Positions 1 through 46,111 of a stretch of DNA of 46,111 bases are shown one piece after another. The stretch's first letter is position 1. Every line of letters starts with the position of its first letter. Made by a program: the position numbers and the translations under genes. This DNA comes from Bdellovibrionales bacterium (GTDB lineage: Bacteria; Bdellovibrionota; Bdellovibrionia; Bdellovibrionales; UBA1609), in the NCBI GenBank assembly GCA_028819305.1, contig JAPPLY010000078.1, positions 1 to 46,111 on the forward strand, read 5' to 3'. The notes beneath the pieces were generated by a model. It saw nothing but the letters and a program-made list of their open reading frames with translations, had not been told where the DNA came from and made no database searches.

Positions 1-136
1 GCTCAAGAAAATCAAGTCTCTGCAAAAGCCATTCTCTTTTTTGATTTTCAATTGGGTTATTTGAATCAAGTATATATAGCTGGTTGCTGATATATTTTCT
101 TTCCTGAGAAATTTCATTCAACTCATCCTTTGTCAT
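1..136 (-). CDS. Partial small hypothetical protein, C-terminus beyond left edge
   Basis: An open frame runs off the left edge on the minus strand. The 45 visible residues begin MTKDELNEISQERKYISNQL and are charged, helical-looking and without a signal peptide. An AGGA Shine-Dalgarno sequence (in AAAAGGAAAAGC) lies about 6 nt upstream of the ATG at 136. An alternative in-frame ATG at 157 lacks such a site, so 136 is preferred. I do not recognise the family. The length and start could change once sequence to the left is known. Confidence 0.45.
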   Translation of the reverse strand, partial: MTKDELNEISQERKYISNQLYILDSNNPIENQKREWLLQRLDFLE

Positions 137-321
137 TGCTTTTCCTTTTGTCCCCATCGGGTATTTTATTTTTCTGTCAATTTTTTGTTCTTTTCTCCGG
201 GGCAGCTAAGCCTTTAAATCTGGAATTTTCAAACACGACTGGTATATATAGGTGAGTTACTTTATAGGTTTAGCAAATGTTTGAAAAGTTGTTTGAATAG
301 CTTTAACACAATACAGCAGAT

Positions 322-490
322 TTATATGGTCATTCCCGTGAAAACGGGAATCCAGTCGCTCTTGCTCTTCAGTAGAGAATAGGATTCAAAAGGGCTTCGG
401 ACATGCGTTTTGCCACAAACGGGAAGGCAAATCGTTGCCTTCCCGTCCCGTGAAAGCGGAAAGCCAGTTCCATACCGTACCGGTATAAAT
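322..490. repeat. Palindromic element copy (intergenic, long form)
   Basis: The left end TTATATGGTCATTCCC matches TTATACCGATCATTCCC at 17641, and the right end reads TACCGGTATAAA. Inside are a hairpin of the form ATTCCC-N8-GGGAAT (332-351) and a second hairpin, GGGAAGGCAA/TTGCCTTCCC (about 420-446). The ATTCCC-N8-GGGAAT arrangement resembles the dRS3 repeat pattern known from Neisseria; that is a resemblance of form only. The region from 158 to 752 contains no other gene I can support. Confidence 0.7.
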
Positions 491-752
491 AAAACGCTAG
501 TCTTAGGTCCTAAATTCTCCTTAAGTCTTAATTTTTTCTCCTTATCTGTCGAAATGAAAATAAGTAAAGAAAATTTTTCTGCTTAAAGTAGCTGATTTTA
601 AGGGTTTTTATATCTGATCGCATTTGACAATTCAGGGTTTAAAAATCCAGCAACTAAGAAGGAACAAATGATGCCCAAGGGGCGCACAAAACCGCTTTTG
701 TTTTTTAGATAGATTTTGAAGGTAAAAAATAAAAAAGGATGGAGAAGGTTAG

Positions 753-1820
753 ATGAATTTCAAAAAGAAAAACAATAATTCTTTTATGCTGAGTAAAAAG
801 ATGCTCGGAAAATCCAAACCGAACTGGTTTATTATTGTGGTTTTTTATACGCTGGCTCTTTTTTTTATACCCTCTTGTGGTTTAGTTAATAGCGGAAATA
901 ATAGTTTTTTATTAGATAGTCAGGTTGGTGACCCGGGGGATGGAAAAACACCTGTTTTAGGTCCTCGTTTACAAGAAAGCCCTGACCTGGCAGATAAAGA
1001 ATGTGAAGGTAATGATCGTTGTGAAGAAGCTTGTAGAAAGATATATGAAGATACAGATTCTTATAAAGAATGTTACGAACTGACTATAGGAGAGGTCTCT
1101 AAAATAGAGGAAGTATTTCATTTTCTTGTGGAATCAGAAATAGACGATTTAGAAGATATTGATGAAGAAGACCTGGAACGATATATAAAAGTGGGTTTAG
1201 ATGGCTGGCGGGATAAAGTGATTCAAAAACAAAAAGACGAAGAGGATCGGAATGAACGATTTCAAAATACTTTTTTTTGGATTGTGGATAAGGAAAGAGA
1301 TGTCATTCCTGTCTTAGAAAAAGAAGACCAGGATAATGAGATTTTAGAAGAGATATTTTTAAGCTATTGTAATATAGGAACAGGTGACACGGCATGTAGC
1401 GGAAATAATAATTATCCTTTGGGTACGAATGCGGATGCTTGCACTACTAGTTCTGCCTTATCATTTGATTATGACTCAGGGTCTATATGTGTGCCGGGTA
1501 ATAAAAAAATCGCTTATATAAGAGAAGAGAAAAACAGAAGCTTATTTTTAGCTTTAGTGGCTGGTGGCCGTGACTTTTTTGAAAGAGCTGCTGAAAATCG
1601 TCGCTTCACCGCTTTTATTTTAGGAAATAAACTGGTTGAGAAGGCTTGCTCTAATAGAGACACTACTTCTTTTGATCAATGTGTGGCGGCTTTTTATTGT
1701 CACCAACAGCATTCCACACATCTGAATCAGGATTTTTTACGGCGCGACGATATAAAGGAAGGGATAGGAAGAGAAATTGATCTTAAAGGTTGTGATGCCA
1801 ATAATCTTGATTCTGTTTAA
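753..1820 (+). CDS. Cysteine-rich lipoprotein, paralogue 1 of a local family
   Basis: This is a predicted lipoprotein of 355 aa. A basic N-terminus is followed by a hydrophobic segment (about 25-40) and a lipobox IPSC with the acylated Cys at residue 42. The mature protein is acidic. It carries a cysteine cluster of the type C-x4-5-C-x3-C-x(~12)-C just after residue 85, and further cysteines near the C-terminus (KACSN...QCVAAFYC). The same spacing recurs in the proteins at 1853 and 6506, so the three are paralogues that probably form the same disulfides. A strong Shine-Dalgarno sequence (GGAGAAGG) precedes the ATG at 753. The gene is followed 32 nt later by its paralogue, so co-transcription is likely. 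No known domain is recognised; a surface or periplasmic role is inferred only from the signal. Confidence 0.8.
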   Translation: MNFKKKNNNSFMLSKKMLGKSKPNWFIIVVFYTLALFFIPSCGLVNSGNNSFLLDSQVGDPGDGKTPVLGPRLQESPDLADKECEGNDRCEEACRKIYEDTDSYKECYELTIGEVSKIEEVFHFLVESEIDDLEDIDEEDLERYIKVGLDGWRDKVIQKQKDEEDRNERFQNTFFWIVDKERDVIPVLEKEDQDNEILEEIFLSYCNIGTGDTACSGNNNYPLGTNADACTTSSALSFDYDSGSICVPGNKKIAYIREEKNRSLFLALVAGGRDFFERAAENRRFTAFILGNKLVEKACSNRDTTSFDQCVAAFYCHQQHSTHLNQDFLRRDDIKEGIGREIDLKGCDANNLDSV

Positions 1821-1852
1821 GAACAGAAACCCTTGGTAGAAAGAGATAAGAT

Positions 1853-3136
1853 ATGTCCTATTATAAAAAAAATATAAGAAGCTCGTTTTTACGAAATATA
1901 CATACCGTGTTTAACCTTCGGTCTCTTTTCCACGAGGTTCGGTTTTCTGGTTTATGTAAATTCCTTCCCAAGGGAAAACAAAGGTTGGATTTGGGAAACT
2001 CCTTACCAGTTTGGTATAAAGGGGCTGGTTGGTGGTTTAAGAGTATTTGTTTAATCGTACTTGTTTTAAGTCTCTTTTCTTGTGGCTTGCTGGATGGGCT
2101 TGGTTCAGCTACACCTAGGTTAAACCTTCAGGATTCTCGTTCAGAGGACGAATCGGCGGGTGTTTTTAATAACCCTTCTGGTCCCCTGGAGTCAGAAAAT
2201 GTTTGTTTTGATAACTCGGATTGTGTCCAGCTTTGTGATTCCATGTTGAACCGCTTTTCGGAGCAGGAAAAGTGTTACGATCATAAAGAAAAAGAGGTGC
2301 AGTCTTTTAGAGATACTTATAATGCCCTGGCTATCGGGAATCCAAGAAAATTAATACAAGTGGATCCAGAAAAAATAGAGAAGTTTCTCATTTTCGGTCC
2401 TGAACTCTGGAAGACCGCTATTAATGGATTTGAAAGAGGAAGGATAGAAGATTGTGAAGCAAGTGATCCAGAGAATCCTCCAGAAGACATTAGAAATTAT
2501 GAAAATTGTAAGTTTGAATACTACTATCAACAAGTGGGATATTGGAGTTCCGGGGCTTCGGCTACTTTAGAGTGGATTGCTAAAAACGATTGGTTATCTA
2601 AACTCATCCTAGAGCACGATGACGATCATATTATTATACAAACTCTTTTAGAGGTCTTGAGTAATGGAGGAAAAGGAGAAGCAGAAGATCGAGAAGAAAA
2701 AAGAGACGCAGGGGAATCAGGATATGATGGAGATAGTATTTGTGATTTAGACAGTGCTGGAGGAGATGGCAAGTTGGATTTAGATAGTCTTCCTACCGGA
2801 GTTCAGGTACCAGGGTCATATCGAGATCATTACCAAGCTTTTGGAGCCAACTGTATTGATGGTAAAAGTTTAAGTTATATGCTTTTAGCTGTGGAAGAGG
2901 ATAATAAAGACTCTGTTAATTTAGGACATCAGGTTTTAGAGGAGCTTTGTAATTCACAAGAAGCTTGTATAAGGTATTTTTACTGCCGCATTAATGATGT
3001 AGATGGGGAGTTAAATAATATAGGAACCGCTCCCACGCCTCCCGCTCCGATACTCACCCCTCTTTTTCTTTATATGAACGACTCGGGCATTAATAACTGG
3101 AACAGAGGGTATAATGACTGTGTTGGATTGTTATAA
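1853..3136 (+). CDS. Cysteine-rich lipoprotein, paralogue 2, with palindromic element in its N-terminus
   Basis: This 427-aa protein is paralogous to the products at 753 and 6506: ENVCFDNSDCVQLCD repeats their cysteine cluster, and the C-terminal part has the LCNSQEACIRYFYC arrangement. The lipobox LFSC places the lipidated Cys at residue 77, unusually far from the ATG at 1853. The extra length is explained by a palindromic element at 1900-2020, which reads in frame as residues about 17-56 ahead of the hydrophobic segment (64-76). Either the protein has a long cytoplasmic pre-signal extension or translation begins downstream. The element-derived part contains the local motif TTCCCAAGGGAA. Beyond the stop lies a decayed second copy of the gene's 3' end. 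The function is unknown. Confidence 0.75.
   Translation: MSYYKKNIRSSFLRNIHTVFNLRSLFHEVRFSGLCKFLPKGKQRLDLGNSLPVWYKGAGWWFKSICLIVLVLSLFSCGLLDGLGSATPRLNLQDSRSEDESAGVFNNPSGPLESENVCFDNSDCVQLCDSMLNRFSEQEKCYDHKEKEVQSFRDTYNALAIGNPRKLIQVDPEKIEKFLIFGPELWKTAINGFERGRIEDCEASDPENPPEDIRNYENCKFEYYYQQVGYWSSGASATLEWIAKNDWLSKLILEHDDDHIIIQTLLEVLSNGGKGEAEDREEKRDAGESGYDGDSICDLDSAGGDGKLDLDSLPTGVQVPGSYRDHYQAFGANCIDGKSLSYMLLAVEEDNKDSVNLGHQVLEELCNSQEACIRYFYCRINDVDGELNNIGTAPTPPAPILTPLFLYMNDSGINNWNRGYNDCVGLL
1900..2020 (+). repeat. Palindromic element inside a lipoprotein gene
   Basis: The left end ATACCGTGTTTAACC and right end ACCAGTTTGGTATAAA match element termini seen elsewhere in the window. The interior has TTCCCAAGGGAA, also seen as TTCCCAAGG in the trmB and lgt copies and as CCCCAAGGGAA in the hydrolase copy. 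The copy keeps the reading frame of the surrounding gene open. Confidence 0.65.
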
Positions 3137-3205
3137 CATACTTCTTTTTATATGAACGCTTCTGGAGTTAATAACTAGAACCGAAATTATAATAACTGTA
3201 TTTTT
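3063..3205 (+). repeat. Tandem duplication of a gene 3' end (78-bp period)
   Basis: The last roughly 65 nt of the lipoprotein gene (from 3063) recur, diverged, from 3142. Landmarks are TATGAACG at 3073 and again at 3151, followed by TTAATAACTGGAAC versus TTAATAACTAGAAC. The offset is 78 nt (26 codons). The second copy lies after the stop codon, so it is an untranslated, decaying tail duplicate. Confidence 0.75.
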
Positions 3206-3343
3206 TGAATTTTCAGGATTCACAGTCGGTATTTTATTCTAAAAACTGGCAAGTTTTAAAATCTTTCTCGCTGTGATTTTTAAAAGAACTTCCAAAAAGA
3301 TTAAAAGCTTATGAACTAGTGATGCTTAACCTGTGTCCCTTTT

Positions 3344-4165
3344 TTAGGAACGATCCAAAGAAATCATCTTGTTTATTTTGGAAATAATAGCAGACAGTTT
3401 GAGATCAGAAATTTTATTTCTCCTAAGAAAACTTTCCCACCTTATTTTAAGCTGTTCATTAGGTTGGGGAATCATTTTTAATTTTGTATTTCTATGTTTC
3501 ATGGTCTTATGGATAGCAGTCTTTAAAAGATTTTTGTCCATTATACTTTCTTCAATGAGACGGTAACAATCATAAAAATCTTTCATCCGGCTGTTTGTCT
3601 CTCCTAATTGCAAAATAGCTTCTAACTTTTCTGAAAAAATATACTCTGGAGTATAGCTTCTTAGTTTGACGCTTTTTTCAAACAAAGGCTCTTTTGCAGT
3701 CATAAGCTTTATCTCTAAAGGTTTAGAAACAAAAACATCTCCTCCCCCAACATCAATAGATACCTTATTTTTAATTTGCCCTAATTGCCCTTGAATATAC
3801 ACACGGTAACTAGGATATTGCTTATGTTCAAAAGGAAGTTGATTTACCTCTACTTGAGAGAAAATAAAATTATCGCCTGTATTTATTGAAGCAATGCCCT
3901 CCATTGTTTTTTTGATTTTTTCGATATTGTTTTTAACTTGGGTAAAAAGAAAATCAATGTCTTTTGTTTTTCTGCCTAAATCCAAAAACTGGGCTAAACA
4001 CATACCACCTTTAAAAATCAACTTGTCAGCATAAACGGATTTCCCAATGCGGACAAGAAACCGCTCAAGGAAAAGCATCTCTAACAATGTATTAAAAGGA
4101 GTATTCAATCTCTTTGAAATATCCTTAAGCTTATGCTTTATACTTTGTTCAGTAGATTTACTCAT
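3344..4165 (-). CDS. AbiEii/AbiGii-family nucleotidyltransferase toxin
   Basis: This 273-aa protein is the toxin of a type IV AbiE-like toxin-antitoxin system. The nucleotidyltransferase signature is clear: FKGGMCLAQF (51-60) provides the GG motif, and RKTKDIDFLF provides the two aspartates D69 and D71 for metal binding. The later segment EYIFSEKLEAIL is the conserved helix with E and K seen in this family. Family members transfer nucleotides onto RNA (tRNA acceptors for some homologues) and cause reversible growth arrest; that activity is family knowledge, not shown here. The start codon overlaps the stop of the upstream antitoxin gene by 4 nt (ATGA), typical of translational coupling. The length is close to that of known AbiEii proteins and no key residue appears lost. 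Confidence 0.88.
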   Translation of the reverse strand: MSKSTEQSIKHKLKDISKRLNTPFNTLLEMLFLERFLVRIGKSVYADKLIFKGGMCLAQFLDLGRKTKDIDFLFTQVKNNIEKIKKTMEGIASINTGDNFIFSQVEVNQLPFEHKQYPSYRVYIQGQLGQIKNKVSIDVGGGDVFVSKPLEIKLMTAKEPLFEKSVKLRSYTPEYIFSEKLEAILQLGETNSRMKDFYDCYRLIEESIMDKNLLKTAIHKTMKHRNTKLKMIPQPNEQLKIRWESFLRRNKISDLKLSAIISKINKMISLDRS

Positions 4166-4746
4166 GTTATAAGCGCCGTTATATATTCTTGAACTTTTGA
4201 AGCACGAAGTGCTTTTATATACCTATTCAGTTTATTGATGTTTGGTTTTTCTTTTCTGCCTTGAAGATATTTTTTTAGCGCTTTCATAGCTGTTTCAAAA
4301 TCAAGAAGTCTGAAAGAATCAATAATAGTTCTTTCTTTATCAAAAATTTTAACCTTAAACCCAGCCATTTTTATTGTATTTACTCCTATGTTTATATTTC
4401 TCATTCTAACTATCCGACAAAGCGGAAACTTAGCTTTGGAATGACTATTATCAACCGCAATCCAAAATTCTTTCATTATTTCATCTGTCAGGTCATAATA
4501 TACCAGAGCTGAAATAAGACAGATGGTTCCACCTCTAATATTACTAACAGCAACAGCTAGATCCTCCCATCGTAGATTTTTTTCAGCAGGTTCATAATGA
4601 GAAGAACAGTAAATGCCTCTCGCTATTCTCTCCATAGCTCCATTTGCAACATAGTAACTGAGCATACGGCGGGAAACACCTTGTTTTTCGGCTTCCTTTA
4701 TAGAGAAAAAAGGTTTTTTTGTTAGTTTTTTAATAGCTTTATTCAT
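4162..4746 (-). CDS. AbiEi-family antitoxin / transcriptional repressor
   Basis: This 194-aa protein sits directly upstream of the AbiEii-like toxin and overlaps it by 4 nt. The N-terminal part (about 10-50, with FFSIKEAEKQGVSRRMLSYY and RIARGIYC) matches the winged-helix 'AbiEi antitoxin N-terminal' domain. The rest matches the C-terminal domain of the family (SNIRGGTICLISALVYYDLT; RTIIDSFRL). In characterised AbiE systems the antitoxin does not bind the toxin but represses the operon by binding inverted repeats in the promoter. Just such an inverted repeat covers the start codon and upstream region here (4745-4793). The gene appears intact. Confidence 0.87.
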   Translation of the reverse strand: MNKAIKKLTKKPFFSIKEAEKQGVSRRMLSYYVANGAMERIARGIYCSSHYEPAEKNLRWEDLAVAVSNIRGGTICLISALVYYDLTDEIMKEFWIAVDNSHSKAKFPLCRIVRMRNINIGVNTIKMAGFKVKIFDKERTIIDSFRLLDFETAMKALKKYLQGRKEKPNINKLNRYIKALRASKVQEYITALIT

Positions 4747-4793
4747 GTAACAAATAACCCTTAAATATATTAAATGAGGGTATTTTGTTACAT
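4745..4793. promoter_or_regulatory. Palindromic candidate operator of the abiE-like operon
   Basis: Two 17-nt arms, ATGTAACAAATAACCCT (4745-4761) and AGGGTATTTTGTTACAT (4777-4793), are inverted copies with 15 of 17 positions matching, separated by 15 nt. The left arm overlaps the antitoxin start codon. AbiEi proteins are known to bind long inverted repeats upstream of their own gene, so negative autoregulation here is the natural inference. Confidence 0.7.
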
Positions 4794-5036
4794 TATATAT
4801 TTATCAGTTAGGTATGTAAAGCAAAAAAGGGTTGCCAAAAAAACAAGGCTTTCATGTAGGAAGTGTGTCAACCCCCTAAAACTGGACAAAATTGATTACC
4901 TTTGTACACCTCTCGAACCCACTCTGATAGTGAACGGGCATAGCTACAGTTTAATATAGTAACAATCAAAAAAGAGTCATCAAGAAAAAACTTTACTGAT
5001 GTTTTAGGTAGAGTGTTCTTCCCCCTAATTTACAGT

Positions 5037-5113
5037 CTCGCTGTGATTTACTTGGATAGAGCGGGAAACGGCGGGAAAGTCCGGGAAAAAAGCACGGCGG
5101 GTTGGTGTTGATT
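5037..5113 (+). repeat. Dispersed ~78-bp repeat, copy 1
   Basis: The repeat starts CTCGCTGTGATTTACTT and continues through GGGAAACGGCGGGAAAGTCC and AAGCACGGCGGG to GTGTTGATT. It recurs almost unchanged at 8790-8877. A short piece of its start (TCTCGCTGTGATTT) also occurs near 3268. It is more GC-rich than its surroundings, and no gene is evident in it. Confidence 0.75.
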
Positions 5114-5239
5114 GTACTGGATTATTCCAGTTTTTTACTGTTTTGGGATTTTCCTTTTTTCAGCCTTCAGTCCCTATTTTAAACCAAGAGGCAAAACCCT
5201 ATTTTATCATAAAGTGAAACTTTCAGTCATATTATGCTC

Positions 5240-5395
5240 AAGCTTGTCCCCGTGGAAACGGGGAGCCGAACTCGCTTTTGCCCCCCTATTCTCTTCTGAA
5301 GAACTTATCTCTATGCTTTATGCTTTGCCTTTCCGTCCTGCGAGAGCCTCGTCCCACGAAAGCCCTGTCATTTCCGCGAAAGCGGGAATCTAACT
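5240..5395. repeat. Palindromic element copy (hairpin cluster)
   Basis: GTCCCCGTGGAAACGGGGAGC forms a hairpin and is nearly identical to GTCCCCGTGAAAACGGGGAGC near 39679. At the other end, TTTCCGCGAAAGCGGGAAT forms another hairpin. The terminal TATACC motif is not clear here, so this is a degenerate or composite copy. Confidence 0.5.
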
Positions 5396-5494
5396 CACTT
5401 TTCCCCTGTAAAGCTTATAAGCTATAAAAAGATAGATTTTTCTATTTTTTTATAGTATTATTTATTTGTATGGATTGGTAAAAGGAGGTATTAA

Positions 5495-5719
5495 ATGGGA
5501 GTTAAACAATTAGCGACAAAAATAGATGAGAAAGTTAAAAACGCTTTAGATTGTTTTTGTAAAGCCAAAGGTTATAAAATTAATCATTTCATAGAAAATG
5601 CTATTTTGGATAAATTGGAAGAATACGAGGATATTTCCGATCTAGGAAAGTTACGTGCGGAATCTTTTCGTTCTTTTAATGAAGTCATTTCAAAATTAAA
5701 ATCCGATGGCCAATTATAA
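5495..5719 (+). CDS. Ribbon-helix-helix antitoxin-like protein (RelB/ParD type)
   Basis: This 74-aa protein has the layout of small RHH antitoxins: a short beta strand (VKQLATKIDEKVKNAL), a helix, a turn containing GYKINHFIENAI, then an acidic C-terminal tail that would wrap a toxin. A good ribosome binding site (AAAGGAGG) precedes the ATG at 5495. The next frame, starting at 5706 and overlapping by 14 nt, encodes the beginning of a RelE/ParE-like toxin, supporting the assignment. The antitoxin would be expected to repress its own promoter. The toxin partner is truncated, so this may be an orphan antitoxin. Confidence 0.72.
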   Translation: MGVKQLATKIDEKVKNALDCFCKAKGYKINHFIENAILDKLEEYEDISDLGKLRAESFRSFNEVISKLKSDGQL

Positions 5720-5834
5720 TATTTTTATATCCTCCACAGCGGAAAAAGCACTTAAAAAAATTCCTAAAAAAGATCGGATCAAGATAGTGCAGCTTATTCA
5801 AACATTAGCTGATGAAAATAGGTACTATGTTTAG
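5706..5834 (+). pseudogene. Truncated RelE/ParE-family toxin (42 codons)
   Basis: The ATG at 5706 lies inside the 3' end of the antitoxin gene, a usual arrangement for relBE-type pairs. The product begins MANYNIFISSTAEKALKKIP, matching the start of RelE/ParE toxins (strand 1, then the helix with KAxKKIPKKDR). It stops after ...LIQTLADENRYYV at 5834. Family members are about 85-100 aa, so the catalytic beta-sheet is absent. No continuation was seen in other frames downstream, so the toxin is probably dead. Confidence 0.65.
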
Positions 5835-5955
5835 TTAAACAGTCTAAAATTTATTGTTTATAGCTGTACTACCTTTTTTTTTAGAATTCTCTTGAAAACG
5901 AATAAACGATTTTAGTACATTATTTCTATGATATTCTTGTAAAAATGAGGAAAAA

Positions 5956-6147
5956 ATGAGTAAAGGTATTTTATTAAAACGGAACCTTTCAAATAGAGAA
6001 AAAAAACAAGCATTTTCATCTAGGACGACAGGGAAAATTGTACGGGTTATGAAAAATACTATAAAAGATCCGAGGGTTAGGAAAGAGGCTGTTTCTATAA
6101 TCAGAGCTTTGGATTTAAAGAGAATAAGAAACACTTCAAAGACTTAA
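5956..6147 (+). CDS. Small basic hypothetical protein (63 aa)
   Basis: This 63-aa frame starts at an ATG preceded by GAGGAAAA at suitable spacing. It is strongly basic, with sections LKRNLSNREKKQAF and VRKEAVSIIRALDLKRIRN that would form helices. No signal peptide or known motif is seen. It lies just after the broken toxin-antitoxin pair and just before a palindromic element starting at 6156. It could be a remnant of a mobile or toxin-antitoxin module or a chance frame. Confidence 0.4.
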   Translation: MSKGILLKRNLSNREKKQAFSSRTTGKIVRVMKNTIKDPRVRKEAVSIIRALDLKRIRNTSKT

Positions 6148-6155
6148 AAAAACTC

Positions 6156-6300
6156 TTATACCGACTTGTTTGACTCCCATTCCCCTTTTCCGCGGAGGCA
6201 AGGTGTGCGAGGGACAAGAATTTTACACCGGCTCAGTTTACAAACCGCTATCGAGGGTACAACTGAGAGGACCTGCACTCGGGTTTCAACATCCGTCATC
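6156..6300. repeat. Palindromic element copy, diverged
   Basis: The left end TTATACCGACTTGTTTGACTCCC is the family's terminal signature. It is followed by TCCGCGGAGGCAAGG and, further on, ACACCGGCTCAGTT. The right end is not resolved. The sequence to the next gene at 6506 contains nothing else recognised. Confidence 0.5.
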
Positions 6301-6505
6301 TTCTTTAGATTCATTTCAATAACATTAATAAAGAGATATACTTTAGTCTGGACTTTTAAAAAAGCTAGACTTCTGTCGAGAAGCTATGAATTTTTTTTAA
6401 GAAAGAAGATTTATTTACCGAACGGAAGTTATAATTTAAGAATTATATAATGTAAAAAAAATATAATACAGGAAGTTTTGATTTATAAAAAAAGGAAGCA
6501 CAAAG

Positions 6506-7840
6506 ATGAATATATGGAATAAGTGGTTGGCTTATATTTCACCGGTAAAATCCTTTTTACATCGCATCACTAAGAAATATGCAAACTCGGGGCTTTATTT
6601 TCTCTTGGGGAAAAAATCACAAAAACTTAGGAAACAGTTTATGTGGAGACAGGGGGCAAGCTCCATTAATATATTTAAAAAATATATAGGGCTTATCTTT
6701 ATTTGTGTGATGGGGATCTTTTTTGTTAGTTCTTCTTTTTTATCTTGTGCTCCCGGCTTTGACGATCCGGGTTCTCAAACTTCCAATAATGATGATGACG
6801 ACGACGATGATGATGATGACGATGATGAGGGAAGAAGAAGTGAGGACTGTGAAGCGGATAGCGATGATTTATGTAAAGACGATGAAAGTTGTGTAAGAGT
6901 TTGTGAGCATATTTATGCAGATCATGCCGAGGTAACAGAGTGTAAAAGCAGAAGCGAAAGACAAGTGGGCCGAATGGATAAAATTCATGATCTCCTTCTG
7001 GAAAAATTTGACAGTGTCAGTGAATTAGAAAGCAATTTAGAAAGTATTTCCGAAGAGGATGGAGATGTGAGTAAAGAGGACTTTATATGTTATCTGGAAA
7101 TCAGTGGCGACAAATGGATTGATGCAATGAAGGGCGGGTTGGGTAAAAAATTACCGGAGGATGAAACACCTCGTCGTGCCGAACAGGTAAACAGGTTGAT
7201 GGCAGTTTTAAAATGGTTTATTGAAGAACAAGAAATGACGGAGATTCTTAGAGAGGATATAGATGATGGAGATGATATTTTAGAGGCTTTACTTGTAGAA
7301 TTAGAAGATCGTGTGGCGAGGGGTTGTATTAAAGGAACATTTACTGTTCCTACTGTTGGTACTGACGATAAATATCTGTGGAATTTAGCTACTTCTGGTA
7401 ATGACCTTGAAATACAGTATTATAGTAGTGGAGCACCAAGTTCCGGTGCTATTGCTTTTGATACCAGCAAAAATGGAAAGATTTATAATGCTCTTTCCTG
7501 CCATTCTATAGACGGACGTTATAATGTGTTTTCTTATTCTGCTTTTAGAGACAAAAATGAGGTTATGTTTGAAATGGCTTTTGAGTTATTGACTAAAGTT
7601 TGTGATGTGGAAGAAAAGCCCAGAGGCCAGGAAGATAAAGCCTGTGCCAGAGCTATGATGTGTTGGACAGCCTGGCAGAATGCAAATGGGGGCAGTGATG
7701 GATCTAAATCTCCTAGTGATACAGCCAGTGGGGATTTTTGGGATATGGCTGAAAAACACAAAAGCGATTTAGATGGAGATAAAACCAGATATAATAATTG
7801 CAGTGCGGAAAATTTTGCCGAGTTCTTCGTATCCGACTAA
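6506..7840 (+). CDS. Cysteine-rich lipoprotein, paralogue 3, with a 12-aspartate run
   Basis: This 444-aa protein is paralogous to those at 753 and 1853. DLCKDDESCVRVCEHIY reproduces their cysteine cluster, and the C-terminal part has ACARAMMCWTAWQ and YNNCSAENF. The hydrophobic segment (about 60-77) and lipobox FLSC put the lipidated Cys at residue 81. An in-frame ATG at 6641 (MWRQGASS) would give a conventional signal length, so the start at 6506, although preceded by GGAAGC, is uncertain. Directly after the lipobox is a run of 12 Asp codons (6791-6826), made of mixed GAT/GAC and prone to slippage. The 3' end of the gene is duplicated downstream. Confidence 0.75.
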   Translation: MNIWNKWLAYISPVKSFLHRITKKYANSGLYFLLGKKSQKLRKQFMWRQGASSINIFKKYIGLIFICVMGIFFVSSSFLSCAPGFDDPGSQTSNNDDDDDDDDDDDDEGRRSEDCEADSDDLCKDDESCVRVCEHIYADHAEVTECKSRSERQVGRMDKIHDLLLEKFDSVSELESNLESISEEDGDVSKEDFICYLEISGDKWIDAMKGGLGKKLPEDETPRRAEQVNRLMAVLKWFIEEQEMTEILREDIDDGDDILEALLVELEDRVARGCIKGTFTVPTVGTDDKYLWNLATSGNDLEIQYYSSGAPSSGAIAFDTSKNGKIYNALSCHSIDGRYNVFSYSAFRDKNEVMFEMAFELLTKVCDVEEKPRGQEDKACARAMMCWTAWQNANGGSDGSKSPSDTASGDFWDMAEKHKSDLDGDKTRYNNCSAENFAEFFVSD

Positions 7841-8047
7841 TCAGAATCTTTTTATATTGATTTGCATTTTATAATAATCCCATTCTGACTATAATAGTTG
7901 TAAAGCAGAAAGTTTCTCTGACTTCTTCTAATCAAATTAAAGATATAATAATTGTAGTGCGGAAAACTTTACCGAGTTCTTCGTATCCAACTAATCAAAA
8001 TTTTTTTATATTGATTTGAGAGTTTTATAATAATAATCCCATTCTGA
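7787..8047 (+). repeat. Gene-tail duplication, three copies after a lipoprotein gene
   Basis: The segment AGATATAATAATTG...CCCATTCTGA at 7787-7888, which includes the lipoprotein stop codon, recurs with few changes at 7941-8047 (AGATATAATAATTGTAGTGC, ACCGAGTTCTTCGTATCCAA). A shorter diverged copy (7889-7940, TATAATAGTTGTAAAGCAGA) lies between. The copies carry the last codons of the gene but are not translated with it. Confidence 0.85.
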
Positions 8048-8119
8048 TAAGTCCTAATAATGAGGTATAAAACTAACTCTGAATTTTTTAAGGTAGAAAT
8101 AAAACTATAAGGATTTTTT

Positions 8120-8197
8120 ATGAAAAATAAATTTCAGAAAAGAACAACAAAACCAGCTTTTAGCCACGATAGATTTTTTAAGGGCTTATTTAGCTGA
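8120..8197 (+). pseudogene. Fragment of an Rpn/YhgA-type gene (N-terminal 25 codons)
   Basis: A short frame reads MKNKFQKRTTKPAFSHDRFF and ends KGLFS followed by TGA. HDRFFKGLFS is the start signature of the Rpn / PD-(D/E)XK 'putative transposase' family; compare HDQFFKFFFS in the gene at 38547-39164. Only the first helix survives. It lies directly before a truncated NYN gene on the other strand, so this is a patch of gene debris. Confidence 0.5.
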
Positions 8198-8203
8198 TTC
8201 TTA

Positions 8204-8596
8204 TCAAAGCCATTTTTTTGGTTTGGAAATTCCACTTACTACACCAGGAAATTGACTGTTCTTTAAATGACTTTCTGTCAAACTCAAAGTTTTATTTGAT
8301 ATTTTTTGTAAATCCTGATGAGCTCTCATAGGAACGATTAAATCTTTTTTATTTTCCGTAGGTGTAATAATTATCACCTTCTTCTTTAACTTTTTTCTAG
8401 CAAACCATAGGGGTAATTTTAAATCTGTATCATTTGACAACAAAGCTATAGCATCTACATTTTCCTTGCAACAATCATATGTGATGTGTGTTGCTATATT
8501 AACATCTGTTTCTTTTTCTTCGTGCGTAGGAAATTGAACAAGGTTTTTTCTTAATACACTCTTCACATCTTTTAGTTGCTTAAAATCTCCTTTCAA
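8204..8596 (-). pseudogene. NYN-domain (PIN-like RNase) protein, N-terminally truncated
   Basis: The 130 residues include KETDVNIATHITYDCCKENV and AIALLSNDTDLKLPL, which match the second half of NYN/LabA-like domains (the K-x-DV-x-A helix and the S-x-D-x-D metal-binding motif). The first beta strand with the conserved Asp of the fold is missing. Translation would have to start at a TTG with no ribosome binding site, and a stop lies a short distance upstream in frame. I therefore treat it as a fragment of a roughly 200-aa gene rather than an active nuclease. Confidence 0.6.
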
Positions 8597-8789
8597 AATA
8601 GATAGTTTCTCTATGTGATTTTTTCTTATTTTAATGTATTAAAAGGTTTAGAAGGCATAAATATTTAGCTCTCAAAAAAACGAAAGCGACCTACCTCCCA
8701 GTCGAAACCGAAGAGGGAAATCATTACTAGTATCGGTATTCTAAATAAGAAATCAAGCTAAAACACAAAAAAAAAGACTTTTTTTAAAA

Positions 8790-8877
8790 CTCGCTGTGAT
8801 TTTGCTGTGATTTACTTTGGTTGAGCAGGAAACGGCAGGAAAGTCCGGGAAAAAGCACGGCAGGTTTGTGTTGATTT
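8790..8877 (+). repeat. Dispersed ~78-bp repeat, copy 2
   Basis: This matches 5037-5113: TGTGATTTACTTTGGTTGAGC, then GGAAACGGCAGGAAAGTCC, AAAAGCACGGCAGG and TGTGTTGATT. An extra TCGCTGTGATTT duplication lies at its start. The sequence between 8597 and 8789 contains only a weak palindromic-element piece (CCTCCCAGTCGAAACCGAAG; TATCGGTATT near 8730). Confidence 0.75.
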
Positions 8878-8914
8878 GTGATGTTTCAAAACATATAAGA
8901 CATTCGCTCTTCTA

Positions 8915-9161
8915 AAATTTCCCGACTTCAGCACAACACTCAGGACTGGCCATATTTGGAACAGCCATATCTTTTTTACCTGCTTTTGCTATTGTGGCTT
9001 TAGCTGGAGCTACAATCGGATTAGGTGTGGCTCAAATTAGACAATGGCTTACAGATAATTCTTATTTATCAAATATGACAGTAGAAAAACTAATAAAGAT
9101 TATAGAGAAGCGTTGTTGCTGTTGCCCGACTTCAGCACAACACGATACAACAAATGAATGA
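8915..9161 (+). pseudogene. ORF remnant bounded by 19-bp direct repeats, hydrophobic
   Basis: A frame without a recognisable start codon reads PTSAQHSGLAIFGTAISFLP, a long hydrophobic Ala/Gly segment, then QIRQWLTDNS and MTVEKLIKIIEK. It ends in a CCCC peptide, PTSAQHDTTNE and a TGA at 9161. CCCGACTTCAGCACAACAC occurs at 8921-8939 and again at 9125-9143. The offset is 204 nt (68 codons), so both copies encode PTSAQH in the same frame. This looks like the tail of a membrane protein or one unit of a formerly longer repeat protein. The family is not recognised. Confidence 0.4.
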
Positions 9162-9541
9162 TCTTATGGAGTGGCTTCTATCTTTAGTTTGTATTAACGA
9201 TTTTAAAGGTTGTATTTTTATATGGCTTGACCTTTAGTGTTTTGCTTTTGAACTTACTTGGATGTCAAACCTGCATTATATAGGGTGGTCGGAAGGTTTT
9301 CTCCTTTCAGTTAAAATTAATTCATCAAATTAAATTCTAACTGAGAAAGCCTGACTCTTTTTAGTCTCACTAGACCTTTGTGTTGTAAATGCTTTTCTAT
9401 ACTAGCTCAGATGACTTATATAGAATATTGTTAAAACTGATTAAAAATAACCCCCTTAAGTTATCTTGAACCTAATAATTAAGAATGGAGTAAATATTGC
9501 ACATTAGAGCAGTATTTCATTATGGTTGATGTATCGCGATA
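9162..9541. other. Intergenic region, nothing recognised
   Basis: This is AT-rich sequence without a supported gene on either strand. There is no clear hairpin with a T-run and no palindromic-element terminus. Confidence 0.5.
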
Positions 9542-10531
9542 TTAAAAATATCTTCTTAAGCCCAAGCCTAACTCCAATGATATAATATGGTTTCTTCTTT
9601 TTAAATAACCGAAACCAGATGTTTGTAAATTGAGCTTAATGCCAAACCGGGGAATAAGAGCAAAATCTTTGGACAAAAATGCCTTTAAATACATTCCTGT
9701 ACCTATGTTAAAATAGAGTTTAGTAAAAGACTTACCTAAGCCGTCTATGTTAAGAGAAATAGGAATATCTATTCCGGGAATAAAGCTATTTATACCATTG
9801 TTTCTTATGAAATTAATTTCCGTTTTTAATTGTAGGTTTAATGTTTGCTCTTGTTCGCTAATCAACCCGTTAAATCCTATTTCCCCTTCCAGAAAACCAG
9901 GAGAGGCTAAATTAGGTAGATCAATGACTTTTCCTAAACCGGCCTGAATCATTAAAGAAAATTTGTTGTAGTAAAAGTGAAAGTCGGGCGTGATATAAAA
10001 AGTGACAAAACTATTTCTTTTGGCTTTGTGGTAATGAATGACTTTATTTACAAAGAGTTCTGGTTGTTTAATTTCTTCAATTAGGTTTTCCTCTTTTTTA
10101 GGTTCCTTTGTTTTTGTATCTGCTGTTTTGTTTACTATTGGTGGAACTGGTGTTTTGACTTGTTCAGCTTCACTCTTGTCTTTTTGAGCTTTGTCTTTTT
10201 CTGTGCTTACTGTTTCTTTTTCTGAGGTTGGTTGTTTTGTTTTCTCAGCCTGACTGTCGTTCTCTTTGCTTTTGTCTGTTTCCTTTACCGTTGGCATTGA
10301 TTGTTTCGTTTTCTCAGTTTGGTTGTTATCCTTTTTAGCTGGATTTTGTTCTGTGCTTGCTTTTTCATTCTCTGGTGATTTCTGATTTTCAGTAGTGGCT
10401 TCCGTTTTTACATTATTTGTTTTTTCTGACTTTTGCGATGGTTTCGCTTCCGTATATAGTCCCATACATAGTACATATCCTAGAGATATAATGATTTGCA
10501 TCTTTGTCACTTTAGAGAATATTTTTTTCAT
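9542..10531 (-). CDS. Exported protein with Lys/Glu/Thr-rich repeats and a C-terminal beta-barrel-like domain
   Basis: This 329-aa protein starts MKKIFSKVTKMQIIISLGYV, a signal peptide with probable cleavage near TEA (residue ~29). Residues about 30-155 are low complexity, with imperfect repeats such as EKTKQ, EKETVSTEKDK and KSE. From about 165 onward, alternating aromatic/hydrophobic strands (FVTFYITPDFHFYYN, LYFNIGTGMYLKAF, FALIPRFGIKLNL) end in GLGLRRYF; a terminal aromatic residue is typical of outer-membrane proteins. The inferred structure is a flexible periplasmic linker joined to a small outer-membrane barrel. The linker could contact peptidoglycan or TonB, but there is no direct evidence. 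The gene stands alone, and nothing else is recognised in the 240 nt upstream. Confidence 0.7.
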   Translation of the reverse strand: MKKIFSKVTKMQIIISLGYVLCMGLYTEAKPSQKSEKTNNVKTEATTENQKSPENEKASTEQNPAKKDNNQTEKTKQSMPTVKETDKSKENDSQAEKTKQPTSEKETVSTEKDKAQKDKSEAEQVKTPVPPIVNKTADTKTKEPKKEENLIEEIKQPELFVNKVIHYHKAKRNSFVTFYITPDFHFYYNKFSLMIQAGLGKVIDLPNLASPGFLEGEIGFNGLISEQEQTLNLQLKTEINFIRNNGINSFIPGIDIPISLNIDGLGKSFTKLYFNIGTGMYLKAFLSKDFALIPRFGIKLNLQTSGFGYLKRRNHIISLELGLGLRRYF

Positions 10532-10774
10532 TTTCTAACCTCCATAGATTTTTTATTTCTTTAATATTAGCTTTGTAGCTTGTTTTTTACTATTTTCAAA
10601 ATAAAGGTTTTGAGAGTTTATTTTTCCAAAAGGGAATGCTTTAATATCAAAAATAGTATCACCTATATTATTCTATGTCCATAAGACTCTAAAAAACAAG
10701 AGATTAGTAAAGGCGTAGTGGAGTGGACTTCATAATAATACCAATGGCTGGTGCTCATTTCTCCTTTTCAAGGA

Positions 10775-11683
10775 TTATTCTTTTTGTAGTCTAGTCACTT
10801 TAAATTGTGGTTTTCTTTTTTCTAAAAAAGCGCGCATTCCCTCTTTAGAATCTGGAGATTTGAATAATTGACCGAAGGCTTCTGCTTCTTTTTGCAGACG
10901 ATTTTTTAGAGTTAAGTTATCTTCTTCATGTATCAGTTTTTTTGACTTTATTACACTTAAAGGGCTTCTTTGTTTTATATCCTCTGCTAGTAAAAAAGCG
11001 GTTTTCATTAGTTTCTCCGGGGAGGTTATTTTGTTACCCAGACCCATTGTAAAAAATTCCCGGGCGGAATAAATCTTTCCAAAACAAATAATCTCTTTAG
11101 CTTTATACATGCCTACAGCTCGTACTAACCTTTGTGTGCCTCCAAAGGCCGGCAGCAGACCGAGGGTGACTTCAGGCAAACCCATTTTTGCAGCTTCACT
11201 TATTACAAGGATGTCACAAGCTAAAGCTAATTCCATTCCTCCACCTAAGGCAAAACCGTTTATGGCTGCGATGACAGGAATAGGAAGAGACTCTATTAAT
11301 GAAAACACTTTTTGACCTTGTTTTGAAAAAGCTATCGCTTGTTTCTGATCGAAATTCACCATTTCTTTAATATCCGCTCCAGCTACAAAACTTTTTCCAG
11401 CTCCTGTAATAATTAAAACATGTAAGTTTTTTTCTTTTTTATACTGATCTTGTTTGATCCCCGCTTTCGCGAGGACAGGTTTTGTGGTTTCTGTGAGCTT
11501 TTTATCAAGGGGCAGTGGAGTTAGGAATCCGCCATTTTCTGACTTGTTCGATATAATTTGTTCTGTAAAAATTTCTAACTCTTCTAATACTTTAGAGTTT
11601 AAAGCGTTTAAGGCACGGGGTCGGTTGATAGTGAGTACGGCTACCTTATTTGATAATTCAAATTGTAAATATTGAAATTTCAT
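10775..11683 (-). CDS. Enoyl-CoA hydratase with an in-frame palindromic-element insertion
   Basis: This is a crotonase-fold hydratase of 302 aa; family members are about 260. The oxyanion-hole and catalytic regions are intact: FVAGADIKEM, then ALGGGMELALACD with the first catalytic Glu, and GLPEVTLGLLPAFGGTQRL with the second. It would hydrate 2-enoyl-CoA, here plausibly methacrylyl-CoA in valine breakdown given the neighbouring hydrolase and dehydrogenase. Residues about 43-82, which are absent from typical family members, are encoded by a palindromic element (11439-11556) and include KPVLAKAGIKQDQYKK. They fall in the surface loop between LEELEIFTEQI and LHVLIITGAG. The frame is preserved. 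The start at 11683 has only a weak ribosome binding site. Confidence 0.88.
   Translation of the reverse strand: MKFQYLQFELSNKVAVLTINRPRALNALNSKVLEELEIFTEQIISNKSENGGFLTPLPLDKKLTETTKPVLAKAGIKQDQYKKEKNLHVLIITGAGKSFVAGADIKEMVNFDQKQAIAFSKQGQKVFSLIESLPIPVIAAINGFALGGGMELALACDILVISEAAKMGLPEVTLGLLPAFGGTQRLVRAVGMYKAKEIICFGKIYSAREFFTMGLGNKITSPEKLMKTAFLLAEDIKQRSPLSVIKSKKLIHEEDNLTLKNRLQKEAEAFGQLFKSPDSKEGMRAFLEKRKPQFKVTRLQKE
11439..11556. repeat. Palindromic element inserted in-frame in the enoyl-CoA hydratase gene
   Basis: On the plus strand the copy starts TTATACTGATCTTGTTTGA, followed by the hairpin core CCCCGCTTTCGCGAGG. It ends GACTTGTTCGATATAA, giving imperfect inverted termini. It is 118 bp, lies wholly inside the coding region and adds about 40 residues. 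Confidence 0.8.
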
Positions 11684-11831
11684 ATATTTATCTTAACATT
11701 GTGTAGGTACACAATTTACACAAATATTAACTATTGCTTTTCCCTCTATATTCTTTTGATGGAGGGTGTAAGTATTCTTTACATCTGCAAGATATCACAT
11801 TTCAAATCGGATCGGTATAAAAATAGATGCT

Positions 11832-13145
11832 TTAAAGCTCTTGTAATGGATTTATCCAACCAGGATCGTAGCAAAAATATTGTTGTATTTTCTCCTCTGT
11901 GAGCAACTCTACTGAGTTCGGTTTCCACACGGGGGTGCTGTTTTTTTCCAATAGTAAAGCTCTGACCCCTTCAGAGAATTCAGATCCTCGAGCAAAATTA
12001 AGAGCTAAAACCAAGTCAGTTTGAAAAACCTCTTTTAAAGTTTTGTTTCTAGCTCTTTTTAATTGTTCGCAGATGATTCCGGCGGAAGTAGGAGACCCCT
12101 GGAGAAAAGCTTTTCGGTTTTTCTCCCATTTTTTATCTTTTTCTATAAGGCTGTCATAAAATTTTTTATGAATATTTTTTATACTAAAACAATGTAAAGT
12201 TTCTGGTCGTACTTGAGTGTCTGTTGGTCTTATTTTTTTAGAGTTTATAGAAGTAGGTTCTCGTAAAAAAGGAGATAAACTCTCCAGGTTGAGTTTGTTT
12301 GATTTTAATAAGGATGTAATGTTATCTTTTTGTTTTTCAATCCAATTTTCCGCAAGTATATCAGCCTGGTTTGAGCTTTCTGGCCTTCTCTTCGGAACAG
12401 AAGTCCCCAAGGGAACAGAAGGCTTCTGCAAGGGTGCCATTTTTATATTGGTTCGATATGTGTTCGTCTTTTGAAGTTTTTTTAAAATCAAAGTCATCTC
12501 CTCTTTATTTGTAAAAAAAGAGGAGATAAGATTTTGAAGTACTTTTTCTTTTTCTGTATTTTTAAAATAAAAGTTAGCCATGCCCAAGTTTTGAGCCTCT
12601 TGATAATTGATACGGCAGCCAGTTAAAGCCAGGTACAAACCTATTCCCTCTGGCAAGCGGCTTAAGGTGTGGCTCACTCCCACATCCGGAAAAAAACCAA
12701 TATTTATTTCTGGCATAGATAAAGAAGAATCTTCTGTCATTATCTTATGAGAGCTAGCTAGAAAAAGCCCTAATCCCCCTCCCATAATAAAACCATGTCC
12801 CCAGGTAATGATAGGAAAAGGATAGGTGTGCATAAGGTAATTCAGACGGTATTCATTTTCAAAAAAAGTTTGAACAGCCTCTCCCGGATCTTTATTGTTC
12901 TTTCGGGCTAGTAGAATGGCCGAATAAATATCTTTTATATCTCCTCCGGCACAAAAAGCTTTGTCTCCTTCTCCGTGTAAAAATACAGCCGACAAATTAG
13001 GGGTTTTTTTCCATTGATTGAGCTTATTTTTTATCTGTAAAATCATTTCCAGATCTAAAGCATTTAAAGCTGCCGGTCGATGGAGTTTTATTTCCGCCAG
13101 GAAAGAACCATCGGGTTTGGCATGTTCTTTAAAAATGACCTTCAT
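11832..13145 (-). CDS. 3-hydroxyisobutyryl-CoA hydrolase-like crotonase, with palindromic-element insertion
   Basis: This 437-aa protein belongs to the HIBCH branch of the crotonase superfamily, which releases 3-hydroxyisobutyrate from its CoA ester in valine degradation. Diagnostic parts are CAGGDIKDIY, ENEYRLNYLMHTYPFPIITW, GGGLGLFLASSHKI, SMPEINIGFFPDVGVSH and, near the end, EFSEGVRALLLEK-(x5)-WKP. The family is about 350-380 aa. Residues about 229-263 derive from a palindromic element (12357-12459). A second, unclear insert may lie around 12180-12230. Both fall between the crotonase core and the C-terminal helices. The gene is followed by the enoyl-CoA hydratase gene and preceded by the acyl-CoA dehydrogenase gene, all on the same strand with 140-150 nt gaps. 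Confidence 0.85.
   Translation of the reverse strand: MKVIFKEHAKPDGSFLAEIKLHRPAALNALDLEMILQIKNKLNQWKKTPNLSAVFLHGEGDKAFCAGGDIKDIYSAILLARKNNKDPGEAVQTFFENEYRLNYLMHTYPFPIITWGHGFIMGGGLGLFLASSHKIMTEDSSLSMPEINIGFFPDVGVSHTLSRLPEGIGLYLALTGCRINYQEAQNLGMANFYFKNTEKEKVLQNLISSFFTNKEEMTLILKKLQKTNTYRTNIKMAPLQKPSVPLGTSVPKRRPESSNQADILAENWIEKQKDNITSLLKSNKLNLESLSPFLREPTSINSKKIRPTDTQVRPETLHCFSIKNIHKKFYDSLIEKDKKWEKNRKAFLQGSPTSAGIICEQLKRARNKTLKEVFQTDLVLALNFARGSEFSEGVRALLLEKNSTPVWKPNSVELLTEEKIQQYFCYDPGWINPLQEL
12357..12459. repeat. Palindromic element inserted in-frame in the hydroxyisobutyryl-CoA hydrolase gene
   Basis: The plus-strand left end TATATCAGCCTGGTTTGA matches TTATACTGATCTTGTTTGA, and the right end TATTGGTTCGATATG mirrors it. 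The interior has GAACAGAAGTCCCCAAGGGA, close to the trmB copy (AAACAGAAGTTCCCAAGG). The copy is about 103 bp and adds about 35 residues. Confidence 0.7.
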
Positions 13146-13290
13146 TTTATAACCTGTTAAGGAGATAATAATATTGTTTCAAAAACTGGCATGAGTTAAA
13201 ATAAAATAGGAGTGTTTATGGGTAACAAATATCAACTTAAAGCTCCTAACCTGTAATCTATTCTGTAATTTTTGTAACATATTCCAACAC

Positions 13291-13316
13291 GGATCACACA
13301 AGATCGGTATAAATCA
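13291..13316 (-). repeat. Palindromic-element end supplying a stop codon
   Basis: Read on the minus strand, TATACCGATCTTGTGTGATCC is a near-perfect element terminus. The TGA inside it (13294-13296) terminates the acyl-CoA dehydrogenase. The opposite end of the element is not recognisable in the following spacer. Confidence 0.65.
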
Positions 13317-14460
13317 GTATATTCTCTTCTAAAACCGCGCGTGAGATAATCACTTTCATTATTTCGTTTGTACCCTCTAAAATTTGATGAACACGGGTGT
13401 CCCTCATCAGTTTTTCTACAGGATAATCCTGGATGTAACCATAACCTCCAAAAATTTGAAGAGCTTCATTGCAAACTTCAAAACACATATCAGTGGCAAA
13501 CTTTTTGGCCATAGCACAATATATATGGCTTTTAGGGTCTTTTTGGTCTAACTTACTGGCTGCTAGTCGAATCATTTGGCGAGAAGCGGTTATGTGAGTC
13601 GCCATGTCTGCTATCTTAAATCGGAGAGCTTGAAAGTGAGAGAGAGTTTTTCCAAACTGTTCTCTTTCCTTCATGTATTTTTGACTATGTTGAAGAGCGG
13701 CCCGACCAGCTCCAACAGAGCAAGTGCCAATATTGATTCTTCCTACGTTTAAGCCTCGCATAGCTATTTTAAAACCCTCTCCTTCTTTGCCTAATATATT
13801 TTCCAAGGGTATTTCTACTGTATCCAAATTTACAATGCGAGTGGGTTGGGTATTCCATCCCATTTTTCTCTCGTTTTTTCCATAAGAGATACCTTTGGAT
13901 TCTGCTGGTACAATAAAACTGGAGATACCCTTTGTTTTATGTTCACCTGTTCTGGCCATCACTACCAGCACTTCTGTTTCACCGGCGCCGGATACAAAGG
14001 CTTTAGTGCCATTTAAAATCCATTTATTCCCTTTTTTTTGAGCTGTTGTTTTCAAACTAGCTGCGTCCGACCCTGATCCAGGTTCCGTTAGACAGTAAGA
14101 GCCTAACCATTCCCCTTGAGTCATTTTAGGGACGAACTTTCCCCACAGTTCTTCATTTCCAAATGTATCTATCATCCAGATGGTCATATTATGGACAGAA
14201 ATATAGGCTGCGATAGAAGGGCAAGCCACAGCCAATTCTTCTAAAATCAAAGTGGCATCCAAGCGTGTACAGGCTATTCCCCCTTTGTTTTCTTTTAAGT
14301 GCAGTCCACAAAAACCCCGATCTGCTGCTTTTCTTATAGTGGTTTTGGGAAAATATTTTTTTTCTTCCCACTGCGCTACATAGGGTTCCAGTTCTTTTTT
14401 AGTGAACTCTCGAGCAACAGCTTGGAAGGCCAGCTGATCTTCATTTAAACTAAAATTCAT
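13294..14460 (-). CDS. Acyl-CoA dehydrogenase, isobutyryl-CoA dehydrogenase-like
   Basis: This FAD enzyme of 388 aa has the full acyl-CoA dehydrogenase layout: an N-terminal helical domain, CLTEPGSGSDAASL, the middle beta domain, REQFGKTLSHFQ and GGYGYIQDYPVEKLMRD, with the catalytic Glu in ILEGTNEIM. KMGWNTQPTR and RGLNVGRINIGTCSVGAGR closely resemble mammalian ACAD8 (isobutyryl-CoA dehydrogenase), so valine-derived isobutyryl-CoA is the likely substrate; this is inferred from motif resemblance. The protein runs about 9 residues past the usual end (after ISRAVLEE). That tail, ILIYTDLV, and the stop codon are encoded by a palindromic-element end. The gene lies 12 nt after trpS, so the two may be co-transcribed. 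Confidence 0.88.
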   Translation of the reverse strand: MNFSLNEDQLAFQAVAREFTKKELEPYVAQWEEKKYFPKTTIRKAADRGFCGLHLKENKGGIACTRLDATLILEELAVACPSIAAYISVHNMTIWMIDTFGNEELWGKFVPKMTQGEWLGSYCLTEPGSGSDAASLKTTAQKKGNKWILNGTKAFVSGAGETEVLVVMARTGEHKTKGISSFIVPAESKGISYGKNERKMGWNTQPTRIVNLDTVEIPLENILGKEGEGFKIAMRGLNVGRINIGTCSVGAGRAALQHSQKYMKEREQFGKTLSHFQALRFKIADMATHITASRQMIRLAASKLDQKDPKSHIYCAMAKKFATDMCFEVCNEALQIFGGYGYIQDYPVEKLMRDTRVHQILEGTNEIMKVIISRAVLEENILIYTDLV

Positions 14461-14472
14461 AAAAGGATCCTC

Positions 14473-15486
14473 TTACACCAAGGGTGTTTGGTCCCCTATT
14501 CCGATTGTTTCTCTTATTTTTCGCATAAATGGGGCTATTTTTTCCCTAGCTTTTTTTGCCCCTTCTTTTAAAATAGTGTTTATTTTTTTCGGTTCTTTTA
14601 TTAAAGATTCATACACTTTTCTTTTTTCCGATAAATGCTCTTCCAATAAAAGATATAGAAGTTGTTTTGCCTCACCCCATCCTATTCCTTTTCGATATTT
14701 ATCTTCTAGTTTTTCTATTTGTTGTTTTGATGCGAACGCTTTATATATGGAAAATATAATAGATTCTTCCGGGTTTTTAGGAGTATCAGGATCAGAAGAG
14801 TCGGTTTTTATTTTCATAACCGCTTTTCTTAAATCTTTTGAAGAACAGAATAGGGGAATGTGGTTTCCTTTACTTTTACTCATTTTTTCCCCATCCAAAC
14901 CGGGCAGCAGCTTTGTTTTAACTAAAGTTTTTGGTGGTTTTAGTAAATCAGTTTTAAATGTGTGGTTGAACTTGAAAGCAATATCTCTTGTCATTTCCAA
15001 ATGTTGTTCTTGGTCTGCACCAACAGGTACTTCATCTGCGGAAAACAGCAAAATGTCAGCCGACATCAATATAGGGTAGTTATATATGCCCATATTAATA
15101 CCCCTTTCCAGGTTTTTTTTACCGGTTAGGTGATTAGCTTGTACTAAAGCTTTATAGGAATGCCCTCTATTCATTAAACCTTTGGGGGTTATACAGGACA
15201 GAATCCAATTTAATTCAAATAGCTCAGGAATATCAGATTGACGGTAAATAGTGGTTTTTTTCGGATCCAAGCCGCAAGCCAACCAGGCGGCAGATACTTG
15301 ATGAATCATCTCATTTAAAGTTTGTGCAGTGTGTACTGTAGTTAATGAATGGTAGTCTGCTACAAAAAGGTAGCTGGTGATGGTAGAGTCTTTCATTAAT
15401 TCAAGAGCTGGTTGGATGGCTCCAATGTAATTACCTAAGTGGGGCATTCCTGTAGGCTTAATCCCTGTGAGTATGATCTTGGACAT
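14473..15486 (-). CDS. trpS: Tryptophanyl-tRNA synthetase
   Basis: This class I aminoacyl-tRNA synthetase (337 aa, normal for bacterial TrpRS) charges tRNA-Trp with tryptophan. GIKPTGMPHLGNYIGAI carries the HIGH-type motif near the N-terminus, GLDGEKMSKSKGN is the KMSKS loop, and ADYHSLTT and PVGADQEQHLEMTRDIA are family-specific. The start ATG at 15486 is followed directly by the canonical SKIILTGIKPTG strand. It is the first gene of a minus-strand run that continues into the acyl-CoA dehydrogenase 12 nt downstream. It is divergent from the acyltransferase gene at 15553. Confidence 0.96.
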   Translation of the reverse strand: MSKIILTGIKPTGMPHLGNYIGAIQPALELMKDSTITSYLFVADYHSLTTVHTAQTLNEMIHQVSAAWLACGLDPKKTTIYRQSDIPELFELNWILSCITPKGLMNRGHSYKALVQANHLTGKKNLERGINMGIYNYPILMSADILLFSADEVPVGADQEQHLEMTRDIAFKFNHTFKTDLLKPPKTLVKTKLLPGLDGEKMSKSKGNHIPLFCSSKDLRKAVMKIKTDSSDPDTPKNPEESIIFSIYKAFASKQQIEKLEDKYRKGIGWGEAKQLLYLLLEEHLSEKRKVYESLIKEPKKINTILKEGAKKAREKIAPFMRKIRETIGIGDQTPLV

Positions 15487-15552
15487 TTTTATTTACCTGC
15501 TCTTAATGTTTATTTTCTTAACTATACCAAAAATGATACAGGAAAGGCATAA

Positions 15553-16290
15553 ATGCAAACAATCATCCTTATATTAACTTACATAAGAGCTTTTCTCCAT
15601 TGGTTTTGGTTGCTCATTATTACTCCCTTTTTCGTAATAGTGATTATCTTTTTTGAAATCGTAAATAGCAAAAAAATAAGTTACCAAATGAGCCGCTTAT
15701 GGGCTTTTAGCCTTCTATGGTTTTGCGGAATCAAAGTGGTTGGTAAAAATAAACAAAATATACCGGAAAAGCCTTTTTTGATGCTTTTTAACCATCGAAG
15801 CTATGTAGATATTCCCGCTTTGCTTCAAGTGACACCTGAGAGGCTCCATTTTGGAGCAAAGAGGACATTATTTTCTATTCCTGTTTTCGGATTGGGAATA
15901 AAAATGCTTGGGCATATACCTATTCACAGAGAAAACCCCAGAAAGGTATATAGTTTGTATCAATCTTTGGGTACTAGGACGCAGCGGGGAGATTGTTTTG
16001 CCTTGTCTCCTGAAGGAGGTCGGCATACTGGTCCAGGACTGGCTCATTTTAAAAAAGGCCCCTTTATTTTTGCTCTCACCTATGAGATAGGGGTTTTACC
16101 GGTTCTTATCCATAAGGCAGAAGAGTGCATGCCAAAAGGATCTTGGTTGTTTAATACTGGAGCTTGGAGAAGAGAAGTGATTGTGGAATATCTGCCGGTT
16201 ATAGAAACAAAAGGAAAAAGCAAGAAGGATATAAGAAAACTACAGGATCAAGTTTATAAAAGTATGGAAGAACATATTACTGACTGCTGA
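15553..16290 (+). CDS. PlsC-like 1-acylglycerol-3-phosphate acyltransferase
   Basis: This 245-aa inner-membrane acyltransferase has two N-terminal hydrophobic segments (about 8-32). The HX4D catalytic motif is in NHRSYVDIPAL, the substrate motif is FGAKRTLFSIPVFG, and LSPEGGRHTG is the EGxR-type motif. These are the four blocks of the lysophosphatidic-acid acyltransferase family, which makes phosphatidic acid for phospholipid synthesis. The size fits PlsC; the acceptor specificity cannot be read from sequence. The ATG at 15553 is preceded by AGGAAAGGC. The 3' end overlaps the convergent lipoprotein gene by 14 nt. Confidence 0.88.
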   Translation: MQTIILILTYIRAFLHWFWLLIITPFFVIVIIFFEIVNSKKISYQMSRLWAFSLLWFCGIKVVGKNKQNIPEKPFLMLFNHRSYVDIPALLQVTPERLHFGAKRTLFSIPVFGLGIKMLGHIPIHRENPRKVYSLYQSLGTRTQRGDCFALSPEGGRHTGPGLAHFKKGPFIFALTYEIGVLPVLIHKAEECMPKGSWLFNTGAWRREVIVEYLPVIETKGKSKKDIRKLQDQVYKSMEEHITDC

Positions 16291-17344
16291 GATGAACGAT
16301 AGTTTTGGCCAAAATGGAATAATCTTCTAAACAGATACTAAAATTACCCCCCCCTGTTTTTTTAGCTAATTTAGAAATCTGAACACCATAACTTCCTTTT
16401 TGCCAATGATGATAGACAAAGAATGTGCGGTCTTCATTTTTTTGAAAGCATTTTGTATCGTCTGGCTCAATGATCACACTCAGTACAGATAATCTTTTAT
16501 CAGAACCATATACGGACCTAAACTCATTGATAATTTCTTCTGCTGTTACTTTTTTATCCTCTTCATCCCGGTTACTGACGATAATCGCGATAAAATGCGC
16601 TTCTTTACGGGTAAGGTTTTTATTTTTTGAAAAAGAAGACTTAAGCGCTTTTAAAGGTCGTACATTGCTACAATAGGGGGGGTAGTCACATACATTTGTG
16701 CCACCTCTTTGGTCGCCTGTTCGGTCTGGCCCACGGGTAATGGTGTACATAAATGTATTGAATAAATCACTGACCGTAGGGTCTAGAATTTGCTCACGCA
16801 AAATTCCATACCTCCCTTCCAGGTTCATAGCTTTACCGTTTCTTCCTTTAAAGTAGCCGCCAGAACCTCCTTTAGCAAAAATACCATCTGAGTAATCAGA
16901 ATTGGTAAAAAACATACGCCAATCCATATTGTTTTTGATTAAAGTAGGGATAAAAGACTGAAATCGTTTTTGAAACCGGGTATTGTTTTTCATGGAAGTG
17001 AGGTAAGTTAAATAATAATACATGGAGCTATTAGCATTTAGGACAAAGAAAATATCCACAGGTTGAGGAGGAGTTAAATTGTCCTCTTCTGCTCTCCCAT
17101 CCTCATCGTAAGTACCTATGCCGGTTCCCTCAGGGCATTCGCCGTAAGAATAAACGATATATCCATCTCCTTTACATATATTTTTTACCTGCTCGCCAAT
17201 CTCTATTTCCTCTGATGCATTCTCATCTGGACTGTTGTTGCCTCTCCTTTCTCCAGGTGAGTCTTCATCTTCTTCAATAGTAACAGGTGAGCAGCTGAAT
17301 ATGAGAAAAGTGATACAGAAAATTAAAAAGATATTTTTTTTCAT
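16277..17344 (-). CDS. Lipoprotein with a von Willebrand A-like fold
   Basis: This 355-aa protein starts with a signal peptide and lipobox IFSC (lipidated Cys18). It is followed by an acidic, Asn/Glu-rich spacer with ICKGDGYIVYSYGECPEG. PVDIFFVLNANSSMYYYL from about residue 95 aligns in form with the start of VWA domains (DIxFVLDxSxSM), but the first Asp of the metal-ion-dependent site is replaced (NANSS). Later strands HFIAIIVSNRDEED and LSVLSVIIEPDD fit the same fold. This would be a surface-anchored adhesion or recognition protein with weakened metal binding. Its stop overlaps the end of the plsC-like gene. Confidence 0.7.
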   Translation of the reverse strand: MKKNIFLIFCITFLIFSCSPVTIEEDEDSPGERRGNNSPDENASEEIEIGEQVKNICKGDGYIVYSYGECPEGTGIGTYDEDGRAEEDNLTPPQPVDIFFVLNANSSMYYYLTYLTSMKNNTRFQKRFQSFIPTLIKNNMDWRMFFTNSDYSDGIFAKGGSGGYFKGRNGKAMNLEGRYGILREQILDPTVSDLFNTFMYTITRGPDRTGDQRGGTNVCDYPPYCSNVRPLKALKSSFSKNKNLTRKEAHFIAIIVSNRDEEDKKVTAEEIINEFRSVYGSDKRLSVLSVIIEPDDTKCFQKNEDRTFFVYHHWQKGSYGVQISKLAKKTGGGNFSICLEDYSILAKTIVHLSSQ

Positions 17345-17381
17345 TATGTTTTCTCCTGTTAATAATCCAAATATAAATATA

Positions 17382-17534
17382 TTATACCATTATAGAAGCC
17401 CCCCCTTCGAATCTCTCTTTTTTTGGAAAAAAAAGAAGAGGACCAAAACCTTATCCCCAAGAGACTTGTTTTCGTCCACCGCTTTCGCGGGAGCAAAGTC
17501 GCGAGGATAGGGAGTCAAACCCGGACTGATATAA
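17382..17534. repeat. Palindromic element copy (intergenic)
   Basis: The left end is TTATACCATTATAGAAGCC. The core hairpin ACCGCTTTCGCGGGAGC lies near 17478, and the right end is GTCAAACCCGGACTGATATAA. Both ends match copies inside genes (compare the hydrolase copy). It occupies the promoter-side spacer of the VWA-like lipoprotein gene. Confidence 0.7.
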
Positions 17535-17640
17535 ATCCATCTGTACTTAAAAATCTCATCGGCAGGTTTTAGCTTTTTTATTACATTAAAAAAAAATCAG
17601 GATATATACTAAGTCGTGCTTACAAGACACTTGTCTTATA

Positions 17641-17766
17641 TTATACCGATCATTCCCTACTCCCCCCCTTCGCGAAAACAAGTTTCGTGGGGATAAGGTT
17701 TGAAAATTTCGGGTTTAAAGGCTTAACTAAAAAGGGGACGGGAAGCCACCTAAGTGGTTTTTCGTT
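17641..17766. repeat. Palindromic element copy with trailing hairpin (intergenic)
   Basis: The left end TTATACCGATCATTCCC is followed by CCCTTCGCGAAAACAAG. A hairpin unit ACGGGAAGCCACCTAAGTGG then resembles ACGGAAAGCCACTAAAGCGG at 25641. The right terminus is not clear. It fills the spacer between the VWA-like lipoprotein gene and maf. Confidence 0.5.
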
Positions 17767-17813
17767 TGAGAGCTACGAAAAAATAAAGGTGATTTACACT
17801 CTAATGTTGCGCT

Positions 17814-18551
17814 TTATTTAGGTTGTTTTTGTTCAGTTAAAAAAGGGAGAGCAATACCCCATTTTATTAATTGGTTAATGAGAGTAATAAGCGGAAAGCC
17901 GATAACAGCACTTTGGTCTTTGGTTTTTATTTTTTCAAATAAAGCAATCCCATATCGTTCTAAAGCGTAGGAACCAGCACAATGTAGGGGTTTAGCCATT
18001 TTTACATATTGCTTAATTTGGGATCTTGTTAGTTTTCTCATCTGCATTTGATTAACTTCCAAGTAGTTAAAAGTTTTTTTTTGATAACGCATATAAAGAG
18101 CGGTGAAAAGTATATGTGTTTTTCCCTGAAGCTGCATCAGAGATTTAATGGCTTGTTCAGGGGTGGCGGATTTATTAAATATTTTAGAACCTAAAACCGC
18201 CATTTGATCCCCTCCTAATACCAGAGCATCGGGATATTCTTTTGCTACTTTTTCTACCTTAGCTTGGGCAATTTTTTGGCATACTTCTGCTAAAGAAACA
18301 GGTTTTTTTTGTTTTTTGTAAAAATCCTCATTAATCCCTGATACTTTAACAGTAAAAATATACGGATCGGATTTATTGAAATTTTTAGTTGTTTTTTTAT
18401 TTTTTCTTATATCTTCTGTTCTCGCAGTGTTTCCTAAGTAAACTTCTTTGGCTTTAAAACCCAGGTCCTCTAATTGTTGTTTTCGGGAAGCAGAGCCACT
18501 GGCCAAAATAATAGGAGGTGTATTGATTTTTATGTTTTTTATGTTTTTCAT
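17814..18551 (-). CDS. Maf-family nucleoside triphosphate pyrophosphatase
   Basis: This 245-aa protein is of the Maf/HAM1-like family, which hydrolyses non-canonical or regular NTPs to NMP and is linked to septum control in some bacteria. PIILASGSASRKQQLEDLGF is the N-terminal signature and ALVLGGDQMAVLG is the conserved acidic motif. YALERYGIALFEKI and AVIGFPLITL are the C-terminal blocks. Usual members are about 190-210 aa. The extra length is a roughly 25-30 residue, Lys/Asn-rich insert (TEDIRKNKKTTKNF and following) before the AEVCQKIAQAKVE helix. The insert contains GATCCGTATA but no convincing pair of element ends, so its origin is open. Confidence 0.88.
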   Translation of the reverse strand: MKNIKNIKINTPPIILASGSASRKQQLEDLGFKAKEVYLGNTARTEDIRKNKKTTKNFNKSDPYIFTVKVSGINEDFYKKQKKPVSLAEVCQKIAQAKVEKVAKEYPDALVLGGDQMAVLGSKIFNKSATPEQAIKSLMQLQGKTHILFTALYMRYQKKTFNYLEVNQMQMRKLTRSQIKQYVKMAKPLHCAGSYALERYGIALFEKIKTKDQSAVIGFPLITLINQLIKWGIALPFLTEQKQPK

Positions 18552-18613
18552 ATTTTCCTACCTTTCTATATGACTTTCCTCGTTATTCAAGCTTTTTTAG
18601 AATCTATTTTTAA

Positions 18614-18885
18614 AGTATATTGATCTTATTTGATCCCCGCGGAAGCGAGGACCTAGTAGCTATGGAGGAGAGTGATTTATTAGTAAATGTGTCCTTCAGT
18701 AAAACAGATTTGCCTTTTTCGGGACGGCCCTTGTCTTTCTTGGTAGAAAACCAAGGGCCTTGGACCCTCAACCGGCAAACTGTTTTCCTGAATGAATACA
18801 GTTAGACGAGAAGGCAATGATTTGCCTTCCCGTCCCTGCGAAAGCCCTGTCATCCCCGCGGAAGCGAGGATCGAGGGGTTTTATA
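18614..18885. repeat. Composite of palindromic elements (intergenic)
   Basis: The left end TATATTGATCTTATTTGATCC runs into CCCGCGGAAGCGAGG. Two further hairpins follow: GAAGGCAATGATTTGCCTTC (18811-18830) and CCCTTG...CAAGGG (18729-18755). CCCTGTCATCCCCGCGG and TTATACTGAATGGGG close the region. It separates maf from the divergent serS and may influence both promoters. Confidence 0.6.
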
Positions 18886-18918
18886 CTGAATGGGGCATAA
18901 ACAGAAAGAGATAAGAAT

Positions 18919-20193
18919 ATGTTGGATATAAAGTATATTCGTCATCAACCTGAAGCCGTTAAAAAGGCTATTAAGGTAAAAAATATCGTTTTAGATCTGG
19001 ATGAACTTCTTCTATTGGATAAAGAGCTTACAGCGGCTCATCAAGCTCTTCAAGAGCTTCAAAGACAAAAAAATAAAAATGCACAAAAATTTAAAGCAGC
19101 TGTATCTAATGAAGAAAAAGAGACAATAGCTCAGACAGGCAAGAATATGTCTCTTCAGATTAGTGAACTTCAATCTAGTATAAAAGGGAAACAATCTCGT
19201 TTTCAGGAGCTTATGTTACAAGTTCCTAATATTCCTTCTGAGGATTCTCCCATAGGGAAAGATGACAGTGCCAATGAGGTAATAAAAACGGTGGGAGAAA
19301 AACCGAAGAGTCGTTCTGTGAAAAATCATCTGGATTTACTGCTTCAAAATAATTGGGCGGACTTTCAAAGGATTGCTCAAGTGTCAGGTTCACGCAGTTA
19401 TTGTTTAAAAAATGAAGCTGTTTTATTGGAGCAAGCGCTTATTCAGTGGAGCACTCAACATCTTATTAAAGCGGGCTTTGAAATATTCAGTCTTCCGAAC
19501 TTTGGGGATCGCAGCTCCTTTATCGGCAGCGGACATTTTCCGGAAGGGGAGGATCAGGTTTATTATATTGAAAAAGATAATATTTATCTAACTGGTACAG
19601 CAGAAGTGGTATTAAATAGTTTACACAGGGGTGAAGTTTTGTCAGAGGAGAAGTTACCTCTTCTCATGGGCGGGCTTAGCCCTTGCTTTAGAAGGGAAGC
19701 GGGCAGTGCTGGAAAAGAGGTTCGAGGATTACTTCGTGTTCATCAGTTTGTAAAGCTGGAGCAGTATGTGATATGTGAGAGCAATAAAGAGGAAGCGCAT
19801 CGTTGGCACGCGTTTTTGTTAAATAATTCAGAGGAAGTCTTGCAGGCTTTAGAACTTCCCTACCGGGTTGTAAAAGTGTCAACAGGAGATATGGGAGCTG
19901 GAAAGTATAAAATGCATGATGTGGAATGTTGGCTACCATCTTTAAATAAGTATGTTGAGACACATAGCTGTTCTTCTCTTTTGGATTGGCAGGCCCGCCG
20001 GACTAACTTAAGATACCGTGGCAAAGATAACAAAGTTCATTATTGTTACACATTAAATAATACGGCTATGGCTTCTCCTCGCCTTTTAGCTGTTTTTTTA
20101 GAAAATCACCAAAGGGAGGATGGAGCGATATATATTCCTCCAGCTTTGAGAACTTATTTAGGTACTTCTTTTTTGGTTGGTTCTACCAGATAG
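18919..20193 (+). CDS. serS: Seryl-tRNA synthetase
   Basis: This class II synthetase has 424 aa, as usual for bacterial SerRS. The N-terminal coiled-coil arm (about 30-105, rich in Lys/Gln/Glu) binds the long variable arm of tRNA-Ser. The catalytic core shows LTGTAEVVLNSLHRGE, motif 2 (PCFRREAGSAGKEVRGLLRV, followed by HQFVKLEQ) and motif 3 (LNNTAMASPRLLAVFLENHQ), ending with IYIPPALRTYLG. The ATG at 18919 begins the canonical MLDIKYIR strand. The gene charges tRNA-Ser and likely tRNA-Sec if present. It is followed by a palindromic element and lgt. Confidence 0.96.
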   Translation: MLDIKYIRHQPEAVKKAIKVKNIVLDLDELLLLDKELTAAHQALQELQRQKNKNAQKFKAAVSNEEKETIAQTGKNMSLQISELQSSIKGKQSRFQELMLQVPNIPSEDSPIGKDDSANEVIKTVGEKPKSRSVKNHLDLLLQNNWADFQRIAQVSGSRSYCLKNEAVLLEQALIQWSTQHLIKAGFEIFSLPNFGDRSSFIGSGHFPEGEDQVYYIEKDNIYLTGTAEVVLNSLHRGEVLSEEKLPLLMGGLSPCFRREAGSAGKEVRGLLRVHQFVKLEQYVICESNKEEAHRWHAFLLNNSEEVLQALELPYRVVKVSTGDMGAGKYKMHDVECWLPSLNKYVETHSCSSLLDWQARRTNLRYRGKDNKVHYCYTLNNTAMASPRLLAVFLENHQREDGAIYIPPALRTYLGTSFLVGSTR

Positions 20194-20201
20194 AAGAGTA
20201 G

Positions 20202-20270
20202 TTATACTTTTCCTGTTTGATATCCGCTCCCGGGCTTTCGCGAGCTTCACGGGAACAAGATTTTCTGATG
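20202..20270. repeat. Palindromic element copy downstream of serS, partial
   Basis: TTATACTTTTCCTGTTTGATATCC, followed by the hairpin CCCGGGCTTTCGCGAGC, matches the left half of the family. It begins 8 nt after the serS stop. It may serve as transcript-end structure, although no T-run follows. Confidence 0.55.
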
Positions 20271-20394
20271 GTTCTTTATCTTGCCCCTTTTTTATTCATA
20301 GAAAAATGTTTTAGAACAAAATGGATTTTTTTAATGAGGGTGACCATTTATACTTTGGATCAATATAAGAGCTTGTTTTTTTTATTTATAGTTA

Positions 20395-20490
20395 TATACT
20401 AACCTTGTTTGAATGTTGTTATTTCTGTCAATTTCTTCCCAAGGATGAACGGAGTTCGGAGGGCGCAAATTCCATACCAGATCGGTATAC
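20395..20490. repeat. Palindromic element copy immediately upstream of lgt
   Basis: The left end TATACTAACCTTGTTTGAATG and right end ATACCAGATCGGTATAC are family termini. The interior has TTCTTCCCAAGGATGAACGG. The frame is open through the element into lgt, so it could encode an N-terminal extension if translation starts at the ATG at 20445. Confidence 0.7.
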
Positions 20491-20501
20491 ATTGCAGTTA
20501 T

Positions 20502-21560
20502 ATGGCAGCATGGACTTATTTCCATAATTTGGATCCTTTTATTATTCATTTTACAGGCAACTTTGGTCTTCGTTGGTATTCCATGGCTTATATCATGGGA
20601 TTTTTATCGGCCTACTATTTAATTTGTTGGTTAATACATAAAAAGATCACCCCCTTATCGAAGAAAGATGTAACTGATCTTATTGTTTGGGTGGCTTTCG
20701 GAGTTATTTTAGGGGGCCGATTGGGTTATGCTCTATTTTACGATCAAGAGCTTTTAACAAAATTTGATTCAGCCTTTCCTTATTGGGAGTTTCTTAAAAT
20801 TTATCACGGAGGATTAGCTAGTCATGGGGGTATTATAGGCTTGATTGTAGCTGCTGCCTTGTTCGCCCGAAAACGGGGCTTTTCTACATGGCACTGCCTG
20901 GATTTATGCGCTTTAGGTGGCATAGGTGTTTTCTTTGGAAGAATAGCTAATTTTATTAACGGAGAGTTATTTGGGAGGGTTATTGAAGGGAAGACTTTAT
21001 TAGCTGTACAGTTTCCCCAGGAAATGCTTTTGTGGGTGTCTCGAAAAAAGATAGAGTATTTACAAGATTTAGATAAAGCTGTTTCTGTTTTGAAATCGGG
21101 CACAAGTGCCGACACCTGGCGAAATTGGATTTATCAGTTTGAATCTACAGGTGAGTATAGAAGACAAATTTATTCTCATATCTATTCTTTGATGCAGGCT
21201 TGTGAAGATGGAAATCGGGAGGTGATTCAGGCTTTAAAGGAAGTGATATCCTATCGCCATCCTTCTCAAATTTATCAGGCTATTTTGGAAGGCTTATTGC
21301 CGTTTTTAGTGGCCTGGTTTTTATTTGTACAGAATCGGTCTAATCAAAAAAAATATTTAAAACCAGGAATAATCGGGGGTGTTTGGGCTTTATCGTATGG
21401 AGTTATGCGTGTATTGGGTGAGCAGTTTAGAATGCCAGATGCGCACTTAGGTTTTCAAGCTTTGGGTTTGACTCGAGGACAATGGCTTAGTGTGTTTATG
21501 TTAGTATGTATTGCCGGTTATTTCTTTTTAGTTTTTAAAACTCAAAAAACCAAAAAGTAG
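20502..21560 (+). CDS. lgt: Prolipoprotein diacylglyceryl transferase
   Basis: This inner-membrane enzyme transfers diacylglycerol from phosphatidylglycerol to the lipobox Cys of prolipoproteins. It serves the many lipoproteins of this window. LRWYSMAYIMGF, YHGGLASHGGIIG and RIANFINGELFGR carry the conserved His, Gly and Arg/Asn of the family; RHPSQIYQAILEG and the last helices are present. The frame is open from 20409, but the upstream part is a palindromic element, so the ATG at 20502 (MAAWTYFHNLDPF) is chosen because the known fold starts there, although no good ribosome binding site precedes it. About 90 residues separate NGELFGR from RHPSQ, against about 40 in E. coli. The extra loop is charged and helical. 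Confidence 0.9.
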   Translation: MAAWTYFHNLDPFIIHFTGNFGLRWYSMAYIMGFLSAYYLICWLIHKKITPLSKKDVTDLIVWVAFGVILGGRLGYALFYDQELLTKFDSAFPYWEFLKIYHGGLASHGGIIGLIVAAALFARKRGFSTWHCLDLCALGGIGVFFGRIANFINGELFGRVIEGKTLLAVQFPQEMLLWVSRKKIEYLQDLDKAVSVLKSGTSADTWRNWIYQFESTGEYRRQIYSHIYSLMQACEDGNREVIQALKEVISYRHPSQIYQAILEGLLPFLVAWFLFVQNRSNQKKYLKPGIIGGVWALSYGVMRVLGEQFRMPDAHLGFQALGLTRGQWLSVFMLVCIAGYFFLVFKTQKTKK

Positions 21561-21591
21561 CATGTTTGAACCTTTTACACCTGTTTTCTAA

Positions 21592-21659
21592 TATCTAGTC
21601 GGTGCTGAAAAAGTTTTCTTACTCAAAATTGTTGGGACTTTTTCAGAACCGACTAGATA
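21592..21659. terminator. Long inverted repeat between convergent lgt and pyrF
   Basis: Two 23-nt arms (21592-21614 and 21637-21659, the left starting TATCTAGTCGGTGCTGAAAA) are inverted copies with a single mismatch and a 22-nt loop. There is no T-run typical of an intrinsic terminator, but the position between converging genes fits a bidirectional stop. CTGAAAAAGTTTT, with a TTCAAA context, recurs near 37889, so a miniature transposable element is an alternative. Confidence 0.6.
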
Positions 21660-21678
21660 ATTAATAATATTCTTTGAT

Positions 21679-22386
21679 CTAAAGTAAGGGAGTGAGTTCT
21701 TTTTTTAATCGATCGCAGACACCAGCCGGGTCTTTTGATTCATAAACGGGACGACCTATTACTAAGGCATTAGAACCCGCTTTGATAGCTTGCTTGGGTG
21801 TAAATACTCTTTTTTGATCTTGCATGGAATGGGGATGGGGGGTAAGCCGAATACCTGGTGTAAGTAGATAAGCCTCTGGATGTCTATGGCGAAGGTGAGC
21901 TACCTCCGCTCCTGAACAAACTAAGCCGGTTAGACCGCTTTTTAGTACCATATCTGATAAGCTTTCTACGTGAGATAATAAGGATTGTGTTCGTGATAAG
22001 GGGGGCAAGTCTCTTTGGGAGAAACTGGTGAGAACAGTAACCGCTAAAATTTTAAAATCTCTTTTTCTTTTTAATTTCGCTTCCCGTTTGGCTAGGTGTT
22101 TTAAACTCTCTTTGCCAGCTTGGGCGTGTACTGTAAGTAAATCCACTCCTATATCAAAAGCGGACTGAACAGCCGATTCCATAGTGGAAGGAATGTCAAA
22201 AAATTTAAGGTCCAGGAAAATTTTCCCCTGGTTTTTTAGTTTTGAAATAATAGATGGACCTTGTTTTAAAAATAACCTGGGACCTATTTTAAAACCTTCA
22301 ACATAAGGGGAGGTTTCTCTTGCTACAAAAAGGGCTTTTTCCTCTGTATCCACATCCAAGGCGACAAATAAAGGTAGTTTTTTCAT
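21679..22386 (-). CDS. pyrF: Orotidine 5'-phosphate decarboxylase
   Basis: This enzyme (235 aa, normal length) converts OMP to UMP in pyrimidine synthesis. LFVALDVDTEEKAL is the first strand with the substrate Asp. FLDLKFFDIPSTM carries the catalytic Asp-x-Lys-x2-Asp set (DLKFFD). LLTPGIRL and ALVIGRPVYESKDP are the phosphate-binding parts. The ATG at 22386 is preceded on its strand by AGAGAAAACG. That sequence lies in a 36-bp segment which is a copy of the 3' end of the upstream gene ribBA/X, so the duplication may provide pyrF's ribosome binding region. The two genes are separated by 91 nt. Confidence 0.94.
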   Translation of the reverse strand: MKKLPLFVALDVDTEEKALFVARETSPYVEGFKIGPRLFLKQGPSIISKLKNQGKIFLDLKFFDIPSTMESAVQSAFDIGVDLLTVHAQAGKESLKHLAKREAKLKRKRDFKILAVTVLTSFSQRDLPPLSRTQSLLSHVESLSDMVLKSGLTGLVCSGAEVAHLRHRHPEAYLLTPGIRLTPHPHSMQDQKRVFTPKQAIKAGSNALVIGRPVYESKDPAGVCDRLKKELTPLL

Positions 22387-22394
22387 AATCGTTT

Positions 22395-22498
22395 TCTCTA
22401 TTATACTGGCTAATCCAGTGGTGCTGTTTCAAAATTGTACTCTCCGGTACAGCCCCTGACCATCTCTATTATACTGGCTAATCCAGTGGTGCTGTTTC
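22395..22498 (-). repeat. Duplicated gene tail (36-bp direct repeat) between ribB(A) and pyrF
   Basis: An identical 36-bp sequence, containing TATTATACTGGCTAATCC, occurs at 22395-22430 and 22463-22498. One copy contains the last codons and stop of the riboflavin gene; the other lies just before pyrF. ACTGGCTAATCCAGT within it is a small palindrome. Confidence 0.85.
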
Positions 22499-23617
22499 TA
22501 CAATTTCCAGGCCATATCCTTTAAGCCCCACTCTCTTCTTTTTAGAGTTGGTGAGTAGGCGAAGCTTTGTGACTCCCAGAGCGCGTAGAATTTGCGCCCC
22601 CACTCCATAATCTTTTTCATCAGCCATGAGAGGTAAAAAAGGAGAACTCTTTTCACCGGAGGAACTTGTTTGTTTATAATCCAAATAGGACTTTACTCGA
22701 TTCACCAGGCGATTGGACATACTTTCCAGGCATAGATAAATGAGAACACCCCTTCCTTCTTGGTTTATTTTTTCCATCGCCAGTTTCAGGTACTTTCCAC
22801 TTTTAGTTACTTGTCCGCCAAATAAATCTCCTGTTATGCAAGAGGAGTGCACGCGAGTTAAAACCGGTTTTCCATCTTTTATATTTCCTTTTAAAAACAC
22901 TAAATGCTCCAAATTATTAATTTTATCCTGAAATACCTTGAGTGTAACCCCTTCACAAAGGTCAGATTGGAAAGGGGCGGAAACTTTTTCCTCTACAAAA
23001 CTTTCGTGGGTAATACGGTGATGGATTAAGTCCTCAATAGTTCCAATTTTAATTTTATGTTGTTCAGAAAATTTTTTTAAATCCGGCACACGAGCCATAG
23101 AACCATCCGGATTGATAATTTCACATATTACCGCCGCTGGATTGAGTCCGGCCAGTCGGCAAAAATCCACACTAGCTTCTGTGTGTCCTGCTCTTTTCAA
23201 GACCCCTCCTTTGTGTGAACGGATAGGGAAAATGTGGCCGGGTGTGATAATATCTTTTTTACTTGAGGAGGGGTCAGCTACGACTTTTATTGTTTGTGCG
23301 CGGTCTGCTGCGGAAATACCGGTGGATATACCAAAGGCGGCTTCCACACTGACTGTAAAAGCAGTTTTATTAGGGGAGAGGTTTCTTTCGTGGTCCACCA
23401 TGAGGGAGAGGCCCAAGCGTTCTACTTGTTTATGGGTTAAGGCCACACAGATCAAGCCTCGGGCATTGAGAGACATAAAGTTAATAGCTTGGGCGTTGAC
23501 AAAATCCGCCGGTAGAACCAAATCGCCCTCATTTTCCCGGTTCTCATCATCCACGATAATAATCATTTGCCTGGATTTAAGGTCTTCAATCAACTCTGAC
23601 ACAGTATTGAAAGTCAT
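22478..23617 (-). CDS. 3,4-dihydroxy-2-butanone 4-phosphate synthase fused to a degenerate GTP cyclohydrolase II domain
   Basis: This 379-aa protein has two domains. The N-terminal RibB domain (about 1-205) is intact: VDDENRENEGDLVLPADF, GHIFPIRSHKGGVLKRAGHT, EASVDFCRLAGL and CEIINPDGSMAR. It would make 3,4-dihydroxy-2-butanone 4-phosphate from ribulose 5-phosphate for riboflavin synthesis. The RibA-like C-terminal domain starts TRVHSSCITGDLF, but the next two zinc cysteines (RCDCG in RibA) are replaced by TKSGK. The RQEGRGIGL loop is replaced by CLESMSNRL. GTP cyclohydrolase activity is therefore unlikely. This resembles the RibBX type known from other Proteobacteria, so the symbol is left blank. 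No FMN riboswitch was recognised upstream. Confidence 0.88.
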   Translation of the reverse strand: MTFNTVSELIEDLKSRQMIIIVDDENRENEGDLVLPADFVNAQAINFMSLNARGLICVALTHKQVERLGLSLMVDHERNLSPNKTAFTVSVEAAFGISTGISAADRAQTIKVVADPSSSKKDIITPGHIFPIRSHKGGVLKRAGHTEASVDFCRLAGLNPAAVICEIINPDGSMARVPDLKKFSEQHKIKIGTIEDLIHHRITHESFVEEKVSAPFQSDLCEGVTLKVFQDKINNLEHLVFLKGNIKDGKPVLTRVHSSCITGDLFGGQVTKSGKYLKLAMEKINQEGRGVLIYLCLESMSNRLVNRVKSYLDYKQTSSSGEKSSPFLPLMADEKDYGVGAQILRALGVTKLRLLTNSKKKRVGLKGYGLEIVETAPLD

Positions 23618-23836
23618 TATATCTCTCTTTGATAGTGGTAGTTTTAAATTTGATACTTCCTATTTTTATTATAGGTATTTGAGCTTGGATCATCAAAAAA
23701 ATCAAACTATAAAAAAACGGGAATTTAGCTGCTCTGTGATCAAACATGTCCTCCAAAGGGGGAGCTAAACTCACTTTTGGCCCCTATTCTCCACTTAAGA
23801 GACATAGCAGACAGATTTTCATGGGTTACATAAATA

Positions 23837-23868
23837 AAAAAGGCCCCTTCTTTTGGAAAGGACCTTTT
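23837..23868 (-). terminator. Hairpin terminator of the first small lipoprotein gene
   Basis: AAAAGGCCCCTTC, TTTT loop, GGAAAGGACCTTTT form a stem. Read on the minus strand it ends in a run of T, 27 nt past the stop of the lipoprotein gene. An equivalent hairpin follows the duplicate gene. Confidence 0.7.
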
Positions 23869-23894
23869 ACTAATATCTTTTTTATCAATTACTC

Positions 23895-24509
23895 TTATTC
23901 AATAGTGTCTTTAACTGTGCACTCTGGAGCTTCATCTTTTTTAGTTAAAGTATAGCCTTTCGCTGATATACTAACGCCAGGACCACCTATTGGATCTGCA
24001 GGAGTACTAGCACGAGCAGGAATATACTCAACCTCTATATGACCTGGTGCACAGGTTTCAGGATTTTTTGTGTTGTCGCATAATACTGAATCAGCTATAG
24101 AGACTTTTAGATTATCGAAATTGGAAGTGGTTACTTTTACACACTCACCCGGATTTATTAGAGATACGCTCTTTGTGCCAACATCATTCACCTCAAGAAG
24201 GTCATTAGAGTTCTCTTTCTTACTTTTAAGCAAAACAATAAAGAGCTTATCTACACATTGGTTGTTTTCCCATTTTTTATATTGGGCTTCACATTCTGCT
24301 TGCGCATCACTTTTTTCTTCGCATTTGTTTTCTTCTTCGTTCCAAGCCATACCTTCTTTTTCTTCACAGTCTTGTTGATCTTGACTAATACATTTTTCCC
24401 CTTCGGCGATCCATATTTTTCCTTCCTTTTCACATTTTTGCTTATCACTTTGACAAGCCACGAGAGCAAGTGCAAAAACAGCCAGGCTCATAATTATAAA
24501 TTTTTTCAT
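23895..24509 (-). CDS. Small lipoprotein with three C-x-W-x-C modules, copy A
   Basis: This 204-aa protein has a signal peptide and lipobox LVAC (Cys19). Three consecutive modules of the form C-x(5-8)-W-x(5-7)-C follow: CEKEGKIWIAEGEKC, CEEKEGMAWNEEENKC and CEAQYKKWENNQC. They are probably each closed by a disulfide. The C-terminal half has VSLINPGECVKV and ends with KKDEAPECTVKDTIE. It is a duplicate of the gene at 24929: the modules are almost identical, while the centre of the C-terminal half differs (PARASTPADPIGGPG here). The 3' flanks with terminator are duplicated as well. Surface exposure and a binding role for the variable half are inference. Confidence 0.82.
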   Translation of the reverse strand: MKKFIIMSLAVFALALVACQSDKQKCEKEGKIWIAEGEKCISQDQQDCEEKEGMAWNEEENKCEEKSDAQAECEAQYKKWENNQCVDKLFIVLLKSKKENSNDLLEVNDVGTKSVSLINPGECVKVTTSNFDNLKVSIADSVLCDNTKNPETCAPGHIEVEYIPARASTPADPIGGPGVSISAKGYTLTKKDEAPECTVKDTIE

Positions 24510-24867
24510 TAGTTACTCCTTTGTTTCTTTATAATTTAGATTGCTATTATTTTAGTTTACGGTATCTTTATAAGTTTACTTTAATATCATAAGCTGATAG
24601 CAGCTTTTCTTTTCCAATCTTAACCCGAGAATTAATATAAGGAAAGAGAAACTTTATATAAGTCCCATTAGTTACAATATATTATTAAGTAAATCAAATA
24701 ATTTTCCCTTAAAAATCTCCATTTTCTTAACCTAGAAGACCCTTTACTCTGATTTTGACACAATACAATACAACAAGTGAAGGGCTTTTCATTTTACACT
24801 AGTTTTTTTTAATTCAGATCTGGGTCTTTGTTTTTGGAAGTAGAAGACGGATTTTCATGGGTTATAT
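24510..24867. other. Spacer between duplicated lipoprotein genes
   Basis: No gene is supported. The part at 24840-24867 (GACGGATTTTCATGGGTTA) repeats the flank at 23812-23830 (GACAGATTTTCATGGGTTA), showing that the duplication unit extends past the gene. The rest is AT-rich with no structure I can name. Confidence 0.5.
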
Positions 24868-24901
24868 AAAAAAAGCCCTTCCAGAAAGGGAAGGGCTTTT
24901 T
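24868..24901 (-). terminator. Hairpin terminator of the second small lipoprotein gene
   Basis: AAAAAGCCCTTCC, AGAAA, GGGAAGGGCTTTTT form a long stem flanked by A- and T-runs on both sides. It is a strong intrinsic terminator that can work in both directions, 28 nt past the stop of the lipoprotein gene at 24929. Confidence 0.85.
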
Positions 24902-24928
24902 ATTTATGATCTTTTTTAAGAAGTACAA

Positions 24929-25519
24929 TTATTCAATAGTGTCCTTAACTGTGCACTCTGCTGCAGCTTCATCTTTTTTAGTCAAAGTATATCCAATAGC
25001 TGGACGCTGAGGGCCTGAAGTACGAGAATTATACCATATTGTATGATGCCCCGGAGAGCAGGGAAGAGAATCTTTTGTGTCGTCTTCATTATCACATAGT
25101 CTTATGCCATCTATAGAAATTTTTAGATCCTTAAAACCATCGGTTGCTACTTTTACACACTCACCCGGATTTACTAGAGATACTACCTTTTTACCAACTA
25201 CATTCACTTCGAGCAGGTTATCAGAGTTTTCTTTCTTACTTTCAAACAAAATAGTGAAGAGACGATCTACACATTGGTTGTTTTCCCATTTTTTATATTG
25301 GGCTTCACATTCTGCTTGCGCATCACTTTTTTCTTCGCATTTGTTTTCTTCTTCGTTCCAAGCCATATTTTCTTTTTCTTCACACTCCGCTTGTTCTGTG
25401 CTGATACATGTTTCGGTTTCGGCTTTCCATACTTTTCCTTCTTTCTCACATTTTTGCTTATCACTTTGACAAGCCACAAGAGCGAGTGCAAAAACGGCCA
25501 GGCTTATAATTATTTTCAT
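24929..25519 (-). CDS. Small lipoprotein with three C-x-W-x-C modules, copy B
   Basis: This 196-aa protein has lipobox LVAC with Cys17 and the same three modules as the gene at 23895: CEKEGKVWKAETETC, CEEKENMAWNEEENKC and CEAQYKKWENNQC. The C-terminal half keeps VSLVNPGECVKVATD and TVKDTIE but has a different insert (SRTSGPQRPAIG). Comparing the two copies shows strongest conservation in the signal and modules and divergence in the distal loop. This suggests a duplicated exported protein diversifying its exposed part. Each copy has its own terminator, so they are probably separate transcripts. The family is not recognised. Confidence 0.82.
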   Translation of the reverse strand: MKIIISLAVFALALVACQSDKQKCEKEGKVWKAETETCISTEQAECEEKENMAWNEEENKCEEKSDAQAECEAQYKKWENNQCVDRLFTILFESKKENSDNLLEVNVVGKKVVSLVNPGECVKVATDGFKDLKISIDGIRLCDNEDDTKDSLPCSPGHHTIWYNSRTSGPQRPAIGYTLTKKDEAAAECTVKDTIE

Positions 25520-25640
25520 TATTTACTCCTTTTTTATATTTTAGTCTTAAAGTAGAAATACTAACAATGAAACTTTAATATTTACAAGCATAATCTTAAG
25601 TTTTCCCCGTTAAAGGGCTAGCTCCTCCCGCTGTTAGGGG

Positions 25641-25668
25641 ACGGAAAGCCACTAAAGCGGCTTTCCGT
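25641..25668. terminator. Hairpin with T-rich tail
   Basis: ACGGAAAGCC, loop ACTAAAGC, GGCTTTCCGT is a perfect 10-bp stem followed by TTTCTTTCT. The unit is related to the hairpin at 17738-17766 and to fragments near 463-475, so it may be a module of the palindromic-element family acting as a terminator. Confidence 0.5.
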
Positions 25669-25834
25669 TTCTTTCTAAGGGGTGGGAAGGTAACCACTTA
25701 CTAATATAGTTCCTGTATAGGGTCTTATCTTGTGTGTTATCCCTCATAACTCACCTCCTTTCTTAAGCTTATTGAGAGCAGCCTAACGCTCCCTTATAAA
25801 CTCAATTTTGTCAGCGAATTAGTGAGCATTTACA

Positions 25835-25880
25835 GGGGATGACAGAGGAGGCGGGGATGACAGAGGAGGCGGGGATAACA
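25835..25880. repeat. 18-bp tandem repeat, about 2.5 copies
   Basis: GGGGATGACAGAGGAGGC occurs at 25835-25852 and 25853-25870, and GGGGATAACA follows. GGGGATGACAG is the reverse complement of the CTGTCATCCCC arm found in palindromic elements (for example 18847), so this looks like local amplification of an element arm. Confidence 0.7.
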
Positions 25881-26011
25881 GTTTCTTTTGCGGGGATCTA
25901 GCCTCCTGATTTTGCTATTTAATTGAAATAATATAAGTGATTGAGATCACTTTAGTTTTTAGAATTTCCTGGAAAAAAATGAGCCTATCGATTTTGATCA
26001 CACATAGAATA

Positions 26012-26589
26012 TCACCAATATCTTTTGAGGTGTCTTTCAATTAAAGTCTTTCTTGCATATTGATTCAAATTTTGTTCGTATATGTTCATTTGCTGTGCAG
26101 TCTGAATATTGACATTATAAACAGATTGACAATGATTAAGCTGTTGAGAGAGTTGTTTTAGGTAGCCATCATCTGATGTGGCTTCTTGTAAAGCTTGATG
26201 TAAAGAGCTTAGTTCACTTAATACCCATTTTTTGCAGTCCTCTGTACAGAAAATAAGTTCTTTGCTTTTTTTAATTAAGAGATCCAGGCGGGTGGTAAAG
26301 GCTAAACTATTTAAGTCTTTTCGTTTCAGGTGTTTCCCTAGTTGGGTGATTGTTTGTTTCTCCTTTTCGTGAACTTTGCTTTGTTATTTTGATAATCTTC
26401 TAAAAAGTTTTTGTAATGTTCTCTTAATAACTCTCTTTGTCTTTCGATAGAAGGTGAAGATAAGCTCAAAAGAGCAGTCCCTACAGAAAAAGGCATCATT
26501 TTAGTTTTATTTTCCCAAAGAAATATTAAGAATGAAATGGGAAGAAAAATGGAACTGCCAGAAAAAGAAAAAAAACCATCTACAAACAA
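26012..26589 (-). pseudogene. Frameshifted gene for a hypothetical membrane-anchored protein
   Basis: The first frame (26589 to 26338) gives a hydrophobic segment (GSSIFLPISFLIFLW) and then SPSIERQRELLREHYKNFLE, but it stops soon after. In the shifted frame, from about position 26385 on, coding continues as KVHEKEKQTITQLGKHLKRK, then LDLLIKKSKELIFCTEDCKK, and ends at a TGA at 26012. Joining the two across an A-rich stretch gives about 190 aa: one membrane segment followed by a long helical, Gln/Leu-rich domain. The frameshift is read directly, but a sequencing error is possible. The function is unknown. Confidence 0.5.
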
Positions 26590-26948
26590 CGGAAGAAAAT
26601 TAAAAAATATACAATTTCATACACTTGTTTAAAATTTGACAAAGAAAAGGTCAATTATCGGCGTTGCCTATTTCGGCAATAATATGATATTGTCATTAAT
26701 GACCATTAGCTGTTTTTATGTTTAATTGAAGCTATGAATTGGCATATCGAATACACATTAAAAATAGTAAAGCAGCTAAAAAACAATCAGCTAAAAATGG
26801 TTAGAAATAAACCGCTTAAGTCACACCATGAACCTAGATTTAATTATAGAAAAGACAACATGTATAAATTATTATTAAAAATCATCAGAAATAATCCCCT
26901 CAAATAGTCATGAACCAAAAATTAAATAGAGAGCAAGGAAAACTTAAA
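26590..26948. promoter_or_regulatory. Spacer upstream of gspFGH with a palindrome
   Basis: The spacer contains a perfect 12-bp palindrome GTCATTAATGAC (26692-26703) and a small hairpin TTGCCTATTTCGGCAA (26664-26679). Either could be an operator or leader structure for the secretion genes. TTGACA at 26636-26641 could be a -35 box, but a matching -10 is uncertain. Confidence 0.35.
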
Positions 26949-28154
26949 ATGCCGGTTTTTGAATATAAAGGTACAACAGAGGATGGCCGTCAGACAAAAG
27001 GCTCTATCCAGGCAGACCATTTGCAGCAAGCAAAAACACAATTAAAAAAAGACAATATTTTTATATTTGAGATTAAAAACAAAGAAAATAAAAAGAAAGA
27101 AAACTTGAATTTACCTTTTCGAAAAAGTGTGGATATAAAAACCCTCTGTACTATGACCCGTTTGTTGGCAACTTTAATTAAATCCAATATTCCCTTGGTG
27201 AACTCTCTTACCACCATTACTCAACAGATCTCTCACCCTGTTCTTACCCCAGCCCTTACTCAGATACGAAATCAGGTCAATGAAGGACAATCTTTCCACA
27301 AAGCTTTAAGCCAATATCCTAAAATATTTGATACGTCTTATTTATCTATGTGTGAGGCAGGAGAAAAATCTGGCACCTTGGATATTATACTCATAAAGTT
27401 AGCGGAATTTACGGAAAGTCAGGCAGAATTAAATAGTAAAATTCGTTCCGCTGTGGCCTATCCTTTGCTTATAACGGTCTTTACTTTTTGTGTAGTTTTG
27501 TTTCTTTTCACTTATGTTATACCTAAAATAACAGAGTTATTTGACGATGATAACCTTATACCCTGGCATACAGCTTTAGTCATATCTGTTAGTCAAAATA
27601 TTATTAATTTCTGGCCTCAGATTCTTATAGGATTCAGCGTGCTTTTTTTTCTTGTGTATCGGTGGGTAAAAACGGAAAAAGGCAGAAAAAAAATGGATAC
27701 TGTTTATCTCAAATTACCTATTATTGGAAAAATCATTCGTTCTACTGCTATTTCCCGTTTTAGCCGCACATTGGCGACTTTATTAAAAGGAGGGGTCCCT
27801 ATGTTAAAGGCTATGGATATTGTGCAAAATGTGGCAAAAAACACCGTGCTGAAACAAGCCATTAAAGAAGCTCAATCTAATATTCGGGAAGGGGAGCCTA
27901 TTGCGCGTCCTTTGCAGCAATCAGGCCAATTCCCCCCTATGGCCATTCAGATGATAAAAATAGGAGAGCAGACAGGAGAGTTAGAGGATATGCTTGTTAA
28001 AATCAGCGATACTTATGATTTTCAGGTGAATACGGAAATTAATTCTTTAACTTCTCTTCTAGCTCCGGCTATGATAATGCTGATGGGGGGTATTGTGGCG
28101 TTTATTGTCTTTTCTGTAATGACACCCATTATGCAAATGTACAATCAAATATAA
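26949..28154 (+). CDS. gspF: Type II secretion inner-membrane platform protein GspF
   Basis: This polytopic inner-membrane protein of the type II secretion or type IV pilus class couples the ATPase to pseudopilus assembly. The ATG at 26949 gives the canonical start MPVFEYKGTTEDGRQTKG with AAGGAAA upstream; the frame is also open from 26910. Two repeated T2SSF domains are visible. The first contains LLATLIKSNIPLVNSL and CEAGEKSGTLDIIL; the second contains LATLLKGGVPMLKAMDIV and KIGEQTGELEDML. Three membrane segments are present, the last ending VIFSVMTPIMQMYNQI. It heads gspF-gspG-gspH, without gspD, gspE or the others nearby. Confidence 0.92.
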   Translation: MPVFEYKGTTEDGRQTKGSIQADHLQQAKTQLKKDNIFIFEIKNKENKKKENLNLPFRKSVDIKTLCTMTRLLATLIKSNIPLVNSLTTITQQISHPVLTPALTQIRNQVNEGQSFHKALSQYPKIFDTSYLSMCEAGEKSGTLDIILIKLAEFTESQAELNSKIRSAVAYPLLITVFTFCVVLFLFTYVIPKITELFDDDNLIPWHTALVISVSQNIINFWPQILIGFSVLFFLVYRWVKTEKGRKKMDTVYLKLPIIGKIIRSTAISRFSRTLATLLKGGVPMLKAMDIVQNVAKNTVLKQAIKEAQSNIREGEPIARPLQQSGQFPPMAIQMIKIGEQTGELEDMLVKISDTYDFQVNTEINSLTSLLAPAMIMLMGGIVAFIVFSVMTPIMQMYNQI

Positions 28155-28198
28155 TATTATTTTGATTATTTTTTTACTTTTCAGGAGGATATTTGTGT

Positions 28199-28663
28199 AT
28201 GAAAAGAATATTAAAAAAATTAAAGTTATTTCCGCGGAAAATGAAAAATTTAAACAATAAAGGGTTCAGTTTAGTCGAGATCCTCATTGTTATTACTCTT
28301 ATACTAGGGATATCTGCTTCTGTTGTGGTGAATTTAATGGGAAGGCGAGATAGAGCACAGATCAACCAGGCAAAAATAACCATAAGTCGTTTAGAGGATG
28401 CTATCAATACGTTTTATTTAGATTGTGGTTATTATCCTTCCAATGTGGAAGGTTTGGAAGCTTTAGTGATCGCTCCGGAAAAATGTGAATCATGGGGACC
28501 GGAACCTTATTTACACAAAGGAAAAATACCGAAGGACCCCTGGAAGAATGATTTTATATATGAATACGATGAATCGGCAGGAACATTTACTGTCATTAGT
28601 TTAGGCAAGGGTGGAAAAAGAGGTGGTGAAGGTATAGCCGCTGATATTTCCTCACAGGAGTAA
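28199..28663 (+). CDS. gspG: Major pseudopilin GspG
   Basis: This is the type II secretion pseudopilin that polymerises into the periplasmic pseudopilus. NNKGFSLVEILIVITLIL is the prepilin peptidase site and N-terminal helix (cleavage after Gly, Glu5 present). The C-terminal part has the GspG calcium-loop region (YYPSNVEGLEALV; IPKDPWKNDFIYEY; ISLGKGGKRGGEG). The start at ATG 28199 follows AGGAGGA at good spacing. The leader before the cleavage site is about 20 residues, longer than usual. The gene lies 44 nt after gspF. Confidence 0.93.
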   Translation: MKRILKKLKLFPRKMKNLNNKGFSLVEILIVITLILGISASVVVNLMGRRDRAQINQAKITISRLEDAINTFYLDCGYYPSNVEGLEALVIAPEKCESWGPEPYLHKGKIPKDPWKNDFIYEYDESAGTFTVISLGKGGKRGGEGIAADISSQE

Positions 28664-28755
28664 TATATTTTACTTTGGTCTGTTTTTGACATTTCTGATT
28701 TTAGTGATACCGATCGTGGTTGCTTCTCGTTCTCTGCGAGGATCAAATTGGAGAA

Positions 28756-29361
28756 ATGTCAATGATATATAGTAATGGGTCTGGGCAGGGGGTCCACAAT
28801 AAAGGTTTTACATTACTCGAGCTATTACTAGCCTTAAGCATATTAGTTAGCCTTTTGATAATAGGGGCTTCATCTATTAAAAAAAAAGATAATATTATAA
28901 AAAAAACATTTAGACAGTTTGTTGCCCTAAATCGTCAACTAGATCATTTTGCCCGCTTGAAAGGACAGACATGGCGTTTGGTTATTCAAATGGAGGAAAA
29001 AGAGAGTACCTGGTGGGTGGAAAGACAGCTTCCTAAAAATCCAATGCCTAGTATTGATGAATCCACTGATTCAGAGGAGCAGCCTCTTCCTTCGGATGGA
29101 TTTGTTATAGATGTGGCTTTTTTTGAAAAGCCTCAGAAACTACCAAAAAACTTAAAATTTGAAAGTGTGGAATTGAATAATATTCAGGAACTTGTAACTG
29201 ATGGGAAAGCCTATATTTATTATTTTCCGGAAGGGCAGTTCAGTACGGCAGTATTAAAAATAAAAGGGAAGAAAGTATATTGGTCTCTTTTTGTAGATCG
29301 TCTTCGTGGAGAACTTACTGTTTATAATGGAGAAAAACAGCTAAAGGATTTTAAACAATAA
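28756..29361 (+). CDS. gspH: GspH-like minor pseudopilin
   Basis: HNKGFTLLELLLALSILV is a prepilin cleavage site followed by a hydrophobic helix with Glu5. The globular part (with WWVERQLPKNP and IYYFPEGQFSTAVL) fits GspH/FimT-type minor pseudopilins that cap the pseudopilus. The frame is open from a TTG at 28720, but GGAG precedes ATG 28756 and ATG 28762, so the start is at one of these. The spacer between gspG and this gene holds GATACCGATCGTGG and GCGAGGATCAAATTGG, pieces resembling the palindromic element. The exact minor pseudopilin type is inferred from order and size. Confidence 0.8.
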   Translation: MSMIYSNGSGQGVHNKGFTLLELLLALSILVSLLIIGASSIKKKDNIIKKTFRQFVALNRQLDHFARLKGQTWRLVIQMEEKESTWWVERQLPKNPMPSIDESTDSEEQPLPSDGFVIDVAFFEKPQKLPKNLKFESVELNNIQELVTDGKAYIYYFPEGQFSTAVLKIKGKKVYWSLFVDRLRGELTVYNGEKQLKDFKQ

Positions 29362-29543
29362 GGTTTATGATACTTTCATCATTTATTTTTAGTAAAATTA
29401 GTAAAATTTGAAAAATTTATAGAAATAAGGCTTAAAAATCTAAAAAATATAGATTATTTTAAGGTTCATGGTGACTTAAGTTCACTATTAAGGTAGTTAA
29501 GTTATTGTTATCACTATAAAAAATAAAATACAATCAGAACATA

Positions 29544-31319
29544 ATGAATATTCAACAAGAAAATTTCTTTTTAGATGATTTTACTAAAGCTGTGTGTATT
29601 GAGCTGTCTGAAAAAATTAATTCCCTTTTTCAAATTCCCGTTTCTATTTATGAATTAGCACAGGCGTTCAGCCTCCCTCCAGATAAAGAATGGGGCCACT
29701 GGGCTTTGCCTTGCTTTTTTCTAAGTAAAAAATTAAAAAAAAATCCGGCGGAAATAGCTCAGCAAATATCCACCACCTTCGATAACTCTTCTGTTTTTGA
29801 AAAAGTGATAAATAAAGGTCCTTATCTGAACTTTTTTTTTCAAAAAAGTTTTTTAAAGACAAATTTGCTAGACCGGCTTAACACAGGAGATACTTTTCGT
29901 GTGTCTCCCAAAAAAACAGGTTCTTACCTTATTGAATACTCTCAACCCAATACCCATAAGGAACTACATATTGGCCATACAAGAAACCTTTGTTTCGGCC
30001 TAAGCCTGGTCACTCTTTTAAAAAAAAGAGGCTTTCCCGTCATCACCTGCACTTATCCTGGAGATATGGGCACCCATGTAGCCAAGTGCCTTTGGTACCT
30101 GGCCTTTCACAATAAAGAACCCTTCCCCCTCCATCGCAAAGGACAATGGCTGGGGGTTATTTACACTAAAGCTTATAAAAAATTTGAACAAACAGAAGGT
30201 TCTTTAGAAAAAGAAAAAAACAAAAAACAAGTTACACATATTTTACAACAACTGCAAAAAAAACAAGGAGAGTTCTATGATTTGTGGCAAGAAACTCGCC
30301 TGTGGAGTCAAGATTTAATGAATGAAGTGTATCAGTGGGCAGGCACTGAGTTCGATCACTGGTACTGGGAGTCTGAAATGGATGCCTCATCTATAAAATG
30401 GGTAAAAAAACTCTTAGAACAAGGAAAACTACAATTATCTGAGTCTGCTGTTGGAATGGATCTAGGAGAAACTTTAGGGTTCTGCCTCCTTTTGAAATCA
30501 GATGGAAATGGACTATATGCCACAAAGGATCTGTATCTAGCTAAAAAGAAATTTGAAGACCATAAGCCCGCTAAAAATATTTATGTTGTAGATCAAAGAC
30601 AAGAAGCCCACTTTCAACAGGTTTTTAAAGTATTGGAAAATATTGGCTTGCCAGAATTAGCTAAAAAATCCTCTCATCTAAAATATAACTTTGTGGAACT
30701 AAAGACAGGAGCTATGAGTTCTCGTGCAGGTAATATCATCCCCATCATGAATTTAATAGACACAATGACCGATTATATAAAAGACCATTTTTTGAACAAA
30801 TACCAAGGAGAGTGGTCGGATGAAAAAATTAAGCATACAGCTTATATCCTGGCCCAAGGAGCCATCAAGTACGGTATGAATGAGCAAGACTTAAACAAAA
30901 AAATTGTATTTGACATGAAAGAGTGGTTGAAACTGGATGGGCGATCGGGGCCTTATATACAATATGCCCATGCGCGAGCCTGTTCCCTATTAAAAAAATT
31001 AAACTCTTCTACTGAAGACAAAGGGATTAAAATTAACATGCAATCCCTTAGTTCTCCTGAAGAGTGGGATTTGATTTTACATTTATCCTGGTTCTCCCTC
31101 ACTATGGAAAAATGCGCTTGGCAGATGAAAACCTCTCCGATTTGTCATTATCTTTTTGAGCTGGCTCAAAAATTTTCCCGATTTTATCAAAACTGCCCCA
31201 TTGGTTCCTTACATAATAAAGAGCAAAAACACTTTCGCTTGTTCCTTGTCCAAGTGGTGAGAAGAACTTTAGAGGAAGGGCTTTCCATTTTATCCATCCC
31301 GGCCCCGGAACAAATGTAG
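29544..31319 (+). CDS. argS: Arginyl-tRNA synthetase
   Basis: This class I synthetase of 591 aa is normal for ArgRS. The N-terminal tRNA-binding domain (to about 110) is followed by YSQPNTHKELHIGHTRN with the HIGH motif. YATKDLYLAKKKF and YVVDQRQEAHFQQVF are followed by the KMSKS-equivalent region TGAMSSRAGN. DGRSGPYIQYAHARACSLL opens the anticodon-binding helical domain, which ends with the expected ALBP-type tail. The gene charges tRNA-Arg. No ribosome binding site stands out upstream of ATG 29544. The gene stands alone, after the gsp genes. Confidence 0.95.
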   Translation: MNIQQENFFLDDFTKAVCIELSEKINSLFQIPVSIYELAQAFSLPPDKEWGHWALPCFFLSKKLKKNPAEIAQQISTTFDNSSVFEKVINKGPYLNFFFQKSFLKTNLLDRLNTGDTFRVSPKKTGSYLIEYSQPNTHKELHIGHTRNLCFGLSLVTLLKKRGFPVITCTYPGDMGTHVAKCLWYLAFHNKEPFPLHRKGQWLGVIYTKAYKKFEQTEGSLEKEKNKKQVTHILQQLQKKQGEFYDLWQETRLWSQDLMNEVYQWAGTEFDHWYWESEMDASSIKWVKKLLEQGKLQLSESAVGMDLGETLGFCLLLKSDGNGLYATKDLYLAKKKFEDHKPAKNIYVVDQRQEAHFQQVFKVLENIGLPELAKKSSHLKYNFVELKTGAMSSRAGNIIPIMNLIDTMTDYIKDHFLNKYQGEWSDEKIKHTAYILAQGAIKYGMNEQDLNKKIVFDMKEWLKLDGRSGPYIQYAHARACSLLKKLNSSTEDKGIKINMQSLSSPEEWDLILHLSWFSLTMEKCAWQMKTSPICHYLFELAQKFSRFYQNCPIGSLHNKEQKHFRLFLVQVVRRTLEEGLSILSIPAPEQM

Positions 31320-31362
31320 TTTTATAACGAACCGATATAATCTAATTTGACCCTGTGTAAAT

Positions 31363-31480
31363 ATATCAATCTTGTTTGAAAATTTCAGATTTAAAGACTT
31401 AATTACCCAGGAAAGGATCGAAAAGTTTAGGGAAAAGCTTGTTCCCGTGGAAGAGGGGATAAGCCCTAATAGGTGTTCTG
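31363..31480. repeat. Palindromic element copy between argS and ddl
   Basis: TATATCAATCTTGTTTGAAA matches the family left end, and AGCTTGTTCCCGTGGAAGAG is an internal hairpin arm shared with copies at 5240 and 39594. An element right-end motif, AACGAACCGATATAATC, lies at 31326-31342, before this copy, suggesting two overlapping remnants. Confidence 0.5.
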
Positions 31481-31482
31481 GT

Positions 31483-32502
31483 TTAACGTTGGTAATCTAA
31501 ACAAGCCCCCTTTAGGATTGTTAAAATAAGTGTGTTAAAGTCAATACCATCCAGCTGAGCAGACTTAGGTAACAAAGAATGTGTCGTCAAACCAGGTAAA
31601 GTATTCACCTCCGTTATTAAAGGGGTAATATTGTCCTTTATAATAAAATCCACTCTACAGTAGGTTCCGATGGGTAATATATTAACTACCTGATATACCA
31701 ATGTCTTGCACTTTGCAATTATTTTTTTATCCAATCGAGGGGGAAGGATATATTGTGTCTTCTTGGATTGATATTTACTTTTATAATCATAGAAGCCCTC
31801 GCCTGGGACAATTTCCACCGGTGTTAAAACTTGATCATTTAAAAAGGACACGGCCAGTTCCATTCCTTCTATATAAGATTCCACCAATATTTTTTGATCG
31901 TATTGTAGAGCTTTTCTTAAAGCTAAACTCCATTCCTGTTTATTTTTACAAACATTAATACCTAGAGAGGAACCTTCCCGGGAAGGTTTTACAACTAGAG
32001 GAAAAGAAAGAGGGTTTTTTTTACTGTTTTTGTCCGATGGAAGGGCTGATGACCCTTCAATAATATCTGAAGATGTATCCCTGCTCAAAAAACTCAAATT
32101 TTTTAAAATTAATTCCTGAAGGGAGTGATCTTTTAAATTCAGATTTTGATAATTAGGAGTGGGAATACCCCGTTGGGATATATAGTCTTTAAAAAAACAT
32201 TTGTCCATGCACAGAGCACTGACCAAGACCCCACTACCTGTATAAGGAATTTTTAAATATTCACAAATACCCTGTAAAACCCCATCCTCCGCATACTTTC
32301 CGTGAACAGCCAAAAAAACGCAATCTGGTTTTAAGTTAGATAAGTTCTTCGCTATATTCTCATCCGCTTCGAGTATTTTATATAATATACCTAACTCATT
32401 AAAAGCCTTTGCCACAGATTGAGAGGACATGAGGCTCACTTCCCGTTCCGCTCCTAAACCACCTTGGATAAGGCCCACTTTTTTCACTTTTTCTGGGTTC
32501 AT
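31483..32502 (-). CDS. ddl: D-alanine--D-alanine ligase
   Basis: This ATP-grasp enzyme (339 aa) makes D-Ala-D-Ala for peptidoglycan. GGLGAEREVSLMS is the N-terminal glycine loop, and FLAVHGKYAEDGVLQGICEY and PYTGSGVLVSALCMDK are substrate-side blocks. FPLVVKPSREGSSLGI is the ATP-binding region, and CRVDFIIKDN and EVNTLPGLTTHSLLPKSA carry the metal and D-Ala ligands. A roughly 25-30 residue Ser/Lys-rich stretch (SRDTSSDIIEGSSALPSDKN and following) precedes the PLVVKP strand and is longer than usual. Its DNA has a small hairpin but no palindromic-element ends. Its presence supports a peptidoglycan-containing cell wall. Confidence 0.94.
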   Translation of the reverse strand: MNPEKVKKVGLIQGGLGAEREVSLMSSQSVAKAFNELGILYKILEADENIAKNLSNLKPDCVFLAVHGKYAEDGVLQGICEYLKIPYTGSGVLVSALCMDKCFFKDYISQRGIPTPNYQNLNLKDHSLQELILKNLSFLSRDTSSDIIEGSSALPSDKNSKKNPLSFPLVVKPSREGSSLGINVCKNKQEWSLALRKALQYDQKILVESYIEGMELAVSFLNDQVLTPVEIVPGEGFYDYKSKYQSKKTQYILPPRLDKKIIAKCKTLVYQVVNILPIGTYCRVDFIIKDNITPLITEVNTLPGLTTHSLLPKSAQLDGIDFNTLILTILKGACLDYQR

Positions 32503-32901
32503 AGTTTCTCAGCTCATAATACTGTTATCTCTTCCATTTAAAAACCCCTAAATCTTGCCTTTGTATAGGAGGAATCATCTGTGGATTCCGCTTCTAAGGG
32601 ACAGGCAGGCAACAATTGCCTTCCTTTTTTACAACGACCTACCTTGTCTTCGCACAAGGGAGGGTAACCTACAAATATCATTTTGACTAAAAAAATGCTT
32701 AATTTTTAAACACAAATGAAAAAAATACACTCTCTAGCACTACAAGATTTTTTTTTATATATAAAATTAGCTTTTTTCCAAAAAATCGGGTAATAAATAT
32801 AACTGATTATACACTAATTAGGTATGAACTTTCCAGCTATCATTAAACTGTTCTCGATAACAGATAGTGTTGAAGTTTGGATGTCAGCCACAGGAGGGAA
32901 A
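32503..32901. other. Spacer with palindromic-element debris
   Basis: AGGCAGGCAACAATTGCCTTCCTTTTTT (32597-32624) is a hairpin of the GGAAGGCAA/TTGCCTTCC kind, followed by T's, and may act as a terminator. CTTGTCTTCGCACAAGGGAGG follows. A second frame start at 32824 is open into the next gene but lacks signals. Nothing else is recognised. Confidence 0.45.
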
Positions 32902-33363
32902 ATGAAAATAGCTATTTTGTTTATCTGTTCATTCTTTTTGTATTTAGTATCGGTCAGTAATTCAATGACGGCCTGGGCTGTTGGATATGATCCTTCAGAG
33001 GAAGTAGTTCTTACTAATCCTGAACCTCTTCCTCCTGCTGAAGAAATAATAGGTGTTATAGGTACCCCGGAAGATGTTAATAACAGAGGTGAAGAAATAC
33101 AGTTGGCACATGGAGGTTGTCAAGACAAAATTTGCGACAACCTTTGTAGCAACAAATACGGAGGACATATACGGAATTGCAATCCTGATATTATTATTCC
33201 TGTTCCTAATCCTTCTGTAACAGCTTTTGGTAATATATGTAGAGGTGGCCTGGGGTATTGTTACACCTCTATAGCTATTGTAGGGACCCCTTGTTATTGT
33301 ACAAGTTACAGCTTGTTTGGCCTGCCTTATGTGTGGCTCCAAGGAACCATATCCACATTCTAA
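32902..33363 (+). CDS. Small exported cysteine-rich protein
   Basis: The ATG at 32902 is chosen because GGAGGG lies just upstream and the product then starts with a textbook signal peptide (MKIAILFICSFFLYLVSVSN, with probable cleavage after AWA); the longer frame from 32824 has no such signals. The mature part of about 125 aa has a Pro/Glu-rich region (NPEPLPPAEEIIG). A cysteine-rich end follows, with GGCQDKICDNLCSNKYGGH, NICRGGLGYCYT and TPCYCTSY; the even number of cysteines suggests disulfides. The pattern recalls small secreted defensin-like or knottin-like proteins only in form. The family is not recognised. It is followed 130 nt later by the methyltransferase gene. Confidence 0.65.
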   Translation: MKIAILFICSFFLYLVSVSNSMTAWAVGYDPSEEVVLTNPEPLPPAEEIIGVIGTPEDVNNRGEEIQLAHGGCQDKICDNLCSNKYGGHIRNCNPDIIIPVPNPSVTAFGNICRGGLGYCYTSIAIVGTPCYCTSYSLFGLPYVWLQGTISTF

Positions 33364-33493
33364 GGCCCTTGTCTAACTTGGTAAAAAAAGCATAAAAAAG
33401 TCATAATTTCATTGGCATATAAAGATTCAAAAAAGATGAAAAATTAAAAAGACTGTTTTAAAAGCTCTTCCAAGAAAGAGAGAATAATTCAGT

Positions 33494-34144
33494 ATGAGAA
33501 CAAAAAAAACAGCTAAAAGCCTTTACTTAAGAGAGACCTTTTCAAAAGAGGATGATACTCTTAAAAAAATTCGAGAATATTCAGAAAAAGAAAATGTCGG
33601 ACATATGCAAGTTTCCTATTATGAAGGAGGAATTTTACAGTTTTTATGCAAGGCTTTTCAGGTTAAAACAGTGGTGGAGTTGGGCACTCTTTACGGTTAC
33701 TCTGGTTTGATGATGGCTCGTGCTTTGCCGGCAGATGGACAGCTTTTTAGCTTGGACATAGATAAAAACAGACAAGAAAAAGCGAAAGTTCTGATCCAAA
33801 ATGATCCTTCCTCTAACAAAATTCATTTTATTACTGGACCAGCTAAAGAAAGTTTAAAAACACTGGAAAGTAAAGCCCCTTTTGATATGGTTTTTATTGA
33901 TGCCGATAAAGGTGCTTACATGGACTACTTGCAATGGAGTAACAAAAATCTAAAGTCGGGTGGTCTTTTGGCTGCCGACAATACATTTCTCTTTGGGGCT
34001 GTGTATGGAGAGCCTGAGAAAGAACAAGATGAGAAAACCTTAAAAGGTATGAAACAATTTAATAAAGAGGTAGCTCAATCTGGACTTTACACTTCTACTC
34101 TCATTCCTACAGAGGAAGGGCTTACAGTAGGAATTAAAAAGTGA
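33494..34144 (+). CDS. SAM-dependent O-methyltransferase (family 3 type)
   Basis: This 216-aa protein is of the catechol/caffeoyl-CoA O-methyltransferase class. VVELGTLYGYSGLMMARALP is the SAM-binding glycine strand. GQLFSLDID gives the acidic residue at the end of strand 2, and FDMVFIDADKGAYMDYLQWS carries the metal-binding Asp pair. GGLLAADNTFLFGAVY gives the third metal-site residues (D-N). It would methylate a hydroxyl on a small, unidentified substrate. The gene is followed after 4 nt by a hydrolase-like gene, which indicates an operon. Confidence 0.9.
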   Translation: MRTKKTAKSLYLRETFSKEDDTLKKIREYSEKENVGHMQVSYYEGGILQFLCKAFQVKTVVELGTLYGYSGLMMARALPADGQLFSLDIDKNRQEKAKVLIQNDPSSNKIHFITGPAKESLKTLESKAPFDMVFIDADKGAYMDYLQWSNKNLKSGGLLAADNTFLFGAVYGEPEKEQDEKTLKGMKQFNKEVAQSGLYTSTLIPTEEGLTVGIKK

Positions 34145-34148
34145 GCTA

Positions 34149-34889
34149 ATGACGATCGAAAATTTTCCATCTCAAACAATTATTCCCTCTCATAAAAAAA
34201 AGCACGACACTAAAATTATCTTTATTCATCATCTAGGGGGTGAACCAGTACATTTAAAACACCATGTTGAATTTTTAAATCAAAATGGTTTTGATGTTTA
34301 TACTTACCCTGCTTTTTTACATGGAAAAGAAGATTGGGATGCCTTTTTCCCTTTAATAAAAAAATCTAAAAAAGGGATTTTAGAAATATGGACTGAGGAG
34401 CTAGAGCAACAGTTGAATCAACTCAATGGCAAAAAAATTATTTTTAGTTTTTCATTTCCTTCTGTGTCAGCTCTTTTAGCTATTTCTAAAAGAACTGACA
34501 TTAAAGCTTTAATATGTGATGGGGGGCCTTTTTTGGATCTATGGTCCTCCTGCTGGCGTTTTTTTACTTATCATCAACAAATCAAAAGTGTTTTGTTTAA
34601 ACTATATCTGACTGGTAGAATGTATTTTGCTTTTCAAGCTTTGTCCATACGAAGAAAAATAAAAAAACAGTTAATGCACATCCCAAAAAACTTTCCCATT
34701 CTCAGTCTTCAATCAGAACAGGATCAACTAGTCCCTGCTTCTTCTATAAATAAATTCTTCAAACAGATGAAACAAGTACATCTCACCACAGTTCCTTTAA
34801 AGGATAGTGCTCATTTAGAGGGATTAAAGAAAGAAAGAGATTTCTATATGAAAAGTGTTCTGACATTTTTACAGAAAGTAACAAAGTGA
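34149..34889 (+). CDS. Alpha/beta-hydrolase-like protein
   Basis: This 246-aa protein has the strand order of alpha/beta hydrolases. KIIFIHHLGGEPVHLKHHVE is the first core strand with the oxyanion loop. KKIIFSFSFPSVSALLA occupies the nucleophile elbow, which would normally read GxSxG but lacks both glycines. PILSLQSEQDQLVP carries the Asp and LKDSAHLEGL the His. A serine remains in the elbow region, but the atypical motif makes hydrolase activity doubtful. The start is 4 nt after the methyltransferase stop, so the two are probably translated together. The substrate is unknown. Confidence 0.65.
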   Translation: MTIENFPSQTIIPSHKKKHDTKIIFIHHLGGEPVHLKHHVEFLNQNGFDVYTYPAFLHGKEDWDAFFPLIKKSKKGILEIWTEELEQQLNQLNGKKIIFSFSFPSVSALLAISKRTDIKALICDGGPFLDLWSSCWRFFTYHQQIKSVLFKLYLTGRMYFAFQALSIRRKIKKQLMHIPKNFPILSLQSEQDQLVPASSINKFFKQMKQVHLTTVPLKDSAHLEGLKKERDFYMKSVLTFLQKVTK

Positions 34890-35123
34890 TTTGCTATCGT
34901 ATAAAATATTTGTGAAGATTTGTCCATAGGTGCAGTCGCATCCTTAACAGACTGAAAAAGCTTCCCACCCTGCTAAAGCTTTTTAAAAAAGAGCTTTGGA
35001 ACATATAGTTTTTTCTGTTTTCCCGTGCTATGTTATGGTAACATCTATAGGTGGATAGGGGCAGACTTTATTATATGAAAAGCTCAAATATGGTTGGTAC
35101 AACTATCTTACTAAGGAAATTTG
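34890..35123. other. Spacer upstream of the ABC gene, nothing firm
   Basis: GAAAAAGCTTCCCACC and AAAGCTTTTTAAAAAAGAGCTTT form weak hairpins. No gene is supported. Confidence 0.35.
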
Positions 35124-36890
35124 ATGTCCTCTTTAATTGAAGTTAAAAATTTATCAGTGGAGTTTAAAACCGACAATGGAAAAGTTGAAGCTGTACGAGA
35201 TATTTCTTTTAATATTCAAAAAGGAAAAACAGTTGGTTTAGTAGGAGAATCTGGTTCTGGTAAAAGTGTGACAGCTCTTTCCATTATGCGGCTCATCCCG
35301 GACCCCCCCGGTTCCATCTCAGGGGGTCAAATTTTTATGGATACAGGTCAGCGTAAAAGCAATCAGGATAATGAACCCACTTTCTCTGAGAAAAAAGAAG
35401 ATATTTTAAAGTTGCCGGAATCCAGTATGAGGAGAATACGAGGTAATCGTATATCCATGATTTTTCAGGAACCTATGTCTAGTTTAAACCCTGTTTTTAC
35501 AGTAGGTAATCAGATATCAGAAGCCTTAATTTTGCATCGGAACATGAATAAGAAATCCGCATGGGAACAATCTATTGAGTTACTCAATCAAGTGGAAGTG
35601 GATAATCCGGGTGAGAGAGTTAAGTCCTACCCCCATCAGCTTAGTGGGGGGCAAAGACAAAGGGTTATGATTGCTATGGCTATTGCTTGCAACCCTGATC
35701 TTTTAATAGCGGATGAGCCAACAACGGCCCTGGATGTGACTATTCAACAGCAGATCATGGAACTCCTTATGAATCTTCAGAAACAATATGCCATGAGTGT
35801 TTTATTTATTACGCATAATCTAGGTTTGATTGCTGAAATAGCAAATGAGGTTTTGGTTATGTATAAAGGTCGTATAGTGGAGCAAAATACCACAGTGGAT
35901 ATTTTTAAACGACCTTCTCATCCCTATACCAAGGGATTGATGGCTTGTCGTCCCACATTGGATAAAAATAGCCATCGTCTTCCGGTCATAAGTGATTATA
36001 TGGATGAACAGGGAAAAGCTTTAAACCCGGGTGACAAATGGGGTGCAAAAAAAATGAAAAGTTTATCCTCAAAAGGCCCCCCGTTATTAGAGGTAAAAAA
36101 TTTAAAAAAACATTTTCCTCTTAAGAAAAATGTGTTCGGAACACCACAGTCCTGGATAAAAGCTGTGGATGATGTGTCTTTTACTGTGAGGAAAGGAGAA
36201 ACTTTAGGCTTGGTTGGAGAATCCGGTTGCGGCAAGACAACTTTAGGGAGAGTGATCCTACGGTTATTAACAGCTACGGCAGGAGATATCTTATACCACG
36301 GGCAAAATATAATGCTGCTTTCCCGTAAAGAAATGCAGCCTTTAAGAAGAAAAATGCAAGTTATTTTTCAGGATCCCTATGCTTCTCTCAACCCTCGTAT
36401 GACTATTGGTTCTGCTATTATGGAACCGATGATCATTCACAATCTAGGGGAGGATAAACAAGAAAGAATAAAGAAGACAGAACAATTATTAGAGAGAGTG
36501 GGTTTAACAGGGGATATGCTTCACCGTTATCCTCATGAATTTTCAGGAGGACAAAGACAAAGGGTGTGTATTGCTCGCGCTTTGGCTGTGCAACCGGAGT
36601 TTATTATATGTGATGAATCTGTTTCTGCCTTGGATGTTTCCATTCAGTCGCAAATTATTAATTTACTTTTAGATCTTCAGGAGGAAATGGAGCTTACTTA
36701 TATTTTTATCTCCCATGACCTGGCTGTAGTAAAATTTATTTCTGATGAAGTATGTGTTATGAATAAAGGAAAAATTATTGAAAAAAATACTTATCTTGAG
36801 ATATATAAAAATCCAAAAGAAGATTATACAAAAAAACTACTTAATTCTATTCCTGTTGGAATACCTTCAGAAACTTCTCCCGCTTTATAG
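35124..36890 (+). CDS. Peptide-type ABC transporter ATPase with two fused ATP-binding domains
   Basis: This protein of 588 aa has two complete ABC domains, as in YejF/oligopeptide importers (DppD-DppF fused). Domain 1 has Walker A GESGSGKS, IFQEPMSSLNPVFTVG, signature LSGGQRQR and Walker B DLLIADEPTTALDV. Domain 2 has GESGCGKT, IFQDPYASLNPRMTIG, FSGGQRQR and FIICDESVSALDVS. In the second Walker B, S replaces the P of the usual DEP motif, while the catalytic Glu is kept. The start at ATG 35124 follows AAGGAAA. No permease or binding-protein gene is adjacent, so partners must lie elsewhere. It likely powers import of peptides or microcin-like compounds. Confidence 0.93.
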   Translation: MSSLIEVKNLSVEFKTDNGKVEAVRDISFNIQKGKTVGLVGESGSGKSVTALSIMRLIPDPPGSISGGQIFMDTGQRKSNQDNEPTFSEKKEDILKLPESSMRRIRGNRISMIFQEPMSSLNPVFTVGNQISEALILHRNMNKKSAWEQSIELLNQVEVDNPGERVKSYPHQLSGGQRQRVMIAMAIACNPDLLIADEPTTALDVTIQQQIMELLMNLQKQYAMSVLFITHNLGLIAEIANEVLVMYKGRIVEQNTTVDIFKRPSHPYTKGLMACRPTLDKNSHRLPVISDYMDEQGKALNPGDKWGAKKMKSLSSKGPPLLEVKNLKKHFPLKKNVFGTPQSWIKAVDDVSFTVRKGETLGLVGESGCGKTTLGRVILRLLTATAGDILYHGQNIMLLSRKEMQPLRRKMQVIFQDPYASLNPRMTIGSAIMEPMIIHNLGEDKQERIKKTEQLLERVGLTGDMLHRYPHEFSGGQRQRVCIARALAVQPEFIICDESVSALDVSIQSQIINLLLDLQEEMELTYIFISHDLAVVKFISDEVCVMNKGKIIEKNTYLEIYKNPKEDYTKKLLNSIPVGIPSETSPAL

Positions 36891-36902
36891 GTCCTTGTGG
36901 AT

Positions 36903-36933
36903 TTATACTGATGGGATTATAATCCCCGTATAA
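36903..36933. repeat. Minimal palindromic element, 31 bp
   Basis: TTATACTGAT at the left and CCCCGTATAA at the right enclose GGGATTATAATCCC, a perfect 14-bp palindrome. The element ends TTATAC/GTATAA are inverted copies. It begins 13 nt after the ABC gene stop and may act as its transcript end. It looks like an element reduced to its two termini. Confidence 0.6.
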
Positions 36934-37007
36934 CCCTTGTAAAAATTATACAAATTTGATAAAATAACTACATTAATTTGAAATTTATAGAATAATATCC
37001 TATTGAA

Positions 37008-37886
37008 ATGGGTAGTATGAAAAAACAAAATATATATTTACCTGTTTTATGTTTTCTATTAGTTTTATTACACATAAAGGTACAAGCAACCCAAAAGATA
37101 AAGGCAGCTCCCCGGTCTCCTTGTCCTTTTGCTTTTTCAAAAGAAGAAGAGTTTTTGAGTCTGGCAGAAAAAGCTGAAAGTTTAGGGTACACATTAAACG
37201 CTGAAAATATAAAAACAGACGAGACATTAACCCGGCTTCAATCTGAGATAAACGAGCAAGTCTCTTCCCTATTTGATAAAACCAGCTTTGCGTCGTCTGC
37301 TTTACTCAAGTTAAGAGAAGACATTGAAGCTTTAGAAGATGTTCTTAATAAAAAAAAAGAATCATCAAATAGCACCAGGGTAAACGGTGTTAATCACCCT
37401 CTGTTTGTTGACGAATTAATACGCGACCCTGCTACTGCTCAGGTAGATACACCTTATCGTATAGATTGGCTTCATCATCCCCATCCAACTTATATTGTTT
37501 TTGGCCAAAAAATCATTGATGTATTCTTTCACCCTAAAAAAGACATAAAAACACAATTTGCTATTGTAAGAAAAAATTTAAAAGCTCTACAAGTAGGCTA
37601 TGCTGGAAAACATGGTGATGCGGGTATAAAAATATTAACCCTTTCCAATTCAGGGAGTGGAAATCGCCTCGCTTATAATAATAGAAATAGAATATTTGAA
37701 ATTAAAACAGTGGGAAAATTATCCGGGCATATTCGTTGGGGAGGTTTTATAGATGACAATTTCTTATATATTGTTCACTATGCGAACAATACCCATCATA
37801 ACGGATATAAGCACTCATTTATGATGACTTTATTGAATAAATTACGGGCATTCCATTCTGTAGATGGACCCACCCTATATCGTTGA
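37008..37886 (+). CDS. Exported hypothetical protein, possible RelE-like C-terminal domain
   Basis: This 292-aa protein has a signal peptide (VLCFLLVLLHIKVQA, probably cleaved after QA). A second ATG at 37017 (MKKQN) is an equally good start. Residues about 45-130 are helical and Glu/Lys-rich (coiled-coil-like, LREDIEALEDVLNKKK). The C-terminal part has a GKHGDAG stretch, RIFEIKTVGKLSGHIRWGGF and LYIVHYANNTHHN, a strand pattern that resembles the RelE/HigB toxin fold (R...G..R, then H near the end). This similarity is by eye and weak. An exported RelE-type nuclease would be unusual. It stands alone between the ABC gene and the Rpn gene. Confidence 0.6.
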   Translation: MGSMKKQNIYLPVLCFLLVLLHIKVQATQKIKAAPRSPCPFAFSKEEEFLSLAEKAESLGYTLNAENIKTDETLTRLQSEINEQVSSLFDKTSFASSALLKLREDIEALEDVLNKKKESSNSTRVNGVNHPLFVDELIRDPATAQVDTPYRIDWLHHPHPTYIVFGQKIIDVFFHPKKDIKTQFAIVRKNLKALQVGYAGKHGDAGIKILTLSNSGSGNRLAYNNRNRIFEIKTVGKLSGHIRWGGFIDDNFLYIVHYANNTHHNGYKHSFMMTLLNKLRAFHSVDGPTLYR

Positions 37887-38092
37887 TTCTGAAAAAGTTT
37901 TTTTATTCAAATAATAAAATTATATTATGTAGATTTTTATATAGCAAAATAATAGATTCCCACGGTCAAGCCCGTGGTACTCTGCCTAACGGCCACATAG
38001 AAGACTTAGGTTCCCGACAAAACGTATCAGAAACAACTAACTTGAAGGTTAAGTATCATTTAGAGTTGAAAAAGTTAAAACTTAACTCCTAC
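37887..38092. other. Spacer with transposon-like hairpin debris
   Basis: CTGAAAAAGTTTTTTTATTC at its start resembles the arm of the inverted repeat at 21592. CCCACGGTCAAGCCCGTGG (about 37959) is a hairpin of the kind found at insertion-sequence ends. No transposase is seen. Confidence 0.35.
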
Positions 38093-38533
38093 TTATTTCC
38101 CCTTTTTTCGTTTCTTGATTGCTTCTTCAGATAGGCCGGTCACTTCAGAGATAACAGAAATATCTAACTTTTTTTTCAACATATTAAGAATCACCTCTTT
38201 ATCTCTTTCCTCTCGCCCCTTTTGCCAACCTTCTTGCTGTCCTTCTTGCCGTCCCTCTTCTCTCCAATAGTCTCGTGCGTCCATATAGCTTCCTCTCTTC
38301 ATTAAACCCTCTTTTATCATTTCTTCTTCCATTTCCTCGTATAACTCCGGCTTCATCTTATAGCCCTTCAACAAATACTTCATTATATTTAATATTATAC
38401 CTTCTTTATCTCTTTGCCTCTCCAACATCTCTTTAAAGAGAGAACGTACTTTTTTAAAATTTGACTCTCCTGACCATACTTCCTTTAGTAAATAAAGAAC
38501 CCCTCGACTCGTAAAACGAAGATCCCTAAACAC
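38093..38533 (-). pseudogene. C-terminal half of a split Rpn/YhgA-type gene
   Basis: This frame starts RDLRFTSRGVLYLLKEVW and contains the Arg/Glu/Gln-rich segment EEGRQEGQQEGWQKGREE. Repeated EGxxEGxxxG heptads of this kind are the hallmark of the C-terminal tail of Rpn/YhgA proteins. It ends with a helix-turn-helix-like ISEVTGLSEEAIKKRKKGK. It continues the gene at 38547 in a shifted frame: just upstream, the other frame reads TYRIKKWEGVF without a stop. The two halves together would give about 350 aa. Independent translation from 38533 is possible but there is no ribosome binding site. Confidence 0.65.
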
Positions 38534-38546
38534 CCCCTCCCACTTC

Positions 38547-39164
38547 TTAATCCTGTATGTCTAAAAGCCTTACCTTAAAGTCTAACATATTTTCTCGAAA
38601 GGAGAGAGGTAAATTTAAAAAAGCCTGATTTCCTAAAGCTTCCTGGAAAGACAGTTTCCAACTCCAAGGCTTTTCTCCGTGGTAGAACACAACAGGTATA
38701 ATAGGGACTAAAGGTTTTCCCTCCTTTAAGCTTTGTTCAATAATCAGATATTGGTATCGGAAAAGTTGCTCAAAAAGCTTTACATTGTAGGAGGATTTGT
38801 GTTCAAGGAGGATAAATACACGAACTTCGGATTTCATATTGGAGTTTGAATGTTTTGCTGGTTTTATTTGCTCTTTTGTAGTGGGATTTGAGTGTGCTGT
38901 TTGTTTTATTTTTTCTTTCAAAGGGTGAGGAGTGAAGGCAGGAGATATTACTCCCCTGGTTTGGTAGGGTTTAAGAGGAAGGGAGAAGACGAGGTCAGTG
39001 CTACTCCCATCGGGGAAGGAGTCTTGCTCTGCTCTTAGTTTTGTTAAGTCATAAGCTTTTAGTTCTTCTTCAGAGAAGATAAGCTCAAGTAATTCCTGAG
39101 CTAGCTCCGGTTTAGAGAAGAAGAACTTAAAGAATTGATCGTGATGATTGGTATGTATAGCCAT
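38547..39164 (-). pseudogene. N-terminal half of a split Rpn family (PD-(D/E)XK, 'putative transposase') gene
   Basis: This frame of 205 codons begins MAIHTNHHDQFFKFFFSKPE, the Rpn start, and has the nuclease core pieces STDLVF, VFILLEHKSSYN and PLVPIIPVVFYHG (PD-ExK type, with LEHKS for the E-x-K part). It ends at a TAA after LLDIQD, where a frameshift leads into the C-terminal half. Rpn proteins are DNA nucleases that promote RecA-independent recombination, often found as many diverged copies. A roughly 45-residue insert includes two related units, EKIKQTAHSNPTT and EQIKPAKHSNSN. Downstream continuity suggests a recent break. Confidence 0.75.
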
Positions 39165-39287
39165 TTTACTAAAATCCTGTTTTATATATTTCAGTTACAA
39201 TGTAGCTTCTATGTTCAAAGAGTCTTGGTTTTTCTCTTTTTTTCATGGTGCTTTTTATATGTGCAAAATAAGGGAAGAGGGAAAAGT

Positions 39288-39335
39288 GGGTTTAAAGCCT
39301 CTTTTGAGAGATAAAAAATCCGAAATCCGAATATT
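39288..39335 (+). repeat. 48-bp dispersed repeat upstream of the Rpn gene, copy 1
   Basis: The segment from GGGTTTAAAGCCTCTTTTG to CCGAAATCCGAATATT is identical over 48 nt to the reverse complement of 46058-46105. It lies 123 nt upstream of the Rpn start. Confidence 0.9.
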
Positions 39336-39593
39336 ACGAATACTTTATGCAGATATGGTTTTAAGATGAAAAGAATTACATTTTGATACTAATAAGATAT
39401 TATTACTGAGACCAGAAAGTGAAGATTGGTGTGAAAAGTTTTCACTATTTTTAAATAATTCCAACTGTGTTTTTAAAAATCCTTTTGACACTAAGTATTA
39501 GTTTTGTTTTGTTGACTCCTGTTTTGCATATACAGGGTTTCCAGTGATCTGCTTTAGATATTAATAATAAATCAGTTAGGAAATCTCCTCTTC
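39336..39593. other. Spacer, nothing recognised
   Basis: This is AT-rich sequence between the 48-bp repeat and the palindromic element. No gene is supported. Confidence 0.4.
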
Positions 39594-39722
39594 AGAGGTT
39601 CTCTTCCATTGGAGAGAAGCTTCCCGTGGGGAGAAAAAAAAGAAACACATGGAACGAACTTTGTCTCTGTGAAGCTTGTCCCCGTGAAAACGGGGAGCGG
39701 AGATCAAACCGGATGGGTATAA
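39594..39722. repeat. Palindromic element copy upstream of a lipoprotein gene
   Basis: GTCCCCGTGAAAACGGGGAGC (39679-39699) is a hairpin shared with 5250. The right end GATCAAACCGGATGGGTATAA matches the trmB copy (CGAATGGGTATAA when read on the coding strand). The left part has AGCTTCCCGTGGGGAG. It ends 27 nt before the next start codon. Confidence 0.65.
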
Positions 39723-39749
39723 GAAACAATTAAACCTATAGGGGGTGTA

Positions 39750-41381
39750 ATGAAATTATCATCTATGAATAGTTATCCTATTTTTATAATACTATTTATC
39801 AGTGTTTTATGTACTTTGGCTTGCAATAACAGAGGTAGCCATCAAGAGCAAAATAGTCAGAGAGAAAGTCAGGCAGCCCCTCCTACTGTAACACTTCCTG
39901 AACCTGGTGTAGGAACCAATGGTTCTCGTTTTAAATTAACAGAATTAGCAGCGGCGGAAAAAAAGATTTTTCAAATAAATGATACTATTGTGTTCACGGG
40001 TTTAGAAGAGCAGATGAAGAAACAAAAGTTTTTAAAAGAAGTGCAACTGAGAGTAAAACTACATTGCATTTTTGATACAAAAAAAGTGCTTATTAAGGAA
40101 TTTACAAGAGAATTACAAACATCCATTCCTCTTATTGAACTATTATCACAAGAAGCCTTGTTGCCTCAAGAAAGCAATTATCCTTCTTGTGGATTTTCTT
40201 TTAAAGCTGAGCATAAAGGAGGAGCAGCTCATCACTTTGAAATTCCTCCTCTACCTATTGTGGATTACGATAAGCATCGTTTTATTCAACTATTGGATTC
40301 ATCAGGAAAAATAAAGGATCCCTTTAATTACATTTTTATAAATGAACTATCCCGTTACTGGATGGACACTGGAGAGCAAGAACCAATGAATGATCTAAAG
40401 TTAACATGTAGTGACTTCTCTTTATCTTTACCTATCCGTCCCCAACAATTTATTCCTCTTTCCGCTTTTTCATTTGATAGTTTAGAAGAAAGTATATGGG
40501 AAAAAGTAAATAAAGAAAATCCTGTTCAGTTATGTCGTATATTTGGATACAAAGCAGACACATTGGTGGGAGTGTCTTCTGTTTTTCATCTCATGTACCC
40601 ACAACCTTCTCTTAGAGTGGGTATAGATGATGATTTATTTAAGAATAAAGAGCCATCTTTTTACTTCGCAATTATGGAACCGGATGGCAAAAAAGTAAAG
40701 GAACCCCGTCCTGATTTCCCCATTTATACTTATAGTATTAAAAACCCTCAGCCTTATCCTGTACATATACTTATTGAAAACTACAAAGAAAGAGAACTAT
40801 ATTTACGATATTACGGACTATATCACAGAGAAGGAAAAAGTTTTTACTCCAAAACGGAAGAGCTTTTTAGCTTAGGTAGTATTTATACTGTAAAAGGGCA
40901 ATCAGCTCAAAATAAAACAAAAATGGGTACGGTTATAACACTAGAACCAAAAAGTGAAATTTCTTTTTCTGCATTAATAACAGAACCGTTTTGGCTTTGT
41001 AGTAATTCACGTGATGGCACTCTTACTCATTGGTTAGGTACGGTGGTAAAGTTTCCTGATTTAAGAATATATCAATTACTTTCCGATCAAATAGAGACGA
41101 TTCCTTTATCAAAAAATATTATGTATGAGTTAGACACCCAGGCTGATGAGCATTTTGATATATTAACAGATTATCTTAAAAAGAATTCCCGTGAAAAGTT
41201 TCGTAATATCTTTTTTAGGAAAGGGCTTTGTAGCGGAACGATCATAGCGAAAAGTAAAGATCCTATTATTGAACTGTATGGGCCTAAACCAAGACTCAGA
41301 TGGATTGATTTTACTCCTGTTTATCCAGGTCATTTCAATAATACAGATAGCTCTATTTCCAAAATATTGAACAATAGGTAA
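39750..41381 (+). CDS. Large hypothetical lipoprotein
   Basis: This 543-aa protein has a signal peptide with lipobox TLAC (lipidated Cys25). A Gln/Ser/Asn-rich linker follows (about 26-50). The rest is a long, mostly beta region with no repeat structure noticed, e.g. KFLKEVQLRVKLHCIFDTKK, PYPVHILIENYKERELYLRY and FPDLRIYQLLSDQI. Few cysteines are present, unlike in the other local lipoproteins. GGGGGTG precedes the ATG. I do not recognise a domain. It is large enough for a surface-exposed multi-domain protein. Confidence 0.78.
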   Translation: MKLSSMNSYPIFIILFISVLCTLACNNRGSHQEQNSQRESQAAPPTVTLPEPGVGTNGSRFKLTELAAAEKKIFQINDTIVFTGLEEQMKKQKFLKEVQLRVKLHCIFDTKKVLIKEFTRELQTSIPLIELLSQEALLPQESNYPSCGFSFKAEHKGGAAHHFEIPPLPIVDYDKHRFIQLLDSSGKIKDPFNYIFINELSRYWMDTGEQEPMNDLKLTCSDFSLSLPIRPQQFIPLSAFSFDSLEESIWEKVNKENPVQLCRIFGYKADTLVGVSSVFHLMYPQPSLRVGIDDDLFKNKEPSFYFAIMEPDGKKVKEPRPDFPIYTYSIKNPQPYPVHILIENYKERELYLRYYGLYHREGKSFYSKTEELFSLGSIYTVKGQSAQNKTKMGTVITLEPKSEISFSALITEPFWLCSNSRDGTLTHWLGTVVKFPDLRIYQLLSDQIETIPLSKNIMYELDTQADEHFDILTDYLKKNSREKFRNIFFRKGLCSGTIIAKSKDPIIELYGPKPRLRWIDFTPVYPGHFNNTDSSISKILNNR

Positions 41382-41559
41382 GTGCATGATACTTTAAGCT
41401 GACTTTGATAGGAGTTAACTTGTTGTTATGACTGTGAAAAATAGGTATTTTGTTGGTTTCCATATTTCAGAGAAGAAATTTGGGGTGTTGACCCATATTG
41501 TCTTTTTTTTTAGAATAATGGGACACAAAGTTCCGACTGGTAATAAGAGAGGGGTCAAT

Positions 41560-41784
41560 ATGGATATCTTAAGCCCAATAGGGAATATCGTTTTAGGAGC
41601 AGGATCATCTATAGTTTTGATCGTTTTGTTTTTCCTAAAAAGTTCTTGGAGAATAATTAGTGATTTTGCAAAATTAAAGGCTGAAGTTTGTAATTTAAAA
41701 GAAAATCAAAAACAAATAAGAGTGGAAATAAATCAAATAAGAAGCGAGATATTTCCTACTATAATACAAAAAATAAAGGAATAA
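41560..41784 (+). CDS. Small single-pass membrane protein with coiled-coil tail
   Basis: This 74-aa product is read from ATG 41560, preceded by AGAGGGG; the longer frame from 41428 lacks a ribosome binding site at the right distance. Residues about 8-28 (IVLGAGSSIVLIVLFFLKSS) form a membrane helix. The rest is a Lys/Glu/Gln-rich helix (LKAEVCNLKENQKQIRVEIN) that would form a coiled coil. The next gene starts 2 nt after its stop, so the two form an operon. No family is recognised; size and context resemble small phage or plasmid accessory proteins. Confidence 0.55.
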   Translation: MDILSPIGNIVLGAGSSIVLIVLFFLKSSWRIISDFAKLKAEVCNLKENQKQIRVEINQIRSEIFPTIIQKIKE

Positions 41785-41786
41785 AA

Positions 41787-42002
41787 ATGGAAGATAAAAC
41801 TTTCGTAAAAGAATGGGATTCTGAAAATAAAATGAAAATAAATTTTATTAAAGGAAACGGATCTCTTATAACAATAGAAATGAAAAAGAACACTCCTTAT
41901 GAAAAAGAAATGGATGAATTATCTAAAATGTTTTCAAATAGAAGATTAGATTCTTTAGTACTACAAGTTTTAAAAGATAAAGGTTTTCAAGAACAAACTT
42001 AG
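41787..42002 (+). CDS. Small hypothetical protein, partner of the coiled-coil protein
   Basis: This 71-aa protein begins MEDKTFVKEWDSENKMKINF and ends VLQVLKDKGFQEQT. Two short strands are followed by helices (EKEMDELSKMFSNRRLDSLV). There is no membrane segment. It follows the membrane/coiled-coil gene after 2 nt, so the two are co-translated. The function is unknown, and no known toxin-antitoxin family is apparent. Confidence 0.55.
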   Translation: MEDKTFVKEWDSENKMKINFIKGNGSLITIEMKKNTPYEKEMDELSKMFSNRRLDSLVLQVLKDKGFQEQT

Positions 42003-42090
42003 TCCATATCCCAGTCATATTTACTTTGATAAACAATAAATATAAGATGCTAAGCTGTATTAGTGCTAGTTATGACTTAATCTTGTCTTG

Positions 42091-42140
42091 CTAAACGGGA
42101 AGGCAAGTTGTTATCTTCCCGTCTCGCTAAAGTGAGAATC
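42091..42140. repeat. Hairpin of the GGAAGGCAA family with Z-arm
   Basis: ACGGGAAGGCAAGTTGTTATC, then TTCCCGT, forms an imperfect hairpin like those at 419-447 and 18809-18834. It is followed by CTCGCTAAAGTGAGAATC, a second hairpin. It lies between the small-gene operon and trmB. Confidence 0.55.
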
Positions 42141-42199
42141 TCATTCTGGTCAGAAAGCTCAAAACAACTGGAAAATGCGCCAAGCAAAGCCCTTTGGGT

Positions 42200-42994
42200 T
42201 CATTTGATATATTTTAGATAATGAATGGCTTGTTTTTTCCTGATAAAAATTTTTTCAAACTGAGTTATACCCATTCGATTCTGGATCCTCGCTTTCGCGA
42301 GGACAGGGTTTTCCAATCGTCTCTTTTTTTCTCCAAAGGAAACAGAAGTTCCCAAGGAAAAAGAGTCTTTAGAGGGCACAATCTCCTGACCGGTTCGGTA
42401 TAAATCATCAGAAAACCTAACTTCTTTATAAGAACTATTTTTGAAAATGGTATGAATTTCTTGAAAATACTCTTGGTGATCTGTTTTAATTTCTATAAAA
42501 GAGTTTTTTTCCTGAAGCTGGTAAAGTGTTTTAACAAAATCCGGTTTTATTAAACGGTGTTTATGGTGTCTTTTTTTAGGCCAGGGATCTGGAAAGTGAA
42601 TATAAATATTATTTAGCTCTTTAGGGGCAAAAACATCTCCTAACATTCGAGCATTATACCTGATTGTTTTTGCATTTAAGCATTCACTTTCTTTTATTTT
42701 CCGGGTGGTTTGAATCAAAGGTTTATATTTAAGTTCCATTGCTATAAATAAGCGATCTTTATTGTGAGTAGCTATAAAAGAGAAAAAATCCCCCGTTCCT
42801 GGTCCAATTTCTAGATCTAACTTTGTGTTTTTAGGTGCATTAAAAACCTGTGTCCTCCACTTACCTTTAAACTGTAAACCATCTTCTTCATCGAAGACCC
42901 ATGAGGAGTATTTATTATACATATCTGTTACATAGGAACTAGGATGTAAAAGAGACTTACTGTGAACTAATTTAGTTTGGGCGCCCTTGGACAA
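42200..42994 (-). CDS. trmB: tRNA (guanine-N7-)-methyltransferase with in-frame palindromic-element insertion
   Basis: This enzyme makes 7-methylguanosine at tRNA position 46. LEIGPGTGDFFSFIA binds SAM, and IHFPDPWPKKRHHKHRL is the family hallmark. FVKTLYQLQEKNSFIEIKTD and the end ITQFEKIFIRKKQAIHYLKY complete the fold. TrmB is usually 210-240 aa; this one is 264. The excess is residues about 197-244, lying between DDLY and ITQFEKIF and encoded by a palindromic element (42265-42404). That segment includes GTSVSFGEKKRRLENPVLAK, of which PVLAKA recurs in the enoyl-CoA hydratase insert. The ATG at 42994 overlaps the end of aceE by 28 nt, so the two may be translationally coupled. Confidence 0.92.
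   Translation of the reverse strand: MSKGAQTKLVHSKSLLHPSSYVTDMYNKYSSWVFDEEDGLQFKGKWRTQVFNAPKNTKLDLEIGPGTGDFFSFIATHNKDRLFIAMELKYKPLIQTTRKIKESECLNAKTIRYNARMLGDVFAPKELNNIYIHFPDPWPKKRHHKHRLIKPDFVKTLYQLQEKNSFIEIKTDHQEYFQEIHTIFKNSSYKEVRFSDDLYRTGQEIVPSKDSFSLGTSVSFGEKKRRLENPVLAKARIQNRMGITQFEKIFIRKKQAIHYLKYIK
42265..42404. repeat. Palindromic element inserted in-frame in trmB, most complete copy
   Basis: The plus-strand left end is TTATACCCATTCGATTCTGG, followed by the perfect hairpin CCTCGCTTTCGCGAGG. The middle motif is AAACAGAAGTTCCCAAGG, and the right end is GACCGGTTCGGTATAAA. Length 140 bp. The ends are inverted copies, and the whole copy is translated on the minus strand as part of TrmB. Confidence 0.85.
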
Positions 42995-45648
42995 TGTATA
43001 TTCCTTTGGAAAAGATTTTGAGTGTGCACCTGTAAAACTTTCAAACAGGCTTGCATAATGGAATCTGTATCTATCCCGTGATATTGATACACTTCCCGTG
43101 GGCGTCCGCAGCGGGAGTGTTTTCTCACTGCCAGAGATTCATGGTATGTTCCCAAAAGAGAGCCGATATTATCTAGTAAGCCTGGTTCGCCATCGTGTAC
43201 ACTCACTATAGGCGCTGCTGTATTTTCTAAACCCAGCCCTTGTTTTAAATGTATATAGTTATTTCTATGGGCCAGGTTGGATAGCAAAAGATCGGGACTG
43301 GTAACAATAATAAGATTAGCGTAAACACCTTTGTTTAGGAGTTTTTTTGAAGCGGTTATAGCTTCGGTACCCAGGGACCCCATGGCAAAAATAAATACGA
43401 CATTGTCTTCTTCTGTGTAATCGGCATAGCCTCTATAGTTCAAAAGGTAATAAGCTCCATCTAAAACCTCTTTTCGAACACAAGAGAAAATTTCCATATC
43501 TGATATACAAGCTTCATTAGATTCGTCATGAGTGCCGTTTAAAGAGAGATTTTTAGGTGTTAGTAAAATATCTTGTCTCTTTTTAAATCTTCTTTGCGTT
43601 TTTAAACAGTTAAGAAATGCCTTTTGGTCTGCACCTCTGGTTACAGCCCGGATAAGCACGCCCGTTCTTCCTTCGTTTTCATCTGCAAAATGTCTTTGCA
43701 GAGCATCTGTAAAAATCCAATCCATTTCCTGGAGAAAAAAAGGCTCCCATGTAATCTGATTAGGTATTTGAAAATCCGATTTCCAACCGTGTTGAGCTCC
43801 TTCAGGAGATAAGGTGACACCGGAGGGAGTGCCACATAAAATAAAACTGGAGTTCCAATAAAGCGCGTAAAAATATTGATCTAAGGCTCTTTTAATAAAA
43901 AAATCATATACGGTCATAAGAGGCAATACCGGTACTCCTAAAAGGTCTTTCATCTTTCCGAAGGCGGCCATACAAGATATACTATTGGCTTCAGAGATCT
44001 CAAAACGGATAAAGCGATTTTGAAGATTTTGATTACTAACCAAATTAGGGCTTTTTTTATCTTCTAGGTCCTTTTTTAAATCCTCTTGTTTTAACCAATA
44101 AGGGCCAAACACTTTATCATTCATGGAAAATCCCAGGTTGGTGGAGGTGCCTACATCAGGAGAGAGGGAGTAGATCAGTTGCGCCGGTGCTTTTAAGTTC
44201 TTTTCATGTTCTTTTAGTGCATTATTTTGTTCATTAGCGACTCGTGAGAGACGAGCTGTTATTTGACCTAAAAACCATTGAGTATGAGGGTAGCTCATTT
44301 TTTGAAAATCCAAAGATAAACTTTGCGGGAAAGAAGATGAAAAATGTTTATTAAACAAATCTTTGTTATCTTTCTTCATTTTCTTTTGGGATAGAATTTC
44401 TTTATAGAGCTTCTCCTTTCTTTTTTTTAAAAAAATACCTTGTTTAGAATTTTCAGGGAAAAGAGGAAAATCAGAAGAACCCTCTTTCAAACCTTCTCTT
44501 AGTTGATCTAATTCCGCTTTTGAAATCAGATAAGAGTGATTGCCGGCTAAGCCTGCCATTTTCAGCCCCCAGCCCTTAATTGTATGGGCAATAATAAAGC
44601 AAGGTCTTTTAAGGTCTTTTTTGCTTGTTTCCATAGCAGAGATCAAGCTTGAAAAATCATGTCCACCTAAATCCAAGAACGCTTCTTTTAATTCTTTAGT
44701 GGAAAGGGAGTTTAAAAAAGGCTTTAATTTTTTATATTTTTGTAATAATACACTCTTTAACTCTTCTTCACCTTTAAGAAAAAGAGCTTGAAACTCATGA
44801 TCTGTTAATTGCTTTTCAAGAAAAAATTGAAATTCTTTTCCTCCTGGTTTTTGAAAAAGGTTTTTTCTAAGTGAACCGTGTTTTAATTGGATGACCTGCC
44901 AACCGTTAGCACACAAAGTTCTTTCGATCCTTTCTGCATCAGAATGCTCTATAATATTATTATTTATCAAACGATGGCCATCCAAGCTTTGTCTGTTGTA
45001 ATCCAGAATCCAAGTTATATTTCCGAGTTCCCGTTCCGCCAGATCCGGTATGGCCTCCATGAGGGAACCTTCTCTAAACTCAGAGTCTCCTATAATAGAC
45101 CAAAAGTGAGCAGTGGGTGTTTTATATCCTTGGACTTGTGCCGCTCTATAGGCTAAAGCCAGGTAACCAGCTACTACAGGGGGGATCCCTACTGTTCCGG
45201 AAGGTAAAAAGTGATGATGATCTGGATCGTAAGTGGAGTGGTAGGATTGGAAAGTGTATTCATTTTGTTTTGGAAAAGCTCTTAACCCCCGCATAGCTTG
45301 TTCAGCTAAAGAAGAAGAGAGGGGTTTTAGTTGTTCATCCAGAAGGAGTCCCAGTAGATAATTATAAGCATGATCGGTCGGGGAAGCATGAGGTTTATTA
45401 GCAATATAGTCATATCCTGTTTTAACTACAAGATGTAAAGCTCCTAAAATATGTAGAGCACTGGTGCTAGCGGAGCAGTGCCCTCCGACTTTAGGGTCTC
45501 CTTTTTCCTGGTCCTTTCGATAATTGGCCATGTAGATCATCTGATTTAGTATCAGATGAGCTCTTTTAGCAATTTCATTGAGAGTTTTTAATTCTGTTTT
45601 TTGCACCATATCTGTCATCCTCATTGGAAGGAGTGATATCATCCCCAT
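42967..45648 (-). CDS. Pyruvate dehydrogenase E1-like protein (homodimeric AceE type)
   Basis: This 893-aa thiamine-diphosphate enzyme is of the AceE class, which decarboxylates pyruvate and acylates the E2 lipoyl domain. GGHCSASTSALHILGALHLV matches the AceE N-terminal GGH block. IIGDSEFREGSLMEAIPDLA and WILDYNRQSLDG correspond to the TPP/Mg motif (GDG-x-N), here with GDS. FIIAHTIKGWGLKMAG and LSPEGAQHGW match later AceE blocks. E. coli AceE is 887 aa. Neither E2 nor E3 genes lie in this window. Several in-frame ATGs lie at 45648, 45624, 45618 and 45609; AGG-containing sites precede more than one, so the start is uncertain. It overlaps trmB by 28 nt. Confidence 0.85.
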   Translation of the reverse strand: MGMISLLPMRMTDMVQKTELKTLNEIAKRAHLILNQMIYMANYRKDQEKGDPKVGGHCSASTSALHILGALHLVVKTGYDYIANKPHASPTDHAYNYLLGLLLDEQLKPLSSSLAEQAMRGLRAFPKQNEYTFQSYHSTYDPDHHHFLPSGTVGIPPVVAGYLALAYRAAQVQGYKTPTAHFWSIIGDSEFREGSLMEAIPDLAERELGNITWILDYNRQSLDGHRLINNNIIEHSDAERIERTLCANGWQVIQLKHGSLRKNLFQKPGGKEFQFFLEKQLTDHEFQALFLKGEEELKSVLLQKYKKLKPFLNSLSTKELKEAFLDLGGHDFSSLISAMETSKKDLKRPCFIIAHTIKGWGLKMAGLAGNHSYLISKAELDQLREGLKEGSSDFPLFPENSKQGIFLKKRKEKLYKEILSQKKMKKDNKDLFNKHFSSSFPQSLSLDFQKMSYPHTQWFLGQITARLSRVANEQNNALKEHEKNLKAPAQLIYSLSPDVGTSTNLGFSMNDKVFGPYWLKQEDLKKDLEDKKSPNLVSNQNLQNRFIRFEISEANSISCMAAFGKMKDLLGVPVLPLMTVYDFFIKRALDQYFYALYWNSSFILCGTPSGVTLSPEGAQHGWKSDFQIPNQITWEPFFLQEMDWIFTDALQRHFADENEGRTGVLIRAVTRGADQKAFLNCLKTQRRFKKRQDILLTPKNLSLNGTHDESNEACISDMEIFSCVRKEVLDGAYYLLNYRGYADYTEEDNVVFIFAMGSLGTEAITASKKLLNKGVYANLIIVTSPDLLLSNLAHRNNYIHLKQGLGLENTAAPIVSVHDGEPGLLDNIGSLLGTYHESLAVRKHSRCGRPREVYQYHGIDTDSIMQACLKVLQVHTQNLFQRNIHCPRAPKLN

Positions 45649-46057
45649 TTTTAGCTACCTGAATTGATTTAAAAATACTCCATAAATAACAAAATTTCTA
45701 CTACCACAAAGCAAGTTCTTTCCTGTTATTAGAGCCTTGCATAAGTGGTAGAATTGAGGGGCATTAAACTATAAATTGAAGATTCATTAAAAAACAATTT
45801 TACTCATCGGGTCAACCCCCTAGTTTTCGGACTGAAATCCGGGTCATTTTTGTCATAACAAGCTCATAATCAGCTAAATTAAGCAAAGGCAGGCGTTTTT
45901 TAAACTCCTTTATGTAACTGTTAAGCAGAGTACCACTTGATTAATTGTAGCCTGTTTCTTAACTTCTCTATGATCCTATTTAAAGCTCTATGCGACTGTT
46001 AGTTAGAGCACTCTGGCTTTAGCTATAGGAATCTATGTTTCTACTGATACCTGATAA
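45649..46057. other. Right-end spacer with possible insertion-sequence end
   Basis: GGTCAACCCCCTAGTTTTCGG at 45818, followed by GGGTCATTTTTGTCATAAC, resembles an insertion-sequence end and shares GTCAACCCCCTA with about 4866. No transposase frame is seen on either strand. The rest is AT-rich. Confidence 0.35.
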
Positions 46058-46105
46058 AATATTCGGATTTCGGATTTTTTATCTCTCAAAAGAGGCTTTA
46101 AACCC
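46058..46105 (-). repeat. 48-bp dispersed repeat, copy 2 (inverted)
   Basis: AATATTCGGATTTCGG through AGGCTTTAAACCC is the exact reverse complement of 39288-39335. By analogy with copy 1, another Rpn-type gene may lie beyond the right edge, reading out of the window on the plus strand. Confidence 0.88.
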
Positions 46106-46111
46106 TCTCTT

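Follow-up and report, generated by a model that had tools for sequence, protein, structure and literature searches.

The window, the whole stretch of 46,111 nucleotides analysed here (contig C18 of a Bdellovibrionales MAG of 1.98 Mb in 88 contigs, 93% complete), was found in a repeat scan to carry related palindromic copies, and its host enzymes are two with the crotonase fold and TrmB. A full element of 118 nt lies in frame on the minus strand at 11439-11556 (profile E=4.9e-24) in the enoyl-CoA hydratase gene ech (ORF 10775-11683, minus strand), to which it adds 38 amino acids. Another full element, of about 106 nt, is in frame at 12356-12461 (minus strand, E=2e-7) in ech2 (ORF 11832-13145, minus strand), whose product is an ECH_2/3-hydroxyisobutyryl-CoA hydrolase with Pfam ECH_2 matches in two stretches. 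A full element of 139 nt is in frame at about 42264-42403 (minus strand, E=3.4e-22) near the C-terminus of trmB (ORF 42200-42994, minus strand), where the TrmB family match stops at residue 202, ahead of the insert. In addition, a full element at 1896-2019 (minus strand, E=1.8e-17) is antisense to, and in frame in, the N-terminal part of the lipoprotein-like ORF 1853-3136 (plus strand), and a decayed element at 6557-6674 (plus strand; E=1.1e-8, and E=3.6e-5 with the covariance model R1 described below) is in frame in the N-terminal part of ORF 6506-7840 (plus strand). The initial annotation had counted at least four copies wholly inside open frames, and the copies found in frame within genes are those in ech, ech2, trmB and the N-terminal parts of the lipoprotein-like ORFs at 1853 and 6506.

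Elsewhere in the window, a full element of 97 nt at 20394-20490 (minus strand; E=1.9e-19, 90.7 bits with R1) lies directly upstream of the probable start of lgt, the true start being probably the ATG at 20502, and an element at 39570-39722 (plus strand, E=1.8e-11) precedes ORF 39750-41381. Intergenic copies are a type-2 element with the TTTGAAAATTTCAGATTTAAAG core at 31362-31474 (plus strand, E=9.7e-9), a decayed element at 17382-17535 (plus strand, E=1.3e-6), and a short or decayed element at 6156-6243 (minus strand, E=0.0064; 35 bits with the seed profile). Parts of elements, all on the minus strand, were found at 168-246 (E=2.5e-5), 20201-20275 (a hairpin half, E=6.9e-5) and 18616-18651 (a terminus with a hairpin, E=4.4e-4). 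A decayed element with the perfect terminus GATCGGTATAA lies at 11739-11820 (minus strand, E=0.0042), and 17641-17690 (minus strand, E=0.041) is the terminus of a type-2-like composite repeat with an exact TTATACCGATC. Among the sixteen places at which copies had previously been listed, elements were present at 1900, 6156, 11439, 12357, 17382, 20395, 31363, 39594 and 42265; only part copies were present at 20202 and 18614, the matches at 322, 5240, 13291 and 17641 were weak (E about 0.014-0.041), and 36903 gave no profile match. The copies at 6557-6674 (inside ORF 6506-7840) and 168-246 had been missed.

Several other features of the window are recorded here in their own right. ORFs 753-1820, 1853-3136 and 6506-7840 are three paralogous-looking, fast-evolving lipoprotein ORFs; two of the three hold an element in the pre-signal region, and their 3' tails are near-duplicates (3064-3202, 7787-8018). 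REP-like palindromes, often adjoining elements, are found at 417-456, 18804-18843 and 42093-42132 and at 326-355, 5369-5402 and 18839-18872; their sequences, AAACGGGAAGGCAA...TTGCCTTCCCGT and CATTCCCGTGAAAACGGGAATCCAG, belong to a separate repeat family or to a longer composite. A 54-nt inverted repeat (96%) joins 39282-39335 with 46058-46111, and its second arm is the contig end, where the assembly probably broke at this repeat. A 51-nt direct repeat (5040-5090 and 8804-8854, 90%, GCTGTGATTTACTTGG...AAAGTCCGGGAAAAA) is intergenic and unrelated to the element. The 893-aa ORF at 42967-45648 shows weak similarity to the homodimeric pyruvate dehydrogenase E1 and transketolase families (129 bits versus a cut-off of 859.9) and is an unusual member.

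Each element runs from TATACCGAACCGGT to ATCAAACCAGATTGGTATA and is imperfectly palindromic. The common lengths, counted as N-TA...TA-N, are 97, 118 and 139 nt, with a maximum of about 190. Addition of a 21-nt hairpin module (GTCCCCGCGGAAGCGGGGA-like) to the 97-nt form gives the 118-nt form, and still longer forms carry further hairpin modules of the same kind. The inner hairpin CCTCGCTTTCGCGAGG, which had been described as shared by the copies, is an optional module that occurs in the 118-nt and longer forms and is missing from the 97-nt form. The consensus, TTATACCGAACCGGTATGGAAATTGCGCCCTTCAAACTC...CCCTTGGGAAA...ATCAAACCAGATTGGTATAA, folds end to end; of its six frames, three to four are free or almost free of stops. 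A second type, forming a minority, differs in its GTTTGAAAATT core but shares its left end and overall plan with the main type. In palindromy, size (about 100-150 bp) and terminal inverted repeats the elements have the form of Rickettsia palindromic elements (RPE). The folding z-scores of single copies ranged from +0.6 to −4.0, four of six folded copies forming strong hairpins (z −2.6 to −4.0); since RNA folding is not uniformly strong, no function at the RNA level is argued.

The covariance model R1 was built from a seed alignment of twelve copies, several of them genic. It matched at least 136 places at E<=0.1 in the host genome (a lower bound, 150 of 2470 candidates having been scored). At E<=1e-4 only one of 141 genomes of the order, the host genome itself, was positive, and no element was found in the other 140. 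In a search of 40 relatives with R1, one genome of the same family as the host (G024) gave five matches and a congener (G001) gave two weak ones, the remainder giving none. An iterated profile, applied to the stretches around the R1 matches rather than to a tiled genome, yielded 208 distinct matches, 132 of which were near full length; these counts refer to one MAG, with element copies sampled through a model. The terminus TTATACCGATC occurred 30 times genome-wide versus 4 for a reversed control, and GGTTCGGTATAA with at most one mismatch occurred 131 times versus 20, an excess of 6-7 times over the control. A test profile built without any window copy recovered nine window copies at E<=1.3e-6 and about seven more window parts at E from 2.5e-5 to 0.02, whereas the best match in simulated sequence (43 windows, first-order Markov, whole-genome amount) had E=0.7. 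The palindromic family proposed in the initial annotation is real by these measures. It is larger than could be seen from the window, and it is confined to one genome. No Rfam family matched the window, and a literature search, mostly outside subscription journals, gave no relevant paper on Bdellovibrio palindromes.

For sixty of the 132 near-full copies (about 45%) the surrounding frame stays open over 35 residues or more on each side, and for 40 when at least 60 residues are required; about half of the copies are intergenic. The length L of the element satisfied L mod 3 = 1, that is, a net length of 3n, in 59 of the 60 genic copies versus 36 of the 72 others, and in 39 of 40 in the stricter set; this statistic is partly circular, since requiring both flanks to be open in one frame selects for 3n, and the independent test of the frame rule is the comparison with congeners given below. 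The frames used were S0 (31 copies), S2 (19), A2 (9) and A0 (1). S1 and A1 were never used among the 60, and stop codons were commoner there than in the frames that are used. Hosts supported by Pfam were BirA, YicC, HflX, a carboxylesterase, PrpD, GcvT, RimM, AroE, PurH, GSDH, GlmU, LdcA, RNase R, RsmA, GuaA, MutY, CysS and TilS; RNase Y was named from its sequence, Pfam backing the HD domain only. These core enzymes are intact and of full length, and they match Pfam well around the insert, so that in-frame insertion in many unrelated protein genes, as known for RPE, is found here as well. A typical inserted peptide is LYRTGIEFAPSELRSPLGKSLQKPQNLVPAEAGIKQDQY. The lgt copy and several N-terminal copies were not accepted as truly internal: either the true start probably follows them, or stops occur in the joined flanks. 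A second peptide derived from a repeat, SFPRKRESS, is apparently present in the GuaA ORF (L089) and is typical of translated REP hairpins.

Orthologues lacking the insert were present at about two dozen sites in both available congeners (G001 and G002), the Bdellovibrionales MAGs IP30a_bin.14 (JANQSP01) and IP30b_bin.7 (JANQSX01). The ech product has exactly 38 residues more than both congeners, with no other gaps there, and its insert was absent from orthologues elsewhere. Outside the insert, host orthologues were roughly 50-90% identical, and two concatenated-protein queries matched G001 and G002 as paired flanks with the element skipped. Codon alignment of the joined flanks left no residual length in 27 of the 44 comparisons (25 rows), the remaining comparisons involving flank indels, one row that repeats another copy, and a few ambiguous cases (RsmA, LplA). 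The net gain was 31 amino acids for the 97-nt form or 38 for the 118-nt form in ech, RNase Y, YicC, PurH, GuaA and GlmU. The flank alignment thus gives a net gain of L−4, which amounts to 31 or 38 codons and agrees with a change from NTAN to N-TA-element-TA-N. At the predicted target the congener dinucleotide was TA in 21 of 44 comparisons, as at the ech site in G002, against a background of 3.1%, 8.0% and 9.8% by codon phase. The target is TA and is duplicated on insertion, which is the TA target with 2-bp duplication of MITEs. TrmB lay outside this comparison, and ech2 had a congener match on one side only. At the GSDH and BirA sites (L256, L231), G002 has its own extra segments of 17-21 residues, e.g., LQSNEDAKSVKTVEQISIT. 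These segments face the element in the host's own genome and possibly represent another insert family or indel-prone loops.

The ends of the elements point to IS630. G024 contains one IS630-family transposase gene (NF033545, 208 bits versus a cut-off of 100), and directly past its stop codon lies TCAAACCGGATCGGTATA, the exact reverse complement of TATACCGATCCGGTTTGA. The ends of three short palindromes in G024 (L061, L063 and L065) are TATACCGATCCGGTTTGA, an 18/18 match to the IS630 end that is known from the right end alone, the left end of this IS630 copy having been lost. The element ends in the host genome matched the same 18-mer at a mean of 12.6 (left) and 13.2 (right) positions, compared with 6.05 for random TA-anchored sites. 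Terminal inverted repeats that match an IS630 element, as expected of MITEs, are therefore present. On the other hand, the host MAG (93% complete) yielded neither an IS630 (DDE_3) transposase nor any protein related to the G024 transposase, and hence no autonomous partner for the elements. Since many MITEs persist after their partner is gone, this lowers the claim of present mobility and not that of origin. The 18-mer was absent from viral contigs, and IS630 elements carried by plasmids of Vibrio, Enterobacter and Rhodovastum had at best a TATACC-like end with a different repeat, so a general IS630 kinship should not be over-claimed. As a separate observation, the few short palindromes of G024 (L061, L063, L065 and L286) carry the local IS630 right end, and the IS630 there is 5'-truncated; these palindromes are a possible ancestral stage of the family. 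From its ends and target, the family is best read as IS630-derived MITEs, and an IS630 transposase would move the elements in trans.

It is very unlikely that the elements are instead true members of RPE acquired by horizontal transfer. They share the size range, the palindromy and the in-frame habit with RPE (PMC2229807, PMC10969869), but no element was detected at E<=1e-4 in other genomes of the order, the IS630-like ends are common to a genome of the same family, which argues for a home-grown origin, and the host belongs to Bdellovibrionales, not to Rickettsiales. On present evidence the family is probably not a member of RPE, its host lying in another phylum.

The inserts are probably translated without splicing or bypass and probably near-neutral. 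In the AlphaFold model of the ech product, the crotonase core has pLDDT >90 and insert residues 48-84 are mostly below 50. The model fits a disordered loop that separates two elements of the core, and the low pLDDT of the insert is expected anyway for a segment without homologues in the alignment. It is very unlikely that the inserts are cut from the RNA, or that ribosomes skip them as they do the bypassing elements of yeast mitochondria: bypassed palindromes in coding regions are known elsewhere (PMC6649704), and the strong hairpins of four of the six folded copies would suit such a process, but bypass or splicing needs neither the 3n length nor the open frame of 59 of the 60 genic copies. 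S1 and A1 also hold more stops than the frames that are used. It is similarly improbable that the inserts are functional segments under positive selection, for example in regulation or host-associated life. Open frames are indeed kept in many conserved enzymes; however, copies occur in S0, S2 and A2, so that the peptide changes with frame and orientation, a disordered structure is predicted for the ech insert, and the congeners manage without it. Finally, it is highly improbable that these are ordinary intergenic REP-type palindromes, the genic ones being pseudogenes or annotation artefacts. About half of the copies are intergenic and the hairpin module CCCCGCGAAAGCGGGG resembles widespread REP hairpins, but this reading is already refuted for the genes tested by the intact full-length hosts, their good Pfam matches around the insert and the orthologues that align outside it. 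No Y1 transposase (PF01797), the mark of a REP/RAYT system, was found in the host genome.

We therefore regard the elements as very probably lineage-specific, non-autonomous MITEs with IS630-type ends, a duplicated TA target and in-frame genic inserts. Insertion at TA duplicates the dinucleotide, converting NTAN into N-TA-(TACC...GGTA)-TA-N. With a net length of 3n and stop-poor frames, the host gene would often keep one continuous frame, and an insertion within it would add 31-62 residues. The surviving copies would be those in tolerant surface loops, others having been purged or being intergenic. An IS630-family transposase, since lost or else missing from the MAG, may have mobilised the elements in trans. 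The initial annotation had suggested a separate family that acquired the in-frame habit of RPE, and the genome-wide excess of the termini, the 3n net length of the genic copies, the empty sites in both congeners and the absence of the ech insert from orthologues elsewhere support this suggestion; the TA target with its duplication, the IS630-type ends and the scale of the family were beyond what that annotation could show. We conclude that the habit of RPE probably evolved independently in an IS630-derived MITE family. In a broader sense, it seems likely that the in-frame habit arose outside Rickettsiales, from IS630, in a parasite whose DNA itself has been moulded (modules of 3n, frames poor in stops and the TA target) and for which coding sequence is a regular habitat, and that, during the lifetime of the genus, translated inserts came to be spread over the core proteins of a single Bdellovibrionales species with a small genome.

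So far, palindromes inside genes have mostly been regarded as something peculiar to Rickettsia and Wolbachia, moved by an unknown agent. The habit is now seen in another phylum, in a burst that can be dated by two congeners without it, with both target and duplication defined and the transposase family named. Two questions follow: the mechanism by which such elements move, and the means by which proteins tolerate random inserts of 31-62 residues. About two dozen natural insertion experiments, each with insert-free orthologues, are available. In practice, the family also accounts for unexpected inserts in proteins predicted for this clade.

Among the systems described previously, RPE (Ogata et al. 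2000, 2002) are presented in the cited accounts as palindromic elements of about 100-150 bp with an open frame of their own, and they resemble the present family in lying in frame in many unrelated conserved genes whose enzymes tolerate the inserts (PMC2229807, PMC10969869). They differ in phylum and in that TATACC IS630-type ends and TA duplication are found here; a review table marks the target duplication of RPE as unknown (PMC2229807, PMC10969869). In one genome, 60 of 132 copies are genic here, compared with the 19 reading frames that the review gives for RPE. WPE (Ogata et al. 2005) are in-frame palindromes in addA, addB and priA, generally without stops, and are thus likewise in-frame palindromic inserts in core genes (PMC4224334). 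In contrast to the present family, they belong to an alphaproteobacterial endosymbiont, and the account of them gives no transposase link (PMC4224334). RUP of Streptococcus pneumoniae is a short non-autonomous palindrome with TA ends that is thought to be moved by IS630 (PMC2229807). Because of its TA duplication and IS630-type ends, the present family is grouped with TA-type MITEs such as RUP; unlike it, RUP is intergenic and has stops in all six frames (PMC2229807). ERIC/RU-1, RU-2, the 107-bp Correia element and the QMITEs of Coxiella are also TA-type MITEs with open frames and occasional in-frame gene fusion (PMC2759123, PMC2229807, PMC5896051), but they are mostly intergenic or involve gene-end fusions and hypothetical ORFs, rather than the dozens of internal insertions in core enzymes seen here. 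The palindromes of G024 (L061, L063 and L065) have TATACCGATCCGGTTTGA ends close to those of the present elements, whereas they are few in number, 65-87 bp long and different in core.

Follow-up and report, generated by a model that had tools for sequence, protein, structure and literature searches.

The window is the whole 46,111-nucleotide stretch analyzed here, contig JAPPLY010000078.1 (assembly GCA_028819305.1) of a Bdellovibrionales bacterium with a draft genome of ~2 Mb (93% complete, 88 contigs). The trmB gene for tRNA (guanine-N7-)-methyltransferase lies at 42200..42994 on the minus strand and was identified by its ORF, Pfam, PDB sequence and fold matches, and orthologue alignment. Its ORF (42203-42994) has 264 codons with a TTG start and is closed by a stop codon at 42200-42202. 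The product matches Pfam Methyltransf_4 with E = 1.2e-34 and PDB TrmB chains by both sequence and fold. The ORF stays open across a segment at 42266-42402 that is flanked in the product by DDL on one side and TQFEKIF on the other, and 21 trmB residues remain after it. A separate 40-bp REP-like palindrome, AAACGGGAAGGCAAATCGTTGCCTTCCCGTCCCG, occurs at positions 417-456, 18804-18843 and 42093-42132 of the window, one of them just downstream of trmB.

The segment is a complete 137-bp MITE copy of a repeat family termed family A (TATACC...GGTATA; 42266..42402, plus strand), as determined by family alignment, a covariance-model match with E = 1.8e-24 and the open-frame reading. The initial annotation had placed a complete element with both ends at 42265-42404, and both ends were found within 1-2 bp of these positions. 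The ends are 14-bp inverted repeats, TATACCNNNCCGGT. Comparison of the ends shows that the left terminal inverted repeat, TATACCCATTCGAT (42266..42279, plus strand), differs at 2 positions from the 15-bp consensus of left ends in the family, and that the right one, ACCGGTTCGGTATA (42389..42402, plus strand), matches the family end motif exactly. Alignment and folding locate an optional GC-rich hairpin module, TCCTCGCTTTCGCGAGGA, at 42286..42303 (plus strand), which is missing in 95-bp forms of the element, and an imperfect core palindrome, GTCTCTTTTTTTCTCC...GGAAAAAGAGTC, at 42319..42367 (plus strand; z about -2.7). The RNAalifold consensus for the family consists of 5 pairs only, and a conserved RNA fold is not claimed. 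The trmB frame reads the minus strand of the element as LYRTGQEIVPSKDSFSLGTSVSFGEKKRRLENPVLAKARIQNRMGI, and DSFSLGTSVSFGEK is an example of a peptide predicted from the translated insert.

A 160-bp query from the trmB segment found 42 places in the same genome. A covariance model built from 20 family-A copies gave at least 149 matches with E ≤ 1, of which about 140 had E < 1e-3; 150 candidates were scored, which makes the copy number a lower bound, and the E-values are rough owing to short model calibration. The best E-values of the same model in two same-genus genomes were 0.0056 and 0.06, which is noise level. The right-end motif occurs 226 times in this genome versus 7 times for the reversed control, and the repeat thus greatly exceeds chance expectation. 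Family-A copies share the ends, the core palindrome and the optional hairpin module, and most are 90-175 bp long. These properties are those of a MITE: short, multicopy (about 140), bounded by terminal inverted repeats and without a transposase gene. In some copies the unit GGGAACA(G/C)A(A)GT(C)CCCAA is tandemly expanded (L155:2700-2866; L151:2848-2978).

The window holds five more family-A copies. A second copy (11440..11555, plus strand) lies in frame in an enoyl-CoA hydratase gene (ORF 10778-11692, minus) with a net gain of 38 codons = (116-2)/3, and the covariance model and ORF reading place a third (12357..12460, plus strand) in frame in a gene of the 3-hydroxyisobutyryl-CoA hydrolase/enoyl-CoA hydratase family (ORF 11835-13178, minus). 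Two copies are diverged: one at 17378..17533 (minus strand; covariance-model E = 4.4e-5) is not open-frame within a gene, and one at 20395..20489 (plus strand; E = 7.5e-5) overlaps the edge of ORF 20403-21557 and has an in-frame stop between open flanks. The copy at 39563..39721 (minus strand; E = 1.8e-9) is intergenic. A different repeat, family B, is about 95 bp long (TATACC...GGGTATA, core TTTGAAAATTCCGGCTTTAAAAGCTTAGCTACC) and was seen at 34 places among the stretches read, including window positions 153-246, 17698-17735 and 31362-31436 and L131:3054-3148; some of its copies in genes are translated as NSGFKGLA..KRKE..S.GK.

The surroundings of 140 family-A copies were read, with C50:3193 and C83:707 left out, and a copy was scored as in an ORF if it was open-frame and flanked on both sides by 30 residues or more. 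By this measure 50 copies are open-frame in ORFs, 18 are near an ORF end (including the trmB copy) and 72 are outside. The occurrence in trmB is part of a wider pattern, with about 50 ORFs of the genome carrying family-A copies. Hosts with NCBIfam names include RimM, AroE, RNase Y, PurH, MurI, KsgA, FabH, TilS, GcvP, GuaA, MutY, NadE, AroB, BamB and the two enoyl-CoA hydratase-like genes in the window. Many hosts are housekeeping enzymes, with TilS, GuaA, FabH, MurI and PurH among the single ones. Reading is from the same strand in 40 of the 50 in-ORF copies, mostly in two frames; some near-start copies read in sense may precede the true start codon. Several translated repeats per protein were noticed in GuaA (L143:603-2492), GcvP (L170:5-3304), NadE (L142:775-2607) and an AroK-AroE fusion (L128:736-3393). 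GuaA further contains SFPRKRESS-type peptides, which are translated from a CCCGCTTTCGCGGG-like repeat, and the AroK-AroE fusion contains a block of roughly 20 residues, PKGFCLANFPNVLNFHNQNK, three times in tandem.

Length equals 2 mod 3 in 46/50 in-ORF copies compared with 26/72 copies outside, a contrast that is partly circular in that the definition of an in-ORF copy itself requires an open frame. The circularity is avoided when a copy is taken to be in a gene if both 50-codon flanks are open. There are 47 such copies, of which 38 are in frame and stop-free, 7 are frameshifted and 2 contain a stop. Of the copies outside ORFs, roughly 13-32% are open in any given frame, which by our estimate puts the chance expectation of intact copies at about one in ten. 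Random points of the same stretches fall in an open frame about 62% of the time; the elements are therefore depleted from genes but by no means kept out of them. Selection that preserves the frame and removes stops would make sense only if the segment is translated.

The element was absent from the orthologues of all 8 host genes that could be aligned, among 10 tried, in same-genus or same-family genomes; no orthologue was recovered for RimM and GcvP in the scripted comparison. In the orthologue alignments, RNase Y, PurH, GuaA, FabH and the enoyl-CoA hydratase each show a net gain of exactly (length-2)/3 codons. A clean gain could not be measured at MurI, KsgA and TilS, where the junctions are too variable. 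These five gains are consistent with a TA duplication at the target site; trmB, with a gain of 33 rather than 45 residues, is the exception. The empty site is not readable at the DNA level because the relatives are too diverged.

The trmB exception was examined against the TrmB of a same-genus genome (G002), which reads L-QKDAHLNENNFI-TPFE where the product here reads L-45 residues-TQFE. The 137-bp element codes for 45-46 residues and the net gain over the G002 protein is 33; therefore, ~12 native loop residues, QKDAHLNENNFI in G002, are gone from trmB. The initial annotation described a pure addition of ~47 residues, and this is replaced by 45 residues gained, ~12 lost and a net change of +33. 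It also described a normal TrmB before and after the insert. The protein is otherwise intact and keeps 34/36 highly conserved columns, those shared by 26 or more of 27 orthologues. A near-invariant Asn (26/27 orthologues) inside the replaced segment accounts for one of the two columns that are lost, and TrmB is therefore not wholly normal around the insert. With that one exception, sequence, fold and conserved residues all identify the product as TrmB. The insert occurred in none of the TrmB orthologues of the bacterial family that reach the region, the gene in G001 ending earlier at a contig end, and the alternative that distant orthologues share its residues is not borne out.

AlphaFold2 modeled the TrmB core with confidence and gave residues 203-229 a pLDDT <50. 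The insert is thus a low-confidence loop, although its low pLDDT is in part to be expected, since it is covered by no other row of the alignment. The model has the conserved helix at 245-252 and the strand at 258-263 in place beyond the insert, in line with the position proposed for it immediately ahead of the last conserved helix. Despite the insert, an intact TrmB fold is predicted. Against G002, dN and dS in trmB are 0.26 and 2.9 (dS saturated) upstream of the insert and 0.16 and 0.92 downstream; dN is well below dS on both sides, but this signal is mostly older than the insertion.

The following course of events would account for these data. An element with the ends TATACCNNNCCGGT would have burst to at least about 140 copies in this species, and a TA dinucleotide in trmB would have received one non-autonomous MITE copy. 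The ~12 native residues would have been lost with or after the insertion, one possibility being a later deletion between TATA-like sites, and the loop that precedes the last conserved helix would now consist of the element peptide. Copies would persist in conserved genes when their length minus 2 is divisible by 3 and their host frame is stop-free, because they only add a peptide that is tolerated; in trmB, the insert is probably translated and the enzyme activity retained. TA-bounded inverted ends, a net gain 2 bp short of the element's length and the lack of coding capacity together point to a MITE moved in trans, presumably by TA-type transposition with a transposase that may now be lost or unrecognized. 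Searches of this genome for DDE_3, Y1_Tnp and DDE_Tnp_1 did not find a transposase with matching ends: DDE_3 and Y1_Tnp are absent. DDE_Tnp_1 (IS4-type) was rejected as the mobilizer, being represented by one decayed gene in two frames at a contig end (G000:C84:1-900, L266) without the element's terminal repeats. A lost parent element is common for MITEs. We assign a probability of about 0.8 to the trmB segment being a TA-inserted MITE copy kept in frame as a tolerated peptide, with ~12 native residues lost.

Three other explanations were weighed against this one. The initial annotation had considered that the segment is either tolerated or removed. Removal from the RNA, by an intron or translational bypassing, or from the protein in an intein-like manner would produce mature TrmB without the segment, and the element does fold somewhat better than shuffled sequences (z about -2.7). 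The 38/47 in-gene copies that are in frame and stop-free argue for translation over removal, which would not require either property; the Rfam scan of the window gave 0 matches at the gathering score and shows no intron, inteins are much longer than these inserts, and no intein-like ends were seen in the translations. Tolerance is the favored half of that pair, and removal is very unlikely. Nor is it probable that the inserted peptide is useful, a conserved and selected module supplied to many proteins. The preference for one strand and mostly two frames (40/50 in-ORF copies) would fit such a module, but the copies are read in several frames, their internal sequence shows poor conservation, and 72/140 of them are outside ORFs. 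In other species, the elements that share these ends differ in their interiors and are mainly found outside genes. This explanation, too, is very unlikely.

Decay of trmB and the other hosts has somewhat more to recommend it, although it too is improbable. The insertions would then mark relaxed selection in a shrinking genome with many inactive products, as the draft size of about 2 Mb, the ~12 conserved-loop residues gone from trmB and the 9/47 flank-defined in-gene copies with a frameshift or stop might suggest. Against this stand the single housekeeping enzymes among the hosts (TilS, GuaA, FabH, MurI and PurH), the frame kept in 38/47 copies and the 34/36 conserved TrmB columns retained. 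A tolerated, translated MITE copy is the better account of trmB, and, as in the known case of Rickettsia, translation of transposon DNA into proteins is apparently tolerated in this genome.

Family A was not detected in 46 other genomes of the bacterial family except for two weak matches in one of them (G061). A longer end motif, TATACYRATCCKGTTTGA, allowing at most 2 mismatches, is abundant in 4/141 genomes of the order, with 152 occurrences in this genome, 331 in G030, 419 in G061, 125 in G024 and 0-8 in the remaining genomes; the element was found only within this order, the range examined. G024, G030 and G061, all of the same bacterial family, carry many same-ended elements, mostly outside genes, and the interiors differ between the species that share the ends. 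The G030 elements are palindromes of about 222 bp with CTGTGTCAAAGCCGAACTCA-type cores and an open frame in 4/23. Same-ended pairs lie in ORFs in 13/41 cases in this genome versus 3/46 in the other three (Fisher p = 0.004, one pairing rule), the samples being not fully equivalent because the stretches of this genome were chosen for holding family-A copies; this is the matched-method figure, and the sharper contrast of 50/140 versus 1/40 in ORFs comes from different detection methods. Tentatively, one species may have derived, from a MITE lineage with fixed TA-bounded ends in its bacterial family, a gene-compatible form that is short, frequently 3n+2 in length and readable in two antisense frames. 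This form would have colonized coding sequence, with same-ended elements elsewhere in the family staying largely outside genes. If true, interior readability rather than host tolerance decides where such elements live. Relatives with the same ends mostly outside genes offer a natural comparison for what lets selfish DNA live in proteins, and a warning follows that gene annotations, alignments and structural models based on genomes of this kind include transposon segments in translation.

In-frame colonization of conserved genes by repeats is best known from Rickettsia and Wolbachia; here it concerns another phylum and roughly 50 insertions. Three sources describe Rickettsia palindromic elements (RPEs) and Wolbachia protein-coding palindromic repeats in frame within conserved protein genes, whose reading frame stays unbroken (PMC3767692, PMC2229807, PMC10969869). 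One of them reports guanylate kinase with an RPE to be translated and active in Rickettsia and lists RPE target duplication as unknown (PMC2229807). RPE-1 to RPE-3 above all, and the Wolbachia repeats, resemble family A as palindromic elements of about 100-150 bp, with several families per genome, that sit in frame. The in-frame placement in conserved protein genes that characterizes RPEs was found for 50/140 copies, or 38/47 by the flank definition. Unlike RPEs, family A belongs to a different phylum, has the ends TATACCNNNCCGGT and shows a length relation that fits TA duplication, and it is called RPE-like for its placement in genes and not classed as an RPE. An RPE-like, protein-invading MITE family is the best reading and is apparently unreported in this phylum. 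The open-licence literature searched yielded no link of Bdellovibrio or Bdellovibrionota to such elements; a 2024 review calls it conceivable that MITEs shape proteins similarly in other prokaryotes (PMC10969869).

QMITE1 and QMITE2 of Coxiella burnetii are present in dozens of copies per genome, some in frame in ORFs, with direct repeats variable in sequence (2-3 or 7-11 nt); known genes are affected mostly at their ends, and the in-frame insertions reported from the middle of ORFs concern hypothetical proteins (PMC5896051). They resemble family A in being multicopy and in some in-frame placements, and differ in the variable direct repeats, the gene-end effects and the hypothetical nature of the mid-ORF hosts.

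Family A shares TA-bounded ends of the Correia type. Correia elements (CREE/NEMIS) of Neisseria are by reputation mostly intergenic regulators, whereas about a third of family-A copies are inside ORFs, many of them of conserved enzymes. Correia elements are MITEs with TA at their termini and >100 copies (PMC2229807). Their 107-bp form has open frames and is fused to ORFs, and the 155-bp form, with stop codons in every frame, is found almost only between genes (PMC2229807, Delihas). This split parallels the one between the readable elements described here and the mostly closed-frame elements of G030.
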